Positions 1 through 64,000 of a stretch of DNA of 64,000 nucleotides are shown piece by piece. The position numbers and the translations under genes were made by a program. Below the pieces are notes generated by a model, which was given only the letters and a program-made list of their open reading frames with translations, made no database searches and was not told the origin of the DNA. Source of the stretch: Bacteroidota bacterium (lineage in GTDB: Bacteria > Bacteroidota > Bacteroidia > B-17B0 > Aurantibacillaceae); contig JAQZBQ010000005.1 of NCBI GenBank assembly GCA_029237825.1, positions 62,001 through 126,000 of the forward strand, written 5' to 3'. How positions within the stretch are numbered: the stretch's first letter is position 1; every line of letters begins with the position of its first letter.

Positions 1-1
1 G

Positions 2-34
2 CACCAAGGTATCACGGAAGTAACTATTAATTAA
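2..34 (+). CDS. Possible C-terminal tail of an upstream gene (truncated by window edge)
   Basis: One frame from the left edge reads ten codons ending HQGITEVTIN before a TAA stop, 15 bp ahead of the alanine dehydrogenase start. The alternating polar/hydrophobic residues resemble a final beta strand. In related Bacteroidota the gene upstream of alanine dehydrogenase is often tsaE, so this could be its end. That is inference from gene order only; the other two forward frames also stop nearby, so the call is weak. Confidence 0.25.
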   Translation, partial: HQGITEVTIN

Positions 35-49
35 AGAAACCGATCAGTT

Positions 50-1267
50 ATGGTAATGAGTAAAGATGTTTTATTTTCTTTAACTAAAGGTGGTTATGCA
101 CCTCAGGAAGAAATGCTGGAAGTAGCCCGGAAAAAGGGAAAACTTTATATAGGGATTCCTAAAGAAATGGCTTTTCAGGAAAACAGGGTACCGTTAGTTC
201 CCGATGCGGTTGCACTGCTTGTAAATAACGGACATAAGATAGTTGTAGAAGCCGGTGCGGGAACCAACGCGCATTTTGAAGATACAGATTACAGCGAGGC
301 CGGTGCTGAAATTGCTTATTCGGCCGAAGAAGTTTATAAAGCAGACATTATCTTAAAAATTGCCCCTCCAACACTGGAAGAAATTGAATGCATGAAAACA
401 AAACAAACCTTGTTTTCTGCACTCCAACTTACAGTACAACCGGAGGATTTTTTGAAAAAGCTGGTAGCAAAAAAATTAAATTGTGTTGCTTTTGATTTAA
501 TTACCGATGACGCAGGTATTTTTCCTGTGATCCGTGCGATGGGTGAAATTGCAGGTGGTGCATCTATTTTGGTTGCCGCCGAATTGCTAAGTAACGCCAA
601 TAATGGGGTAGGTTCTTTGCTGGGCGGTATTAGCGGTATTTCGCCTACGGAAGTGGTAATTATTGGTGCAGGAACTGTTGGTGAATTTGCAGCGAGGGCT
701 GCTTTAGGCTTAGGTGCTACCGTGAAAGTGTTTGATAATTCAACTTCACGGTTGAGGCGATTACAAAGCCAACTCGGCACGCGAATCTTTACTTCGGTTA
801 TTGTACCAAAAGTTTTGGAAAAACATTTAAAATCTGCTGACGTGGCAATTGGCGCGCTCCGGGCATCAAAAGGAAGAACGCCCTGTATAGTTTCAGATGA
901 AATGGTAACCGAAATGAAAGCCGGTTCTGTTATTATTGATGTAAGTATTGACCAGGGTGGAGTGTTTGAAACTTCTTCTGTTACTAATCACACTAAGCCT
1001 GTATTTAGAAAACATGGAGTAATTCACTATTGTGTACCTAATATCCCTTCGCGTGTAGCACGAACGGCCTCATACGCGTTCAGTAATATATTTCAGCAGA
1101 TTTTGATGAACATGGGTGATGAAGGCGGCTTTGACAGTCTCGTGAGAAAAGATGCCGGTGTTCGAACAGGTGTTTATATTTATAACGGTATCCTTACTAA
1201 TCAATACCTTGGAGAAACATTTAACCTGCCTCATAAAGACATTAACCTTTTGATGGCAGCCATGTAA
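50..1267 (+). CDS. ald: Alanine dehydrogenase
   Basis: Catalyses NAD-dependent, reversible oxidative deamination of L-alanine to pyruvate and ammonia in the cytoplasm. The 405-residue protein has the AlaDh/PNT N-terminal domain (about 32-165; IGIPKEM and RVPLVPD motifs) followed by a Rossmann NAD-binding domain with GAGTVG near 207-211. It is about 35 residues longer than classical alanine dehydrogenases because of an N-terminal extension and a C-terminal tail, which is usual for the Bacteroidota form. The family is related to the alpha subunit of proton-translocating transhydrogenase, but no membrane part or beta subunit follows, so alanine dehydrogenase is preferred. A second in-frame ATG lies two codons downstream and is an equally possible start. 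A short downstream gap (73 bp) suggests it could be co-transcribed with the next two genes. Confidence 0.9.
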   Translation: MVMSKDVLFSLTKGGYAPQEEMLEVARKKGKLYIGIPKEMAFQENRVPLVPDAVALLVNNGHKIVVEAGAGTNAHFEDTDYSEAGAEIAYSAEEVYKADIILKIAPPTLEEIECMKTKQTLFSALQLTVQPEDFLKKLVAKKLNCVAFDLITDDAGIFPVIRAMGEIAGGASILVAAELLSNANNGVGSLLGGISGISPTEVVIIGAGTVGEFAARAALGLGATVKVFDNSTSRLRRLQSQLGTRIFTSVIVPKVLEKHLKSADVAIGALRASKGRTPCIVSDEMVTEMKAGSVIIDVSIDQGGVFETSSVTNHTKPVFRKHGVIHYCVPNIPSRVARTASYAFSNIFQQILMNMGDEGGFDSLVRKDAGVRTGVYIYNGILTNQYLGETFNLPHKDINLLMAAM

Positions 1268-1340
1268 TCTTAAGCATTTACGTGATTATTTTTTATGCAT
1301 TCACTTACTTCTTTAAGCACTTTAATTTCAATTTAACCTT

Positions 1341-1742
1341 ATGTCTTTTTGGCAACGTTTTCGACTCTTCCTTATTGGCTTTGTTCCCGGATGCATCATT
1401 TTGTTCTTTATTGTTAAGAAAACAGGTTGTACCAGCCCGAATGAATTAAAAATGCTGGAATTGCAACATCAATATTTAGTGCTCGGAGATAAAGCCGCGT
1501 GCAAATTAAAATGCCTTGTAATGATTGATAAAGGCTTCAAAGTTAACATGCGAAATTTTCAGGTAAACTATGACTTGAGTGATGTTCACAGGAAACCCTA
1601 CGGCATGTATTACCTTCAAGCAAAAAATGCGAAGGATGCACGTTATGAATTTATAGCGGAAGATAAAGACACGGTTACTTTCGTCAGTGATATCAAATTA
1701 CTTCAAAATTCTGGAAACTGTTCTTGTGACATACTTCACTAA
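1341..1742 (+). CDS. Small membrane-anchored conserved protein, possibly DUF4258-like
   Basis: I do not recognise a firm function. The 133-residue protein starts with a short basic stretch and one hydrophobic segment (about 8-25), which would anchor it in the inner membrane or act as an uncleaved signal. The remainder is a small alpha/beta domain with several Cys residues (around 30, 54, 58 and a C-terminal CSC). Small Cys-containing proteins of this kind follow alanine dehydrogenase in other Bacteroidota and are sometimes labelled DUF4258; that link is from gene order and overall look and is unproven. Its stop codon overlaps the next start by one base (TAATG), so the two are translationally linked. 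Confidence 0.7.
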   Translation: MSFWQRFRLFLIGFVPGCIILFFIVKKTGCTSPNELKMLELQHQYLVLGDKAACKLKCLVMIDKGFKVNMRNFQVNYDLSDVHRKPYGMYYLQAKNAKDARYEFIAEDKDTVTFVSDIKLLQNSGNCSCDILH

Positions 1743-2302
1743 TGGAAAGCAGATTTAAGACCGATTTATCCAAATTTAATAACGACTGGTACAAAAAAGG
1801 TGGCGGATCGGTAAAACGCATATCCTGGTATATCATAAATGCGCTTTTCTTCAATTCCGCTTTTCCCATCATTTCTTTTAAACGTTTCTTATTACGCTTG
1901 TTTGGCGCAAAAATCGGAAAAAACGTCATTATTAAACCATATGTAAATATTAAATATCCATGGCACCTTCGAATAGGCAACCAGGTTTGGATTGGAGAAC
2001 GTGTGTGGATTGACAACTTAGGACTTGTTGTGTTGCACGATAATACCTGTGTTTCACAAGGCGCAATGTTGTTGTGCGGGAATCATCATTATAAAAAAGT
2101 AGCTTTTGATTTAATCGTGGGCAACATCACAATTGAAGAAGGAGCATGGATTGGGGCTCAATGTGTAGTATGTCCCGGAGTTAAAGTGGGAAGTCACGCC
2201 GTGCTAACGGTAAATAGTGTGGCTACAAACCGCCTTGAACCCTGGGGAATTTATCAGGGTAATCCGGCAGTAAAAATTAAAGAGCGGGTAATCAAAGGGT
2301 AA
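1742..2302 (+). CDS. WcaF-like hexapeptide-repeat acyltransferase
   Basis: Probable O-acetyltransferase acting on a sugar during exopolysaccharide or surface glycan synthesis. The 186-residue protein has an N-terminal helical region (about 1-55) and a left-handed beta-helix of hexapeptide repeats (about 57-175), with features of the WcaF/LbH subgroup: IGNQVWIGERVWIDNL, an active-site-type GNHHY (in place of the commoner GSHD), GAWIGAQCVVCPGV and the terminal GNPAVKI. The cofactor is expected to be acetyl-CoA. It overlaps the gene before it by one base. It ends immediately next to the stop codon of the leftward GlmU-like gene, with no bases between them. The natural substrate cannot be read from the sequence. 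Confidence 0.85.
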   Translation: MESRFKTDLSKFNNDWYKKGGGSVKRISWYIINALFFNSAFPIISFKRFLLRLFGAKIGKNVIIKPYVNIKYPWHLRIGNQVWIGERVWIDNLGLVVLHDNTCVSQGAMLLCGNHHYKKVAFDLIVGNITIEEGAWIGAQCVVCPGVKVGSHAVLTVNSVATNRLEPWGIYQGNPAVKIKERVIKG

Positions 2303-3478
2303 TTAATTCCTGAATTTCTTCGTATCCTTAAATATAGTTTCCAGAATTTTCTTTTCGTCCTCTGAAATTTTTAATCCACGACGCGCGTAAACCCGCTGTG
2401 CTGTTTCAAGCATTTTATCAAACCGGTATTCTTCCATACCTTCTGCGCCACCCCAACTAAAGTCTGGTATGTGAGTTGGAGGAAAACCTCCTCCAAAAAT
2501 ATTTGCTCCAACTCCAGCAACAGTTCCAGTATTAAACATGGTATTGATGCCGCATTTACTGTGGTCACCCATAATTAAACCACAAAACTGTAAACCAGTA
2601 TCCACCGGTCTCTCCTCTACATAACTAAACAATTTTACATTGCCATAATTATTTTTAAGGTTTGAATTGTTGGAGTCGGCGCCTAAATTGCACCATTCCC
2701 CAATAACACTATTTCCTAAAAAACCGTCGTGGGCCTTATTACTGAATCCAAAAATAACCGAATTATTTATTTCTCCACCAACTTTGCTATAAGGACCAAT
2801 TGTTGTGGGACCATAAACTTTTGTACCTAATTTTAAAGCAGAATGTTCGCAAAGGGCAAAGGGGCCGCGTACAACAGAGCCTTCCATAATTTCAGAATCC
2901 TTACCAACGTAAATAGGACCACTCTTTGTATTTAAAATTGCCGCTTCTATTATAGCGCCCTCCTCAATAAAAACCTCTGATGTATTTCCAATAACAGTAT
3001 TGGTTGATGAAAGCGGAAGGGAATTTCGACCATGTGTTAGCAATGCGAAATCACTTTTTATTGCTTCTCCATTTTTAGAAAAAATATCCCATACATAGTC
3101 TACTCTTAATGCTCTTGCTTCAACCTCTTTAGCAACATTTAGTGCAGAGGTAATATCAATCCTGTTTTCACTGCATCGGAATGCAATGAGTTTTCCATTT
3201 GACTTGATCCCTTCACCCGTTTCTAAATGCGATATCTGTTTAACTAAATCGCTATCGGGACAAATGCTGCCATTTATAAATAATGTTTCTCCGTGCACTG
3301 GAAGGGCATATTTTTCCTGAAGATGGGACTGACTTTGAAAAGTCATCTTACAGTTCAAAAAATGTTCCCATTTCTCAGTGATCGTTAATATTCCAATACG
3401 AATTTCTGAAACAGGTTTTGTAAAAGTTAACGGCAATAAATTGTGCCATGTAAGATCATCGAACAATGTATAATTCAT
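2303..3478 (-). CDS. GlmU-like sugar-phosphate nucleotidyltransferase/acetyltransferase (Bacteroidota type)
   Basis: Member of the alternative GlmU family of Bacteroidota, thought to supply UDP-N-acetylglucosamine or a related nucleotide sugar for peptidoglycan and glycans. The 391-residue protein has a divergent nucleotidyltransferase-like N-terminal half beginning YTLFDDLTWHNLLPLTF and FTKPVSEIRIGILTI, then a left-handed beta-helix of hexapeptide repeats (about 165-330) and a C-terminal helical tail. The classical GlmU glycine-rich nucleotide loop is absent, as is normal for this family. It is the last gene of the leftward block: its ATG lies one base after the stop of the Ig-repeat barrel gene, so they are very probably co-transcribed. 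The link between a nucleotide-sugar enzyme and surface proteins is not explained by the sequence. Confidence 0.85.
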   Translation of the reverse strand: MNYTLFDDLTWHNLLPLTFTKPVSEIRIGILTITEKWEHFLNCKMTFQSQSHLQEKYALPVHGETLFINGSICPDSDLVKQISHLETGEGIKSNGKLIAFRCSENRIDITSALNVAKEVEARALRVDYVWDIFSKNGEAIKSDFALLTHGRNSLPLSSTNTVIGNTSEVFIEEGAIIEAAILNTKSGPIYVGKDSEIMEGSVVRGPFALCEHSALKLGTKVYGPTTIGPYSKVGGEINNSVIFGFSNKAHDGFLGNSVIGEWCNLGADSNNSNLKNNYGNVKLFSYVEERPVDTGLQFCGLIMGDHSKCGINTMFNTGTVAGVGANIFGGGFPPTHIPDFSWGGAEGMEEYRFDKMLETAQRVYARRGLKISEDEKKILETIFKDTKKFRN

Positions 3479-3479
3479 C

Positions 3480-6473
3480 TTATCTTGGATTGATAGGTGT
3501 ACTTTTAGGACTTAAAGAAGGGGTTCCGCTTCCGCGTCCTGAATTATTAATTCGAATTGAATCATTTCGGTTAGGACATTCACCTTCTTTATCACCATGA
3601 TCAAGATGGGCTTTTAACGCAGAAATTGGAATCGTTATGGTTTGTGGATTTCCTTCATTTCCAGGTGGTATGTGACAAATCGTAACTTTTCTCTCATCTG
3701 TTGGATTTACATCCGCTGGCTGAATAGTTCCCGTTGTTCCCCTTGCATTTCTATATACAACAGACTCCGATTTTGTTGAAACTCCGGCGGAGTTGGATGC
3801 GGTAACTTTTAACATATTGTTGCCAGCTACAAGTGTGGTGCTGAAACTGCCTATAGTAGCATTAAAACCGAATGCCGTTACCTGCTTGCCATTTAACTCA
3901 ACCGATATTTGTTGCTTCGTAGCATTTACAACTTTAAACTCAAAGGTATATACAGGTGAAAAAACGACTTGCTTTTTAGAAGGGCTTGTAATGGAAACAA
4001 TTGGGAGCACTTCTGTTTCACCTGGTTGGGTAACATTAACAGATGGAGTATTTTTTATAATCACTGAGGGCGCGTAGGTAATTTTAACCTGTTTAAAATC
4101 TGTTCCACTTGAATTTGTTCCGCGGACAATCACTGTATTTTCTCCTACTTTCAATTTTGATTGAAAACTCACTTCCTTCCCAACGGCGTCAAAATTAAAA
4201 TTTGAAAGAGGAATACCGTTAACGGATACTTGAATTCCTGACTTTGAACTCACATTTAGTACTGAAAACTGGAAATTATAATTAAGATTTTGGGTTGAGC
4301 TTTCAGCTAAAGCTGGTAATTTTAAATTAACCGTTGGAGGTCCAGAATTTTTCACAAATCTGAAATTTATTGAACGCACTTTCTTGTCGGAGCCATGGTT
4401 ATTTACAGCTTCCACTTCAAGCATGTTGGTTCCTTGAACCAGCATTGCTGGGTACACTAAATTAAATCCATCAAAAGTAAAGTTAGTAACTGGCGACCCA
4501 TTAAAAATTACTTTAACAGATTGTGCACCTGCAACATTACTAACAGTTGCTTTAAAAGTAAAATTAGGATTCATAATGGTAGTTGCATCTACTGATGGTG
4601 TTAGAATGCTAACTATCGGAGGAGTTTTTTGTTCAATTTGAGCGGAATAGTTAATTGCAATTTGCTTCGAATCTACTCCCGAACTATTTGTTGCCTTCAC
4701 GAATAAAATATTGCTGCCGCTAACAAGTTGCGTATTGAATAGCAATTCCTTAGAAGCAGAGCTATATGTGAAATTAGTTTGAGGGTTATTGTTAAATAAT
4801 ACCTCAATATCTGACTTTGACGAAACATTTAGAACACCAAGTTTAAACGTATACATTGCGACGCTTGAATTATTGATGGGACCGGCTGGATCGATCAGAT
4901 TTACGATAGGCGGTGAAAGTTTTTCTTTCCTGTAAATGATGTGTGTTACCTTGGTATCTTCGCCTATGGTATTATTGGCAGTTATACTGATGGAGTTTGT
5001 GCCTTCCTTTAGCGGTGCCGTAAAAGAAACCTCCTTATTTGCTGGGTTAAAAGCGAACGGTGTAGATACTCCATTGAAGTATACTGCAATATTCTTTTTT
5101 TCAGTGACATTAGAAACTTGCGCTAACACATTAAATGAATTTGAGACCACTGAACTTCCAGCCTGTACTGGATTAATATAAGACACGAGCGGCGGATTTC
5201 CTCCGGCTTTTAAAGGCTCATAAACTACGGAACTTTGTTTACTTACAGTGCCAGCAGAGTTTGAAGCCACAATATCAATCAAGTTAGTTCCCTCTGACAA
5301 TAACGCACTATAACTTAACACGTTTGATTTTAAATCATAAGAAAAATCATTTCGAGCCACGCCGTTAAGCTTAAACTGAATGGATTTTTGAGAAGCTACG
5401 TTCAAAACTTTTGCTGAGATTTTATAACGCTGATCAGTTACACTGTATGCATTAGTTGGTGGGGTAACGTAACTGATCACCGGTTTTTCCAGGCGTGGCG
5501 GTACAGCAGTATTATTTGAAACAGGATTTGGATTGTTCGTTACTACTGATGAGGAAGGAACTGGAGTCGTAAGAATTGGATTAGGATTGACAGTTTCAGT
5601 AACCGGAGGCGACGATTTGAATTTCTTTTTTCCTCTTAAAGTAAATAAAAAGTTCAAACCTGTATAATGGTAATAATCTTTATTTCCCGCGATCCGGTCA
5701 TTATTCAATCTTAATTTTCCGTCAAGTAAATCTGCATTGGTTCCCTGAGGTAACGTAATTTTATATTCCAAAAGAAGTGAAAATCCCGGTGAAAACTGAT
5801 ATCCTAAGCCAATACCGCCCGAAGGTGAAAACGTTACCAAATTGCCGTGCCTGCTCCCATAAGCATATGATTCATAGTCTTTATCAATTAATCCCTTGTA
5901 TGCATTCAATGCTTTTGTTTGATTGCCAGAAGAGTCAATTTTACTAAAATCATACATTTTCTTATTACCATCCAGTAAATCGGTCATAGTGCGAAAGCTC
6001 GTAACCCCTACTCCGCCCCATAAATTTAGAATAACACCTGTTCTCTCTCTCAACCGGTTAAATGATAACTGCAATTCCAGAGAGCCTTCACCAAGGGTCA
6101 TTTTATAATTGTCAAAAACATATTGACGGTGTGAGGGAAGCGAATCGCTAAAGTTTACCAAAGGATCATAATTTCCGTTATATGCGTCGTTGGACTTTAC
6201 AAAATAATTTCGATTAAAATCCATCCCATAAGTATTTGCACCAAGATATCGACCTCTGATTGCAAATGAAAAGAAGTTTGTATGGTTTTCGCCTAAACCT
6301 TTTTCTAAGGTAAAGCCGCCGGCCATACCCCAACAGCTATAATAATCTGCTGTTTGCCAGGAACCTCCCAAATTTAAACCCAACCGCCACGCATTATGGT
6401 AACGCGCATTATCTTTCTGGGAAAAAGCCGTGATGGAAATGAAAGTTAAAAGGAGAATAAAAATTTTCTTCAT
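3480..6473 (-). CDS. Outer-membrane beta-barrel protein with six Ig-like repeats
   Basis: A 997-residue exported protein. Residues 1-19 are a signal peptide (KKIFILLLTFISITAFSQ). About 25-285 resembles an outer-membrane beta-barrel (repeated aromatic beta strands, GLGYQFSPGFSLLLEYKITLP). A Pro/Thr/Asn linker (about 290-325) leads to six tandem Ig-like modules of roughly 95 residues, each with the pattern NV...I.V.FNG....F.F....L..G.N...V.A.N..G. The C-terminus carries a Cys/His-rich ICHIPPGN...AHLDHGD module and a Ser/Pro tail. I infer that the barrel sits in the outer membrane and the repeats form a stalk. There is no recognisable T9SS sorting domain. It lies 61 bp after the PorE-like gene and one base before the GlmU-like gene. 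No name is assigned. Confidence 0.8.
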   Translation of the reverse strand: MKKIFILLLTFISITAFSQKDNARYHNAWRLGLNLGGSWQTADYYSCWGMAGGFTLEKGLGENHTNFFSFAIRGRYLGANTYGMDFNRNYFVKSNDAYNGNYDPLVNFSDSLPSHRQYVFDNYKMTLGEGSLELQLSFNRLRERTGVILNLWGGVGVTSFRTMTDLLDGNKKMYDFSKIDSSGNQTKALNAYKGLIDKDYESYAYGSRHGNLVTFSPSGGIGLGYQFSPGFSLLLEYKITLPQGTNADLLDGKLRLNNDRIAGNKDYYHYTGLNFLFTLRGKKKFKSSPPVTETVNPNPILTTPVPSSSVVTNNPNPVSNNTAVPPRLEKPVISYVTPPTNAYSVTDQRYKISAKVLNVASQKSIQFKLNGVARNDFSYDLKSNVLSYSALLSEGTNLIDIVASNSAGTVSKQSSVVYEPLKAGGNPPLVSYINPVQAGSSVVSNSFNVLAQVSNVTEKKNIAVYFNGVSTPFAFNPANKEVSFTAPLKEGTNSISITANNTIGEDTKVTHIIYRKEKLSPPIVNLIDPAGPINNSSVAMYTFKLGVLNVSSKSDIEVLFNNNPQTNFTYSSASKELLFNTQLVSGSNILFVKATNSSGVDSKQIAINYSAQIEQKTPPIVSILTPSVDATTIMNPNFTFKATVSNVAGAQSVKVIFNGSPVTNFTFDGFNLVYPAMLVQGTNMLEVEAVNNHGSDKKVRSINFRFVKNSGPPTVNLKLPALAESSTQNLNYNFQFSVLNVSSKSGIQVSVNGIPLSNFNFDAVGKEVSFQSKLKVGENTVIVRGTNSSGTDFKQVKITYAPSVIIKNTPSVNVTQPGETEVLPIVSITSPSKKQVVFSPVYTFEFKVVNATKQQISVELNGKQVTAFGFNATIGSFSTTLVAGNNMLKVTASNSAGVSTKSESVVYRNARGTTGTIQPADVNPTDERKVTICHIPPGNEGNPQTITIPISALKAHLDHGDKEGECPNRNDSIRINNSGRGSGTPSLSPKSTPINPR
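3570..3693 (-). other. ICHIPPGN/HLDHGD Cys-His module
   Basis: This part of the barrel protein encodes a short motif beginning TICHIPPGN and ending AHLDHGD followed by a Cys. The two Cys and four His are spaced in a way I associate with a recurring but poorly described module in secreted proteins of Bacteroidota and other phyla. Metal binding or a disulfide is possible; neither is shown by the sequence. Confidence 0.6.
3750..5505 (-). repeat. Six tandem Ig-like repeats (about 95 residues each)
   Basis: The protein-level repeat unit starts with PPxVxxxxP, contains an FNG turn in the middle and ends with a G-T-N...V.A.N..G strand and a final YxxxK-type linker. Six copies can be counted by eye. 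They are clearly diverged from each other at the base level, so this is not a recent expansion. Confidence 0.8.
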
Positions 6474-6534
6474 GGTACTTAAGATCTTGAGGATAACGGT
6501 GTTTTGACCTAAAGTTAATAAAATTAACTTAAAC

Positions 6535-9201
6535 CTAAAGCTTACCGCTTTCTACAATTTTAAACTCGGTTCGTCTGTTTTTTGCATGTTCTTCTTCTGA
6601 ACATTCCGAATCATTTGCGCATTTATTAAGCAATTTACTTTCGCCATAACCAATTGCCTTAAGACGGGTTTTTGCAATGCCTTTGGCTATCAGGTAATCA
6701 ACAGCCGCTTTTGCCCGCTTTTGAGAAAGCGTCATATTAAAAACATCCGAACTTCTGGAATCTGTATGCGAGCTGATTTCGATATTCAAATTTTTATTGG
6801 AATTTAAAACCGTTATTACTTTGTCGAGAATATTTTTTCCGGCAGCATCAATCTTAAAATCGCCATATGCATAGTACAAACTTTCAATAATCGTAATCGC
6901 TTTCTGCATTTCCTTATTTTTCAAATTGAGCACTTCAAGCCATGGGTCATCAACGGAGTAATCACCCATTGCCGTTCGGTCAACTTCAAGGAGGTCAAAT
7001 TGAAAGCCCCCCTTGGAGGTCCGCTTGATTTCACGGTAAATTCTACCTTTTGAATCCGCAACATAAACTTTCGTCACGGCTGCCATCTGTGGATCCGAAT
7101 CGTCAATACTAAATAAGTAATTTTGATCTGTACCAAGGTTTTTAAAAGAGAATTTCCCGTTACTATCGGTTATAATATTTTCAATTACCTCATTTTTATT
7201 GAAGATGGTAACCTTTGCATTGCTTATTGCCTTTTTATCCTGATCATATAAATATCCGTTTAAGTTCATAATTAGGTCTTTGTCATCAACATTCAGGTCA
7301 GAGATAGCAGATTTATCCACTGCTAATAAGGAGAACTGGAAATTTCCTTTGGCATCAGAACGGGCCACTTTAACTTCCTTACCGCTTTTATTTGTAAGAA
7401 TGATTTTTGAATTTAACGGTACATCATCATCTATTACCGTAATGGAGTAATTCTGATCGAGTGGCAGATTCCTGAAAGCGAAGGCACCAAACTCATTGGT
7501 AGTCGTTTCTTCAACAATATCACCGAATTCATTTTTAATAATTACTTTTTTGTTAGCTAGGGGTTTGCTTGGATTTTCGCCGTACAGTAAATTTCCAGCT
7601 AAACTTAAATCATCCTCGCTATATAAATCAGGCATGCCATTTGGATCAACCGGAAGGTTCTTAAATACAAATTTTTGTCCGGGGCTAACCGAATGCGTAA
7701 TGCGTGTAATTTTTGAATTTTTATCTGCTAAATAATACCTCGACTTGTTCTTTAAGTTGGTTTCATTCCCTTCGATTTCTGCCATGTAAATTTTATCGGC
7801 GTCGAGATCTTTAAAGGCAAAATAACCTTTTTCATTAGTCATAATTGAATCGATCGTTTTGCCGATCGAATCCAACAAATACACTTTAACGTCTTTAGCA
7901 GGATCATTGAGGTTTTCTGTCATCAATACGAATCCTTCAACCGAGGTATTCTTATTGGTATATTTATAATAATAAATATCATCCTCACCTTTCCCTCCCT
8001 CTCGGTTAGAAGAAAAATAACCGACAGAATCGTTTAAAAAAGTTATTCCAAAATCATCTGCTTTACTATTTAAAAGCATTCCCTCGTTTCTATTCAATAA
8101 CCATTTACCATTAAGTTGCTTGGCAGAAAATATATCCAAATCTCCAAAACCCGGCAAACCGTTTGAAGAAAAAAACAAGACTCCATCTTTTTTAATGGAT
8201 GGAAAAACTTCATCGCCGGAAGTGTTAATATCAAAACCTAGGTTCACTGGTTTATCCCAGCTGTCACCATTCCGTTTACATACCCATATATCCTGACCAC
8301 CCATCGTTCCGGGCATGTCGGAGGAGAAATACAAGGTATTGCCGTCAGCGCTTAACGAAGGATGGGCACATGAATAATCGTCGCTATTATAGATAAATGG
8401 CTTGGGCTTCGAAAACGACTTCCCGTTTACCTCGCTAAAATATATTTTTGCACGGTTCACGAAGTTTTTATCCTTCTTGTTTACGATATAATTAACCCGG
8501 GTATATGCGGCCATTTTTCCATCAGCTGAAAAAGTTATAGGCCCATCGTGGTAAGTTGAATTAATCTTTTTTGACAACAACTTTTCCTTTTTCAATTCAT
8601 TGTTCTTCAATTCAGCAGAAAAAATATCCAGGAAAGGCTGATTGTTGGTCAAAGACTTTTCAAAGTCAACAACATCAGCGATTTTTTCACCAACAAAAAT
8701 TAAATTATTGTTTAACACAAACGGACTAAATTCTGACCGTTTTGTATTAATCGACTCCATATTCTTTACTTCATATTCCCTTGGCCGGGATTCCCAATAT
8801 TTAATTTCCTGACAAAATTTGATTGCATTTTTAGCAGTACTGCTGTTTTGATTTTCAGCAAGAAATAATGCATACTGTGTTAAAGCTTCGTTGTATTTAT
8901 TATTTGACTTTAAGACATTTCCATAATTATAATTCACTTCTGAAGGAACTTTTCCAATTGCAACGGCTTTAGCGTAATACATTTCGGCTTCGGGGTAATT
9001 ATTCAAAATCCGATAACAATCCGCGAGCCGAATCATGGCCTGTTGCTTTTCAGGCGAATTGCCTTCTGCCACTTTTTGATACACCGGGATTGCCTTTGCA
9101 TAATTAAAGTCAGAAAAGTGCTTTTCCGCTTTTTTCATCTGACCAAAAGCGATGGATGACAAAAAAAGAACAGAAGTAAAAAGTAAACTAATTTTTTTCA
9201 T
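6535..9201 (-). CDS. PorE-like periplasmic protein: TPR, PD40 propeller, carboxypeptidase-regulatory-like and OmpA domains
   Basis: Probable peptidoglycan-anchored partner of the type IX secretion system. The 888-residue protein has a signal peptide (1-19), TPR repeats (about 20-130), a WD40-like PD40 propeller (about 155-410; SADGNTLYFSSDMPGTMGG), three or more carboxypeptidase-regulatory-like beta domains (about 425-755) and a C-terminal OmpA domain (about 775-885) with SSHTDSRSSD and the NRRTEF peptidoglycan-binding motif. This order matches PorE of Porphyromonas gingivalis. The frame is open 24 codons further upstream, but that would overlap the PorP/SprF gene and bury the signal peptide, so the ATG before KKISLLF is chosen. 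It starts 22 bp after the PorP/SprF stop; that pairing is common in T9SS organisms. Confidence 0.87.
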   Translation of the reverse strand: MKKISLLFTSVLFLSSIAFGQMKKAEKHFSDFNYAKAIPVYQKVAEGNSPEKQQAMIRLADCYRILNNYPEAEMYYAKAVAIGKVPSEVNYNYGNVLKSNNKYNEALTQYALFLAENQNSSTAKNAIKFCQEIKYWESRPREYEVKNMESINTKRSEFSPFVLNNNLIFVGEKIADVVDFEKSLTNNQPFLDIFSAELKNNELKKEKLLSKKINSTYHDGPITFSADGKMAAYTRVNYIVNKKDKNFVNRAKIYFSEVNGKSFSKPKPFIYNSDDYSCAHPSLSADGNTLYFSSDMPGTMGGQDIWVCKRNGDSWDKPVNLGFDINTSGDEVFPSIKKDGVLFFSSNGLPGFGDLDIFSAKQLNGKWLLNRNEGMLLNSKADDFGITFLNDSVGYFSSNREGGKGEDDIYYYKYTNKNTSVEGFVLMTENLNDPAKDVKVYLLDSIGKTIDSIMTNEKGYFAFKDLDADKIYMAEIEGNETNLKNKSRYYLADKNSKITRITHSVSPGQKFVFKNLPVDPNGMPDLYSEDDLSLAGNLLYGENPSKPLANKKVIIKNEFGDIVEETTTNEFGAFAFRNLPLDQNYSITVIDDDVPLNSKIILTNKSGKEVKVARSDAKGNFQFSLLAVDKSAISDLNVDDKDLIMNLNGYLYDQDKKAISNAKVTIFNKNEVIENIITDSNGKFSFKNLGTDQNYLFSIDDSDPQMAAVTKVYVADSKGRIYREIKRTSKGGFQFDLLEVDRTAMGDYSVDDPWLEVLNLKNKEMQKAITIIESLYYAYGDFKIDAAGKNILDKVITVLNSNKNLNIEISSHTDSRSSDVFNMTLSQKRAKAAVDYLIAKGIAKTRLKAIGYGESKLLNKCANDSECSEEEHAKNRRTEFKIVESGKL

Positions 9202-9223
9202 AAAGATCAAATGCAATATTAAA

Positions 9224-10171
9224 TTATAAATAACGTGGCGAAAGCGTTTTAGATTTAAATGTATTAAAATCAAAACCTATCATAATTTCATGCCCGTTTC
9301 CTAAACGTTTTTGAACCCTGCTTATTCCGGTATCAAAGGCGTAACCGATTTTAAAAACATTGGTAATATATACCTGCATCAAAGCGCCCACTGTGGCCTC
9401 CGACCTATAAAAAACCCCGAGCCATACACGTTGATTAATTAAAAAATTAAGATTACCGTCAATGTTGTTAACCGCTTTTGTGCCTTTATAAATCAGCGCC
9501 GGATTTATGACAAGGTTGTCATTTACTGAAAACCCTTTACTCACAATGGCAAATACATGTGTATTTAAACGGTAGGTCAAATCATATTCAATCTGGCTAC
9601 CAGATATATTCGTGTACGAAATTCGGTCCTGATAGATATAGGCGGAATTTAAATGTGTTGCGCTTACACCGGCATAAAATGAATTTGATTTCAAATATAT
9701 GCCGGCGTCAAAATCAGGTTTTAATTTATTTGTCGCCACGTTGGCAAAGGCATTTGTTTCCCCCGGATCTTTGTAATTCATTTTATTAAAATCAAACACA
9801 TAGTTTACCACACCGGCGCGGATACCAAAAGACATTTTCATTTTATTCGATATCGGCAAGATATAAGAAATGTTACCATAGGCAGCCGTGATCCGTTTAG
9901 GACCAATTGCATCGTTGTATGCGCTTAACCCTAATCCGATTCGCTTTTTCTTTAACGGACCGTGGAAACTAAACGATTGTGTAGAAGGAGCACCATCAAA
10001 ACCGCTCCATTGTCTCCTGATATCAACTACAGCACTCAAGGCATCTTTGGTACCAGCATACGCAGGGTTAATAACCATCTGATTGAACTGGTACTGACTA
10101 TATTGTGGGTCTTGCTGACAAACTCCACGCATTGTCATCACGCATCCTAATATTAAAAATATGTTTTTCAT
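9224..10171 (-). CDS. PorP/SprF family type IX secretion system membrane protein
   Basis: Outer-membrane beta-barrel of the PorP/SprF family. SprF is required for secretion of the adhesin SprB in Flavobacterium johnsoniae. Paralogues are commonly encoded next to cargo that carries type B sorting domains. The 315-residue protein has a signal peptide (about 1-18), the hallmark DPQYSQYQFN...NPAYAGT motif right after it, and a run of beta strands to the C-terminus. It sits 9 bp downstream of a type B cargo gene and 22 bp upstream of the PorE-like gene, which supports a dedicated role in exporting or anchoring the cargo proteins encoded upstream. The direct cargo is inferred, not shown. Confidence 0.93.
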   Translation of the reverse strand: MKNIFLILGCVMTMRGVCQQDPQYSQYQFNQMVINPAYAGTKDALSAVVDIRRQWSGFDGAPSTQSFSFHGPLKKKRIGLGLSAYNDAIGPKRITAAYGNISYILPISNKMKMSFGIRAGVVNYVFDFNKMNYKDPGETNAFANVATNKLKPDFDAGIYLKSNSFYAGVSATHLNSAYIYQDRISYTNISGSQIEYDLTYRLNTHVFAIVSKGFSVNDNLVINPALIYKGTKAVNNIDGNLNFLINQRVWLGVFYRSEATVGALMQVYITNVFKIGYAFDTGISRVQKRLGNGHEIMIGFDFNTFKSKTLSPRYL

Positions 10172-10180
10172 GTTCTAAAT

Positions 10181-13100
10181 TTAGTGTGTTACTTCTATCC
10201 AACCTTTTTTTAATAATTTATCAGAATCGGTCAAAATAATAAAAAAGTATGTGCCTGTTTCTACAGGGCTTCCTTTAAACTTACCATCCCAATTATTATT
10301 TAAATTATCATAATTTCTTGTTTGAAACATCTTTAACCCCCAGCGACTATAAACGATTACACGGTTCCCGGCATATCGTTCAATATGGTCAATAACCCAA
10401 GTGTCATTGATTCCGTCTCCATTAGGGCTAAGTCCATTATAGCTAATTACATCGCAATCTGTATGAATGTTTACAGGGAATGAAACAACAGAGGTACAAC
10501 CCATCACATCAAGGGCAACGAAAGAATATGTCGTGCTTACGACAGGCGTCACTATGAGTGATCCTGGGTAAGGATTTAATGACCACGATGGAACGCTGCC
10601 TCCGATCACAGACAAACGTACGGAATCACCAATACAGATAATTTCAGGTGATACTAATGGATGTAGCGATCCATTCGAATTTTGAACATTTACATCAACT
10701 GTGCTAAAATATACGCATCCATTTGCTCCCTGGCCATATACGGTAAAAGTAGTTGGCACACTGATCTGAACATTTTGAGTCGCGCCTACTAAATTCCCGG
10801 GTTTCCACAAATAATTAACTGCTGTGCCGGATGCATTTAACGTAATGGTTTGCCCTGTACATGCGAGTGATGTACTAGAATTAGCATTAACAGTAGGTAA
10901 TGGCAAAACATTGATTGATAAATAAGCAGTATCCGAACATGTACCACCATTATTACCAACAACGCTAAAGGTAGAGTTTGTAAATGGTTGTATGACCGTG
11001 GAATTGGTTGTAGCTCCGTTTGACCATAGGTAATTTCCTGCGCCGCTTGCAACAACAGACATCGTATAACCAAAACACACATTTGTAGAAGGGGAATTGA
11101 TACTAACTACGGGCGTATTAATAACATTTACCAATGTAGATGTGGTGCCTTCGCATCCGTTCATATCTGTTCCGGTAAGAGAATAAGACGTGGGCGACGA
11201 TGGAGAAACGGTATACGTATTTAGTACTGGTCCCCCAGACCATGTATAAGTATTTGCACCGCTAGCAAACAGTGCCAGCGTGTTGCCAGAGCATACGATC
11301 GGGTTGGGCGGCAAAATTGAAATTACCGGCAAAGGATTTACTGTTAAGCTGTATGTTGCAAAATTGTCGCAACCATTGGAACTCGTTCCGGTAACGGTAT
11401 ATATTGTATTAATACTGGCCGATACGCCTACCGATGCACCGATTGCCCCTCCCGGATTCCATGTGTAGGATGAGGCTCCGCTGGCTACCAATGTAGCTGT
11501 ACTGCCTGCGCAAATTACGGATGATGATCCTGATGCTGTTAAGACAGGTAACGCATAAACGGTCACCCCGATTGTAGTTGAATTTACGCATCCTGTGATA
11601 TCTTCTCCTGACAAGGTATAAACCGTTGATGATAATGGTGAAACAGACACTGAATGAGATAATATTGTTCCAGGATTCCAGGTATAACTGTTTGCACCTG
11701 ACGCGATTAACTGTGCCGACGATCCTGAACAAATCGTTGGTGACGGACTAGACGCAGAGACAATAGGTTTTGGAATTACATTTACACTTATTGTATTGGA
11801 TCCAGTGCAACCATTACTATTCACACCGGTTACAGTATATATTATACTACTTGATGGTGAAACTACTGCACTTGAACCAGCAATTCCACCCGGTTGCCAT
11901 GTATAAGAAGTTGCACCTAATGCAGTTAATGTTACTGTGTCCCCTGAACAAACAGTTGAAGGCGAATTTAATGTCAGCGCTATCGGTGAAGGTTCCGTTA
12001 CATTCAACGTTGTTGTAGTTGAACATCCTGCAGCATCAATTACCGTGAATGAAAATGTGCCTGCGGTTACAGTAAATGACCCTGTCCCTGAATACGGTGG
12101 GACACCACCATTTGCAGAAACATTAACAAGGCCAGTTCCTCCATAACAGGTAATTGTATTAATGAGCGTTGCTGAAGAAACAAGCACGGGCGGTTGACTG
12201 ATTGTTGTCGAAGCAGTAACACTACACCCTAAGTTATCGGTAACAGTTACACTATAATTGCCAGGAAAAAGTCCGGTTAAATCTTCTGAAATTGATCCGT
12301 TAGACCAGGCGAATACATATGGCGCGGTACCGCCGGTTACATTTAAGTCAATTACTCCGTCATTTCCGGCATTACAGGATACATTCGTAACAGAAATTCC
12401 TGAATTAAGTAAGGGGTTTACGTATAAGAATACAGATTTTTTATTTATGCAGCCGGTTACGGAGCTAACGGTTACTGAATAATTCATAGAAGAACCAGGA
12501 GCAACGGTAAATTGAGCCAGGCCCGTTGGTCCGGGATTCCATTGGTAACTATTAAAATCCATGAACGTTTCAAAGTTATAATCAAAACCACTGTATGAAG
12601 TCCCTCCTTTCCATGCATTCCCTGAAGAGTAAACATTGGTATTGTTATATATCCAATCAACCTGACTTCCACCTGCAATTTCGATATAATAAGGCAACCC
12701 GGCTGAGACAGTAATGCCGGCAGGTAAAACCACGTCATCCCACGAATTTGTACCAGAAGGTTTAAAATAAGTAACATGTGCTAATTGTGTTCCGCTTCCC
12801 GGCGATCCGGAATACAATTTTACGTTAACATTAGTTGAATTTCCATACGTAACCGTATGTACTCTTATTTTCCTTAACATTCCGGCCAGGGAAGGAACAA
12901 ATGTTTGTTGTCCGGAAAGGGACATAAAGAAACCTGAAGAATTCCCATTTAAGGACCCCTGGTCACTCTTTAGCGTACCAATAGCTATTAATTCTGTTGT
13001 ATCTCCGGGACACAATAAACTGAAACCGGCAAATGCATTGGCAATGCCATCAGGACTTAAAATAATCCCAGGGGTTGTTCTGCCGGTGGTTGTACCATCA

Positions 13101-14152
13101 CCAAGTTGCCCGGCACTATTTGTTCCTGTTCCAAAAATAGTCCCATTTCCCTTTAGTATAAGTGTGTGATTCGATCCGGCAGAACCAGAGATACAGTTGG
13201 ACGAAGCTATCTGAACCGGTAGGTTTCTGTTAACCGTTGTCCCATCTCCAAGTTGCCCTAGTGCGTTATAACCAAAACTCCAGAACGATCCATCGGTTTT
13301 GGTAGCAATACTTTGCCTGTAATGCGCATTAATAGAATTCCAGTTATTAGCAAAACCCACCTGACTAGGAACAAGTGTATTTGTAATTGACCCTAAACCA
13401 AGGGCGCCTTCAGTATTATAACCCCAAGACCATAAAGTACCATCCGTTTTTAACGCGATAGAATGAGCCTGTGCACACTCAACGTTCATCCAGGTTGTGG
13501 CTCCGCCGATCAGTGTTGGAACTATTCGTTGGGTTGTTGTACCATCTCCCAGTTCTCCGAAATTATTACGGCCAAAACCCCAAAGCGTTCCGTTGGATTG
13601 GATTGCCATTGTAAAATCATCACCTCCTGAAGCGGTTTGCCAGTTGGTGGCACTTCCAATTTGAACAGGACTTAATTGATCAACCGTATTGCCATTTCCC
13701 AGTTGCCCATATCCATTTTCACCCCATGCCCATAGTGTTCCGTTTGTTTTAACAGCAATTGTATGGTAGCCACCCAGATTAACAAAACTCCAGTCTGTGT
13801 CAGTTCCAATCTGTGTAGGGACAGTTTTTCCTGTTAATGTCCCGTCTCCTAGTTGTCCTGATGCATTGTCTCCCCAAGCCCAGAGGGTGCCATCGGTTTT
13901 AATACCCATTGAGAAATAAATACCCGCGGAAACCATTTTCCAATTTCGGGCAGTTCCAATTTGCACTGGAGATAAACTATTGACCGTATTTCCATTACCA
14001 AGTTGCCCATATGCATTAAAACCCCAGGCCCAAAGCGTTCCATCTTCCCTAATCGATAAGGTATGGTTGCCGCCACCCGCAAGATTCGTCCAGCACTGGG
14101 CATGTGAAATCTGAGAGAAAATGATCGCTATCAACAATATTATTTTTTTCAT
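10181..14152 (-). CDS. RCC1-repeat/Ig-like giant surface protein with type B T9SS sorting domain
   Basis: A 1323-residue secreted protein, probably displayed on the cell surface. Order of parts: signal peptide (1-18); seven RCC1 repeats (about 20-345; DGTLWAWG.N..GQLG), enough for one complete seven-bladed propeller; a jelly-roll-like region (about 390-545); a SprB repeat (about 580-650; GGTAPYVFAWSNG); then a run of seven Ig-like modules of about 73 residues, each with two Cys; and a type B (gliding-associated, CHU_C-like) C-terminal domain, with LSPNGDGINDTWV, VYSRWG and GTYFFI. Its last three Ig modules and sorting domain closely resemble the end of the neighbouring M43 protease. No catalytic domain is visible; adhesion or binding is an inference. 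Confidence 0.9.
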   Translation of the reverse strand: MKKIILLIAIIFSQISHAQCWTNLAGGGNHTLSIREDGTLWAWGFNAYGQLGNGNTVNSLSPVQIGTARNWKMVSAGIYFSMGIKTDGTLWAWGDNASGQLGDGTLTGKTVPTQIGTDTDWSFVNLGGYHTIAVKTNGTLWAWGENGYGQLGNGNTVDQLSPVQIGSATNWQTASGGDDFTMAIQSNGTLWGFGRNNFGELGDGTTTQRIVPTLIGGATTWMNVECAQAHSIALKTDGTLWSWGYNTEGALGLGSITNTLVPSQVGFANNWNSINAHYRQSIATKTDGSFWSFGYNALGQLGDGTTVNRNLPVQIASSNCISGSAGSNHTLILKGNGTIFGTGTNSAGQLGDGTTTGRTTPGIILSPDGIANAFAGFSLLCPGDTTELIAIGTLKSDQGSLNGNSSGFFMSLSGQQTFVPSLAGMLRKIRVHTVTYGNSTNVNVKLYSGSPGSGTQLAHVTYFKPSGTNSWDDVVLPAGITVSAGLPYYIEIAGGSQVDWIYNNTNVYSSGNAWKGGTSYSGFDYNFETFMDFNSYQWNPGPTGLAQFTVAPGSSMNYSVTVSSVTGCINKKSVFLYVNPLLNSGISVTNVSCNAGNDGVIDLNVTGGTAPYVFAWSNGSISEDLTGLFPGNYSVTVTDNLGCSVTASTTISQPPVLVSSATLINTITCYGGTGLVNVSANGGVPPYSGTGSFTVTAGTFSFTVIDAAGCSTTTTLNVTEPSPIALTLNSPSTVCSGDTVTLTALGATSYTWQPGGIAGSSAVVSPSSSIIYTVTGVNSNGCTGSNTISVNVIPKPIVSASSPSPTICSGSSAQLIASGANSYTWNPGTILSHSVSVSPLSSTVYTLSGEDITGCVNSTTIGVTVYALPVLTASGSSSVICAGSTATLVASGASSYTWNPGGAIGASVGVSASINTIYTVTGTSSNGCDNFATYSLTVNPLPVISILPPNPIVCSGNTLALFASGANTYTWSGGPVLNTYTVSPSSPTSYSLTGTDMNGCEGTTSTLVNVINTPVVSINSPSTNVCFGYTMSVVASGAGNYLWSNGATTNSTVIQPFTNSTFSVVGNNGGTCSDTAYLSINVLPLPTVNANSSTSLACTGQTITLNASGTAVNYLWKPGNLVGATQNVQISVPTTFTVYGQGANGCVYFSTVDVNVQNSNGSLHPLVSPEIICIGDSVRLSVIGGSVPSWSLNPYPGSLIVTPVVSTTYSFVALDVMGCTSVVSFPVNIHTDCDVISYNGLSPNGDGINDTWVIDHIERYAGNRVIVYSRWGLKMFQTRNYDNLNNNWDGKFKGSPVETGTYFFIILTDSDKLLKKGWIEVTH
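10450..11990 (-). repeat. Seven Ig-like modules with paired cysteines
   Basis: Seven units of about 73 residues each follow the pattern CSG.....L.ASGA.SYTW.PG...S..VSP.....YT.TG....GC.........V. Every unit has one Cys near its start and one in the GC motif, as expected for one disulfide per module. Several units share near-identical phrases, which suggests expansion by duplication. Confidence 0.8.
13117..14092 (-). repeat. Seven RCC1 repeats (about 50 residues each)
   Basis: Each unit carries a HT(L/I)..K.DGTLW.WG.N..GQLG(N/D)G core. Seven consecutive units are present, matching the blade number of a closed RCC1-type beta-propeller. Confidence 0.88.
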
Positions 14153-14167
14153 TTTTCTAAAGTCCCA

Positions 14168-16948
14168 TTATTTGCCTGCAACCAATTCAACCCACCCTTT
14201 TTTTGTTCCTGCATTGATTTCAATGATATAAAAATAGGTACCTGAATCCATGGCTTTCCCGTTTGATTTTCCGTCCCAATGATTACTGTAATTATCATAA
14301 TTTACTGTCGAGAAAACTTTATTTCCCCAACGGTTAAAAACAGTTACCTTATTATCCCGAAACTTTTCGATATTATCAATTACCAAATAATCATTTAAGC
14401 CATCACCGTTCGCCGTAATGACGGTATAAACCGCTACCTCACATTCCGGATTAAAAGAAATATTAAAGAACACTTCTTTTAAACATCCTCCAGTATCAAT
14501 AGCCTGCACGGAATAAGTTGAGTTGCTTAGAGGAAATAACGTCATTGAATTGGATACCGGATTCATACTCCATGAAGGAACAGAACCATCCAACACACTA
14601 AGGCGTACTGAGTCACCTGCACATACAACACTGGGAGTAACCACAGGTATCACTTCCGAACCCGATTTTACGTTTACAAACACCGTACTGAAATTTCCGC
14701 ATCCGTTAGTACCCTGACCTAAAAGGGTGAATGTAGTTGGAGATGAAATTTGTGGAACCGGATTTGGATTAAATACACCTAAGGGCTGCCAGTAATACGT
14801 TACCGCATTTCCACTCGCTGTAAGAGCAACCGATTCTCCATTACATACAAGGGTTGAAGAAGCTGAAGCAACAACGCTTGGTAATGGCAAAATGGATATG
14901 GATAGATAGGCAGTATCGGAGCAGCCGAATCCATTCGTTCCAACAACGCTGTATACTGTGGCGGAGATAGGCTGAATAACAATAGAAGACGACAAACTAC
15001 CTGTGGACCATTGATATGAACCGGCACCACTTGCTGTAATTGACATTGTGTAACCAAAACATACATTGGTAGATGGTGAACTTATTGCAACAGTTGGCCT
15101 TGGATTCACATTAACAGAAATAGTTTTTATTGAGCTGCAACCCTGTGAGTCTGTAACCGTAAGTGAAAAGGAATGTACCGGAGTATTAGTTGGCGTAACA
15201 ACTATAGAAGATGAAGATGATCCAGTGCTCCATGAATAAACATAGGAGGGAGTTCCCCCATTAACCGTTGAACTTAAATTTACCGGCTGCCCATTGCATA
15301 CAGTAACCGTATTACTGTTTATACTCACAGTCATAGCCGGTGGCGTGGATAGAGTAAACGTCTTAGTAACAGATAAGCCGCAGCTATTAGTTATTACACA
15401 GGTGTAAAGCCCAGCACATAAACTACTTGCTACGGAAGAAGACGAAACGGCAGGTGTCCAGCTATAAGTAAATGGCGGGCCTCCATTTGCCGTAAGTGTT
15501 ATTGAACCATCACAGGCTCCTGAACACGATGGATTCATATTATTAATATTCGCCGAAACTAAAGGACACGCGTTAACCTGGATAGTTTTTGAAGTTGATG
15601 CATTTACGCCAGCTGAACTAACCGTTAATGAAATTGTATGAACACCGGGCGTTGTAAATGTAAAGGATGGGTTTTGTAAAGTGCTGGTTGTTACTGTAGA
15701 AGCAGGCGAAAAGTAGGTCCATGAAAAAATCGGTGGTGAGCTAGTAGTAGATAAATCTGTAATCGAAACGGTTTGACCTGTTGAAATTACTGATGAGGAA
15801 AGTGAAAAATTCGCCACAACGGTGGCCCCAGCAGGGGAGCATAATCCATGTGTACCAAGGAACTTTCGGTATGGACTATTCAACATAGCCGTTTGAATCC
15901 GAATCTTTTGCTCATCCGTAAACATGTACATTCCTACATCATCTGTATAATCAGCAAAATTCATAAACATAATACCTTCTGAACCGGTGGGTGGTGAATT
16001 GGTGGGACAATCATATGGAAGGTGTGGATAAGAAGGTGTTCCGAATGTATAATTTTGCTGTGGGGGCGTGTCATTGCAATAATCTGTTGCACAACTTGCA
16101 TCTCCCCATGTGTGCCTCACTCCAAAATAATGACTAAGTTCATGAGTGGCGGTTCTTCCATAATTATAAGGGGCTGAATAAACACCTGAAGGAAAGATAT
16201 TTTGGGATCCAAATACTTTCGCCCAACACCAGAGTCCATCGGTAGTTGCTGTTCCTGTACCTGATATTCCGGTTAAACCGGATAATGGCGGAAAAAAAGT
16301 AAATCCTAGTAATCCTGCAGCGCCGTTAACATCGGAAATCCAAATATTCAGGTATTTGGAAGGATTCCAAATGGTAGCCGGTTTAATCACATTGTTAAAA
16401 TGGCTCATAAAGGTAGAACTGCTTGAAAAGGAAACCGGGTCAGATGCACCGGAAATGCTGTTCCAATGGAGACGTTCTATGCCAGGCTCCGATAGATTAG
16501 TTCCAACAGAATCTTTCAGCGCCAAGCAAAATGAAATTCCAGTATTTGCAATACCAATGCGGCCAGAACCATCTTTACTTCCCGTTGAAATGACAGTATT
16601 TGAAGCATATATCTGAAAGGCGGTGGCGGGATAATTAGCAGATCCGAATCCGATACTAGAATAATCCTCATTTAAAACCTGAATTTGAGAGTTGATCTGC
16701 CCTTGAGCTAAATTGGGGAACGTTCCGATAGCCTGCCCACCATGAATAACGTGAACAATTACAGGAACCTGATAAGTTGTTTGAGGTTTAGTAACTGCCT
16801 GCAAATTTAAGAATTGAATTACCTGGTTTTGAAAGGCTGAATCATATTGCGGTCCAGGTGCAGGAGTTCCGCAACCACGGTTAGGCACCTGTGCATTCAG
16901 TATCGAATGGATAAAAACAACAAGAAATAATACAATTGTATTTTTCAT
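14168..16948 (-). CDS. M43 (pappalysin-like) zinc metalloprotease with type B T9SS sorting domain
   Basis: Secreted metalloprotease of 926 residues. Parts: signal peptide (1-19); M43 catalytic domain (about 60-365) with zinc motif HELSHYFGVRH near 268-278 and the downstream Met-turn-type segment IMFMNFADYTDD; a PKD domain (about 375-450); a SprB-like repeat (about 455-535); Ig-like modules; and a C-terminal type B sorting domain with ITANGDGLNDYLV, VFNRWG and GTYFYI. The expected role is cleavage of extracellular protein or peptide substrates at the cell surface. All catalytic ligands are present, so it should be active. It lies 6 bp after the small type B gene and 15 bp before the RCC1 protein gene, sharing its C-terminal architecture with the latter. 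Confidence 0.92.
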   Translation of the reverse strand: MKNTIVLFLVVFIHSILNAQVPNRGCGTPAPGPQYDSAFQNQVIQFLNLQAVTKPQTTYQVPVIVHVIHGGQAIGTFPNLAQGQINSQIQVLNEDYSSIGFGSANYPATAFQIYASNTVISTGSKDGSGRIGIANTGISFCLALKDSVGTNLSEPGIERLHWNSISGASDPVSFSSSSTFMSHFNNVIKPATIWNPSKYLNIWISDVNGAAGLLGFTFFPPLSGLTGISGTGTATTDGLWCWAKVFGSQNIFPSGVYSAPYNYGRTATHELSHYFGVRHTWGDASCATDYCNDTPPQQNYTFGTPSYPHLPYDCPTNSPPTGSEGIMFMNFADYTDDVGMYMFTDEQKIRIQTAMLNSPYRKFLGTHGLCSPAGATVVANFSLSSSVISTGQTVSITDLSTTSSPPIFSWTYFSPASTVTTSTLQNPSFTFTTPGVHTISLTVSSAGVNASTSKTIQVNACPLVSANINNMNPSCSGACDGSITLTANGGPPFTYSWTPAVSSSSVASSLCAGLYTCVITNSCGLSVTKTFTLSTPPAMTVSINSNTVTVCNGQPVNLSSTVNGGTPSYVYSWSTGSSSSSIVVTPTNTPVHSFSLTVTDSQGCSSIKTISVNVNPRPTVAISSPSTNVCFGYTMSITASGAGSYQWSTGSLSSSIVIQPISATVYSVVGTNGFGCSDTAYLSISILPLPSVVASASSTLVCNGESVALTASGNAVTYYWQPLGVFNPNPVPQISSPTTFTLLGQGTNGCGNFSTVFVNVKSGSEVIPVVTPSVVCAGDSVRLSVLDGSVPSWSMNPVSNSMTLFPLSNSTYSVQAIDTGGCLKEVFFNISFNPECEVAVYTVITANGDGLNDYLVIDNIEKFRDNKVTVFNRWGNKVFSTVNYDNYSNHWDGKSNGKAMDSGTYFYIIEINAGTKKGWVELVAGK

Positions 16949-16954
16949 TTTCTC

Positions 16955-17725
16955 CTATTTTCCGCTTAGTTCTACCCAGCCCTTCTTGGCCCCATTGTCA
17001 ATTTCTATTACATAGAAATATGTTCCACTTATAACTTCAGCACCGTCATTGGATTTACCGTCCCATTTGTTATCGGTATTATTATAATTGGAAGTACTCC
17101 AGATTTTGCTCCCCCAACGGTTAAAAATTGAAACTGTATTGTTTGGAAAATTCTCGATATTTTCAATCACCCAGGAATCGTTAATTCCGTCGCCGTTTGG
17201 CGTAAAGCCATTAAAAACATTGAGTTGACAAGGTTCCGTACTCGCTAAAACAGTATGAGCATACATAACAGAATCAATTGCCACATTCAAAGCATTATAT
17301 GCTTTAACATTCACGCTATAAGTTCCAGGCGTTAAACTATCAATACTCGAACAATTCTGCAAAGGGCAAACACCAATAGGCTGCCATTCATAACGAATTT
17401 GGATTGCTGAAGCCGGAGCAGTATTTAATACGAGCGATATAAAACCATCCTTCTTATTCAAACAACTTTCGTTTTGAAAAAGGGGAGTTAAACTTAATTC
17501 AAGTACACCCACAATATCAGGCTGTAAAAACCCTTGGGTGATCATCTGTGCTCCATTCGTAACAGTTGACACAATTGGTTCACCAACATTATAGTACAGT
17601 TCTACCCCAGTAGATCCAACAGCACCGCCACCTCCGGTAGTATTGAACACAGAAGGAGAAACTGTCTGACATGTAGATTGTTTAAGAAAAATTGTCATTA
17701 ATATGACGAAGAAAAAACTCCTCAC
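16955..17725 (-). CDS. Small secreted protein with type B T9SS sorting domain
   Basis: A 256-residue secreted protein of unknown activity. A signal peptide (about 1-19) is followed by an N-terminal segment with STGVELYYNVGEP and ITQGFLQP, a pattern common at the start of Bacteroidota T9SS cargo, one Ig-like domain (about 75-155) and a type B sorting domain (about 165-256; FTPNGDGINDSWV, IFNRWG, GTYFYVIEI). The only usable start that keeps the signal peptide is GTG, because an in-frame stop lies seven codons upstream and the next ATG is inside the hydrophobic core. It sits 29 bp after the fibre-like gene and 6 bp before the M43 protease gene. It might be a minimal cargo or subunit of a complex. 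Confidence 0.88.
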   Translation of the reverse strand: MRSFFFVILMTIFLKQSTCQTVSPSVFNTTGGGGAVGSTGVELYYNVGEPIVSTVTNGAQMITQGFLQPDIVGVLELSLTPLFQNESCLNKKDGFISLVLNTAPASAIQIRYEWQPIGVCPLQNCSSIDSLTPGTYSVNVKAYNALNVAIDSVMYAHTVLASTEPCQLNVFNGFTPNGDGINDSWVIENIENFPNNTVSIFNRWGSKIWSTSNYNNTDNKWDGKSNDGAEVISGTYFYVIEIDNGAKKGWVELSGK

Positions 17726-17754
17726 TTTATTGAAATTATATAATTAAAATACAT

Positions 17755-20700
17755 TTACTTAATCTTAGTAATTTGAACTATCGTATATACTTCCGGACCA
17801 AACCCCGATGCTACACCAAAGCCAGACCCAGAAGATGAGGATTGGCATTGATGCTGTATCTCATAAAGCTTAGAAGTTGTAATATTTAAAATACCCGAAA
17901 GTAAAGCGTTCGAATTAACATTTCCAGTGACATTGGCATAATTTGATTGTCCGATTATATCGTCTGTTCCATCTGTTAAATTTCTTAGCTTGAGTTGATT
18001 CCCCATAACGGTGTAAGCTGGGGCATCAACTTTTATAATATATATTCCAGGCTGTAACGTAAATTGATTTGAAACTAACGACACCAGAGACCCGTCTCCT
18101 TCAATTGTATTAAGTGTTCTAGTACGCCATCCTCCAGATGTAAAAGTTCCCCCACTAGTTCCTGAAGGTTTAACGTCTTTAAGAAAAACCGTTCTGGTTG
18201 CGTCCTGCCAACTTGCATTACCTGCTGCATCCGATGTTAACACTTTGCCTGGCCCCTGTGTTCCGTCTAAAATTCTGACAGAACCATTTATTTGCATTTT
18301 TGCAGTCGGCGCAGTTGTTCCAATTCCAACGTTTCCAGACGGACTAATTACCATACGTGCCGCATTGGCGTTATCGTCATGAAATTCTAAAATACCGGAG
18401 GTGTTTGCAGAAAAAATGGTATAACTTCTGCCGCCGCCGCCAGTTGCCTGCAAGTTTAATCCAGCTCCAAGGCCACCATTTTCAGAAACAGCAATACTTT
18501 GATAGTTACCACTGTTGGCCACATAAACCTGTCCGTTTGATTCAAGCCCTGTTGAAAAACGAGCATTTCCATTAACATCTAATTTAAAAGACGGTAATGC
18601 ATTTCCTACACCTAAATTGCCGTTGGCAACGATTACATTTCCAAAAGCGAAGCCAGTGGACTTGCTTTCATTAAATATGAGATCCTGACCTTTGATTACC
18701 AGATTATTTAACGTACCGCCCGCAGTAGAATAATGAGATTTAATTACAAAATCCGAAGAGCCTGAATTGGCGATTGCATCGCTTTTTTCAGCGCCTAACG
18801 TATATTGCTTCCCTACGTACCCGTCATACATGGAAAGTCTTAATCCAGCAAGTGTTCCTTGAGAACTTGAAGAGCTACTTAAATTTATGATAGCATCAGA
18901 AAAATTTCTTACATCCAGTCTATACTCCGGAGAAGAAGTACCGATACCAACAAGATCTCCAAGGTTGTTTTGTGTGATAATTCCAGATCCCTGCATCCAC
19001 GGAGAGGCACCTCCAACTAAATCCACATAACCACTACCGTTTTCTGAGACTTTAAATTTCCCTGAAACCTGGTCGAAGAAAATTCGTCCGCTACCACCAA
19101 ATGAAATTGGAGGAACTGTACCCATTCCGGTAACCATTAAAGATGAATCGGTTCTAATATTGCCACTCACATCCAACTTCTCAGTTGGGAAAGTTGTGCC
19201 AATTCCTACATGACCGTCCTGGTCAATTTGAAAACGAACAGCTGAAGCGTCTTTATCGGTTATGCGGAAACCAGTTGCAGTGTTTCCATCCTGACCCATA
19301 AACCACTCACTCAACGCAGTTTTGATTTGGTATCCCGTTTTAAAATTTCCCCCTGTGTTCTCAACGGATATTTGAAGCGGGTCCGCCATACCATAAACAT
19401 GAAGCGGCGATGTTGGCGAAACGGTTCCTATACCAACAAAATCACCCGGGTTGCTTTGAGTGATAATTCCGGTTCCTTGTATCCATGGAGACGTTCCAGC
19501 ACCGCCAATCAGGTCTACATAAGCTCCACCGTTTTCAGATACTTTGAACTTTTGGGCTGTACGGTCAAAGTAAATTTTACCCTCATTCGGTTGTGAATTA
19601 AACGGAGGAAAATTGTATGCTGCCATTGACAATGATGAATCAATTTTAGCTTTTCCTCCAACATAGAACCCAGCATTGTTCAAAGTGCCAAATTTGTTAA
19701 CACTTACTAAGCCATCCCCAGATACCGTAAAAACATTGTGGCCAACACTTCCATTATAATAATAAACATTATAACCCGAAGCAGGATCATTTGCCGCGGA
19801 AGTTACTGAATTCATCCAAAACTTTGTTGGCTCTGCAGCATTTGTAAACTTTAATCGTGCAAATGCGTCCCCTCCGGTTTGTTTTAAATGCAGATGTGAA
19901 TTGGATGTTGAAGAAGGATGATTAATTTCCATTTTATCGGTCAGTGGTCCGCCTGTACCAACTCCAACTCCGTTAGACAGCAATGTTGGATGTAAAACTC
20001 CACCGGAATTTGACCAGACAGCAAGAGAAGAAAGACTGACCGAGTTAGTCGGTGGCCCAGATGTCAAAGTTGTTCCTATTAATGACAATGGTGAAGCAAT
20101 TCCACTCACCGAAAAAGTATTTCCGGCCTGATTGACAATGATATTGGCATTACCAGCAACGACAGAAGCTGTTGGAATAGTAACAGTATTTGCGCCTGTG
20201 ATGGATAATGAATTACCAGTAACAGATAAAGATTGATTTGGTGAAGATAAAGTATAATTCGGTGCAGTTCCAGTAACATTAATCCCTGTGCTTCCTGTGA
20301 TAACAGTAGTACTCGAAGTAGGTATCGTTAATGTCTGAGACGGATAAGATCCTATTAATGATCCACCAACCACATTTAAACTTGGTGTTACTGAACTCAC
20401 AGTATAACTCGGAGCAGAACCTAATATGCTGACATTTGTTCCTGGTGTTAATGATGTTGTTGCACCTATAGGCAAAGTAACCGTGTTACCACCTGTAATG
20501 GAAAGAGAATTACTGTTTATTGTCAGTGATTGATTGGGCGACGATAACGTATAGTTAGGTGCTGTACCCGTCATAGATATTCCCGTGCCAGGTGTATAAG
20601 TATTTAAAGCAACCGTATTTCCCCCTGCTGACAACACATTGTTATTTGTTCCTGTTAAAGTGAGGCTTGTTGCATTGATCGCTGATGTACTTGTACTAAT

Positions 20701-22146
20701 ACCATTTGTTATCTGCACGACATTTCCTCCGGGAATACTGATTGAATAGGCCGGTGCACTTATGGTATAATTTGGAGCCGAACCAGTAACATTTACATTG
20801 ACTCCTGGTGTAACCGAAGTTGCTGGAGATGACGGTAAAAGCACTGTATTTCCACCAGGGCCGTTTATTGTTAAGGAATTAGAGTTTACTGTTAAGCTAG
20901 GACTTGGAAGCACAACGGAATTCCCATTGCTAATCGTTAACGAACCGCTGTTAATACTAAGGGTTGGATTTGGAACACTCACAGTAAATGTGCTTCCGGT
21001 TGTAGGTGTGACTGTTGCCATTCCTCCCCCAACAACACTAATTGTATTTGATCCGGTTCCTACAAGTGTAGCGGTGGTTACAACAGTCCCCTGAGAAAAA
21101 GTAAGCACGTTGGTACCGTTATTATAAGACAAGTTTGGTGCAGGTAAGGTTTGCCAAATTGCATTTCCGGCACCATCATTGGTCAACACATCCCCGGCAT
21201 TTGTAAACGTTCCGACTGCCAGGTGTAGTGCATTGGCATAAATTTGTGGTGATGATATGCTCGCATCAAATCTTCCTGCTCCTACAACGTGAAAAGTTGC
21301 TTGCGGCGTCGTTGTGCCAACACCCATATTACTGCCGTCAAAATAAAAATTCGTTCTGGGAAGGGTATCCCACACCAAACCATTATTATACATAAACTGA
21401 CCACTGTATGCATTTGGCAAGTTAGTACCTGCCGGCACATTCACAGTAAAGTTGGGGTAAACACCGGTAATAGTAGCACTACCTGCTCCACTTAATGAAA
21501 CTGTCTGGTCTGGTGCGACAGTTGGCGTATTAATTGTAAAGTTAGGATACGTACCGGTAACTGTTGTTGAGCCTGTAGCATTCAGTGTTATTGTTTGATC
21601 AGGTGCCGTATTGGAAATTGTGCTTCCGGATACATTGATACCAGTTCCTGCAGTATATACAGTAGCAGCAGGAATATTAATAGAATAGCTGCCACCAGCT
21701 GATGTTACCGTATTGGGGGCATTAACGGAAATAGTTGGGATGGGACTGGCGTTTCCTGACGTTTGAGCATATAGCGCAAAGGGGACACTCATAAATTGCT
21801 GTGTTCCTACGGATGAATAAGAAGTTCCTCCGCTCGGGTCCATTGACACTTCAAGATAATATGGTCCGTTCGCCCAGTTAATTCCCGTGAAAGAAGCGTT
21901 GTTAACCGAACCGATTCCGAGTGTGAACAAACCAAAAGGGTTGGTTGTTTTGTTGTGGGCTTCTGAAAAAATTACAGGTCCAGCAGCGCTTCCTTGATGC
22001 AAGTCCAATTTAATTCCAATATTCTGGTTGGCTAATAGCGAACCACTGGAATTTCGTGCAATACCTTGGTAACTAATCTCCTGAGGAGCCTGACCGTAAG
22101 TGAAGATGGAAATAGAAATCAGTAAAGTAAAAATTAAATGTTTCAT
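17755..22146 (-). CDS. Giant fibre-like surface protein with beta-strand repeats
   Basis: A 1463-residue exported protein. A signal peptide (1-18) precedes a domain typical of Bacteroidota surface proteins (about 19-130; QEISYQGIARNSSG, MSVPFALYAQTSG). Then come long Ser/Thr/Asn/Gly-rich stretches with six or so degenerate units built on NSNSLSITGGNTVTLP (about 395-685), and later several GIGT..PT..LDV.GN and GGAYVDLIGGAG motifs like those of phage tail fibres and trimeric adhesins. The C-terminus (about 1320-1463) forms a separate jelly-roll-like head. There is no type A or type B sorting domain and no S74 chaperone domain. It is the first gene of the leftward block. A role as an adhesive or structural fibre is inference. 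Confidence 0.82.
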   Translation of the reverse strand: MKHLIFTLLISISIFTYGQAPQEISYQGIARNSSGSLLANQNIGIKLDLHQGSAAGPVIFSEAHNKTTNPFGLFTLGIGSVNNASFTGINWANGPYYLEVSMDPSGGTSYSSVGTQQFMSVPFALYAQTSGNASPIPTISVNAPNTVTSAGGSYSINIPAATVYTAGTGINVSGSTISNTAPDQTITLNATGSTTVTGTYPNFTINTPTVAPDQTVSLSGAGSATITGVYPNFTVNVPAGTNLPNAYSGQFMYNNGLVWDTLPRTNFYFDGSNMGVGTTTPQATFHVVGAGRFDASISSPQIYANALHLAVGTFTNAGDVLTNDGAGNAIWQTLPAPNLSYNNGTNVLTFSQGTVVTTATLVGTGSNTISVVGGGMATVTPTTGSTFTVSVPNPTLSINSGSLTISNGNSVVLPSPSLTVNSNSLTINGPGGNTVLLPSSPATSVTPGVNVNVTGSAPNYTISAPAYSISIPGGNVVQITNGISTSTSAINATSLTLTGTNNNVLSAGGNTVALNTYTPGTGISMTGTAPNYTLSSPNQSLTINSNSLSITGGNTVTLPIGATTSLTPGTNVSILGSAPSYTVSSVTPSLNVVGGSLIGSYPSQTLTIPTSSTTVITGSTGINVTGTAPNYTLSSPNQSLSVTGNSLSITGANTVTIPTASVVAGNANIIVNQAGNTFSVSGIASPLSLIGTTLTSGPPTNSVSLSSLAVWSNSGGVLHPTLLSNGVGVGTGGPLTDKMEINHPSSTSNSHLHLKQTGGDAFARLKFTNAAEPTKFWMNSVTSAANDPASGYNVYYYNGSVGHNVFTVSGDGLVSVNKFGTLNNAGFYVGGKAKIDSSLSMAAYNFPPFNSQPNEGKIYFDRTAQKFKVSENGGAYVDLIGGAGTSPWIQGTGIITQSNPGDFVGIGTVSPTSPLHVYGMADPLQISVENTGGNFKTGYQIKTALSEWFMGQDGNTATGFRITDKDASAVRFQIDQDGHVGIGTTFPTEKLDVSGNIRTDSSLMVTGMGTVPPISFGGSGRIFFDQVSGKFKVSENGSGYVDLVGGASPWMQGSGIITQNNLGDLVGIGTSSPEYRLDVRNFSDAIINLSSSSSSQGTLAGLRLSMYDGYVGKQYTLGAEKSDAIANSGSSDFVIKSHYSTAGGTLNNLVIKGQDLIFNESKSTGFAFGNVIVANGNLGVGNALPSFKLDVNGNARFSTGLESNGQVYVANSGNYQSIAVSENGGLGAGLNLQATGGGGRSYTIFSANTSGILEFHDDNANAARMVISPSGNVGIGTTAPTAKMQINGSVRILDGTQGPGKVLTSDAAGNASWQDATRTVFLKDVKPSGTSGGTFTSGGWRTRTLNTIEGDGSLVSLVSNQFTLQPGIYIIKVDAPAYTVMGNQLKLRNLTDGTDDIIGQSNYANVTGNVNSNALLSGILNITTSKLYEIQHQCQSSSSGSGFGVASGFGPEVYTIVQITKIK
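20100..20962 (-). repeat. Degenerate 45-50-residue beta-strand repeats in the fibre-like protein
   Basis: About six units alternate a NSxSLxIxGxNTVxLP strand pair with a TPGxxxxxTGxAPNYTxSxP strand pair. The phrase APNYTLSSPNQSL recurs almost unchanged, pointing to expansion by internal duplication. The composition is almost entirely Ser, Thr, Asn, Gly and Val, as in beta-helical or trimeric fibres. Confidence 0.7.
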
Positions 22147-22320
22147 AAATTATTGAATTTAAATCAAGAAGTAAAGTTTCTCCTAAAAACGAAGAATGTT
22201 AAAATTATGCAAAATAATTCAACAGAGGCAAAGAATTAACAGTTGAATGAGGAAAATTAAATGTTAAAAACAGAAATACTATCGGTAAACAGTATTTAAT
22301 AAAAAAGATATGGTATTATT

Positions 22321-22554
22321 TTAAAGATCCCACACGCTGCGACGGCGCTGGTAGTTAATAGGCTTAAAACTCTCCTTATGTTCGAGGATAAAAGCCATCA
22401 TAAAGTAAATGATGATTGGAGAACCAAACGTAAAAAATGAAAGGTAAATAAAATACATCCGGATGTGGGTGGTTTTAATACCCAGTTTTTTTCCCCACCA
22501 TTCACATACTCCAAAGGCTTTTTGTTCAAACCAATATCTAATTCTATCAATCAT
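22321..22554 (-). CDS. PspC domain protein
   Basis: Small inner-membrane protein (77 residues) of the PspC family, related to the phage-shock envelope stress regulator. The PspC domain spans about 10-62: an amphipathic FGVCEWWGKKLGI segment, a second helix HIRMYFIYL and a transmembrane helix ending FMMAFIL. The last 15 residues are basic. No PspA or PspB gene lies nearby. It is 23 bp downstream of the DUF2851 gene, a pairing often seen in Bacteroidota, so the two are probably co-transcribed. Confidence 0.85.
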   Translation of the reverse strand: MIDRIRYWFEQKAFGVCEWWGKKLGIKTTHIRMYFIYLSFFTFGSPIIIYFMMAFILEHKESFKPINYQRRRSVWDL

Positions 22555-22577
22555 TGCTGCAAAAATACTAAAACTTC

Positions 22578-23870
22578 TTATTGCATGCTCATGTTTAATG
22601 AACTTTTGAGCAAAGACTCACCTACCTGGCAGTGAAGGCATCTTTTCTTTGAGCAAAAATTATCCAAAAGATAAATTTGAGCCTGACTCTCAAGTGCGTT
22701 TAGCGGTGGCATTCCCATAAATGAAAATTCTTTCGTCTTTTTATTTTTTTCGGCAGGAAGCTGCGATAAAAGATCCATGGCATAGTCGGCAAGTTCTTCC
22801 TTGTTGCTATGTTTTGACAGAAAGAAGAGAAAGGGCACGATTGTATTGATAATGATGGACTCTATTGCAGCATCGCCAAGTGATTTTGATACACTGATAG
22901 ATTCGTTATCAAATCTAAAATGATTGTTCCAATACTGGTTGGGTTCAACAGAAAAGAATTTACTGATTAATTGAAATCCTGGCTTCTGATCGATTAAATG
23001 ATACAGCGAAGTTTCATTTTCTAACAGGGCAGATAACTGACTCAAACGTATGGTAGGGAAATTTGCCGGGCGCGTTTTTGAAAATTTCCACTGTTCCTTT
23101 TTTATTTGCTGAAAATTATGCTTGTGCTTTAAAAAAACATATTCATTCTGTAATTGTCGAGGAAATTTATCTTCAAACAACTCGTCCAATAAACCCGCTA
23201 CGCCAAAAAGCATAGCCTGGATTTTCAAGGGCTGGTCACGGTATTTCTTAATGAGTGAGAACGGAAGAGTCTTGCCTAAAAGTTCAAATGGCTCATTGTT
23301 GATCTTAAATCCAAAATTTCTAAACAGCAATACATACAAAGTATCTTCATAGTTGTTACGCGAATAGGAAAATAAATGTTCAATATAAGAGGTCTTTTCC
23401 TCCAACCTGGTAATGGCCAACCTGTCCATCCAAGATTTCCATTTGAATCCGGCAACATTTTGAATCGACTTACCGCATGCCAGTGTTTGTTTTGAGACTT
23501 GTAGTTGATTGTATTGATCCAGTAAGGTTGAGGGGATTAAATGCCGAAGTTCAACAAGGGATACATTATTTTGCTCATTCTGAAGGATTTCCCGGTCGTT
23601 TTCATAAACCACATGTAATATGATGTTATCATAGGCTTTATCATTGTGGTGGTTATGTTTCAACCAATCTGATGTTTTTATGTGTATCTCTACATTTCCT
23701 ACCAGCAATACGTTGTTGATCCTAACTTTCGAATTAAAAAAATCAGGACCGGAGTCCTGATTATGTTCACCAATAGAAATTACCTCGATGTCTTCGCCTT
23801 TTGATCCCTTAAAGATGGATTGACGGAGCAATTTATATTTCCAAATGCTATGGAGAAGCGCTTCGTTCAT
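22578..23870 (-). CDS. DUF2851 family protein
   Basis: A 430-residue cytoplasmic protein of a conserved Bacteroidota family with no established function. Recognisable features are the N-terminal LHSIWKYKLL, the DSGPDFFNSKVRI motif near 38-50, GNVEIHIKTSDWLKH (about 58-72), and NIILHVVYEND (about 82-92). The GPDF and GNVEIH region looks like a nuclease-type core, but this is a visual impression only. A C-terminal CSKKRCLHCQVG motif carries three Cys and could bind metal. It shares its direction and tight spacing with the pspC gene. Confidence 0.85.
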   Translation of the reverse strand: MNEALLHSIWKYKLLRQSIFKGSKGEDIEVISIGEHNQDSGPDFFNSKVRINNVLLVGNVEIHIKTSDWLKHNHHNDKAYDNIILHVVYENDREILQNEQNNVSLVELRHLIPSTLLDQYNQLQVSKQTLACGKSIQNVAGFKWKSWMDRLAITRLEEKTSYIEHLFSYSRNNYEDTLYVLLFRNFGFKINNEPFELLGKTLPFSLIKKYRDQPLKIQAMLFGVAGLLDELFEDKFPRQLQNEYVFLKHKHNFQQIKKEQWKFSKTRPANFPTIRLSQLSALLENETSLYHLIDQKPGFQLISKFFSVEPNQYWNNHFRFDNESISVSKSLGDAAIESIIINTIVPFLFFLSKHSNKEELADYAMDLLSQLPAEKNKKTKEFSFMGMPPLNALESQAQIYLLDNFCSKKRCLHCQVGESLLKSSLNMSMQ

Positions 23871-23916
23871 CAGTTTACGAATCAGGAGCTATTAATTATA
23901 ATGGTGTATGTAAAAG

Positions 23917-24294
23917 TTATTTCGGTTGAGTTGCTTTAACCGAGAACACGAATTTTGTTAAGGCATCTTTTTGTGAGTCGGTTATTTTGGCTTTTTTTGC
24001 CATATCATCGATAATAGGTTGCCATTTATCTTCAGAAATCCTGTAAATGCTTTTTGCTCCATGGCACTTTGTACACACGCCCGTATAGATCGCGTGTCCC
24101 TCACTTAATTTTTCATGCGTTGCATCAGGGAACTTTACTTTAATTGCAGTAAGCTCTTCTTCGCCAGGGACAAAAATACCTGTAGTCGATTTAACCGGTG
24201 CGGATGCGGTGTCGGCAGTAGTTTTCTTTTTTGAATGGCAAGCTGCAATTACTAATATGGCTGCGGCTAATGAAGTAATCTTTAAAGTTGTCAT
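23917..24294 (-). CDS. Small c-type cytochrome-like lipoprotein
   Basis: A 125-residue exported protein with a lipoprotein signal (LVIAAC, lipobox Cys at about 19), a short Lys/Thr/Ala linker and one haem c attachment motif, CTKCH, around residue 75-79, with a possible axial Met in DDMAKK. It would be anchored in the membrane facing the periplasm and pass electrons. The partner oxidase or dehydrogenase is not in this window. A single-haem domain of this size is typical for such proteins. It lies 55 bp downstream of the sigma-54 activator gene. Confidence 0.83.
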   Translation of the reverse strand: MTTLKITSLAAAILVIAACHSKKKTTADTASAPVKSTTGIFVPGEEELTAIKVKFPDATHEKLSEGHAIYTGVCTKCHGAKSIYRISEDKWQPIIDDMAKKAKITDSQKDALTKFVFSVKATQPK

Positions 24295-24349
24295 AAAATT
24301 AAATTTGGATTAAAAATACTATATAATCTTGTTATTACTAATGCAAAGT

Positions 24350-25597
24350 TTATTCCTCAATTTTGTATTCATTAATCTTTCGATACAATGTTCTCTCACT
24401 AATTCCAAGTTCTTGCGACGCGTATTTACGTTTACCTTTATGTTTTTTCAGAGCTTTTTTAATCATATCAATTTCTTTATCCTGAAGCGATAGTGATTCT
24501 TCCACAACAATGGGTTGTGCATAAGCGCCCGGATCTTTTACAATAATGGGACTATGAACTTTATGATCATTTCCGGAAACGATAGGAAAATTAGAATCCT
24601 GGTTATAAAGCCGATCAATTACCTGTGAATCGTCAGAAGAAAGATTGCCAATAGTTCCACCGCTTACCTGAACAATATCGTGTACCACTTTTTTAAGATC
24701 ATTCAGATCTTTTTTCATATCAAATAGCACTTTATACAAAAGATCGCGTTCACTCATTTCAGCCCCTCCACTGTTCCCACTCACAGCATGCGTTAATACT
24801 GGTAAAGTGTTTGTCTGAAAATTAGGAAGGTATTGAAGAAGTGTATCTAAAGAGATATCGCGTTCTTTTTCAATGATGGAAATTTGTTCGGTTATATTTT
24901 TTAACTGACGGATATTTCCCGGCCAATAATAATTTACAAGGGCGCGTTCGGCATCGGGCGACAATTTAACGGCGGGCATTCGGTACTTGGCAGCAAAATC
25001 ACTGGCAAATTTCCTAAATAACAGGTAAATATCGTCTTTGCGTTCACGTAAGGGCGGTAAAATAATCGGAACAGTATTTAAACGGTAATACAGATCCTCC
25101 CTGAATTTTCCTTTCTCAATTGCAACAGTAAAATTTATATTGGTTGCAGCCACTACACGGACGTTCGTCTTTTGAACTTTGCTGCTCCCCACTCTGATGT
25201 ATTCTCCTGTTTCCAAAACACGGAGCAAACGAGCCTGGGTGGTAAGGGGTAGCTCGCCTACTTCATCCAAAAAAATCGTTCCGCCGTCAGCTACTTCAAA
25301 ATAACCTTTTCGTGCTTCGTGCGCGCCGGTAAAAGAGCCTTTTTCATGCCCGAACAGTTCACTGTCGATGGTTCCTTCCGGAATTGCACCACAGTTCACA
25401 GCAATATACTGCCCATGTTTGCGCGCACTATTCTGATGAATAATTTGAGGGAACACCTCTTTCCCCGTTCCGCTTTCTCCGTTAATTAATACGGTTAAAT
25501 CGGTTGGTGCTACCTGGCGAGCAATATCAATTGCCCGTTCAAGCTGGGGGTTGTTTCCTATGATCCCGAAACGTTGCTTTGTATCTTGTAAATTCAT
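24350..25597 (-). CDS. Sigma-54-dependent transcriptional activator without receiver domain
   Basis: AAA+ bacterial enhancer-binding protein that remodels sigma-54 RNA polymerase. The 415-residue protein starts almost directly with the ATPase: Walker A GESGTGKE (40-47), the sigma-54 contact loop GSFTGA (87-92, with Ser where most members have Ala), Walker B IFLDE (108-112) and arginine-finger region FREDLYYRLN. A linker (about 265-370) joins it to a Fis-type helix-turn-helix (about 375-415; GISERTLYRKINEY). There is no N-terminal receiver, GAF or PAS domain, so activity must be controlled by level, by a partner protein, or be constitutive. Its position after miaB is common in Bacteroidota. 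A candidate sigma-54 promoter elsewhere in this window is described separately. Confidence 0.93.
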   Translation of the reverse strand: MNLQDTKQRFGIIGNNPQLERAIDIARQVAPTDLTVLINGESGTGKEVFPQIIHQNSARKHGQYIAVNCGAIPEGTIDSELFGHEKGSFTGAHEARKGYFEVADGGTIFLDEVGELPLTTQARLLRVLETGEYIRVGSSKVQKTNVRVVAATNINFTVAIEKGKFREDLYYRLNTVPIILPPLRERKDDIYLLFRKFASDFAAKYRMPAVKLSPDAERALVNYYWPGNIRQLKNITEQISIIEKERDISLDTLLQYLPNFQTNTLPVLTHAVSGNSGGAEMSERDLLYKVLFDMKKDLNDLKKVVHDIVQVSGGTIGNLSSDDSQVIDRLYNQDSNFPIVSGNDHKVHSPIIVKDPGAYAQPIVVEESLSLQDKEIDMIKKALKKHKGKRKYASQELGISERTLYRKINEYKIEE

Positions 25598-25739
25598 TTT
25601 TAATAAAATAAGATTATAGTATCAGGATTAAAATGGCTTCATAAATCAACAAGATCTATTGACCTAAGCCAAATATTAAAATTTTTATAATTGTGTGCCA
25701 ATCGTAATACTTCCTTCTTTAATACTTTATAAAACTATC

Positions 25740-27164
25740 TTAAACACATTCTCCAATCAATGTCCCGCTTGTGCAGTTGGTAGCAATCACATTCACATAA
25801 TCACCCTTCTTTAAATTTCCCTTAGGAAAAACAACTACTGTATTTTGCGAATTTCTTCCACTCATCATGTCAGAAGATTTTTTAGATACATTTTCAACCA
25901 GTACCCGGTGAATTTTACCCAAGCCTTGTTTGGTACGCACTTCACTGTGTTTTCGTTGCAAATCAACTATTTCAGTTAAGCGACGGCTCTTCACATTTGC
26001 CGGCACATCGTCTTTGTACTTTCGTTCTGCAAGGGTTTTAGGGCGCTCGCTGTAGGAAAACATGTAAGCAAATTCATACTTCACTTCTTCCATGAGTGAT
26101 AACGTATCCATGTGTTGTTCTTCTGTTTCTCCACAAAAACCGGTAATGATATCGGCGGAAATTCCTGCTTCGGGCAAAATACGCCGAATAGCAGCAATCC
26201 GATCCAGGTACCATTCACGCGTGTATCCGCGGTTCATCTTTTCTAACATTTCACTATTGCCGCTTTGAACAGGTAAGTGCACGTACTTACAAATATTCTC
26301 GTATTTAGCCATCATGTGTAATACATCATCACCCATATCTTTGGGATGCGATGTTGAATAACGAACACGAAGATCAGGATGAATTTGCGCAACCATTTCT
26401 AACAATTCCGCGAAAGTTGTTGAGCCGGCTTTTTGTTCCTCTGAAAGCGTTTCTTTTTTTAATCCTCCCCCGCTCCATAAATAGGAATTAACATTCTGTC
26501 CTAATAAAGTTACTTCCCTGTAGCCTTTATCAAAAGCTTCCCGGCATTCACGCACAATCGTTTCAGGTTCACGGCTTCTTTCCCGCCCTCGTGTAAACGG
26601 GACAACACAAAAACTGCACATATTATCACATCCACGCATGATACTTACAAAAGCACTAACACCATTATGATCAAGCCTAACAGGAGAAATATCTGCATAC
26701 GTTTCTTCTTTACTTAAGATAACATTAATTGCCTGCTGGCCACCTTCAGCAACGGCAATCAAATTTGGCAAATCACGGTAAGCATCCGGACCAACCACCA
26801 TGTCAACCAGTTTTTCCTGCTCAAGGAACTGGTGTTTTAAACGCTCAGCCATGCAGCCCAAAACGCCAATCAATAAATTTTTGTTCGTTTTCTTAACCTT
26901 TTTATAATCATGCAGGCGCTGCCTAACCCTCGCTTCTGCATTTTCGCGGATAGCGCAGGTATTCACAAAAATTAAATCAGCCTCTTTATAGTTTGTGGTA
27001 GTTGAATACCCTTTATCCATTAAAATCGAGGCTACAATCTCACTATCGGCAAAATTCATCTGACATCCGTAGCTTTCCAAAAACATTTTTTTTCCCGGCT
27101 TTTGATCAGAACTAATTACTAATGCTTCTCCCTGCCTTGATTCATCTATTACTTTATTCTCCAT
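25740..27164 (-). CDS. miaB: tRNA-2-methylthio-N6-dimethylallyladenosine synthase MiaB
   Basis: Radical SAM methylthiotransferase that converts i6A37 to ms2i6A37 in tRNAs reading codons that start with U. The 474-residue protein has the N-terminal MTTase domain with three cluster ligands (Cys34 in YGCQMN, Cys70 in NTCAIREN, Cys104 in GCMAER), the radical SAM motif CDNMCSFC (Cys179, 183, 186), and a C-terminal TRAM domain (about 405-474) that binds tRNA. All six Cys are present, so it should be active. An extra 25 residues precede the usual start, but no better ATG is available. A TATCTTTG hexamer-like -7 element lies just upstream. Confidence 0.96.
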
Positions 27165-27179
27165 TCTTTATTAAAAACG

Positions 27180-27187
27180 CAAAGATA
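27180..27187 (-). promoter_or_regulatory. Candidate Bacteroidota -7 promoter element for miaB
   Basis: On the minus strand this reads TATCTTTG, matching the TAnnTTTG -7 consensus of the Bacteroidota housekeeping sigma factor. No matching TTG/TTTG -33 element is found at the usual 17-23 base distance, and the spacing to the start codon is short, so the assignment is tentative. Confidence 0.3.
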
Positions 27188-27461
27188 ATGGATTGTTATG
27201 ACAATTTGACACGTTAACAAAAGTTTACGAATCAACTAGAAAATTTAATTTACCCTCGGTAACTAGCTAATATTCAACAATGTAATAATAAACCTGAACT
27301 TTAAATCTAAAAACAGCAAAATAAAAATTAGGTTTATTCAGATTAAATTTTTTTCCTTTGCAAACTTTTAAAGAATTATATATCGCCCTTTCCCTTTTAA
27401 AAAAGGTAAAATTCTGCGATTCTTGGTTCCGTAAAAGCGAACTTTTAATATACATATATAG

Positions 27462-30119
27462 ATGGCAAAAAATTTAGTTATTGTCGAGTCCCCCGCAAAA
27501 GCGAAAACAATTGAAGGATTTTTAGGAAAAGATTTTACTGTAAAATCAAGTTTTGGCCATATACGCGATTTGGTAAAAAAAGGGTTTGGGGTAGATATTG
27601 AGAATAATTTTACTCCCACTTATGAAGTTCAACCCGATAAGGAAAAAGTAATTGCCGATTTAAAAAAGATTGCAAAAACAGCCGACATAGTGTGGCTCGC
27701 TTCCGATGAAGATCGCGAGGGTGAAGCCATTAGCTGGCATTTATACGAAACTTTAGGATTAAATAAAAAGAACGCCAAACGCATTGTTTTTCATGAAATC
27801 ACAAAACCCGCAATCTTAAAAGCGATTGAAAATCCGCGTGAAATTGATATTAATCTGGTAAATGCTCAGCAAGCCCGACGGGTGTTAGACCGCTTAGTGG
27901 GTTTTGAATTATCGCCAATATTATGGCGAAAAGTGCGTCCGAGTTTATCCGCCGGAAGGGTGCAGTCGGTAGCGGTAAGATTAATCGTGGAACGGGAACG
28001 GGAAATTCAACAGTTTAAATCTACCTCTTCTTTTAAAGTATCAGCGCTTTTTAAAGTAGGTTCAGGAATTCTGAAAGCGGAACTGGATAAGCGTTACGCA
28101 ACGGAAGGAGAAGCACAGGCTTTTCTGGAAAAATGTAAAGTCGCGTCCTATACCATTGCAAGTTTGGAAACAAAACCTGCAAAACGTTCGCCGGCGGCGC
28201 CATTTACTACATCAACTCTTCAGCAGGAAGCTGCCCGCAAATTAGGTTTTTCGGTTGCTCAAACCATGCAGGTTGCCCAACGCTTGTATGAAGCCGGAAA
28301 AATTACTTACATGAGAACGGATTCGGTTAATTTATCGGAAACGGCAATAAACCAGGCAAACAAAGAAATTAATGATAATTACGGAGCTAAATATTACCAA
28401 CCCCGCGTTTATAAAAACAAAAGCAAAGGCGCGCAGGAAGCTCACGAAGCTATCCGTCCGACCTATATTAACCGTACGGTAATCGACGGGGAACGAAACG
28501 AACAGCGTTTATATGATCTGATTTGGAAGAGAACAATTGCCTCGCAAATGAGCGATGCCGAACTTGAAAAAACAACTGCCAAGGTGGGTGTTAGTGGGGC
28601 TTCTGAAGTGTTTGTAGCCCAGGGCGAAGTCCTGAAATTTGACGGTTTCCTTAAAGTTTACATGGAAGGAACAGACGAAGAAAACACTGATGAAGAAAAT
28701 TCATCTATGTTACCTCCAATGAAAGTTGGGGAAAAACTCGAAAGCCAGGAAATAACCGCTACACAACGGTTTACACACCATCCCGCGCGTTATACGGAAG
28801 CAAGTCTCGTTAAAAAACTGGAAGAGCTTGGTATTGGCAGGCCTTCTACTTATGCTCCAACTATTAGTACCGTGCAAAAGCGAAATTATGTTGAAAAAAC
28901 CGATCGCGAGGGAAATCCAAGAGAATATGTTCAGTTAAGCCTGATTAAAAATTCAATTTCAAAGGACATTAAAATAGAAAATACAGGCGCCGAAAAATCT
29001 AAATTATTCCCCACTGATATTGGAATGGTAGTGAATGATTTTTTATTGAAATATTTCCCAACCATTCTGGATTTTAATTTCACGGCTAAAGTTGAAGAAG
29101 AATTTGATGAAATCGCAGAAGGAAATCTAGACTGGCAAAAGATGTTAAAAGAGTTTTATACACCATTTCATAAAACCGTTGAAACTACTACCGAAAACAG
29201 TGAGCGCGCCAGCGGAGAAAAAATTTTAGGGACAGACCCTGTTTCTGGCAAACCAGTGAGTGTGCGCGTAGGCCGTTTTGGGCCACTGGCACAAATTGGT
29301 GAAACTATCGAAGGTTCGGAGGAAAAGCCAAAATTTGCAAGCCTGAGAAGAAATCAAAGCATCGAAACCATTACTCTTGACGAAGCGCTGGATTTATTTA
29401 AATTACCAATGACGCTTGGCGAATACAATGGCATGGAAGTAGTGGTTGCCGTTGGTCGATTTGGACCTTATATTAAATTAGGTGAAGCTTTCATTTCAAT
29501 TCCAAGAACCATTGATCCGCTAACGTTGGATATGGAAAAAGCATTGGAAATTATAAAGGAAAAAGAAGAAGCGGATGCTCCAATTGCACATTACCAGGGC
29601 AAAGGTGTGACTAAAGGAACCGGCCGTTTCGGGCCCTTCATAAAATACGACGGTATGTTTATCAACGTTCCACGGGCCTACAATTTTGAAAAACTGTCTC
29701 AGAAAGACATTGAAGAACTCATTGAAAAGAAATTAGAAAAAGAGGCCAACCGTTATATTCATAACTGGCCTGAAGAAAAAATCTCTGTGGAAAATGCGCG
29801 CTGGGGTCCTCAAATTAAATTTGGCAAACTGATGCTGAAATTGTTTAAAACGGGAGGTGGCAAATTTACGCCGGATGAACTATCTGCATTAACATTGGAT
29901 GAAGTTAAAGCCATGATAATTGCTCAGGTCCCAAAGGCGTTTGACAAAAAAGGGTCTAAAAAAGCAGCTCCTAAAAAAGCAAAGGTCGTAAAGCTGGAAG
30001 GAGAAAAAGCGACGACGAAGAAAGCAATGGTGAAAAAGGCCGCCAGTAAAAAAGCGGCTCCAAGAAAGGTCGCAGCTAAAAAAGCTCCGGCAAAGAAAGC
30101 AGCGTCAAAGAAAGCGTAA
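27462..30119 (+). CDS. topA: DNA topoisomerase I with histone-like C-terminal tail
   Basis: Type IA topoisomerase that relaxes negative supercoils. The 885-residue protein has the TOPRIM domain (about 1-115; VIVESPAKAKTI, DEDREGEAI at 82-90), the active-site Tyr283 in ITYMRTDSVNLS, and the arch and DNA-gate domains to about 560. Instead of the classical four-Cys zinc ribbons, the C-terminal part carries several short repeats built around GRFGP.I..G (about 600-790), the usual Bacteroidota form. A final tail of about 55 residues is almost only Lys and Ala (KKA repeats) and should bind DNA non-specifically. The start codon follows an AT-rich leader without a clear ribosome-binding site. A strong hairpin terminator follows directly. 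Confidence 0.97.
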   Translation: MAKNLVIVESPAKAKTIEGFLGKDFTVKSSFGHIRDLVKKGFGVDIENNFTPTYEVQPDKEKVIADLKKIAKTADIVWLASDEDREGEAISWHLYETLGLNKKNAKRIVFHEITKPAILKAIENPREIDINLVNAQQARRVLDRLVGFELSPILWRKVRPSLSAGRVQSVAVRLIVEREREIQQFKSTSSFKVSALFKVGSGILKAELDKRYATEGEAQAFLEKCKVASYTIASLETKPAKRSPAAPFTTSTLQQEAARKLGFSVAQTMQVAQRLYEAGKITYMRTDSVNLSETAINQANKEINDNYGAKYYQPRVYKNKSKGAQEAHEAIRPTYINRTVIDGERNEQRLYDLIWKRTIASQMSDAELEKTTAKVGVSGASEVFVAQGEVLKFDGFLKVYMEGTDEENTDEENSSMLPPMKVGEKLESQEITATQRFTHHPARYTEASLVKKLEELGIGRPSTYAPTISTVQKRNYVEKTDREGNPREYVQLSLIKNSISKDIKIENTGAEKSKLFPTDIGMVVNDFLLKYFPTILDFNFTAKVEEEFDEIAEGNLDWQKMLKEFYTPFHKTVETTTENSERASGEKILGTDPVSGKPVSVRVGRFGPLAQIGETIEGSEEKPKFASLRRNQSIETITLDEALDLFKLPMTLGEYNGMEVVVAVGRFGPYIKLGEAFISIPRTIDPLTLDMEKALEIIKEKEEADAPIAHYQGKGVTKGTGRFGPFIKYDGMFINVPRAYNFEKLSQKDIEELIEKKLEKEANRYIHNWPEEKISVENARWGPQIKFGKLMLKLFKTGGGKFTPDELSALTLDEVKAMIIAQVPKAFDKKGSKKAAPKKAKVVKLEGEKATTKKAMVKKAASKKAAPRKVAAKKAPAKKAASKKA
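29938..30116 (+). repeat. Lys/Ala-rich (KKA-type) repeat tail of topoisomerase I
   Basis: The last codons of topA repeat AAA/AAG-GC(A/T/C) units giving KKAAPKKA, KKAASKKA and KKAPAKKA. The composition resembles the C-terminal arms of histone H1-like proteins. Confidence 0.75.
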
Positions 30120-30120
30120 T

Positions 30121-30150
30121 AAAAAAGGGTGATTAATTTCACCCTTTTTT
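30121..30150 (+). terminator. Intrinsic terminator after topA
   Basis: A perfect 12-bp stem (AAAAAAGGGTGA with its complement) around a TTAATT loop ends in six T. The A-run on the left arm means it could work in both directions. Confidence 0.88.
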
Positions 30151-30160
30151 GTGCTAAAAA

Positions 30161-30173
30161 ACCGTTAAACGGT
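30161..30173. other. Short palindrome ACCGTTAAACGGT
   Basis: A 13-base inverted repeat (five-base arms, TAA centre) lies between the topA terminator and the start of the next gene, 53 bp before its ATG. It could be an operator, but it occurs once and has no known match. Confidence 0.25.
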
Positions 30174-30225
30174 AGGTGCCTATTCGGGATTAAAACATAA
30201 TTTCGGGCAAATTATTAAACAGCTT

Positions 30226-31800
30226 ATGAAAGTTCTATTTATTGCCTGCCTCGCATTTAGCTCGGCATTACTCTCCCAAACCCTAACCTATAGTTTTAGC
30301 GAAGAATTTGAAACAATCAAAAAACACAGGGACAAAGGCTTTTATAAGCTTGAAAACGGAGATTATGCAGAAGTCTACCTTCAAAAGGATGAGAAAGACA
30401 TGGTTTTCCAGATCTTCGATAAAAATTTTAAAAGTGTAAAAAAAGTTGAAACAGCTATTTTGCCTGAATTTGAACAGCACCCTGTAGATGAAGGTTTTTT
30501 CAGTGTGAAGCATGATTTTTTCTGGTTCTTTTCCACGTGGGACCGGAAAACCGAAACAGAACGGTTGTTTGCAAGAGGTTTTGACCAGGACTTTCTAAAA
30601 TTTGAAAATAAACCTGTTAAATTAATTGAAACAGGGCGGCTCGACCCAAACAATAAGTATCGCTATAATTATTCCACTGACAGTACAAAAATGCTAATCA
30701 CTTATCGTGTAAAACCAAAGGAACGCCGCGATAAACTTAATAAAGACATTATTGGATTCAACCTGTTTGATGACAAAATGAATAAGTTATATGCGGCAGA
30801 AATAGAAATGCCCTACTCTGAATATGACATGAATAACCTGGATTATGAAGTTGATTCGAGAGGAAACATCTATATGCTAACCGAAGTGAAGATCAATAAT
30901 TCCTTGGATGGAGAGGTAAACAGAGATCGTGCGAGTAAAGACGCATACCGTTATGAACTCATCCGGGTGAATCAAAAAAACAATTCATTGCAGGCCATTA
31001 AAATCAACCTGGATAATAAATACACCAATTCTGTTATCTTATCTGAAGATTTAAACCATGATATTGTTATTGCCGGATACTATTCCGATAATAAAAACAG
31101 TACTGGTTCGAATGGCGCCTATATCATCCGCCTGGAATATGATGCTGCTAATGCCGTTAAAAACGTAAAAACAACCTATTGTGAATTCCCTGCAGCTACG
31201 TTAAAAGCATATGAAAACGAAAGAAAAAAACGCAAGATGGACAAAAAAGACAAGGACGGAGATCTGGAAGCTTCTAACCTAACGTTTCGTAAACTGGTAT
31301 TTTATCCGGATGGCAGTGTGCTGATTATTGGTGAGGAATATTATGTGGTAACCCATACGCACTACAACGGTAAAACAACTACTACAACCTACACTTACTA
31401 TTACAATGATATTTTAGTATTAAAGGCTGATAAAGACGGTAAAACAATCTGGTGTAATAAAATACCGAAACAACAATCCGGTAGCGGAACGGCAGACCTG
31501 TCATTCCACCATCACGCTTATAAAGGCGAGGACTATTTTTTTTATCTTGATAATGTAAAAAACCTGAATTTATCTTTGAGCGAGGCACCGGTATCTCATA
31601 AATCAGGTGCTGGCGGTTACCTTACCTGCGTAAAAATTGATAAGGCTGGTGTAATGACAAAAAGATCCATTTTTGATATCCGTGATGAAAAAGTACGTCT
31701 GTTTCCACGGAATTTCGAATCCATTTCAGGTAATTTAATCGTTGACCGATTAAAAGCCGACCGGGACGCATCCAAGATATTTAATTTAGAGATCAAGTAA
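30226..31800 (+). CDS. Exported protein of unknown function
   Basis: I do not recognise this 524-residue protein. It has a signal peptide (about 1-18; LFIACLAFSSALLSQ), then beta-rich sequence with propeller-like spacing (repeated short strands with DxxGNIYMLTE-, HDIVIAGYYSDNKN- and DGSVLIIGEEYY-type turns). A highly charged stretch NERKKRKMDKKDKDGD sits around 335-350, and HTHYNGKTTTTTYTYYYND around 375-393. There is no T9SS sorting domain and no lipobox, so it is probably periplasmic. The topA terminator precedes it, so it has its own promoter. Confidence 0.75.
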   Translation: MKVLFIACLAFSSALLSQTLTYSFSEEFETIKKHRDKGFYKLENGDYAEVYLQKDEKDMVFQIFDKNFKSVKKVETAILPEFEQHPVDEGFFSVKHDFFWFFSTWDRKTETERLFARGFDQDFLKFENKPVKLIETGRLDPNNKYRYNYSTDSTKMLITYRVKPKERRDKLNKDIIGFNLFDDKMNKLYAAEIEMPYSEYDMNNLDYEVDSRGNIYMLTEVKINNSLDGEVNRDRASKDAYRYELIRVNQKNNSLQAIKINLDNKYTNSVILSEDLNHDIVIAGYYSDNKNSTGSNGAYIIRLEYDAANAVKNVKTTYCEFPAATLKAYENERKKRKMDKKDKDGDLEASNLTFRKLVFYPDGSVLIIGEEYYVVTHTHYNGKTTTTTYTYYYNDILVLKADKDGKTIWCNKIPKQQSGSGTADLSFHHHAYKGEDYFFYLDNVKNLNLSLSEAPVSHKSGAGGYLTCVKIDKAGVMTKRSIFDIRDEKVRLFPRNFESISGNLIVDRLKADRDASKIFNLEIK

Positions 31801-31849
31801 GTAGATGTTATAAGATTTCGGGTAATGTGAATATGCTATATTTACGTTA

Positions 31850-32323
31850 ATGAAAACGGCTACCATCCATGAATTGAAAAAAGAGTTGCAGGAATTACCT
31901 CCCAAACAATTGGCCGATTTATGCCTGACTCTAGCTAAATATAAAAAGGACAATAAAGAGTTCCTCGATTACCTTTTGTTTGAAGCACATGATAAACCGA
32001 ATTTTATTGCCGAAATTAAAAAGGAAATTGACGAACACTTTGAAGAACTGAAGTTACAGACAAACCTTTATTACGTTAAGAAAAGCCTTCGCAAACTGCT
32101 ACGCGTTATCACCAAATACTGCAAATACATTTCGGATAAAGCACTGGCCGCTGAACTGCATATTTATTTTTGCCAAAAGCTCAAAGCTTCCGGAATAAAA
32201 TATCACAAAAGTCAGCTTTTGGTTAATATGTATGAACAGCAATTAAAAAAAATAAATACGCTCATCCACGCATTGCATGAAGACCTTCAGCAGGATTACC
32301 TGAATGATCTCGAAAAATTATAG
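31850..32323 (+). CDS. Conserved helical protein of unknown function
   Basis: The 157-residue protein is predicted cytoplasmic (no signal peptide) and looks almost entirely alpha-helical. It is rich in Leu, Lys and Glu, and begins with a TIHELKKELQELPPKQLADLC segment that resembles a short helix-turn-helix or helical hairpin. No catalytic motif is visible. It starts 49 bp after the preceding gene, in the same direction, and converges with the dioxygenase gene. No function can be assigned. Confidence 0.7.
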   Translation: MKTATIHELKKELQELPPKQLADLCLTLAKYKKDNKEFLDYLLFEAHDKPNFIAEIKKEIDEHFEELKLQTNLYYVKKSLRKLLRVITKYCKYISDKALAAELHIYFCQKLKASGIKYHKSQLLVNMYEQQLKKINTLIHALHEDLQQDYLNDLEKL

Positions 32324-32352
32324 ATCGGTATGTTAAAAAGATCGGTACATAT

Positions 32353-33171
32353 CTATTTGAACAAAACACTGCGCATGCTCAGAGATCCCATATCCATCAT
32401 ATCATTAAAGAAATGAAAATCATCCGTTTTGTCCCTTAATCCTAAGGCATACATCAATGGTAAATAATGATCGTTTGTGGGATGTGCAAGAGCGGCAAGT
32501 TTTCCCAATTTCTGGTATTCAATCAATGGAACAGGGTTGTTTTCTTCAATGCTTTTCTTAACCAGCATATCAAATTCGACAGCCCAGTCGTACGCCTTGA
32601 TGCTTCCATCCCAACTGAGTAGACCTAAATTATGCACCACATTTCCGCTGGCCACAATCATAATACCTTTACTTCTTAATTCGCTTAACTCCGTTGCAAG
32701 GTTAAAATGGTATTGAGGTGATTTTGCGTAATCTATGCTCATCTGAAAAACCGGGATATTGGCTTTAGGATACAGGTGCATTAACACCGACCATGCACCA
32801 TGATCCAATCCCCATTCAAAATCTTCATGTACCATTGTTGACTTCACGCTTTCGATTGCCATTTTCGCATAATCAGCCGCACCAGGTGCCGGGTATTGAA
32901 CGGCAAACAACTCTTTTGGAAATCCACCGAAATCATGAATAGTTTTGGGCTGGTCAACCATGGTAACTGCCGTTCCTGTGGTTAACCAATGCGCCGATAC
33001 ACATAAAATGGCCTTCGGTACAGTTAGTTTCTCGCCAATGGCCTTCCAGGTTTTACTATAAATATTATCGGTAATAGCATTCATCGGATTCCCATGCCCG
33101 ACAAATAACACCGGAATCTTTTCCGATCGGCCAAGGGTACCTGATAACTTCTTTAAATCATTTAGAGTCAT
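32353..33171 (-). CDS. ygiD: YgiD-type 4,5-DOPA extradiol dioxygenase family protein
   Basis: Class III (LigB-like) extradiol ring-cleavage dioxygenase of the YgiD subgroup. The 272-residue protein has the expected metal-site motifs: FVGHGNPM (His near 26), VSAHWL (His near 60), LDHGAWS (His near 124) and SGNVVHN (His near 181). The best studied relatives open the ring of L-DOPA and bind zinc or iron; the physiological substrate in bacteria is uncertain. Length and motif order match the family. It converges with the helical protein gene, with 29 bp between the stops. Confidence 0.9.
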   Translation of the reverse strand: MTLNDLKKLSGTLGRSEKIPVLFVGHGNPMNAITDNIYSKTWKAIGEKLTVPKAILCVSAHWLTTGTAVTMVDQPKTIHDFGGFPKELFAVQYPAPGAADYAKMAIESVKSTMVHEDFEWGLDHGAWSVLMHLYPKANIPVFQMSIDYAKSPQYHFNLATELSELRSKGIMIVASGNVVHNLGLLSWDGSIKAYDWAVEFDMLVKKSIEENNPVPLIEYQKLGKLAALAHPTNDHYLPLMYALGLRDKTDDFHFFNDMMDMGSLSMRSVLFK

Positions 33172-33351
33172 ACATGTTGATTTGCTTCTTTAGGTTTGGA
33201 GTGAATTAAAAGTACGGGAGGAATGTAATTCTAACAGTACATAAAATTAAGGATTAAATTTTCCCGGCATTTACGCAAAACCATTTAATTATACTATCAC
33301 AATGACTTCAATTGACGATTTTCAATGGTTTGCTTATCAGATTCACACATA

Positions 33352-33371
33352 AATACCCTGTGAAGGGTATT
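33352..33371 (+). promoter_or_regulatory. Hairpin upstream of the delta-60 protein gene
   Basis: A 7-bp perfect stem, AATACCC with GGGTATT around loop TGTGAA, lies 35 bp before the start codon of the next gene. It lacks a T-run and would fall in the 5' leader, so it may stabilise the mRNA or serve as a protein-binding site. Confidence 0.35.
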
Positions 33372-33405
33372 AAAACATCTTTATCTACTTCTTAATTTTA
33401 CAATT

Positions 33406-34857
33406 ATGAAAATAACTTTTACACTTCTTAGCCTTACCTGCGCTACTTTAGTTCGTGCCCAAGCCGGCATTGCCGATAATACATTCAATATGAACGGTTA
33501 TTTTGAGCACGCGTTTGGAACAGGTTATGATTATGGTACTTCATGCGTAATTCAGCCTGATGGTAAAATTATAGCTGCAGGCGGGGTGAAAAATGGAACA
33601 ACACAATTTGACAGCGGTGTTTTACGATTAAACCCCAATGGAACATTGGATAATACATTTGGGAGTAATGGTGAGGTTATTGTTGATATATCCGCCAACG
33701 ATCGGGCAAACTCTGTTGCATTGCAACCCGACGGCAAAATAGTGGTAGCAGGAAATAATTCTGACGACTTTTGTGTGATGCGGTTAGACGCATCCGGCAA
33801 CCCCGACAATGGGTTCAATACAAATGGAAAACGGGTAATCGATTTTGGTAGTGGGGATGAATGCCTTAAAGTATTACTTCAAAATGATGGAAAAATAATA
33901 CTAATAGGTCGTGGGATCATCTCGTTTGCAAATAAAATCTGCGTTGCACGCCTAAATAGTGATGGATCTCTTGACAACACATTCGACGGCGACGGAATAG
34001 CCACTTATTCAGTGAGCGGCGTGGCGGATCTGGGACTTAGTGGTGCTGTTCAGGCAGATGGAAAAATCATTGTTACCGGCTTTAGTACATTGAGCGCTTC
34101 AGGTCATGATTATACAGCGTTACGAATAAATGCAAACGGCACTATAGATAACAACTTTGGATCTAATGGCAGCATAAGGGTTCCTATTGGCTCAGGAACA
34201 TCCAATGATTATACATATGACATGGCTTTATATCCTGACGAAAAAATCATCATGGTTGGTAACAAAGGAATTGTACGCTTGAACAACAATGGCACCCTCG
34301 ACCTATCATTTAATTCCACGGGTGTGCTACCCTTTACTGCAGATATCAGAAGCGTGGTATTACAGCCAAATGGTAAAATTGTTTGTGGCGCATACAGCAC
34401 GGTGTACCGTTTTAATACTGATGGCTCGGTGGATAATACTTTTGGAAATTCAGGAATAGCTAGCATCAATACAAGCTATAACAGCAGTTTTTTAAGTGAT
34501 GTACAACTACAACCTGACGGGAAAATAGTAATTGTTTCTCATAATGATTTATTAAATGGCTCTACAGACGCAAACTTTTTTGTGGCACGCTTCACCGGCG
34601 ATGCAATTACAGGCGTGAATGAACTGAATAATGAAACCAGTATCAGCGTATCTCCAAATCCATGTACTGATCAATTAATAATAAATCTTGAAAAAAATAA
34701 GGGTGGATTAATTGAAATTACTGAAATAACGGGAAGGTCTGTTTACTCAAAATACCATACGGAAAATAAAATAGTTATAGAAACTACTTTTTTAAATGAA
34801 GGTTTGTATTGTATATCCGCTAATGGCACCTGCAAAAAAATATTGGTAAAACGGTAA
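33406..34857 (+). CDS. Delta-60 repeat protein with type A T9SS sorting domain
   Basis: A 483-residue secreted protein. After a signal peptide (about 1-18) come seven delta-60 repeats of about 55 residues, each with a (Q)PDGKI(I/V)..G core and an LD.(T/S)F...G spacer (about 30-405), which should form a beta-propeller. The last 75 residues are a type A sorting domain (VSPNPCTDQL, EGLYCISANG, KKILVKR end) that directs export through the T9SS and attachment to the cell surface or release. No catalytic motif is visible. It stands alone between a leftward gene on each side, with a hairpin in its leader. Confidence 0.9.
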   Translation: MKITFTLLSLTCATLVRAQAGIADNTFNMNGYFEHAFGTGYDYGTSCVIQPDGKIIAAGGVKNGTTQFDSGVLRLNPNGTLDNTFGSNGEVIVDISANDRANSVALQPDGKIVVAGNNSDDFCVMRLDASGNPDNGFNTNGKRVIDFGSGDECLKVLLQNDGKIILIGRGIISFANKICVARLNSDGSLDNTFDGDGIATYSVSGVADLGLSGAVQADGKIIVTGFSTLSASGHDYTALRINANGTIDNNFGSNGSIRVPIGSGTSNDYTYDMALYPDEKIIMVGNKGIVRLNNNGTLDLSFNSTGVLPFTADIRSVVLQPNGKIVCGAYSTVYRFNTDGSVDNTFGNSGIASINTSYNSSFLSDVQLQPDGKIVIVSHNDLLNGSTDANFFVARFTGDAITGVNELNNETSISVSPNPCTDQLIINLEKNKGGLIEITEITGRSVYSKYHTENKIVIETTFLNEGLYCISANGTCKKILVKR

Positions 34858-34953
34858 TGGCTATCAGAAAAAGATTGCTTTACAACATTACATTGCAATT
34901 AATATGAATCAAAATAAGGAGCTTTCTATCTTCTGTCCAAATTAGAATCTATA

Positions 34954-37900
34954 TCACTTACCGAGTAACGTAAATGCACCCCAAAAGTATGGATGAGGAT
35001 AATTTTTTCTCACTATGTGTTGCGCTTTTTTAAAAGCCAAATTGATGTTTTGTTGCGTAGGATTTAAACCCCATTCTTTATAAAATTCAGTCATCAACAT
35101 CATAGTGGCGTCATCATCTACCTGCCACAAACTCATGATCAGGTTTTTTGCACCGGCGATATAAAATGACCTTTGCAAACCGTAAACTCCCTGGTTATTC
35201 ACATCAACACCAAGCCCCGTTTCGCAGGCTGATAATACCACCAGGTCGGTATTTGCAAGGCTCAGTAACGACGCCTCATAAGCTGTAAAAATACCGTCCT
35301 GGTCAACGATTGAATTACTGGTATCCCTGGCAACGGCTGAAGCACCCGCAAGCATTATCCCCGAACGTAATAAGGGGTTCATCTTTAACTTGGTAGATTC
35401 AAAACCCAGGATGCTTTTCTCTTCTTTATCCACATCACTTAGAAAAAAACCGTGGGTTGCAATATGCAGCACTTTTGGCGACATGGTTTTCTTTAATTGT
35501 GCTTCGGAAGCTTTTTCTTTCTCATAAACTGCTACATTCCATTTTATGGCTTTAAGACTAGCAGAGATGTTATCCACTTCGGTTTTCGTGCCCGGTAAAG
35601 GAATTAAGTTGGTAGCGCCGTACCGACTGGCAACATTCTGGTTTTCTCCAATGAATGTACTCGTGTTTTTCGAAAAATCGAATTGATAATCCGGGAAACC
35701 ATACAGCTCCGCTTCATTCAAGGGGTTGCCGGGTGTTTCTTTCAGTAAATAACTCAGGTTGGGCAATAACCGAACGTCGAACTGATCAATAAGGTATTTA
35801 CGTGTTAACGGATCTTTGAGGGTGTATACGTTTAATTGATTATAAATACCATCGGCGGAAAGATAGATAGTGGTAATTCCTGTCAGGCTGGATGTCAAAG
35901 GCTTCCAGAACCGACTGTAAGAATGAGTGTCCTCTACCCTATCATACATCTTATTGATATAATCTCTGATGTAATCTGTTTCAAAAGAAGGCGATTGACT
36001 GATGCGAATCAATTGCGGATAAAGTTTATCTTTTCTCAGCACTAAAGCCATATATTCACCAACTGAATTGGTATCATTTAAAATATGGTTGGTTCGGACA
36101 ATAAAAACGGCTGCCTCATTAAGCTTTAACCGCTGCTGAATATCTTTATAGGAAATGGATTTACTTTTTTCAAACGATGTGTATTTTGATTTCAGGTATT
36201 GCTCAAGTTGATTGGCTTCTTCTTCGAGCTGTGCCATATCCCAGTAACTACCCTGAAAATCGAGGTCGCGAAACTTGCCGGCCAGCTGCTGTTTGATATG
36301 GATCCATTGGTTATATTTTCCTATCAAGGCAGTATCGTTGCTACTTAAAATATGTTTTCGTGTATTAACGCTATTGTTAAGCAACAATGATTTTAGGAAC
36401 AACTGGTAATTGAAACAGGTAGCAATGAGTTCGTTATGATTCTCCTTGGGGAATAGCCTTGTATACTCCTTTACAAAATTATTGAAGGTTTCAAACCGAT
36501 TACCTATCCTGTTGTAATAAGACAGTTGCTCGACCTCGCTCATACTTTCAAAATACTCGTCAAACTGATCGCGATAGCCGTTCAAGGTTTCACAAAAAAT
36601 GAATGCGGCTTTTTTATAATCCTTTTTTTTGAACTGAAAATAAGCGAGATTAAACCGACCATCAAGATAAGCCAGGTGTTTTTCACCAAACTGCTTACTG
36701 ATGACGGCATTAGAAATTTCAATGTTTTTAATCGCTTCGTCGTATTTTCCAAGTGCGTCGTAAAGGGTGACGGTTCCTCCCAGGAAATAAGCATAACGCT
36801 CATGATCCGCTCCCAATGTATTTTTAATGATCCGTAAGGCATGTTGTTTCAGTTCTTCCGATTCAGCATAACGTTTTAAATGCACATACAGCATAGAAAG
36901 ACTGTTCAGTCCATTCGCGTAAAACGGATGCTCTTCGCCAAGGACTTCGCGATAAATGCTGTTGGCTTCCAGAAGTAAGGGCTCTGCAGCTTTGTAGTTC
37001 CCTTCGTCTATATGAACCAGCGCCATGTTATTTAGCGCGTTAGCATAATTCTGATGTTTGGTTCCCAATGAATTTTTACGAATTTCAATTACTTCCAGCA
37101 GCAAATCGAAAGCCTGTTTATAGCGGCCAAGATTTCGGTACAGTTCAGCAAGGTTATTCAGGGAATTAGTGTAATCGGGTGAATAGCCAAGCTTAAGCTT
37201 TTTATAAATAGCGATGGATGCCTGGTAAGCTTTTTCGGCATCAGGATAATTACCGGTTGCCTTGTGGTTTAAACCAAGGTTGTTTTGAATGGTGGCAAGA
37301 ATTAACTCATCCCTCACACTGCTATTGGTATAAACGGACATTGCGTTATGAAGCAGGTTGGTTGCTTCATTATAATTCCCGGTAAGACGGTACACTTCGG
37401 AAGTATTGTTCAATGTAGTAATGTAACCAGAAGTATCCAAAGGAATACGCGATGCGTGGGTTTCCAGCAAAAGTTTAAACGTTTGTAATGCTTTGGCATA
37501 ATCACCAGTACCCTGGCTGATGCGTGCATCGTTGTTCAAGCAAATGAGGTATTCACGGTCTTTTTCGCCATTAAGTGTTTTAAAATAATATAAGAGCGCA
37601 TCGTTCATGGATTTGGCGTAGGCATAATTGCCCATCTCCACGTACATTTCAGCCAGAACTTTAAAACGCATGGTGTATTCCCTGCTGTTTTGGCCATACA
37701 CTGCGGCCAGGATAGGAAGCGATTTTAAAAAGAGCGATTCGGCATCGGTGTAATAACCCACATGGTTGTATACACAGGCCAGGTCGTAAATGTAAAACGC
37801 ACGGTACAATGTATCATTCAACGTTTCGGTAATAGCAATGGCTTTGTTAAAATAATCAACTGCTTCATTGTACCTTTGCTCTTTAAAAGCATTTCCACCG

Positions 37901-38103
37901 AGGAAATCTAAAAGAATAGAACGCTCGATCAGGTTTTGATCAAGGTCTTTTTCATATTTGGTTAAGAAGTCATTCAATTCAGAATTTGAAAACGATTCGC
38001 CCTTATCAATCCGTTTTTGAATGGGTTCCCAAGTTTTTTTAAAGCTTTGAGGAAAGCCGTGTATCCCCCATAGGAAAATGACAGCCAGTAAAATTTGTTT
38101 CAT
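34954..38103 (-). CDS. Exported TPR-CHAT domain protein
   Basis: Large protein (1049 residues) with a signal peptide (about 1-18), ten or more TPR units of the Kinesin-light-chain type (about 55-520; ALNNMALVHIDEGNYKAAEPLL), a helical linker, and a C-terminal CHAT domain (about 735-1049). CHAT is a caspase-like peptidase fold, and the predicted dyad is visible: His in HIATHGFF (about 882) and Cys in VVLSACETG (about 961). TPR-CHAT proteins bind partners through the TPRs and may cleave them. The signal peptide puts it in the periplasm or outside, unlike cytoplasmic CHAT effectors of defence systems. An upstream GTG is possible but the ATG two codons later is preferred. Nothing nearby identifies a substrate. 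Confidence 0.9.
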   Translation of the reverse strand: MKQILLAVIFLWGIHGFPQSFKKTWEPIQKRIDKGESFSNSELNDFLTKYEKDLDQNLIERSILLDFLGGNAFKEQRYNEAVDYFNKAIAITETLNDTLYRAFYIYDLACVYNHVGYYTDAESLFLKSLPILAAVYGQNSREYTMRFKVLAEMYVEMGNYAYAKSMNDALLYYFKTLNGEKDREYLICLNNDARISQGTGDYAKALQTFKLLLETHASRIPLDTSGYITTLNNTSEVYRLTGNYNEATNLLHNAMSVYTNSSVRDELILATIQNNLGLNHKATGNYPDAEKAYQASIAIYKKLKLGYSPDYTNSLNNLAELYRNLGRYKQAFDLLLEVIEIRKNSLGTKHQNYANALNNMALVHIDEGNYKAAEPLLLEANSIYREVLGEEHPFYANGLNSLSMLYVHLKRYAESEELKQHALRIIKNTLGADHERYAYFLGGTVTLYDALGKYDEAIKNIEISNAVISKQFGEKHLAYLDGRFNLAYFQFKKKDYKKAAFIFCETLNGYRDQFDEYFESMSEVEQLSYYNRIGNRFETFNNFVKEYTRLFPKENHNELIATCFNYQLFLKSLLLNNSVNTRKHILSSNDTALIGKYNQWIHIKQQLAGKFRDLDFQGSYWDMAQLEEEANQLEQYLKSKYTSFEKSKSISYKDIQQRLKLNEAAVFIVRTNHILNDTNSVGEYMALVLRKDKLYPQLIRISQSPSFETDYIRDYINKMYDRVEDTHSYSRFWKPLTSSLTGITTIYLSADGIYNQLNVYTLKDPLTRKYLIDQFDVRLLPNLSYLLKETPGNPLNEAELYGFPDYQFDFSKNTSTFIGENQNVASRYGATNLIPLPGTKTEVDNISASLKAIKWNVAVYEKEKASEAQLKKTMSPKVLHIATHGFFLSDVDKEEKSILGFESTKLKMNPLLRSGIMLAGASAVARDTSNSIVDQDGIFTAYEASLLSLANTDLVVLSACETGLGVDVNNQGVYGLQRSFYIAGAKNLIMSLWQVDDDATMMLMTEFYKEWGLNPTQQNINLAFKKAQHIVRKNYPHPYFWGAFTLLGK

Positions 38104-38238
38104 GAACACGCATGTTATACTGATCTAAAGTTAGGATAAATACTGGAATGATGTGATCCGAAAAAGCGGATCCAATCCGGCTTTATAACCTGCGAGGAAT
38201 TCAGGGAACATTGAATCCCCCGCATCAGTGCCCAACAT

Positions 38239-38559
38239 TTAAGCGATATTGGGATTAATGCCGGTCTTTTTTTGTGACCTTAAGAAAATATTTTGAGGCA
38301 AGCCTTCCCTTGATTTCTGGCAGTAAAGGTTTACAGCATCTAATAACAAGGCTTTATGCTCTGTACCCAGGTCGGCAGGCAAATTATTATTAACTACGCC
38401 TTCCTGCAGGGTGGCGAAGATGTAATAATTTTCTTCGTTATAACGAAATACAAATCCGTAATTACCATCTTCCTTTTTGCCGGTTAAAACTATGGGAGGC
38501 TCGCACGGCAACATGATGGTATTTTTATCAAAGGTTGGTATTGGTCTTAATGGCTTCAT
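38239..38559 (-). CDS. Small conserved protein of unknown function
   Basis: I do not recognise this 106-residue protein. It has no signal peptide. Residues 15-55 form a beta-rich part (PPIVLTGKKEDGNYGFVFRY) that resembles a small open beta sheet, followed by a helix with a single Cys. It is read in the same direction as the CHAT gene but separated from it by about 135 bp. Codon use looks like that of neighbours. It is likely real because the reading frame is uninterrupted and fills the space between genes. Confidence 0.6.
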   Translation of the reverse strand: MKPLRPIPTFDKNTIMLPCEPPIVLTGKKEDGNYGFVFRYNEENYYIFATLQEGVVNNNLPADLGTEHKALLLDAVNLYCQKSREGLPQNIFLRSQKKTGINPNIA

Positions 38560-38800
38560 AGATTCTCTAAGTTAAGAATTACCCGGTAAAGCCGTTTACA
38601 ACTTATCAATAAAATGTCTTATACGCATCGGCAATTACTTATTATGAAATAAGCGAATAGGAAAGCGGAACAGTATTACTTACAAGGGGTTTCAGCAAAA
38701 CTTATCTATCGAAAAGTATTTAAGGTGTTGCATTATTCACAGCTAGGGTTTTATTATATGGAGGTATAAATTACCTATTTTAAGTAAAACTGTTAAAAGA

Positions 38801-39181
38801 TCATGAAGACGGAAAATACACGATTCGCGTCACGCTGATAACACCTTCCACAACACCGTCATCTTTAAGGGGGAAATATGAGGATTCAAAAATTGCCCCA
38901 TCGCGGGTAATGCTTCCACGCGAACGTGCCTGTTTTACTTCGTTACCATCCAGGGCTTCAAGTAAATGACCGTAAGATTTCGATGAAGCTAGGCTTGGGA
39001 AAACGTCGAGGAAACGTTTGCCAAGCAATTCTTCCTGTGTTTTAGTCAGCAGATTCAACGCATTTTCGTTGGCCAGCAAAAAATTTAATTGGTGATCTAA
39101 AAGGGCAATTACGTGTTCTTTGTTCTTATCCGCAACTTTAAAAATAAGGTCCGAATATTTTTTTAAAATGTCTGTTTCCAT
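38801..39181 (-). CDS. Single-domain PAS protein
   Basis: A 126-residue cytoplasmic protein consisting of one PAS domain (about 15-122). Typical features are the NFLLANENALNLLTKTQEELLGK helix-and-strand start, a KRFLDVFP turn, and a final strand pair SYFPLKDDGVVEGVISVTRI. No kinase, cyclase or DNA-binding domain is attached and no partner is encoded beside it. It could sense a small ligand or redox state and act by protein-protein contact; this is inference. Confidence 0.85.
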   Translation of the reverse strand: METDILKKYSDLIFKVADKNKEHVIALLDHQLNFLLANENALNLLTKTQEELLGKRFLDVFPSLASSKSYGHLLEALDGNEVKQARSRGSITRDGAIFESSYFPLKDDGVVEGVISVTRIVYFPSS

Positions 39182-39560
39182 TAGAGAACACGATTACAGG
39201 TTTTGGTTAAAAGACGAATTAAAATAATACAAAGCCAAGGTAAAACAATTTCCCCTGTTTCCAAAAGAATAACTGTGGATAAAATATGATTGACCAAAAC
39301 GCTATAAGGCATGACTTGTTCTAGTATTAACCATGATTAAGAATAACTTAGGCCTTAAAAACTAAATACGTCTTAGATTCGACCTTCATTTCACACGCCG
39401 ATTTTAGATTCATTTGTTTTCTTTCTTAAATGTGTAATAGTTCGCAATCCAGTTAGAAATATGTAACACTTGCTTTTTTGCAGCTACAAATAATCCTTTC
39501 CCACCGAATTATACCAGAGCAGGATTATACATGACTTTATTTTTGTTTTAAAAACAAAAC
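39182..39560. other. Intergenic region, 379 bp, no gene seen
   Basis: A divergent intergenic stretch between the PAS gene and the type A T9SS protein gene. It is AT-rich. A TATTTTTG sequence at 39538-39545 fits the Bacteroidota -7 consensus but would leave a leader of only about 10 bases, so I give it little weight. No reading frame, tRNA or strong hairpin is visible. Confidence 0.6.
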
Positions 39561-40862
39561 ATGAAACGCTTTGTACCGTTTTTCCTTATTTTATTATCTT
39601 TTGAAATGCAGTCGCAATGGAACTGGGCAAAAAATATTTCCATCCAACATTGGGAATATGGTAAATTTCTCAGCCGAAGTTCAAAATCCATGTACATAGC
39701 CGGTGAAACCGGATATTATGGCATCAATCCATCCGATGTATTTATAGCAAAATATGATCCCAAAGGGAACCTCGAATCCGTGATCCAGGATACGGCATCA
39801 AAAATCATCGATTTTGCAAGTGATGATGAAGCAAATTGTTACGCGATTCTTGTTAAAGGAAATACAACAGAACTCAAAAAATTTGATACCACCTGGCATT
39901 TTGCCTGGAGAAAAATAATACCACTAACCTCCATCGCAGTTCATAAAAATCATGTTTATACAGCCGGAAAAACAGATACAATTATAAAATATGATAGCAA
40001 GGGTAACTATGTTTCAAGTTGTATTGCGCCCAACATTTCTATTCATAAAATAAGAACGGATTACTCAGGGAATTTGTATTTAATTGGAGAAACCGGCAAC
40101 GTGGCTGTTATCGCGAAATTCGATAGCACAGGGAATTTAGCTTGGAACTATTCCTGTTCAAACATAGGTAATAATTATTATTCTTCAGCAAATGATCTCG
40201 ACTTCGATATAAATCACAATGTATATATCACAGGAAATTATATGTCCCGATTGATCACGCAATGCGATACTCTAGAAACAAAAAATGACTCCCATGGCTT
40301 ATTCACACTTAAATTAAATTCAATGGGGCAATGCCAGTGGATAAGGAACCGGGGATCCAGAAACCTATCTGTTACTAATGAAGGAGTGTATGTTTGTGCT
40401 TCCGACACAATATATAAATATAGCTTAAACGGGAATTTTGCTTTTGCAATGCAATATCCTTTAAGTCCTTATGCAACCAGTAAAAAAACAAGCGACGCCA
40501 TTTATTTTACAGGAATATTTTCAGGAAATATCAACCTTGGCAATCAGTCGCTCTCAAGTTCAATTGCAACAGATGCATACCTAGGAAAATATTCCCCAAT
40601 TGAATCCAATAGTGTGAACAGGTCTTTAAATACTCGCTTTTCGGCTTTTCCCAATCCATCGAATGGAATTTTCCAAATGCTATTTAATAACGAACCTGTT
40701 GAACAGGATATTTGTATCTACGATATACTCGGTAATTGCATCCTCACTAAATCACTGGCAAAAGGAGGGAAACTAGATTTAAGCAGTCAGCCTAAAGGAG
40801 TGTATTTCGCCGAGATTACGGAAAAAGAAAAGAAACATGTCGCTAAGTTGGTTGTTCAATAA
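39561..40862 (+). CDS. Secreted repeat protein with type A T9SS sorting domain
   Basis: A 433-residue secreted protein with a signal peptide (about 1-18). Its body (about 20-350) is built of propeller-like repeats with YIAGETG, FIAKYD..GN, YTAGKTD and YITGNY strands, resembling SBBP-type beta-propeller repeats. The C-terminal 75 residues are a type A sorting domain (AFPNPSNGIFQM, YDILGN, GVYFAEIT, KLVVQ end). It should be exported by the T9SS. No enzymatic motif is seen. Its stop lies 2 bp from the stop of the convergent AlkD-like gene. Confidence 0.87.
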   Translation: MKRFVPFFLILLSFEMQSQWNWAKNISIQHWEYGKFLSRSSKSMYIAGETGYYGINPSDVFIAKYDPKGNLESVIQDTASKIIDFASDDEANCYAILVKGNTTELKKFDTTWHFAWRKIIPLTSIAVHKNHVYTAGKTDTIIKYDSKGNYVSSCIAPNISIHKIRTDYSGNLYLIGETGNVAVIAKFDSTGNLAWNYSCSNIGNNYYSSANDLDFDINHNVYITGNYMSRLITQCDTLETKNDSHGLFTLKLNSMGQCQWIRNRGSRNLSVTNEGVYVCASDTIYKYSLNGNFAFAMQYPLSPYATSKKTSDAIYFTGIFSGNINLGNQSLSSSIATDAYLGKYSPIESNSVNRSLNTRFSAFPNPSNGIFQMLFNNEPVEQDICIYDILGNCILTKSLAKGGKLDLSSQPKGVYFAEITEKEKKHVAKLVVQ

Positions 40863-40864
40863 AA

Positions 40865-41608
40865 TTACAACGAAACGTAAAATGACATTTTATCTTTAAA
40901 ACTCAGCAGCGTGCCATTTTTTTCTTTCCCAAGGTTTCCCTTGTATTTCGCTTTTTGAATATAGTCTAGAGCATTGGGAACTTTGCAAGCTGTTTCACCT
41001 ACATCTACTTCAACTGAACCAATTCGCCTGGCAGTTTCAATTGCTGTTTCTGAAAGCGGTAAAACATGCGAACCAACAGAAATAACAAAAATATTCATGT
41101 TGGAATGTACTTGGTTATAAGCGAGATGAATTTCCTTTTCAACTCTTGCCAGTAATTTCTTCAACAGACCAAGATCAAGTTCGCTATCCGGTGTAATTGC
41201 CACAACACTTGACAAAGTTGCCCAACCGGCTGCGGCGACATTTGTCTTTTTTGAATCAATCCATTGGATACCTAATTCAAAACCGTACTTGCTCTCAGCA
41301 GTAATCCAAGGGACCGTGTAATTATAAATGTTTGGTGACTTTGCCTGAACTACCCAATCCGTAAGGTCCATTTTAGTCATCTTTTGTTCATCAGCAATTA
41401 AACCTGCAAGGTACATGGCATCAGAATTACCGGTAGCATATAAATCCTTAGAAAGCTGATAGTTTTTCTTTACGCGCTTTTGGATTATTTTCATATCACC
41501 AACCTTCACACCAAAAAAAGGCTCCAAAACCCCATGCTTCATAAGCATTTTTTTTGCGCTGGGATTTTCTTTCGCCTTTAATTCTTGCATTATAGATTCG
41601 ACTGTCAT
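40865..41608 (-). CDS. AlkD-like DNA alkylation repair protein
   Basis: HEAT-like all-helical protein of the AlkD/DNA-alkylation-repair family, whose characterised members remove N3- and N7-alkylated bases. The 247-residue protein begins with LKAKENPSAKKMLMKHG and has a GVKVGDMK motif near the N-terminus typical of the family. The residues that contact DNA in true AlkD (Trp and Asp positions) cannot be confirmed by eye, so glycosylase activity is uncertain. It is 15 bp downstream of the SRPBCC gene, reading in the same direction, and these two probably form a pair. Confidence 0.85.
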   Translation of the reverse strand: MTVESIMQELKAKENPSAKKMLMKHGVLEPFFGVKVGDMKIIQKRVKKNYQLSKDLYATGNSDAMYLAGLIADEQKMTKMDLTDWVVQAKSPNIYNYTVPWITAESKYGFELGIQWIDSKKTNVAAAGWATLSSVVAITPDSELDLGLLKKLLARVEKEIHLAYNQVHSNMNIFVISVGSHVLPLSETAIETARRIGSVEVDVGETACKVPNALDYIQKAKYKGNLGKEKNGTLLSFKDKMSFYVSL

Positions 41609-41623
41609 AACAGGGAATTTTAC

Positions 41624-42058
41624 TTAAATTTCATTAAATGATTCAGCGTATGTTTTAAAATTATTAAGGATTGCCTGCCAACCATCGCGTTGCATTTCAA
41701 TTGGGTTTTCACCTTCCGGATCAAATGATTCTGTTATTTTGGTTTTGGTACCTTCGTTTGAGAAAATAACCGTTACTTTTCTGCCATCGTCCATAACATA
41801 GGCAATTTGTTCCTGATTTTTAATCGTTTGATACGTTCCTTCAAAATCGAACCCAAAACTTTTATCTTTTGCTTCCATTCGGTAAAGAAATCGTCCGCCT
41901 TCCTTTAAATCATTTGTGGCATGCGGAGTATGCCATTCATCCGAAGCATTATTCCAGTTCATGATATGCTTTGGAAGCGTCCATAATTGCCAGGCTTTCT
42001 CAATAGGAACGTTTACTAGAGTTTCAATAGTAACCGTGGGTTGGTTGTGTGTTTGCAT
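41624..42058 (-). CDS. SRPBCC (AHSA1-like) family protein
   Basis: A 144-residue START/SRPBCC-fold protein of the AHSA1 subgroup, which has a helix-grip fold with a hydrophobic pocket. Family features are VTIETLVNVPIEKAWQLWT at the start, DFEGTYQTI in the centre and EMQRDGWQAILNNFKTY at the C-terminal helix. The reading frame is open 25 codons further upstream, but that extension is not part of the family and the ATG before QTHNQP gives the usual length. Ligand and role are unknown. It precedes the AlkD-like gene by 15 bp. Confidence 0.85.
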   Translation of the reverse strand: MQTHNQPTVTIETLVNVPIEKAWQLWTLPKHIMNWNNASDEWHTPHATNDLKEGGRFLYRMEAKDKSFGFDFEGTYQTIKNQEQIAYVMDDGRKVTVIFSNEGTKTKITESFDPEGENPIEMQRDGWQAILNNFKTYAESFNEI

Positions 42059-42275
42059 CACCGAAGATTTAAATTTTTGTGTAAAAATCAAATCTAAATG
42101 TTTTTTAAATATTTTCAAATCGAATCCGGGCATTTACAGAACAGAACACTCACTTAATCTAAATCCATTAATATGTAAAATATATAAAAATCAAAAATTA
42201 GATGTAAGGCAATAATTAAAGAATCCCGCCATATTTGCATGATCCTAAAACACATTAACAACCAATATAATAAGC

Positions 42276-42497
42276 ATGGTTACAACTAAAAGTAAAGCTG
42301 CATCAGGCTTTCAGTTTAAAAAAACACGGGAAATTATCAAACTTAATTCAACCCAAACTGAATTGACGGGCAAATTGAACAAGCATTCATCGGATTGGTC
42401 TGCCTGGTTGGATCAAGCTTCTGAATTTAAATCCATGAATGTTTCAAACACCTCAGTATTGAATATTAATTTCCCGATTAAATGGTGGGAAAATTAA
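42276..42497 (+). CDS. Possible small protein of unknown function
   Basis: A 73-codon frame with no recognised domain and no signal peptide. The encoded protein is rich in Lys, Ser and Asn, with an amphipathic central region (TQTELTGKLNKHSSDWSAWL) and Trp-rich end. It sits in a 376-bp stretch between the SRPBCC gene and the membrane protein gene. Support is limited to its uninterrupted frame and plausible start, so it may be a spurious ORF. Confidence 0.4.
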   Translation: MVTTKSKAASGFQFKKTREIIKLNSTQTELTGKLNKHSSDWSAWLDQASEFKSMNVSNTSVLNINFPIKWWEN

Positions 42498-42509
42498 TCT
42501 TTTAAACTT

Positions 42510-42932
42510 CTAATTTCCGGGATTCCTTTCAAAGGCTAACCGTCCGGCTAAATAGGCCATCGGGAAATATGCCAAGCCAAGGTCTACGATTGTAAACCAG
42601 ATTGGTGAAGGCAACATGAAAATATTAATTAAACCTCCCAAAAAGTACCAACTCCCCACTCCCAGGGCGAATTTCATTCTGTGAGCTGTTACCAATTTCG
42701 CAGTGATAAAAGCCCCAGTCAACGTTCCTAACGCATGAGCTAAAAAAGGCATCAGAAAATTTTTGGGCTCAAATAAATGAAGGGAAGCCTTTAATCCTTC
42801 GATAGTGGTTACATCCGCACCCGCAGGTGGTGGTATGATGCTAGCACTAACCATAATAATACCCATATTTAAAAATCCTCCGGCAAATACGCCGACAATA
42901 ACCGCTAAAATATTCCTAAGAACTGGATTCAT
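42510..42932 (-). CDS. Small integral membrane protein
   Basis: I do not recognise the family firmly. The 140-residue protein has about four hydrophobic helices (around 8-32, 58-80, 86-107 and 112-130). The stretches AVIVGVFAGGFLNMGII and FLAHALGTLTGAFITAKLV are Gly- and Ala-rich, like small-residue helix-packing motifs. No active-site motif is seen. It lies between a possible small gene and the aconitase terminator, and has no clear operon partner. Confidence 0.7.
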   Translation of the reverse strand: MNPVLRNILAVIVGVFAGGFLNMGIIMVSASIIPPPAGADVTTIEGLKASLHLFEPKNFLMPFLAHALGTLTGAFITAKLVTAHRMKFALGVGSWYFLGGLINIFMLPSPIWFTIVDLGLAYFPMAYLAGRLAFERNPGN

Positions 42933-42976
42933 TGCTGTAATTTTTCACTTAACTAAATTTTAAAACGCCACAATTT

Positions 42977-43013
42977 AAAAAAACAAATCCCTCCGGGATG
43001 AGAGAGGGATTTG
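42977..43013 (-). terminator. Intrinsic terminator after aconitase
   Basis: Reading on the minus strand, a 10-bp stem (CAAATCCCTC with GAGGGATTTG) around a 10-base loop is followed by seven T. It begins 23 bp after the aconitase stop codon. Confidence 0.85.
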
Positions 43014-43035
43014 CTTATTCTTTACACCATTAATC

Positions 43036-45303
43036 TTATGCCCTCACGCCTGCACGAATGATATTCAAAGCACCACCCGCTTTAAACCACTCAATTTGCT
43101 GAGCGTTATAACTATGGTTTACTTTAATGTCTTCCTTACTTCCATCTGCATGATTAAGTGTTAAGGTTAACTGAATACCAGGCGCAAAACTTGTTAAACC
43201 ATTAATATCTATCACATCGTCTTCACGGATTTTGTCATAATCTGCAACGTTTGAAAACGTTAATCCTAACATTCCTTGTTTCTTCAGGTTAGTTTCATGA
43301 ATCCGGGCAAATGATTTGACCAATACCGCACGTACGCCTAAATGACGTGGCTCCATTGCAGCATGTTCACGTGAAGAACCTTCTCCATAATTTTCATCAC
43401 CCACCACAATACTACCAATTCCCTGAGCTTTATAGGCACGTTGAACAGCTGGTACAGACTCATATGCACCAGTTAACTGGTTTTTTACAGAGTCCGTTTT
43501 TTCGTTGAAGGCGTTTACCGCACCAATTAACATGTTGTTTGAGATATTATCTAAATGGCCGCGATACTTCAACCAAGGTCCAGCCATGGAGATATGATCT
43601 GTCGTACATTTTCCTTTTGCTTTGATTAATAATTTCAATCCTTTCAAATCAACACCTTCCCAGGCAGCGAATGGATCTAATAATTGTAACCGTTGAGATG
43701 TTGGTGCTACCAAAACTTTAACACCACTTCCATCAGTAGCCGGCGCCTGGTAACCTGCATCTTCTACCGCAAAACCTTTTGGAGGTAATTCATACCCAGT
43801 AGGTTCATCCAGTTTAACCTGCTCGCCTTTTTCATTTGTTAACGTGTCCTTCAACGGATTAAAAGTAAGATCACCTGCAATGGCCATCGCAGCTACTAAT
43901 TCTGGTGATGCAACAAACGCATACGTGTTTGGATTTCCATCCGCGCGTTTTGCAAAATTCCGGTTAAACGAATGAATGATGGTATTCTTTTCTTTTTTCT
44001 CTGCACCTACACGGTCCCACATTCCAATGCATGGTCCGCACGCATTCGTAAATACCGTTGCACCCACTTCATTAAAAACATCGAGGAAACCATCACGTTC
44101 AATGGTATATCTGATTTGCTCGGAACCCGGATTAATCATGAACTCCGCTTTTGACTTTAAACCTTTAGCAGAAACCTGTTTCGCCAATGATACAGCACGT
44201 GAAATATCTTCATAAGAAGAGTTAGTACATGAACCAATTAACCCCGCTTCTATTTTTAACGGCCAGTTATTGGCAATGGCAGTTTCCTTTAATTTTGATA
44301 TAGGAGTGGCTAAATCGGGCGTGAATGGACCATTTACATGTGGTTCCAATTCTGACAGGTTTATTTCATGAACTTCGTCAAAATAATTCCTTGGATTATC
44401 ATAAACTTCTTTATCACCGGTTAAATGTTCCTTAATACCATCTGCTAAGGCAGCCACATCTGCGCGTCCGGTCGCTTTTAGGTAACGGCTCATGCTTTCA
44501 TCGTAACCAAAAGTAGAAGTTGTAGCTCCAACCTCTGCGCCCATGTTGCAAATGGTGCCTTTTCCGGTACAACTTAAAGCAACTGCGCCTTCACCAAAAT
44601 ATTCAATAATTTTATCGGTACCACCTTTAACAGTTAAAATACCAGCAACTTTTAAAATAACATCTTTGGCGCTTGCCCATCCATTTAATTTACCTGTTAA
44701 TTTTATACCAATTAATTTTGGCATTTTAAGTTCCCATGGCAGGCCAGCCATAACATCACAGGCATCAGCTCCACCTACCCCAATCGCAATCATCCCTAAA
44801 CCACCTGCATTTACTGTGTGGGAGTCAGTACCAATCATCATACCTCCGGGAAACGCGTAGTTCTCTAAAACAATCTGATGAATTATCCCTGCACCTGGTT
44901 TCCAAAACCCAATGCCGTATTTATTGGAAACAGATGCCAAGAAATCAAACACTTCTTCGCTCTCATGTTTCGCCCGGTCTAAATCAGCCGCAGCACCCAC
45001 TTTAGCCTGAATCAAATGATCGCAGTGAACAGAAGATGGAACAGCTACTTTTGGTCGGCCCGCCTGCATAAACTGTAATAAGGCCATTTGAGCAGTAGCA
45101 TCCTGCATCGCAACCCTATCCGGGTTGAAATCTACGTATGAATTTCCGCGAGGATAATCCTGAAGCGGAGTTGACACATCCAAATGTGAATATAGGATCT
45201 TTTCAGATAAAGTTAAAGGACGACCCAAGGCTTTACGTGCTGCTTCAATTCTTGAAGGCATGTTTGCGTAAACCTTCTTAATCATTTCAATGTCAAATGC
45301 CAT
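43036..45303 (-). CDS. acn: Aconitate hydratase (mitochondrial-type)
   Basis: Isomerises citrate to isocitrate in the TCA cycle using a [4Fe-4S] cluster. The 755-residue protein has the aconitase core with cluster ligands in SCTNSSYED (Cys near 358) and [10 protein letters not shown] (Cys near 421 and 424). The C-terminal swivel domain (about 565-755) carries the [10 protein letters not shown] motif. Length and [16 protein letters not shown] and GGADACDVM motifs match the mitochondrial-type aconitases typical of Bacteroidota rather than the longer AcnA form. It is a single-gene unit with its own terminator. Confidence 0.97.
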
Positions 45304-45660
45304 AGTTTGTATATTAGAGATTTATGAATAATGTCCCAATCATAATCGGGATGTTTTTGCGTTACGAATTTAGGAATTAATTACTTTTTTAAGGTATAAA
45401 AGGATAAAAAGTTTTTGAATAAGTTTATGTAGATTATCCTTCTAATTATAATAAAACAGAACAACCTCTTAAAGTTTTAGTCCTCATATTCTTTGGCTTA
45501 CAGCCTTTTGGGCTATTTTTTCATACGCATTACTTGTACAAATCAGTATTAGAGATAATTTCTTTTTGATAAGGTGTGTTTAATCCTATATTCGTTTCGT
45601 ACTTACACAAGTCGGGAAAAATGCATGAAGGTATAAACCGGCTTATTTGTTCTATTATAG
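45304..45660. other. Intergenic region, 357 bp, no gene seen
   Basis: Divergent intergenic space between aconitase and the debranching-type gene. It holds an 8-bp inverted repeat (AAGGATAA at 45400-45407 and TTATCCTT at 45434-45441) 26 bases apart and a small AGCC/GGCT hairpin before a T-run near 45500. Promoters for both flanking genes should lie here but I cannot assign them. Confidence 0.5.
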
Positions 45661-47622
45661 GTGACTTTATTAAACGATAATATACCAGACCATGAAAATG
45701 CCTTAACAAAGGAATGGATAATTACCAATGGCATTGGAGGTTATGCCTCCTCCACTATTATTGGCACAAACACTCGACGTTATCACGGTTTACTGATTGC
45801 CGCCACTAATCCTCCAACCGGGAGAAAGCTTATGGTTTGCAAAGTTGAAGAGACCATATCGCAAAACCACACTCAAACAATGCTTTCCACAAATCAATAT
45901 GTGAATACCGTTTACCCGGAAGGCTATTACTATGTGAAAGGTTTTACCCGTATGCCTTTACCCACTACCTTGTTCCGGGCGGGAGAAGCAGAATTATCCA
46001 AAACCGTTTTCATGGTTTATAATTCCAACACTACCGTTGTGGAATATTCCAATGCTTCCACTGTTCCTTTCCGGCTTCGGCTCGATCCATTATATGCGGT
46101 TCGCGATTATCATTCCCTTTTACGTGAAAATTCCGACTATCATTATTTTGTAAAAAATGACGGACAGAAACATTCCATACTCGCCTATGCGGGGGCAGAA
46201 ACCCTTTACTTTAAACATACAAAAGGCCAGTATACGGCGAACCCACGCTGGAACAAAAACATATTGTATAATATAGAAAAGCAAAGGGGACAGGATTTTA
46301 CAGAAGATCTTTTCAGTGCCGGAACTGTGGAATGTCAGCTGAATCCTGGAGAGACCATGCACCTTGTATTTTCTCTTGACGAAAACAAAATAAACCAGGA
46401 TCCCGTTGAACTTAAAGCCATGGAAATCGAACGCTTGAGTGCCCTGGTTCCTTCAACCATTCATAACAAATTTCTTGCAGACCTTATTGTCGCCAGCGAC
46501 CAATTTATTGTTCATAGAAAATCAACCGAAAATTATTCTATCATTGCCGGTTACCATTGGTTTACCGATTGGGGACGAGATTCAATGATCGCCCTCAGAG
46601 GATTATGCATCGCTACCGGGAAACAAAAAGAAGCACGTTCAGTAATTACAACTTTTTTAAATGTATTAAAACACGGAATAATCCCGAATCGTTTCCCTGA
46701 TTACGAAGCAGATGAGCCAGAGTATCATACCATGGATGCAACGCTTTGGCTTTTTATCGCGATTTATGAATATGATCTTCGATTTAAAGACACACCTTTT
46801 TTAAACAATGTGTATTCAAAATTATCAGAGATCCTACAGCATCACATGGCTGGTACAAAGCACAATATACATGTAACGGAAAAAGGTTTTATTTGCGGTG
46901 GAACATTCGGACTTCCGTTAACATGGATGGATGCAAAAATAGGCGATCATGTTTTTACACCCCGCATTGGCTGTCCTGTAGAAATTAATGCGCTCTGGTA
47001 TAATGCACTCAAAATCCATTCGTATGTACTGAAGCGTATCGGAAAAAAGCCGGACGAAAAAGTTTTGGAGATAACATCCAGAGTTGAAAATAATTTTGAA
47101 AACAGCTTTTGGAATGAAAATAGCTATTTAAATGATTTAATATCGGAAGAAGGACAAGCGGAAGAGTCCATACGACCAAACCAAATTTACGTGGTAAGTC
47201 TGCCCTTTTCATTATTGCCTAAAGAAAAAGAAAAAATGGTGGTTGAAAATGTTAATCAGTATCTATTAACCGATTATGGACTACGTACTTTAGACCCTAA
47301 CCATCCGGAATTTAAACCTGACTATTCCGGTGATGTATGGTCGCGGGATGCCGCGTATCATCAGGGTACGGTCTGGCCTTTTCTATTGCCTGAATATTTT
47401 ACCGCCTACCTCAAGGTGAACAATTATTCCGAAACTGCCAAAGCAGGTGTTGTTAATAGCCTCCGGTTTCTTAAAGATCATTTTTATCATGATCAATGTT
47501 TGCATGGCATTTCAGAAATATTTGACGGATTAAATCCGGCATCAGGCAAAGGATGTATGAACCAGGCCTGGTCTGTTTCCAATCTTATCCATTTAATAAG
47601 TACGGCTAAACTCGACGTGTGA
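45661..47622 (+). CDS. Glycogen-debranching-type amylo-alpha-1,6-glucosidase
   Basis: Glucosidase of the bacterial/archaeal debranching family with an N-terminal GDE_N-like beta domain (about 15-230; TNGIGGYASSTIIGTNTRRYHG) and a C-terminal (alpha/alpha)6 barrel (about 270-650; TDWGRDSMIALRG, GDVWSRDAAYHQGTVWPF). The WGRDS and YHQG.VWP motifs hold the catalytic acid region of the family. The expected reaction is hydrolysis of alpha-1,6 branches in glycogen. The frame begins with GTG immediately after an in-frame TAG, and no other start precedes the conserved N-terminal domain, so GTG is the start. No other glycogen gene is near. Confidence 0.93.
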   Translation: MTLLNDNIPDHENALTKEWIITNGIGGYASSTIIGTNTRRYHGLLIAATNPPTGRKLMVCKVEETISQNHTQTMLSTNQYVNTVYPEGYYYVKGFTRMPLPTTLFRAGEAELSKTVFMVYNSNTTVVEYSNASTVPFRLRLDPLYAVRDYHSLLRENSDYHYFVKNDGQKHSILAYAGAETLYFKHTKGQYTANPRWNKNILYNIEKQRGQDFTEDLFSAGTVECQLNPGETMHLVFSLDENKINQDPVELKAMEIERLSALVPSTIHNKFLADLIVASDQFIVHRKSTENYSIIAGYHWFTDWGRDSMIALRGLCIATGKQKEARSVITTFLNVLKHGIIPNRFPDYEADEPEYHTMDATLWLFIAIYEYDLRFKDTPFLNNVYSKLSEILQHHMAGTKHNIHVTEKGFICGGTFGLPLTWMDAKIGDHVFTPRIGCPVEINALWYNALKIHSYVLKRIGKKPDEKVLEITSRVENNFENSFWNENSYLNDLISEEGQAEESIRPNQIYVVSLPFSLLPKEKEKMVVENVNQYLLTDYGLRTLDPNHPEFKPDYSGDVWSRDAAYHQGTVWPFLLPEYFTAYLKVNNYSETAKAGVVNSLRFLKDHFYHDQCLHGISEIFDGLNPASGKGCMNQAWSVSNLIHLISTAKLDV

Positions 47623-47692
47623 AAAATAAGGCCGCCACTAAAAAACTAAAGCAAATCATATCATTTTTTTACAGCTCCTTGAATTATTTCAT

Positions 47693-47728
47693 AAAAAACA
47701 GCCATGCCTAATCAAGCATAGCTGTTTT
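47693..47728 (-). terminator. Bidirectional terminator between convergent genes
   Basis: A 13-bp stem (AAAACAGCCATGC against GCATAGCTGTTTT, one mismatch) around an 8-base loop. The minus-strand copy is followed by a six-base T-run, so it ends transcription of the PUR gene best; it may also stop readthrough from the debranching gene. Confidence 0.82.
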
Positions 47729-47748
47729 CAAAAAAAGTGTATTATAAA

Positions 47749-48111
47749 TTACTTCCCTAAATCTTCGAAATTAACATCGTCCGCCGAGGGCGAAACTCCT
47801 TTATCATAGGAAGATTCGGTGCTTGTATAAGCTTCGCGTTCAACGATTGGAGGAGCATTTTCTTTAATAATAGCGATGGATTCATTTAACCCTTCCATAA
47901 ACTTTTCAAAATCTTCTTTATATAAAAAGATTTTATGCTTTTCATACGTGAATTTGCCATCTGTACCAAAGCGCTTTTTGCTTTCTGTGATGGTAAGATA
48001 ATAATCATTTCCGCGGGTAGATTTCACATCAAAAAAATACGTGCGTTTACCTGCTTTTACTGCTTTAGAAAATAAATCTTCTCGTTCTGTTCTTTCTATC
48101 TCTTCAGACAT
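47749..48111 (-). CDS. DUF3276 (PUR-alpha-like) protein
   Basis: Small cytoplasmic protein of 120 residues in the DUF3276/PUR family, common in Bacteroidota and Borrelia. The PUR-type beta-beta-beta-beta-alpha unit spans about 10-88: KAGKRTYFFDVKSTRGNDYY, LTITESKKRF, HKIFLYKEDFEKFMEGLNE. Relatives bind single-stranded or duplex DNA and RNA and dimerise, so a regulatory or nucleic-acid-binding role is likely. A flexible acidic C-terminus follows. It forms its own transcription unit ahead of a terminator. Confidence 0.9.
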   Translation of the reverse strand: MSEEIERTEREDLFSKAVKAGKRTYFFDVKSTRGNDYYLTITESKKRFGTDGKFTYEKHKIFLYKEDFEKFMEGLNESIAIIKENAPPIVEREAYTSTESSYDKGVSPSADDVNFEDLGK

Positions 48112-48220
48112 AACCTTTTCTATTTTTTAGTACGTAACAAATATTTATATTTTTTATTAAAACTCGAAACACTGTTGAAAACTAGTTGATAAGTCCCCCA
48201 AGCAAACCATTCTATCGTGC

Positions 48221-48254
48221 AAAAGAAACGCCCCGGTGAAGGAGCGTTTCTTTT
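48221..48254 (-). terminator. Intrinsic terminator after the M43 protease gene
   Basis: A 14-bp stem with one mismatch (AAAAGAAACGCCCC against GGAGCGTTTCTTTT, loop of six) lies 14 bp past the stop codon of the protease gene and ends in a short T-run on the minus strand. Confidence 0.8.
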
Positions 48255-48268
48255 CCGTATTAATAGGA

Positions 48269-50455
48269 TTATTCAATAATGACTTTTTTAGAAATGCGTT
48301 GGTTTTTCACATCAATGCTTACAATATAGACACCGGAAGCCAGTTGATTATTGGTATTTATTGTATGAGAAATATGGCCTTCAGCGCCAGAAGTTTTAAT
48401 TTGTTCTTCTAAAATACGACCTGTTAAATCCATAACACTGATTTTTGCAGTTGAGCCACTTTCAAGGTTAAAGTCAAGTTTTGCGCTCGAAGAAGTCGGG
48501 TTTGGATAAATATTTAAATCCATATCCCTTTCTAGCTCAGTAATTCCAGTAACAATACTACCAGTGAGATTAATCTGATCGAAATAGATATTGTTTGCTG
48601 TTGTTTTAGTTGGGTCAACCCTAAAATAAAAACGGAATTTCACATTCGGTTTATTATTTAACGCAGCCAGTAAAGTAGCCGTTATCGTTTTGCTTTTCCA
48701 TTGAGTAGACGTTGGATTGAAGGCCGTAGATAAAGTTCCACCTGAGGCTGTTGCCATTTGGGATGCTGTAGAATATCCTATGACGTTAGTCCATGAACCA
48801 CCGCAATCCAAAGAATATTGCAAACGGAAGGTGTCATTTTGGGTAGCCACTCTTTTAGCGTAGGCGTACCAATAGGATAATGTCAGATTGGATGTATTGG
48901 ATAAATTTAAAATTGGAGTCTCAAAAATATCTAAATGTCCGCCAATATTCGATGCCGCATAATTATTAAGGTGGATGCTTTTCGCAGTTCCGTTAGCGCC
49001 ATTTGTAGTCTTTTGTGTCCAGGTAATTGAACTTGTATTGGTATTGATGATGTTAATATCGGTTGGAAGTGTCGTTCCTTCAAAATCATAGGTCATTGGC
49101 AATTGAGGCCCTACTCCACTATTGTATATGGTAACAAAGGATGTTTTATTCATAGTGTTTGAACCAACAGAATTTGTTGCAGTTAAACTTACCGAATATG
49201 TTCCAGCAGTTGTATACGTTACTACCTGAGAGGTAGCTGTTGAAGTGGCAGGTGTGCCTCCCTGAAAAGTCCAGTTAATACCTCCTGAAGAACCTACTTC
49301 ACTGGTACTGGTATAAGTTACGGTACTTCCAACACAATTTGCCTGTTTATTAGCCTCAAAATTTGCAACCGGTGTACAGGTATAACCTGATACCAAACCT
49401 GTTGCGGTCATATTTGCGGCAGTCCATAAATTATTACGCCCTCCAACTGAACTCTGAAGCGCAGTACGCATTCTTGTGGTCTGGCCTTGGGTGAACATTT
49501 TAGGACAGGACGAATAATCCATTATATTCTCAATGTTTGGTGTAGAACAATCTAAGGTGTTTGTGGTACAAATTGAAAAATAGCCACCTGTTGGAGGTGT
49601 ATCAGAAACACCGTCTGTTGTGCAGGTAATCGGAGAGGTTGGCATATTGGATGGATCAAACTTAGGACTGTTAGAAGAACCAAAAGTATGAAGGAGGTTC
49701 AACCAATGTCCTATTTCATGACTCAACGTTCTGGAATCCGAAGGCGTTATTTGTGCTAACTGATTCCGTAACATAACAATGGCGTCACCCATATTTCCAT
49801 TAGCTGTATAAGGAGTTGAACCTGGCAAATACGTATATCCGCCAATGTAGGAACTTACTGGAGGGCAAGGACTTGAAGGACCCGAAATACAATCAACAAT
49901 ATAAATATTTAGATATTGATTGGTTGGCCAGCGGTTTGTTCCTGTGCCAGAATAATAATAAGCCGGGCTCGACTGGCTCCAGGTTGGATTATCAGAGTCA
50001 TGTCTGATAATACCATTCGTACATTTTCCTGTGGGATCCTTTTTTGCCAGTGCAAAATGGATTTCAGAGTCAACATATAACGACGAAAAAGCCGGATTAA
50101 TAGTTGCTACATCCGACCCGGTTTTTGCGAAATCATTATTGATATAGTTAATAATGTTGATAAACGTTTGATCTGTAATATTCTGGTTTCCCATAATATG
50201 AAACACAACCGGTATTGTGTAAACAGGAACCGCCACTTTAGAAGCTGAGTTGAATTTATCGAGTTCAGCCTGATATTCGGTTTCAAATTTCGCCTGGGAT
50301 TCCTCAAATTTCGCTTTTAGTACCGGGTCTGCCTTAAATCCCATTTCCATTGCATCGAATGTTGCGCAGGGAATTAATTTTGGATCTCTTTCCTGTGCAA
50401 TTGAACTCAAGCTTAACGCCGCAGCACCAAGAATAACTAGTAGGTTTTTTTTCAT
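48269..50455 (-). CDS. M43 metalloprotease with type A T9SS sorting domain
   Basis: Secreted metalloprotease of 728 residues. Parts: signal peptide (about 1-20), M43 catalytic domain (about 70-355) with zinc site HEIGHWLNLLH near 246-256 and NIMDYSSC Met-turn, a PKD domain (about 365-440), a MAM-like or jelly-roll domain (about 455-635), and a type A sorting domain (about 645-728; IYPNPTSSSAKLDF, ending SKKVIIE). The zinc motif has Asn where the standard HEXXHXXGXXH has Gly; this variant is found in many M43 enzymes, so activity is still expected. It is monocistronic with a terminator and differs from the other M43 gene in its sorting signal. Confidence 0.92.
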   Translation of the reverse strand: MKKNLLVILGAAALSLSSIAQERDPKLIPCATFDAMEMGFKADPVLKAKFEESQAKFETEYQAELDKFNSASKVAVPVYTIPVVFHIMGNQNITDQTFINIINYINNDFAKTGSDVATINPAFSSLYVDSEIHFALAKKDPTGKCTNGIIRHDSDNPTWSQSSPAYYYSGTGTNRWPTNQYLNIYIVDCISGPSSPCPPVSSYIGGYTYLPGSTPYTANGNMGDAIVMLRNQLAQITPSDSRTLSHEIGHWLNLLHTFGSSNSPKFDPSNMPTSPITCTTDGVSDTPPTGGYFSICTTNTLDCSTPNIENIMDYSSCPKMFTQGQTTRMRTALQSSVGGRNNLWTAANMTATGLVSGYTCTPVANFEANKQANCVGSTVTYTSTSEVGSSGGINWTFQGGTPATSTATSQVVTYTTAGTYSVSLTATNSVGSNTMNKTSFVTIYNSGVGPQLPMTYDFEGTTLPTDINIINTNTSSITWTQKTTNGANGTAKSIHLNNYAASNIGGHLDIFETPILNLSNTSNLTLSYWYAYAKRVATQNDTFRLQYSLDCGGSWTNVIGYSTASQMATASGGTLSTAFNPTSTQWKSKTITATLLAALNNKPNVKFRFYFRVDPTKTTANNIYFDQINLTGSIVTGITELERDMDLNIYPNPTSSSAKLDFNLESGSTAKISVMDLTGRILEEQIKTSGAEGHISHTINTNNQLASGVYIVSIDVKNQRISKKVIIE

Positions 50456-50564
50456 GTGAATTGTTGTTGTGTTGTTAGTAGCTCTGAATTTTATTTCAGA
50501 TAAATAAAGCTAATTATTTATATTATATAAATCAAGTATTTGTATGTTAAAAGAAATACAAAAT

Positions 50565-51485
50565 TTATTTTTTATCAGTACCCTGATTTAAAGCCATCAT
50601 TTGCCTAAGGGTTTTATCCATTCCTTCAACACTCCCGTCTAAAAAGATAATGTTTCCTTTCCCCTGCTCAGCAAAATTTTTAACAGCTTCGGTCCACATA
50701 CTGAAAAGAATCAGCGAAGTATCTAGGTTCGACTCCTGCATTTGGCGAGCCGCTTCAGCCATTCCGCGTGCCACTTCTTCGCGGAAAAGCGCAATTCCCT
50801 GACCTCTTAATTGTGCTGCTTCTTTTTCGGCGTTGGCAGAAATCTTAATAAAATTGCCTTCCGCTTCGGCTGCCTTTGTTTTTGTAATGAGCAATGCCTG
50901 TCCTTCGTTCTCAGCAGCAGCCTTTAAATTGTTACTGGCTACAATCTTTGCCATCGACCGCATTACTTCTTCATCAAAAGTAATGTCGTTAATTTGAAGA
51001 TCAATTAAATGATAACCCCAATCTTCCAATGTTACATCCAATTGTTCTTTTACTGCTTCCACGATATCCCTTCTCAATGATAAAACCTCTGACTGCTTTT
51101 TTGTAGACACGAAAGCTCTTACCGACCCTTCAATAGAACGTACAAGCGCCTGCATCAGATTTTTATCATCCACAAACTTAAAAGCCACATTTTTGATAGC
51201 TTCCTCTCCCTGATTAATAACTGCATAAAGCAACATGGCCGTAAAATTTACATTAGCCTGATCACTAGTTACCGCCTGAAATCCTAATTCCACGCTTCTG
51301 TTTTGAATGGATATTTTTTTATATACTTTTTCAATGAAGGGAATTTTCATACTCAAACCTGGCGTCAAAATCCTTCTGTATTTTCCGAAAACAGTTATCA
51401 CGGCTATGGTTCCCTGCTGAACCGTCACAAATGACATCAATACCAGTAAAACACATACAACAGACAGAATAATTGTAGATACCAT
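50565..51485 (-). CDS. SPFH/Band 7 family membrane protein
   Basis: Stomatin/prohibitin-like scaffold protein, 306 residues. It has an N-terminal membrane segment (about 4-22), the SPFH core (about 25-185; GTIAVITVFGKYRRILTPGL and IPFIEKVYKKI) and a long Ala/Glu-rich coiled coil (about 185-250; AEAEGNFIKISANAEKEAAQLRG) that supports oligomer formation. SPFH proteins organise membrane microdomains or regulate proteases. It is oriented opposite to the TPR gene with 66 bp between starts, and no NfeD-type partner gene lies beside it. Confidence 0.93.
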   Translation of the reverse strand: MVSTIILSVVCVLLVLMSFVTVQQGTIAVITVFGKYRRILTPGLSMKIPFIEKVYKKISIQNRSVELGFQAVTSDQANVNFTAMLLYAVINQGEEAIKNVAFKFVDDKNLMQALVRSIEGSVRAFVSTKKQSEVLSLRRDIVEAVKEQLDVTLEDWGYHLIDLQINDITFDEEVMRSMAKIVASNNLKAAAENEGQALLITKTKAAEAEGNFIKISANAEKEAAQLRGQGIALFREEVARGMAEAARQMQESNLDTSLILFSMWTEAVKNFAEQGKGNIIFLDGSVEGMDKTLRQMMALNQGTDKK

Positions 51486-51551
51486 AGTTTTATTTTTAAA
51501 ATTGTTTGCGTAAATTTAGTCATCCAAAACAATAAACAAAATATTTTTTAA

Positions 51552-52610
51552 ATGAACCCGGTGATCCGTTTACTGTGTGTTGTTGTGTTGTGTTGGATCT
51601 CATCTGAATGTGCTGCCAGGAAGGATACGTCGCAGACAAAAAACGCAGAGACGGATATTTTTAAAGCGGCATGTAAACTTGTTGACTCTGCCAAGTATAG
51701 AGATGCTATTACTTTGTTCAAAAAGGCCATAAAAATTAAACCGGATTATACTGAAGCCTTTAACAAAATTGCCTTTGCTAAAATAAAAATACAGGATTTC
51801 AAAGGCGCTGAGAAAGACCTTCAATCGGCTTTGAAGATCACGCCTGATAATTACGAAAGCCAGAAAACTTTTGCTATTCTTTATTATGAAACTAAGAAAT
51901 TTAAAGAAGCAAAAGCAACTATGGATTCTGCCTTCAAACTCAACGCAGATGACCACGAACTCCACTATTATCAGGCCCGACTGATGTTTGACGGAAAAGC
52001 CTATAAAAATGCACTGGATGCGTGCAATAGGGCATTAGACCTTAAACCGAAGTTTCTTGATGTGAAATTTCTGAAAGGTGAAATAAGGTTCGCGATGAAG
52101 GATTACGCATATTGTGTAAAAGAGCTAACGGATGCGATTAAAGATATGCCCTCCACTTCTCCAAACTATGATGCTTATCGCACGCGGGCCAAAGCAAGAT
52201 TTGAACTTGGAGACTTTAAAAACGCTGTAAATGACTGGAACGTATTTTTAGAAGCCTTCCCGGAAGATGAGCCGGCTTTAGTTTCACGCGGAGCCTGTAA
52301 AATTGAAATCAGGGATAACAGTGGGGCAATTGCAGACTTTGATGCTGCGATAAAATTAAATCCGAAAAATCCGGTTAGTTACAACTACCGAGGAGTGGCT
52401 AAAGGGGAAAACAAACAATTTGTTGAAGCCCTTAAAGACTTCGACTATTCAATAAAATTAAAATACGATTATGCAGGTGCTTTTGTGAACCGAGCTGCAA
52501 TTAAATTTGCAAGTAAAGACAGGCGAGGCGCCTGTGATGATCTCAACAAAGCCGATAGCCTGGGCGATGAAATGGCTATTCGGCTCATAGAAACCTACTG
52601 CAAGCATTAG
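51552..52610 (+). CDS. Exported tetratricopeptide repeat protein
   Basis: A 352-residue periplasmic protein with a signal peptide or short lipidation-like leader (about 1-20) and about nine TPR units (about 35-345; repeated motif A......AL.LKP.....). Units such as KAIKIKPDYTEAFNKIAFAK and NRALDLKPKFLDVKFLKGE are clear. TPRs make a superhelical binding surface; the partner is unknown. It is divergent from the SPFH gene. It could take part in envelope assembly, but the sequence does not show which complex. Confidence 0.85.
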   Translation: MNPVIRLLCVVVLCWISSECAARKDTSQTKNAETDIFKAACKLVDSAKYRDAITLFKKAIKIKPDYTEAFNKIAFAKIKIQDFKGAEKDLQSALKITPDNYESQKTFAILYYETKKFKEAKATMDSAFKLNADDHELHYYQARLMFDGKAYKNALDACNRALDLKPKFLDVKFLKGEIRFAMKDYAYCVKELTDAIKDMPSTSPNYDAYRTRAKARFELGDFKNAVNDWNVFLEAFPEDEPALVSRGACKIEIRDNSGAIADFDAAIKLNPKNPVSYNYRGVAKGENKQFVEALKDFDYSIKLKYDYAGAFVNRAAIKFASKDRRGACDDLNKADSLGDEMAIRLIETYCKH

Positions 52611-52670
52611 CGTAAAGCCTTATTAAAACTCTATTTCCAGCATTTAGTATATTTGGGCCAACTAAAAAAT

Positions 52671-53087
52671 ATGAGAATGAGAACTGCTGTCTTTAGAAAA
52701 GCCAATTTTAATTCTGCCCACAGACTTCACAATCCGTCATTCGATGAAAAGACAAATGAAGCAATATTTGGCTTATGTAATAATCCAAACTACCACGGGC
52801 ACAATTACGATTTAATTGTTAAGGTTGTTGGCGAAGTTGACGCGCAAACAGGGTATGTAATTGATCTGAAAGTGCTAAATGATTTAATCACTCACGAAAT
52901 TATTAACCGGTTTGATCACCGTAATTTAAATCTGGACACCGTTGAGTTTAAAAATTTAAATCCTACAGTGGAAAACATCGCACGGATTATTTATGAAATT
53001 TTGCGGCCAAAAATTGAACCTAAATATGACCTCGAAATAACGCTGTATGAAACGCCGCGTAATTATGTAGTATATCCTGTAAACTGA
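52671..53087 (+). CDS. queD: QueD-like 6-carboxytetrahydropterin synthase
   Basis: Member of the PTPS/QueD family, which converts 7,8-dihydroneopterin triphosphate to 6-carboxy-5,6,7,8-tetrahydropterin in queuosine biosynthesis. The 138-residue protein has the zinc ligands His17 (FNSAHRLH), His42 and His44 (YHGHNYDL), a Cys at 36 in the position of the catalytic base (FGLCNNP) and a conserved RFDHRNLN motif. The frame is open to a TTG six codons upstream, but the ATG is preferred; a second ATG two codons later is possible. It overlaps the VanX-like gene start by one base (TGATG). A queuosine-precursor transporter gene lies about 0.8 kb away, so a queuosine role is likely; other pterin pathways are not excluded. 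Confidence 0.87.
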   Translation: MRMRTAVFRKANFNSAHRLHNPSFDEKTNEAIFGLCNNPNYHGHNYDLIVKVVGEVDAQTGYVIDLKVLNDLITHEIINRFDHRNLNLDTVEFKNLNPTVENIARIIYEILRPKIEPKYDLEITLYETPRNYVVYPVN

Positions 53088-53839
53088 TGCTCAAGGGCTT
53101 CCAGATAACAATCCTTCCTTTAATCTTAATTTGGTTTTGCAGATGCACTTCTTCAGTCAATACAAGCAAAATTGAGCCTCGTACAAATAATTCCGTTACG
53201 GCTAACGCAAAGAATCCTGATAAAGACACCTCGTTTTTGGAGAAACATCTTATACAGAAGAACCTCATAAACATACATTCCCTTGATACAAATATCCGAG
53301 TGGTTTTACATTATGCGACAGATCAAAATTTTCTACACAAACCACTTTATAATGGATTGACACAGTGTTATCTACCATGCGAAGTCGCAATCAAATTATG
53401 TAATGCTCAATACTATTTACATGAAAAATTTCCAGATTACAATATAATTGTATTCGACGCGGTTAGGCCATTGCATATCCAAAAGAAGATGTGGGAAGAA
53501 CTAGACCTTCCTTCAAGCGAAAAAATTAATTACTTGGCCCATCCGGATGACATTTCCCTGCACAATTATGGTGCAGCAGTGGACGTTGGAATCATCGGTC
53601 AAAATGATGTGTTATTGGATATGGGAAGTCCGTTTGATCATTTCGGGGAACTCAGTGAACCTAAACTTGAAAAACAATTTTCCGAAAGTGGCCAACTTTT
53701 ACCCTGCGCACTCAACAATCGGCTCTTATTACGAAAGGTGATGGAAAGGGCTGGATTTACCTCAATAACCTCAGAATGGTGGCACTTTAATTCTTCCTCA
53801 AAACTAATGGCATCTAAAAAATTTGAATTAATTGAATGA
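53087..53839 (+). CDS. VanX-type D-Ala-D-Ala dipeptidase
   Basis: M15D-family zinc peptidase, 250 residues, expected to cleave D-Ala-D-Ala or related peptidoglycan dipeptides in the periplasm. The N-terminus is hydrophobic (about 5-20) with Cys at 18 and 20 that could serve as a lipidation site. Catalytic features: DAVRP (Arg near 127), SLHNYGAAVDV with ligands His159 and Asp166, and EWWHF with Glu230 and His233. These match the VanX SxHxxGxAxD and E-x-x-H motifs. It starts inside the queD stop codon, so they are translationally coupled, and its last 12 bases overlap the end of the convergent transporter gene. It probably recycles cell-wall peptides rather than causing antibiotic resistance, since no other van genes are present. 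Confidence 0.88.
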   Translation: MLKGFQITILPLILIWFCRCTSSVNTSKIEPRTNNSVTANAKNPDKDTSFLEKHLIQKNLINIHSLDTNIRVVLHYATDQNFLHKPLYNGLTQCYLPCEVAIKLCNAQYYLHEKFPDYNIIVFDAVRPLHIQKKMWEELDLPSSEKINYLAHPDDISLHNYGAAVDVGIIGQNDVLLDMGSPFDHFGELSEPKLEKQFSESGQLLPCALNNRLLLRKVMERAGFTSITSEWWHFNSSSKLMASKKFELIE

Positions 53840-54502
53840 ACCAATAACCGGTTTATCGTTTCTCAAATACTTTCCGATAATAAAATGTCCCAGGTAAATT
53901 AACGGTATCAGTGCGAGTGCCACTAACAATTTAAAGGCGTAGCCCCAGCTGGCATTATAAAGAAACTCATTAAATGGCCACTTCCCGGGGATGACAAATG
54001 CTATAAATTGAACAATAAAAGTATCAACCAACTGGCTTACCATTGTACTGCCTGTGGCACGCAACCAAATATACCTGGTTCCGGTTGCCTTTTTAAAGAT
54101 CCAAAACACATACACGTCTATTAACTGGGAAACTAAAAACGCGATAATGCTACCAACAATAATCCATTGCGATTGGCCAAAGACCAATGCAAATTCCTTA
54201 TCCGGAACCGGTGAAAATGATGTTGACGGTATAGACAACGCTATACTTAAAATGATGAACGTAAAAGTAATTAATCCAACTGTAATATAAGTAAGTTTTT
54301 TAACCCCGTCTTTTCCGTAATGCTCATTTATAAGGTCGGTAAGTAGAAAGATAACCGGCCACATAATAATCCCAATACTCTGAGTAAATAATCCGAAAAA
54401 CTGCACAAGCTTACCACCTATCATTTCAGCGACAATTGCGTTCGTAATAAAAAAACCAGCCAATACAAGAAAAACGGTATCTCTTTTACTCTTTAAATCC
54501 AT
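53828..54502 (-). CDS. Queuosine-precursor transporter (QPTR/YhhQ family)
   Basis: Integral inner-membrane transporter of 224 residues with six or seven hydrophobic helices. Family features include an N-terminal FFITNAIVAEMIGGKL helix, LLTDLINEHYGKDGVKK, and SQLIDVYVFWIFKK and SQLVDTFIVQFIAFVIP repeats. Characterised YhhQ-type members import queuine precursors such as preQ0 or preQ1. A GTG lies one codon upstream of the chosen ATG. Its last 12 bp overlap the VanX-like gene tail-to-tail. Together with the nearby queD homologue it suggests the organism both makes and salvages queuosine precursors, or makes part of the pathway and salvages the rest. Confidence 0.92.
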   Translation of the reverse strand: MDLKSKRDTVFLVLAGFFITNAIVAEMIGGKLVQFFGLFTQSIGIIMWPVIFLLTDLINEHYGKDGVKKLTYITVGLITFTFIILSIALSIPSTSFSPVPDKEFALVFGQSQWIIVGSIIAFLVSQLIDVYVFWIFKKATGTRYIWLRATGSTMVSQLVDTFIVQFIAFVIPGKWPFNEFLYNASWGYAFKLLVALALIPLIYLGHFIIGKYLRNDKPVIGSFN

Positions 54503-54573
54503 CACCGGCTAATTTATACAAAATTTAAAAACTTCAAACCATTATTCATTTTTACTAAATTTATACTCTTATT

Positions 54574-57500
54574 ATGAGCGGGAAAAAATTTTATTTGATT
54601 AATAAATGGTGTTGTTCACTTGTGATTTTCTTTTGCTCGCTCGCAGTATGGTCTCAAAATATCAAATTCAAACGGCTGAATATTGAAGAAGGATTATCTG
54701 CTGTAACAGTCAACACAATTTTCCAGGACTCTCAGGATTTCATTTGGATTGGCACTCAGGATGGATTAAACCGGTATGATGGCTACCATTTTAAGACCTT
54801 TAAAAATGATCCGTTTAATACAAAAAGCATTTCTTCAAACGATGTAAAATGCATTTATGAGGATAATAGTGGCATCATGTATTTTGGTAGTAATGGAGGC
54901 GGACTATCCATATACAATAAATATATAGAAACGTTTCAAAACCTGCGAACTGGTTTAGGGAATAACACCCTGTCCAACAACAACGTAAATGATATCATCG
55001 GGTTAAATAATGAAGAGCTTCTCATATCTACTGACAATGGATTGAACCTCTTTAACAAATCCACAAAAACATTTAAATTAATTCCGTTTCGAGATACAGC
55101 AATCAATTTTACTAAGTTTTTTAAAGATTCCTATGGTTCCATCTGGGTGGGATCTGAATCAAATTATATTTTTGAATTTGATGCAACTGCAAACAAACTT
55201 ATTAATTACGAATTACCATCGAAATTCGTAGAGCAGGATAAACTGAATAAAACAATTACAGAACGCAGGAAGAACATTTACGACATTACTCAACGAAATG
55301 GGGAACTTATTTGCGGATCTGACGGAGGACTTCTGTTTTTTAACCTGAATTCAAAAACATTCACCAATGTATTTTCGTTTGACGAATCAAACCGTTATAA
55401 CAACCGTGTAAAATGTTTTGTTTACACAACGGACTCTACACACCTCTATTTTGGCACCTGGGGTGGATTGGTGAAGTTAAACCTGGATGATTTTACCTAT
55501 ACTGTTCAGAAAAAAAGTGAAACCTCCGTAAATTCATTGTCAAGCGACAAAATTTCTTCAATTCTTAAAGATAAGCAAAACAACCTTTGGATAGGGACCG
55601 AAGAAAACGGCCTCAATATTTATTTTAATTCATTAAATAAATTCCCACTTTACAACGCCTCGAATGGCCTGCAAAACGATTTTGTCTATTCCATTTGCCA
55701 GCTTAAGAATAAAAATATTTTGGTTGGTACCGAGGATGGTTTATATAGCCTGAACCCGGTTACCAACAAAATAAGCAGCTACAACCATTTATTAAGTAAA
55801 CACGAAATTAACACAGTACTCAGTTTACTTGAGGATGAACATGGAAAAATCTGGATAGGTAGTTATGGTCAGGGAATTATCGTGTATAATCCTGTTACTC
55901 AAAAGGAAGTTAAACTTCTGGCGGATAAGAATTTAGGCGGAACTGTTATGAAAATTATTCAGGACAAATCCGGTGTAATTTGGGTAGCAACCTATAAAGA
56001 TGGCTTGTATTCAATTAATCCAAACACATATGCAATCCGGCGTTATACAACAGAACATGGTTTATCATCTAACAACATTTATTACATCTATGAAAATAAG
56101 GAGAATAGTACTCTCCTGGTAGGAACAGACGGTGGCGGAATGTGCATCATCGATTTTGTAACCAGTGTAGAAAAACCCTTTATCACTGTATTCAAACATT
56201 CTGACAACAGGAATTCTATCAGTTCAAACAGTGTTAACAGTATCTATAAAGCCAGAAATGGAATTTTCTGGATAGCAACAAGCAATGGTTTAAATAAATT
56301 TGATTTGAAAAAAAAGCATTTTACGGTATATTCAGAAAAAGATGGTTTACCTAACAGCTATATCTACGATGTAATTCCAGATAAAGAAAATAACCTGTGG
56401 CTACCAAGTAACGCAGGGCTCACAAAATTCAATCCATACGATAATAATGAAGCAGGTTCTGCATTTATTAATTATAATACCAATGATGGGCTTCAGGCGA
56501 GAGAATTTAACCAGGGCGCCTCATTCTTATGTAAAGATGGGAAAATACTTGTGGGTGGAGTTGCCGGACTCAATTATTTCGACCCTTCATCCATTAAAAA
56601 AAGCACAATTACACCCAGATCATATATTTATTCTTATTCGCGACAAGGAAAAAACGTAGCTGCTGATTCGAGTATTGCCTTCCAAAAACGACTTGAATTA
56701 ACACATAAAGAAAATTACTTTACGTTTGAATTGATTGCACTTGATTATGTTTCAACTGAGAAAACAAAATTCATGTACTACCTTGAAGGATATGATAAAG
56801 ACTGGTCATCTCCTACTTCGGTAAGATTTGTATCTTATACGGAACTACCAGGCGGCGATTATACTTTTAAAGTAAAAGCAACTAATAGTGACGGTGTATG
56901 GAATGAGGTACCTACAGAACTTAAAATTAAAGTCATACCGCCTTGGTGGAAAACAACCTGGTTCTATATTTTATCATTCATCTTTATTATTGCAGCGGTA
57001 TTTGGGTTTACCAGCTATCGCACAAATGCCGTAAAAAAAGAAAATAAGATACTGGAGAATAAGGTAGCCGCACGTACTAAAGAATTAGCTGAAAAAAACA
57101 GAGATATTACCAGTAGCATTGAATATGCTAAACGAATCCAGGAAGCTATTCTACCTGCAAAAGATTTGATTTATAACAGACTAAAAAAGGTTTTCATTCT
57201 TTATAAACCAAAAGATATTGTGAGCGGAGATTTTTACTGGTTTGGAGAAAAAGATCACTTTAAAATTATTGCTGTTGTGGATTGTACAGGGCACGGAGTC
57301 CCGGGAGCGTTTATGAGTATGATTGGTCATAACCTGTTAAATCAGATAGTTTCTGAAAAAGGAATTTCCAATCCTGGGCAAATATTAGAAGAGTTACACA
57401 GAGGAGTTCAGGCGGCTCTTAAGCAAAACGGAAATGGCATAACCAACACGAATGACGGTATGGACGTATCGATACTCGCATTGAATACTGAAACGCGAAA

Positions 57501-57864
57501 AGCATTGTGGGCTGGCGCTTTCAGAAGTTTAGTTATTGTAAAGAAAAACGGTGAACTCGAAAAAATTGATGGAAACAAGTATCCTGTCGGGGGATCTCAA
57601 CTGGACAGTATCCGCATGTTCACACCGCACCAATTAATCTTAGAGGCGGAGGATTGCCTGTATATGTTTTCTGATGGATATGCCGATCAGTTTGGAGGTG
57701 CAAAAGGAAAAAAATTTATGGTAAAACAATTTCACGAGAATCTGAAAACAATTCACAACATGGATATGTTTGATCAACATACGTATCTTGAAATGCGATT
57801 GGACGACTGGAAAGGCAACTTGGAGCAGATAGATGATGTATTGGTCATTGGGATAAAAGTGTAA
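54574..57864 (+). CDS. Propeller-sensor SpoIIE-type phosphatase (fused SiaA-like sensor)
   Basis: Membrane protein of 1096 residues that may join sensing and dephosphorylation in one chain. Order: signal or anchor segment (about 8-27); two-component-regulator propeller repeats (about 30-690; WIGTQDGLNRYDG, LWIGTEENGLN, WIATSNGLNKFD); Y_Y_Y domain (about 705-785); transmembrane helix (about 792-815); coiled coil (about 820-850); and SpoIIE/PP2C phosphatase (about 865-1095). The phosphatase has the metal-binding Asp residues in SGDFYWFG, AVVDCTGHGVPGAFMS, GMDVSILAL and FSDGYADQFGG, so it looks active. Such a chain would read a periplasmic signal and dephosphorylate a cytoplasmic antagonist. The SiaB and SiaC homologues encoded downstream are the obvious partners. 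No histidine-kinase domain is present, so this is not a hybrid two-component sensor. Confidence 0.92.
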   Translation: MSGKKFYLINKWCCSLVIFFCSLAVWSQNIKFKRLNIEEGLSAVTVNTIFQDSQDFIWIGTQDGLNRYDGYHFKTFKNDPFNTKSISSNDVKCIYEDNSGIMYFGSNGGGLSIYNKYIETFQNLRTGLGNNTLSNNNVNDIIGLNNEELLISTDNGLNLFNKSTKTFKLIPFRDTAINFTKFFKDSYGSIWVGSESNYIFEFDATANKLINYELPSKFVEQDKLNKTITERRKNIYDITQRNGELICGSDGGLLFFNLNSKTFTNVFSFDESNRYNNRVKCFVYTTDSTHLYFGTWGGLVKLNLDDFTYTVQKKSETSVNSLSSDKISSILKDKQNNLWIGTEENGLNIYFNSLNKFPLYNASNGLQNDFVYSICQLKNKNILVGTEDGLYSLNPVTNKISSYNHLLSKHEINTVLSLLEDEHGKIWIGSYGQGIIVYNPVTQKEVKLLADKNLGGTVMKIIQDKSGVIWVATYKDGLYSINPNTYAIRRYTTEHGLSSNNIYYIYENKENSTLLVGTDGGGMCIIDFVTSVEKPFITVFKHSDNRNSISSNSVNSIYKARNGIFWIATSNGLNKFDLKKKHFTVYSEKDGLPNSYIYDVIPDKENNLWLPSNAGLTKFNPYDNNEAGSAFINYNTNDGLQAREFNQGASFLCKDGKILVGGVAGLNYFDPSSIKKSTITPRSYIYSYSRQGKNVAADSSIAFQKRLELTHKENYFTFELIALDYVSTEKTKFMYYLEGYDKDWSSPTSVRFVSYTELPGGDYTFKVKATNSDGVWNEVPTELKIKVIPPWWKTTWFYILSFIFIIAAVFGFTSYRTNAVKKENKILENKVAARTKELAEKNRDITSSIEYAKRIQEAILPAKDLIYNRLKKVFILYKPKDIVSGDFYWFGEKDHFKIIAVVDCTGHGVPGAFMSMIGHNLLNQIVSEKGISNPGQILEELHRGVQAALKQNGNGITNTNDGMDVSILALNTETRKALWAGAFRSLVIVKKNGELEKIDGNKYPVGGSQLDSIRMFTPHQLILEAEDCLYMFSDGYADQFGGAKGKKFMVKQFHENLKTIHNMDMFDQHTYLEMRLDDWKGNLEQIDDVLVIGIKV

Positions 57865-57921
57865 AAAAAAAGGGTCAAAGTGTTTTTTAAATAAATATTG
57901 TTTTTATATTTGATTTATAAT

Positions 57922-57938
57922 TTGGCACTTTTTTTGGT
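57922..57938 (+). promoter_or_regulatory. Candidate sigma-54 (-24/-12) promoter for the lipoprotein-siaB-siaC group
   Basis: TTGGCAC, then five T, then TTGGT matches the sigma-54 consensus TTGGCAC-N5-TTGC(A/T). The two GG dinucleotides are exactly 12 bases apart, as required for -24 and -12 contacts. The -12 element has GG where GC is standard. The predicted transcription start is about 15 bases before the lipoprotein ATG. A sigma-54 activator is encoded in the same window. A housekeeping -7 element (TATATTTG at 57905-57912) overlaps upstream but has no paired -33 element. Confidence 0.45.
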
Positions 57939-57964
57939 CAAACCTGCGAGTTATATACTTTAAG

Positions 57965-58822
57965 ATGAAAAAAAACATCATTATATCGGCAATTCTAATT
58001 GCTTCATCGATCATCACTTTAGAATCTTGTAAAAAAAAGGAAGAAGCTGATGGCGAAACTCAATCCGTTGTAGACAACGCCATGTGTGAACAACAGTTTA
58101 TGGCAATTACACCTGTTGTTAATGAAAAAGGAATCAATCAGGCTGGTATAAAAAAAGTAAATTCTTGTGGTAACTGGATTATCTTAGGAGCTCTTGGTAA
58201 CGCAACAATAACTCCAAGTGCCAATGATACTATTGATAGTGATGCCGATGGACTATACGATAATGGACCGGTGACCTTTCAAATTGATTTTGGAACAGGT
58301 TGTTTAAGTAATGATGGAACTACAAACAGAACAGGGATTATTCAAATAACCACTGCAAAGCGTTGGAAAACCTATAATAACACGGCAACCATTGATTTGA
58401 TAAATTACAAAGTAAATAATATTACCTTTTCAGGGCAGATAAAAATAACCAAACCGGATTCGGTAACTTTTGTAACGGAAGTAATAAATGGCCATTGCAC
58501 TGATGGTAACTGGAACATTGATTATACCTGCACAAAAACCTTAAAACAAATTGGAGGTTTTAGTACCAAAACAGATGAATCGGATGATGTAATTTCAATT
58601 GAAGGCAGTTCTTCAGGTGTGAACCGGGAAGGAAGAAGTTTTTCAACCACAATCACTAGTCCGCTTATTAAAAAATCTAATTGTAAGTGGATTACTTCGG
58701 GAACGCTGGATCTTACCCCTTCTGGACTTAAAGCGCGTACAGTTGATTATGGCGCTGGTGCTTGTGATGACGATGCCACATACACCGTGAACGGTCAAAC
58801 CATTTCGTTTAAACTTAAATAA
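57965..58822 (+). CDS. Lipoprotein of unknown function
   Basis: A 285-residue exported lipoprotein: the signal peptide ends in ITLESC with the lipidated Cys at 22, followed by a KKKEE spacer. The mature part has a first half with DTIDSDADGLYDNGPVTFQIDFG, which resembles a calcium-binding D-rich turn, and a second half of beta strands with Cys residues (CTDGNWNIDYTCT; CKW; GACDDDATY) that may pair. I do not recognise a family. It lies between the phosphatase-sensor gene and the SiaB gene in the same direction, with its stop 21 bp before the SiaB start, so it may be an accessory or signal-linked lipoprotein of this circuit. Confidence 0.75.
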   Translation: MKKNIIISAILIASSIITLESCKKKEEADGETQSVVDNAMCEQQFMAITPVVNEKGINQAGIKKVNSCGNWIILGALGNATITPSANDTIDSDADGLYDNGPVTFQIDFGTGCLSNDGTTNRTGIIQITTAKRWKTYNNTATIDLINYKVNNITFSGQIKITKPDSVTFVTEVINGHCTDGNWNIDYTCTKTLKQIGGFSTKTDESDDVISIEGSSSGVNREGRSFSTTITSPLIKKSNCKWITSGTLDLTPSGLKARTVDYGAGACDDDATYTVNGQTISFKLK

Positions 58823-58843
58823 TTGAAACTACAATCATCTCTT

Positions 58844-59398
58844 ATGATTGACGCCTATAATATATACGATAATATGGACAGGAATAATATCCTGTTATCA
58901 TTTAAGGGTGATATCACTTCCGAGCTATTGACATCGATACTCCAGATTATGGAGAATAAGATGGATAATATGCAGGAAGAGCCAAAAACCAAAAAGAAGG
59001 TTTATAACGTTCTGGTTGAATGTTTACAGAACCTATACCATCACATGGATGATGCTACAGACGGAAAAGGTGACAAAAACAGAAGTGCGATATTTATGAT
59101 CGCCAAAAATAATGGGGCATATAATATCATTACTGGAAATTACATCTTAAACGAAAATATTCACGGTTTAAAATCACGCCTTGACGAGGTAAATGCTCTT
59201 AGTAAAGACCAATTAAAGGATTATTATAAATCTGTTTTAAACAATGGAGAGATGTCTCTGAAAGGCGGTGGCGGCTTAGGTATGATTGACATAGCGCGAA
59301 AGACCGGTGAAAAATTAGACTATAATTTTTTGGAAATTGACAATAAAGTTTCGTTCTTTACACTTATAATAAAAGTAACTCAACCACAATTAATATAA
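58844..59398 (+). CDS. siaB: SiaB family protein kinase
   Basis: Probable anti-anti-sigma-type partner-switching kinase (SiaB/DUF6272 family) that phosphorylates SiaC. The 184-residue protein has a GHKL-type ATP-binding fold: an N-box-like NVLVECLQNLYHHMDD (about 60-75) and a G-box-like KGGGGLGMIDIARKTG (about 140-155). A TTG seven codons upstream is in frame, but the ATG before IDAYNIYDNMD starts closer to the conserved region. It precedes siaC by 11 bp. In Pseudomonas aeruginosa, SiaA (phosphatase), SiaB (kinase), SiaC and SiaD (diguanylate cyclase) act together. Here the phosphatase gene lies two genes upstream and no diguanylate cyclase is visible. Confidence 0.85.
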   Translation: MIDAYNIYDNMDRNNILLSFKGDITSELLTSILQIMENKMDNMQEEPKTKKKVYNVLVECLQNLYHHMDDATDGKGDKNRSAIFMIAKNNGAYNIITGNYILNENIHGLKSRLDEVNALSKDQLKDYYKSVLNNGEMSLKGGGGLGMIDIARKTGEKLDYNFLEIDNKVSFFTLIIKVTQPQLI

Positions 59399-59409
59399 AC
59401 TAAGTAACT

Positions 59410-59790
59410 ATGGAAAAATACGCTATCGAAGGCACACCAAAAACACCAACCATATCATTTGATATTCAAAACGGTGTATTAGAAATTAAAGGACGTTCAA
59501 TTCCTGAAAATTCAATTGAGTTCTACAAGCCTTTAGTTGATGCATTAGATAAATATTCTTCGGCTTCAAAGCCTGCAACTACTGTAAATATTCAATTAGA
59601 ATACTTCAATACAAGTTCTTCAAAATGTATTTTAGATGTATTTAAAAAATTAGAAGCTATTCATAAAGGAGGAAGCGCGGTAACCATTAACTGGCATTAT
59701 GAAGAAGATGATGAGGATATGCTTGAAGCTGGTGAAGATTACCAGGCCATTATCAATGTTCCGTTTAAAATGGTTCAGGTAGCTGAATAA
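59410..59790 (+). CDS. siaC: SiaC-type regulatory phosphoprotein (DUF1987)
   Basis: Small regulatory phosphoprotein of 126 residues, the switch component of a SiaABC-type circuit. It has the DUF1987 fold with the phosphorylation-site motif FNTSSSK at 66-72. Thr68 is at the same number as the phosphorylated Thr68 described for P. aeruginosa SiaC, and is the best candidate for modification by the SiaB homologue and removal by the SpoIIE phosphatase. An acidic segment EEDDEDMLEAGEDY (about 99-112) follows. Its downstream effector is not encoded nearby. It ends 21 bp before a strong terminator, so it closes the operon. Confidence 0.9.
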   Translation: MEKYAIEGTPKTPTISFDIQNGVLEIKGRSIPENSIEFYKPLVDALDKYSSASKPATTVNIQLEYFNTSSSKCILDVFKKLEAIHKGGSAVTINWHYEEDDEDMLEAGEDYQAIINVPFKMVQVAE

Positions 59791-59811
59791 TTTTTCCTTG
59801 TAAATTTATAG

Positions 59812-59836
59812 AACCCCGAAATTTCGGGGTTTTTTT
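59812..59836 (+). terminator. Intrinsic terminator after siaC
   Basis: A perfect palindrome AACCCCGAAA/TTTCGGGGTT is followed by a seven-base T-run. It separates the siaC unit from the aldolase gene. Confidence 0.9.
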
Positions 59837-59859
59837 ATGCGTTTTAACCATTTTTTTTA

Positions 59860-59867
59860 TAAGTTTG
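59860..59867 (+). promoter_or_regulatory. Candidate Bacteroidota -7 promoter element for fbaB
   Basis: TAAGTTTG matches the TAnnTTTG -7 consensus, 24 bases upstream of the aldolase ATG and directly after the siaC terminator. The corresponding -33 element is not clear. Confidence 0.4.
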
Positions 59868-59891
59868 TAACCTCAAAAAAAGAACATATAT

Positions 59892-60944
59892 ATGTCTAAA
59901 ATAACCGATTTACTAGGAGCGCAAGCAGATAATTTATTAAACCACACTTGTAAAACCATTTTAAAGGATAGTATTTTATCTCCAAGCCCGGATTTTATCG
60001 ACCAAACATTCGTTTATAGTAACAGAAACCCGCAGGTTTTAAGAAGTCTTGCTCAATTGTATGGTACAGGAAGATTAGCAAATACTGGTTACATGAGCAT
60101 TTTACCGGTAGACCAGGGAATTGAACATAGTGCCGGAGCTTCATTTGCACCAAATCCAATTTATTTTGACAGCGAAAATATTGTTAAGTTAGCCATTGAA
60201 GGCGGTTGTAACGCTGTTGCATCTACTTATGGCGTTTTAGGCTCTGTAGCACGAAAATATGCTCATAAGATTCCATTTATTGTGAAGATCAATCATAATG
60301 AATTTATTTCCTATCCAAATAAATTTGACCAAATCATGTTTGGTACTGTGGAAGATGCTTATAACATGGGGGCGGTAGCGGTTGGAGCTACAATTTATTT
60401 CGGCTCCGCGGAGTCGGGACGACAAATTATTGAAGTCGCTCAAGCCTTTGAACGCGCTCATCAATTAGGGATGGCGACTATTTTATGGTGTTACACCAGG
60501 AACAGTGCATTTAAAAAAGACGGTGTCGATTACCATACTGCAGCCGATTTATCTTCACAAGCAAACCATTTGGGAGTAACGATTCAGGCGGATATTATCA
60601 AACAGAAATTATCCGACAAAAACGGCGGATATACCGCAGTCGGTCATGGGAAAACCCACCCTAAAGTGTATAGTGAATTAACAACTGATCATCCAATTGA
60701 TTTGTGCCGCTACCAGGTAGTAAATTGTTATATGGGAAAAGTGGGTTTAATTAATAGCGGCGGTGAAAGTAAAGGAGCTTCTGATTTGTCTGAAGCAGTG
60801 ACTACTGCGGTTATAAATAAGCGCGGAGGAGGACAAGGTTTAATATCAGGTCGTAAAGCATTTCAGAAACCTTTGAAAGAGGGAATTGAGTTGTTAAACC
60901 TGGTTCAGGACGTTTACCTGGATAAAACTATTACAGTTGCTTAA
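59892..60944 (+). CDS. fbaB: Class I fructose-bisphosphate aldolase (FbaB/DhnA type)
   Basis: Cleaves fructose-1,6-bisphosphate to dihydroxyacetone phosphate and glyceraldehyde-3-phosphate (and the reverse for gluconeogenesis) through a Schiff base. The 350-residue TIM-barrel protein has [30 protein letters not shown] and [10 protein letters not shown] motifs of the archaeal-type class I family that replaces class II Fba in many Bacteroidota. It is a likely single-gene unit: a terminator and -7 element precede it, and a short inverted repeat follows. Confidence 0.96.
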
Positions 60945-60961
60945 TAATTATGAGTTAAAAA

Positions 60962-60977
60962 TGCAGAATAATCTGCA
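60962..60977 (+). other. Inverted repeat TGCAGA-ATAA-TCTGCA
   Basis: A perfect 6-bp stem with a 4-base loop lies 17 bp after the aldolase stop, with T-rich sequence behind it. It could be a weak terminator or an mRNA-end hairpin. Confidence 0.45.
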
Positions 60978-61023
60978 CGTTTAATTTCTGAATTATTTAT
61001 TTTAAATTCTTAATTAAAGAGAA

Positions 61024-61869
61024 ATGGGTTGGTTTAAAAGATTAAAAGAAGGGATTACAACTACAACAGTAGAAAAGCGGGAAACCCCTGAAGGTCTTTG
61101 GTATAAATGTCCGTCATGCAAAAAAATTCATACCGCACAGGAACACAAAGCTCATCAGCATGTATGTATTGATTGCGGATACCACGAAAGAATTAATAGT
61201 GCAGAGTATTTTGAAATCATTTTCGATGACAACCAGTTTACCGAACTTCATGAAAATCTAGTAAGCGGCGATCCTTTGGAATTTACAGACACAAAAAAAT
61301 ACGCCGATCGTTTAGTAGATACCATTAAAAAATCGGGTTTAAAAGACGCTTTGAGAAGTGGTTATGGTAAAGTTAACGGAAATGACCTCGTTGTTTGCTG
61401 TATGGATTTTGGTTTTATCGGCGGTTCGATGGGAAGCGTTGTTGGTGAAAAAATTGCGCGATCAATTGATTTCTGCCTAAAAACCAGGACACCATTATTG
61501 ATTATTTCAAAATCAGGAGGTGCCCGAATGATGGAAGCCGCTTTTTCGTTGATGCAGATGGCAAAAACAGCTGCTAAGTTATCTTTAATGGACAAAGCCG
61601 GTATTCCTTATATATCGTTATGTACGGATCCTACCACGGGCGGGGTTACTGCAAGTTACGCCATGTTAGGTGACCTGAATATCTCTGAACCTGGTGCGCT
61701 CATTGGTTTTGCTGGGCCACGTGTAGTGAAAGAGACCATTGGGAAAGATTTACCTAAAGGATTTCAAACTGCCGAATTTGTTTTAGAACATGGATTTCTA
61801 GACAAGATCATTCCGAGAACGGAATTAAAGAATAAACTCGGTGCACTGCTTCAGATGTTTAAAAACTAG
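61024..61869 (+). CDS. accD: Acetyl-CoA carboxylase carboxyltransferase subunit beta
   Basis: Beta subunit of the carboxyltransferase of acetyl-CoA carboxylase; with AccA it transfers CO2 from carboxybiotin to acetyl-CoA to make malonyl-CoA for fatty acid synthesis. The 281-residue protein has the N-terminal zinc ribbon (Cys29, Cys32, Cys48 and Cys51) and the crotonase-fold core with [26 protein letters not shown] and [13 protein letters not shown] motifs. accA is not adjacent. A strong terminator follows. Confidence 0.97.
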
Positions 61870-61881
61870 TGGTATATCATT

Positions 61882-61911
61882 AAAAATCCTTCCAAATGTG
61901 AAGGATTTTTT
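61882..61911 (+). terminator. Intrinsic terminator after accD
   Basis: An 11-bp perfect stem (AAAAATCCTTC with GAAGGATTTTT) and 7-base loop end in six T, 12 bp past the stop codon. The A-run on its left arm makes it usable by leftward transcription too. Confidence 0.88.
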
Positions 61912-61928
61912 ATTTGTATGAGATCGGC

Positions 61929-63380
61929 TTATAAAATTTTGCTGTCGGATTCCTGCTCCCTATAATAAACATCGATGCAAACCAACATGGCCAGGAACCC
62001 CCAGAAAGGAACAGAAGCTTTGTCTGTATCCAGGAAATTATTTAAGAACCCATGCACAAAATACGTGCTCATCCCCATTAAAAGAGTTATGCTTAATATT
62101 TTAAGCGATTTATCTTTCAAGGTATATACCAATCGGTAGCCTAAAAACATCACAGCTAATACCAAAGCGAAAACTATGAGTGCACCAATTAATCCTTGCT
62201 CACTTAACGGACCAAGGTATTCACTATGCGCATTGCCCTTGTCTCCAAAATTGGTTGATATTACCGTCTTCATACTACTCTTCTGAAAGGGTGCATATAA
62301 AAACTGGTAGGTTCCAGGGCCAAACCCAAATACAGGCTTTTCTTCAAACATGCGTAACGCACAACTCCAGCGGTTCAATCGTTCAACGTTTGATACGTCT
62401 GTAGAGATATTAGTCATCGATTCCACGTTTGCCATAAAGTCCCCGTCTGAATCGGTGTTATTTCTACCGAGCACCATTAAGATCTCTGTTTGGAACGAAA
62501 GAAACACTATAATGCCGCCTATTAATGAGAACAAAAGGGTGCGAAACTTAATTTTTAACGCAAGAGTTAACAACACTCCTAAAGATACTGCCAAACTTAA
62601 CCAACCTGCGCGAGCGTATGAAATGATGATAGACGTGAGAAAAATTAAAAGTAACCCAAAGCAAACTATTTTCAGATAAAAGGAAATGTTCTTCATAAAT
62701 AATATTCCAAACATAACCGGTATGTACATAGCCAAGGCAGCTCCGTATGCAGTATGATCATTATAAAACGGGGAAACAATCCAGTCCGCAATTTTTTCGT
62801 CGAATGCATAAGAGGCGTGCTTCACAGTGGTTATTATCGCCACAATTGCTAATGCTATAGAATATAACAACAAATGGTAAAAAATGGCTTTTTGCTTTTT
62901 AAACAATTCAGTGCAAATGAAATAGCAGGAAGTAAGAAACCAGATACGGGACAATAAAAATTTTGTTGAAATGATTGGTAGTTCGCTGGTAAGTGTTGTG
63001 ATTAACATCCATCCCATCTGAATAAATATAATGATGGTAATGGGATGTCTTAAAATGCGCTTATCAGTTACCTGGTTACTTAATTCGTTTAAAAAATAAA
63101 TCATTGTAACGCCAATCATCAACGGTTCTGATGGCAAACTTAAATTCACTCCTTCCGTAAGGCCAAGTTCCTTAAGTGTAATTGCGAGCGGAGTTGAAAA
63201 AACCATCAGATACATGATTTTTTCGATGCTGAAAATTGCGAGTAATACAATTAGGATGATTAAGGGTAGCATGTTAAAGAGATAAAACATATCTCTTTTA
63301 AACAGCAAAACATACGCATTAATTAGGATGTAACTAATAATGACAAAATAAAATACATAAGTATTTCTTGACTTAATCAA
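61929..63380 (-). CDS. O-antigen ligase/polymerase (Wzy_C-like) family membrane protein
   Basis: Multi-spanning inner-membrane protein of 483 residues with about 11-12 hydrophobic helices and a large periplasmic loop (about 315-385) containing the Wzy_C/O-antigen ligase hallmarks VERLNRWSCALRMFEEKPVFGFGPGTY and NAHSEYLG. It is expected to polymerise or attach a polysaccharide chain. The start is TTG, overlapping the stop of the Wzz-like gene by eight bases; no in-frame ATG occurs before the first helix. The overlap implies translational coupling with Wzz. Ligase and polymerase roles cannot be separated from sequence. Confidence 0.87.
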   Translation of the reverse strand: MIKSRNTYVFYFVIISYILINAYVLLFKRDMFYLFNMLPLIILIVLLAIFSIEKIMYLMVFSTPLAITLKELGLTEGVNLSLPSEPLMIGVTMIYFLNELSNQVTDKRILRHPITIIIFIQMGWMLITTLTSELPIISTKFLLSRIWFLTSCYFICTELFKKQKAIFYHLLLYSIALAIVAIITTVKHASYAFDEKIADWIVSPFYNDHTAYGAALAMYIPVMFGILFMKNISFYLKIVCFGLLLIFLTSIIISYARAGWLSLAVSLGVLLTLALKIKFRTLLFSLIGGIIVFLSFQTEILMVLGRNNTDSDGDFMANVESMTNISTDVSNVERLNRWSCALRMFEEKPVFGFGPGTYQFLYAPFQKSSMKTVISTNFGDKGNAHSEYLGPLSEQGLIGALIVFALVLAVMFLGYRLVYTLKDKSLKILSITLLMGMSTYFVHGFLNNFLDTDKASVPFWGFLAMLVCIDVYYREQESDSKIL

Positions 63381-64000
63381 CCCTTTGCTTAATGTTTAAG
63401 AACACAATAATGATACAGGCAATTAATAACGATGAAAGAGTAATAATCGCAACGATTAAAGATCGTATGGGATAGCATTTGCTATCTGGAAGGGTTGGCT
63501 TAGACACAACATTTGTATAGCTGATATCGTTGGCAACATCAAGATGGTATTTGTCAATGTTTGTCCTCAACTCGTTATACGTAAAGATCTGACTTGTCAT
63601 TACTTCTCTCAACCTCTCAAGCTCAGTCCGTTGAAGGGATAAACCTTCTGCGGTCCGTGCATTCAATTCTGACAACTTGCTTCCTTTAGATATTTCCTTG
63701 GCAATGTACTTTGACTGATATTGAAAATCCATGATGTTATAGGTTTTTCGGATCGTATTAATTAGATATTTCAGGGAATCAATTTTTGCACCCGAAATTT
63801 TCAACTCCTGTTCATTCGTATGGATGTACTCTCTCAAGCGCTGCTTTTTCACGGACGAGATCAATTTATTCGTCTCCTCAATAATCCCCTGAACAATATT
63901 GCGTGCAAGTTCCTTCGACTGATCCTTCACTGAAATTTCAATTGATTCATATAACGTAGCATTAATACTTACCAACTCTTTATACCTTAAATTGAAGTAG
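63373..64000 (-). CDS. Wzz/chain-length-determinant-like protein, C-terminal part (truncated by window edge)
   Basis: The frame is open to the right edge (reading in with YFNLRYKELVSINATLY), so the start is outside the window; the internal TTG within it is not the start. The visible part has a long coiled coil (LERLREVMTSQIFTYNEL), the VSKPTLPDSKCYPIRS pre-membrane Pro-rich segment and a C-terminal transmembrane helix (about the last 35 residues), matching Wzz/polysaccharide co-polymerases. These set chain length and work with a Wzy polymerase such as the neighbouring gene, with which it overlaps by eight bases. Confidence 0.8.
   Translation of the reverse strand, partial: YFNLRYKELVSINATLYESIEISVKDQSKELARNIVQGIIEETNKLISSVKKQRLREYIHTNEQELKISGAKIDSLKYLINTIRKTYNIMDFQYQSKYIAKEISKGSKLSELNARTAEGLSLQRTELERLREVMTSQIFTYNELRTNIDKYHLDVANDISYTNVVSKPTLPDSKCYPIRSLIVAIITLSSLLIACIIIVFLNIKQRVD

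Follow-up and report, generated by a model that had tools for sequence, protein, structure and literature searches.

A fibre without a sorting signal and its proposed small type 9 adaptor: a Bacteroidota gene block that may build a static surface assembly on a PorP-PorE anchor

In the available portions of the type 9 secretion system (T9SS) papers cited here, what defines a substrate is that the cargo carries its own sorting domain. The PorE-PorP-PG1035 complex of Porphyromonas gingivalis combines a type B CTD protein with a PorP-family barrel and PorE (PMC9143113), and PorE/SprF-like/type B operons of F. johnsoniae, e.g. Fjoh_3950-3952, have been proposed to provide static anchoring to the cell wall (PMC12618676); as far as the available text of these two papers goes, such complexes are described without a fibre. 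For Bdellovibrio MAT fibres, the surface partner of the N-domain is described, in the available part of the paper, as awaiting identification (PMC10769870).

We analysed a 64,000-nucleotide stretch of a Bacteroidota contig (the window), in which eight consecutive minus-strand ORFs span positions 2303-22146, where the original prediction had put them (Table 1). The seven gaps between the genes measure 1, 61, 19, 9, 15, 6 and 29 bp, so that the predicted spacing of 1-61 bp holds; these values place the start of the PorE-like gene at about 9204, which is likelier than the listed 9273. Matches to Pfam and NCBIfam profiles bear out the earlier annotations of GlmU, PorP/SprF, the PorE-like protein and three type B proteins including the M43 protease. 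By gene content, the set of cargo, PorP/SprF and PorE-like protein matches a type of static T9SS anchor for type B proteins that is already in the literature. We coined the names GEP-QGF, adaptor and c256 for this analysis.

Table 1. Features of the gene block and its upstream flank, in window coordinates.
Feature	Position	Strand	Evidence or remark
77-aa PspC-domain gene	22321..22554	-	PF04024 29.5 bits, cutoff 25; upstream, outside module
174-bp gap between PspC-domain and fibre genes, candidate operon start	22147..22320	-	one weak promoter-like match 22231-22204, 9 of 12
Fibre, 1463 aa: signal peptide (by eye), MAT-like N-domain, beta-rich repeat shaft, no T9SS sorting domain	17755..22146	-	
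MAT-like N-domain of fibre	21772..22092	-	A3 profile match; NF053851 Bdello_MAT_N E 2.1e-5; AlphaFold2
Adaptor c256, 256 aa: signal peptide (by eye), GEP-QGF segment, SprB-like Ig domain, type B sorting domain	16955..17725	-	TIGR04131 62.5 bits, cutoff 35
GEP-QGF segment of adaptor, proposed fibre dock	17513..17668	-	A2 match 7.8e-26
Type B CTD of adaptor	16970..17221	-	CHU_C 101 bits
M43 metalloprotease, PKD and SprB-type repeats, type B CTD	14168..16948	-	Pfam/NCBIfam; HELSHYFGVRH motif visible
RCC1-propeller protein, SprB-type repeat, type B CTD	10181..14152	-	Pfam/NCBIfam
PorP/SprF shuttle, C-tail without cysteine	9224..10171	-	PF11751 2.7e-68; TIGR03519 236 bits, cutoff 90.55
Long PorE-like anchor, 889 aa: TPR, PD40 propeller, CarboxypepD_reg, OmpA	6535..9204	-	Pfam
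OmpA domain of PorE-like protein, SSHTDSRSSD...LSQKRA motif	6607..6876	-	PF00691 7e-18
Ig-repeat barrel protein, optional accessory	3480..6473	-	directly after PorE in 10/18 relatives
alt_bact_glmU, housekeeping neighbour, not counted in assembly	2303..3478	-	TIGR03991 449 bits

As had also been predicted, no hairpin terminator separates the genes: we found zero minus-strand terminator-like sites in the seven gaps, and all such sites inside the block fall within coding sequence. Counted on both strands, terminator-like sites show no strong excess over shuffles (6 against 7.6, sd 2.9, expected; 20 against 13.1, sd 3.6, expected), and the overall numbers of promoter-like matches resemble those in shuffled sequence (22 against 29.4; 47 against 39.7). 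The same-strand run starts before the fibre gene, with the PspC-domain gene and genes whose translations we take to be DUF2851, cytochrome-c-like, sigma-54-type and MiaB proteins, and the gap between the PspC-domain and fibre genes is a candidate operon start with a weak promoter match. Tandem-repeat and tRNA searches returned nothing relevant to the block.

The PorE-like protein exceeds the Pfam cutoffs for TPR_12, PD40, CarboxypepD_reg and OmpA. We call the protein PorE-like because it falls under the cutoffs of the NCBIfam PorE models (T9SS_PorE 369 bits, cutoff 600; CHU_0125 440, cutoff 620). Its first 40 residues (MMKKISLLFTSVLFLSSIAFGQMKK...) contain no cysteine, so the protein does not bear the mark of a lipoprotein. 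TIGR04131 is over its cutoff in three block proteins, giving three TIGR04131/CHU_C type B sorting domains, and the type B CTD protein directly upstream of PorP is the RCC1 protein.

The gene order of this core is conserved. We compared 18 relatives' loci, one per genome and picked from those fetched, leaving out the loci L090-L092, which are more distant, and a second PorP copy in one genome (G013, locus L058), where PorP sits at a contig end. PorE follows PorP in 18/18, and an adaptor lies upstream in 14/18 (13 within the stretch, one in an adjoining stretch), which supports the idea that the cargo keeps company with its secretion partner and with the peptidoglycan anchor. Gene order as a whole proved less uniform: PorP-PorE is kept in all 18 loci, but two genomes (G009, G012) have no module between DUF2851 and GlmU, so that the break-up of gene order named beforehand as counting against the original prediction is seen in part.

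The original prediction had counted GlmU in the assembly and cast the Ig-repeat protein as its stalk. GlmU was rejected despite its shared strand and 1-bp gap, being a near-universal single-copy housekeeping gene present in one copy each in 55/60 genomes, including genomes without the module. Judged by eye, the N-part of the Ig-repeat protein resembles a barrel of 8 strands; a PDB sequence search with it gave nothing noteworthy (best E 0.27). With such a barrel the repeats would face the periplasm, so they are more likely periplasmic than an outer stalk.

We found that the fibre and its homologues are variable at one end and conserved at the other. A T9SS signal carried by the fibre itself was rejected, since neither TIGR04131 nor TIGR04183 hits any of the fibre C-termini (0/75, with that of the window fibre among them) at an E threshold of 0.01. 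These far ends share 9% mean column identity, and tip domains among them comprise S74 in 7, H_lectin in 7 and C1q in 5. The N-domain (residues 21-120) is confidently predicted by AlphaFold2 as a beta-sandwich, with pLDDT blocks of 83-95. The Bdellovibrio MAT N-domain model (Bdello_MAT_N, NF053851) matched 10/10 rows of A3, our fibre N-domain profile, with E values no higher than 0.01 (best 1.5e-10); the scores for the window fibre (22.8-24.4 bits) and A3 row 1 all lie under the NCBIfam cutoff of 60. A PDB profile search with the N-domain found no relative (best E 0.16); with its model, Foldseek gave a single match below E 0.001, the phage XM1 neck (4.6e-4), and VIA-align gave common beta-sandwich matches (best Z 7.0). 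Because these amount to one match and common beta-sandwiches, we claim no fold family. We infer that the fibre is trimeric.

The adaptor, assessed as a T9SS substrate, has both a signal peptide (by eye) and a type B sorting domain. Its profile best matched the PDB through the type B CTD (Aureispira GhpA, 2e-16) and next through the Ig-like part (phage Hoc, 0.0016). The GEP-QGF segment is short (about 50 aa), N-terminal and conserved across 16 aligned adaptors; modelled alone it reaches only low confidence (pLDDT about 44-57), which can mean either a partner-dependent fold or merely a shallow alignment.

Fibre and adaptor recur together across the phylum. Among 60 related genomes, the window genome included, a same-strand fibre N-domain lies within 8 kb of 58/70 GEP-QGF matches, where random placement predicts 0.57. 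When 118 phylum genomes were taken as a second sample, 19/20 matches outside the window genome had a fibre, against 0.11 expected; both expectations assume genomes of 3.5-3.6 Mb. The second sample is the better test, because the seeds of A2 (GEP-QGF) and A3 were taken from loci adjoining PorP; the two samples share at least four genomes (G000, G050, G055 and G057). The 12/70 matches without a detected fibre nearby are in some cases at contig ends and in others not (e.g. G045:C4, G006, G022), and in G006 and G022 the adaptor's immediate upstream neighbour is not a fibre. In the reverse direction, 74/133 fibre N-domains in the 60 genomes were paired at the first threshold, and a broader model added 19. 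Of the 59 unpaired sites, the ORF step missed one (L263); among the 58 re-examined, 18 met a contig end and were set aside, and 19 had neither adaptor nor contig end in reach. In the second sample, 21/55 fibre N-domains outside the window genome have a GEP-QGF match. All eight fibres of one family there (f42) lack such a match; before each comes a protein of 169-182 aa whose tail is weakly type A-like, and 2 of these 8 proteins score weakly for GEP-QGF. Together, these data suggest that fibres lacking the export tag often go with a very small partner that has one, possibly their carrier or holder on the cell surface. Neither the missing signal of the fibre nor this pairing had been part of the original prediction.

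The adaptor's own signal tracks PorP. We typed the tails of 79 collected adaptors as type B (46) or type A-like (33) with a home-made HMM and a motif rule, counting repeated proteins once by identity and excluding adaptor ORFs at locus ends; an NCBIfam scan of 65 adaptors found TIGR04131 in 32 and TIGR04183 in 55, with cross-matches. Counted directly in the collected loci, PorP lies within four same-strand genes downstream of 41/46 type B adaptors and 1/33 type A adaptors. Since this set mixes PorP-chosen and GEP-QGF-chosen loci, we quote the PorP contrasts from a PorP-chosen scan, which yielded 83 PorP genes from the best 80 of 589 loci; several of these loci look like the same assemblies as the surveyed genomes, and the scan and the genome survey are not independent. 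In these best 80 of 589 loci, a fibre N-domain lies upstream of 12/20 adaptor-linked PorP genes versus 0/63 others, PorE exceeds 800 aa in 16/16 versus 3/55, and PorE comes next in 19/20 adaptor-linked cases. No cysteine occurs in the last 25 residues of PorP in 37 adaptor-linked loci, PorP ORFs at locus ends excluded (the window PorP tail ends TFKSKTLSPRYL), and Cys-X-Cys is likewise absent from the C-tails of 85 other PorP proteins, so that the tail test does not discriminate.

On balance we favour the reading that the block builds one static surface-fibre assembly, with an adaptor-displayed fibre on a PorP-PorE anchor. It draws on the observed genes, domains and conserved gene order, on the phylum-wide GEP-QGF/fibre pairing and on the link between signal type and PorP. 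The adaptor c256 would be exported by the general T9SS; the block is not the self-contained set once supposed, since the SprA translocon lies on another contig. A dedicated PorP/SprF barrel would then hold c256, and the long PorE-like protein would tie that barrel to peptidoglycan. The exposed GEP-QGF segment would dock the conserved N-domain of the trimeric fibre, so that a signal-less fibre would be displayed at the surface through an adaptor in trans, its variable far end doing the binding. The M43 and RCC1 proteins would be further type B cargo on the same PorP-PorE base. They lie between adaptor and PorP, and the PorP of this block could thus serve them instead of c256, although we assume that it serves c256.

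A bolder version, two-component type 9 secretion, we regard as possible but doubtful: the sorting-domain adaptor would capture the signal-less trimeric fibre in the periplasm through GEP-QGF, and the pair would cross the outer membrane together. If so, a change of adaptor tail from A to B would switch the same fibre class from the type A route, which is PorV-dependent, to a private PorP-PorE wall anchor, and the same N-domain chemistry could explain MAT fibre retention in Bdellovibrio.

It is unlikely, in our judgement, that only the type B proteins form a PorP-PorE complex, as in PG1035, with the fibre exported separately and a mere operon neighbour. The published complexes, in their available descriptions, have no fibre (PMC9143113, PMC12618676); one genome (G006, locus L055) has adaptor, PorP and PorE without an adjoining fibre; and neither adaptor nor fibre occurs at 63/83 PorP genes in the best 80 of 589 loci. 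Against this, the fibre-adaptor pair recurs away from PorP, 32/33 type A adaptors having no PorP within four genes downstream and 31/33 having a fibre beside them, and the pairing was replicated in the second sample; the pair is thus not specific to this operon. We consider it similarly improbable that the GEP-QGF protein only assists export, for instance by chaperoning the fibre in the periplasm or at the surface, and does not anchor it lastingly. Its short conserved segment with no confident fold alone would suit a helper, as would short adaptors with hardly more left than that segment and the sorting domain; the PorP beside type B adaptors and the PorE next to adaptor-linked PorP suit lasting anchorage better. 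Least probable is an Ig-repeat outer stalk: the gene lies within the block and follows PorE in 10/18 relatives, but it does not in 8/18 (one, G019, at a contig end), it sits with GlmU away from PorP in G014, its eight-strand N-part predicts periplasmic repeats, and Pfam and NCBIfam scans found no T9SS signal on the protein.

As to the preferred adaptor-displayed fibre, our searches of the open-licence PMC literature turned up no description of a T9SS adaptor that serves fibres. Widespread adhesive fibres that lack a sorting domain and commonly lie beside a tiny sorting-domain protein suggest that export or anchoring can be supplied in trans, which would bring a large set of surface adhesins within reach of the T9SS.

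Compared with PorE-PorP-PG1035, as described in the available part of PMC9143113, the block likewise has a type B CTD protein, a PorP-family barrel and a PorE-like OmpA-domain protein, here encoded together; it differs in having several type B proteins and a signal-less fibre, and in a PorE-like protein that is longer and has no lipoprotein cysteine near its N-terminus. The three-gene core and its order are the same as in Fjoh_3950-3952 of F. johnsoniae, whereas the available text of PMC12618676 mentions neither fibre nor GEP-QGF adaptor; in the present block, another protein seems to be what the smallest type B protein serves. The SprB/SprF gliding adhesin pair, in the part of PMC12635249 considered, similarly relies on an SprF-like barrel to hold type B cargo, but the block's PorP has no C-tail cysteines and a PorE-like gene adjoins it. 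On these two grounds a gliding, SprB-like role is not favoured and the block's system is predicted to be static and off the gliding track; the missing cysteine is consistent with a static complex, but weakly. Finally, the mosaic adhesive trimer (MAT) fibres of Bdellovibrio bacteriovorus, as far as the available text of PMC10769870 describes them, share with the fibres here a constant N-end, a variable C-end and, in some, S74 tips, and by HMM the N-domains may be related, although the window-fibre scores are under the NCBIfam cutoff and Bdellovibrio lies outside the Bacteroidota; the GEP-QGF adaptor offers a concrete kind of partner to consider for the MAT-type N-domain.

All eight genes of the original prediction lie on the minus strand and together fill 2303-22146. 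From fibre to GlmU, their gaps measure 29, 6, 15, 9, 19, 61 and 1 bp, and the claim that these gaps lack terminators held: no minus-strand terminator-like site was found in any of them. The best place for a promoter is the 174 bp before the fibre gene, which contain one weak match. The block is not isolated on the fibre side, because a PspC-domain gene and further same-strand genes continue upstream; the former, a short gene, lies between DUF2851 and the fibre, just outside the block first drawn. The view of the block as a self-contained set did not survive, as it depends on a shared translocon in a genome with a single SprA. This genome also has 18 PorP/SprF matches and 52 CHU_C matches (48 over the cutoff), and the block is thus one of many type B loci.

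Genes of the block in order of transcription, with associated features
Feature	Order	Length	Sorting domain	Strand	Coordinates
Fibre	1	1463 aa		minus	17755-22146
c256 (adaptor)	2	256 aa	type B CTD	minus	16955-17725
M43 protease	3	926 aa	type B CTD	minus	
RCC1-repeat protein	4	1323 aa	type B CTD	minus	
PorP/SprF	5	315 aa		minus	
PorE-like protein	6	889 aa		minus	
Ig-repeat barrel protein	7	997 aa		minus	
alt-GlmU	8	391 aa		minus	
PspC-domain gene				minus	22321-22554
CTD of c256					16970-17221
Cys/His motif of Ig-repeat protein					3567-3689

We found a short conserved segment at the start of c256, GEP..T..QGFxQP, here termed GEP-QGF; relatives bearing this segment are called adaptors. NCBIfam models detected no sorting domain on the window fibre. 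Its first ~110 residues weakly match the N-domain model of the Bdellovibrio mosaic adhesive trimer (MAT) fibres, with scores below the curated cutoff; all 10 N-domains in our fibre set match this model. We searched 60 related genomes separately with the GEP-QGF segment alone and the fibre N-domain alone, using models seeded from related loci. These searches returned 70 GEP-QGF matches in 43 genomes and 133 fibre N-domains in 50, counts lowered on both sides by the many draft assemblies. A same-strand fibre N-domain lay within 8 kb of 58 of the 70 matches, versus 0.57 expected. For adaptors of 240-300 aa the fibre was upstream in 21/28 and downstream in none; for those below 240 aa it was mostly downstream (30/38; upstream in 4), and three of the four longer adaptors had one. 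In the reverse direction, a first pass placed a partner within 12 kb of 74 of the 133 fibres. When 58 others were re-examined with a broader model, 19 gained a partner, 2 had a small sorting-domain neighbour instead, 18 ran into a contig end and 19 had no partner nearby.

The pairing recurred among 118 genomes drawn evenly from the phylum, with the window genome's matches left out: for 19 of 20 GEP-QGF matches there was a nearby same-strand fibre N-domain (0.11 expected), and all 14 genomes with the segment contained a fibre. A GEP-QGF match accompanied 21 of 55 fibres in this sample. One fibre family (f42, n=8) had none at threshold; before each of the eight members comes a protein of 169-182 aa whose tail is weakly type A-like, which suggests, without proving, a diverged adaptor.

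Sorting signals were found on the adaptor side. The tails of 79 collected adaptors, 65 of them covered by the NCBIfam scan, were type B in 46 and type A-like in 33. No T9SS sorting domain was found in the C-terminal 160 aa of any of 75 fibres; the mean column identity of these ends was only 9%, and some bear S74, H-lectin, C1q, collagen or similar domains. PorP followed within four genes for 41/46 type B adaptors versus 1/33 type A. In a scan that selected loci by PorP only and kept the best 80 of 589, with 83 PorP genes in all, a fibre lay upstream of 12/20 adaptor-linked genes versus 0/63 others, and a long PorE (>800 aa) accompanied 16/16 countable adaptor-linked genes versus 3/55 others. 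Neither adaptor nor fibre N-domain was found upstream of the 15 other window-genome PorP genes examined. No cysteine occurred in the last 25 residues of 37 adaptor-linked PorPs; Cys-X-Cys was absent from PorP tails of both groups, so the cysteine test separates them little. The type B CTD of the adaptor family, to which that of c256 belongs, resembles the C-terminal end of grappling hook protein A from Aureispira (PDB 9flp, E 2e-16).

Together, these links between adaptor, fibre and anchor, all genomic, make an adaptor-displayed fibre the most likely reading of the block. We propose that the T9SS would export c256, which PorP would hold; the PorE-like protein, through its OmpA domain, would anchor PorP on peptidoglycan, and GEP-QGF would hold the fibre N-domain. 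The fibre may either ride through SprA with the adaptor or be caught at the surface, and the M43 and RCC1 proteins would be extra cargo, variable among relatives. Structure prediction gave a confident beta-sandwich for the fibre N-domain, for which PDB profile search and structure comparison returned no telling match. The Ig-like and CTD parts of c256 were confidently predicted; GEP-QGF alone reached a pLDDT of about 44-57, though conserved in sequence. This low value would fit a segment that orders on its partner, and a shallow alignment (16 sequences) could give the same.

Gene order was compared at 18 loci, each from a different genome and carrying a PorP orthologue: PorE followed PorP in all and the Ig-repeat protein came next in 10. 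Orthologues of c256 lay upstream in 13, and a 14th (G016) in an adjoining stretch (L088); the next gene upstream was fibre-labelled in 10 of these 14, with a contig start there in three and no fibre in G006. In G014, PorP-PorE lies on a separate contig and the Ig-repeat protein is still with GlmU. GlmU is single copy in each of 55/60 genomes, and in G009 and G012 it lies near DUF2851 with the module absent; we infer that it is an old neighbour beside which the module was gained or lost. These apparent empty sites (L064 in G009, L065 in G012) have DUF2851 close to GlmU, with one 337-aa gene between them in L064.

Other arrangements were observed. L042 (G026) has four consecutive fibre-labelled genes ahead of one adaptor, which suggests interchangeable tips on one base. 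At L265 (G035:C84), a GEP-QGF type B adaptor is followed by a 468-aa PorP-matching protein and then a fibre N-domain, an altered order of genes. At L207 (G056:C15) and L211 (G014:C3), a short type B adaptor, a fibre and a small gene precede a 538-aa protein that matches PorP and PorE models, possibly a shuttle-anchor fusion.

The N-terminal part of the Ig-repeat protein appears, by eye count on its alignment, to be an 8-strand barrel; if so, the Ig repeats would be periplasmic, perhaps a spacer to the wall. Its C-terminus carries a Cys/His motif (CHIPPGN...AHLDHGD), with further copies in relatives G026, G032 and G003; Pfam models (E up to 0.01) matched nothing in that part of the window protein.

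The window anchor protein falls below the NCBIfam PorE cutoff, and we therefore call it PorE-like. Published work describes a P. gingivalis complex of PorE, PorP and the type B protein PG1035, and F. johnsoniae operons, proposed to be static, that combine a PorE homologue with a type B substrate and its SprF-like shuttle (PMC9143113; PMC12618676). In our named-genome scan, which kept the best 80 of 589 loci, PorE was the next gene after 75 of the 83 PorP genes. Given these published complexes and operons and this wide occurrence, the PorE-PorP-type B core of the window block is a further, new example of an already known kind.
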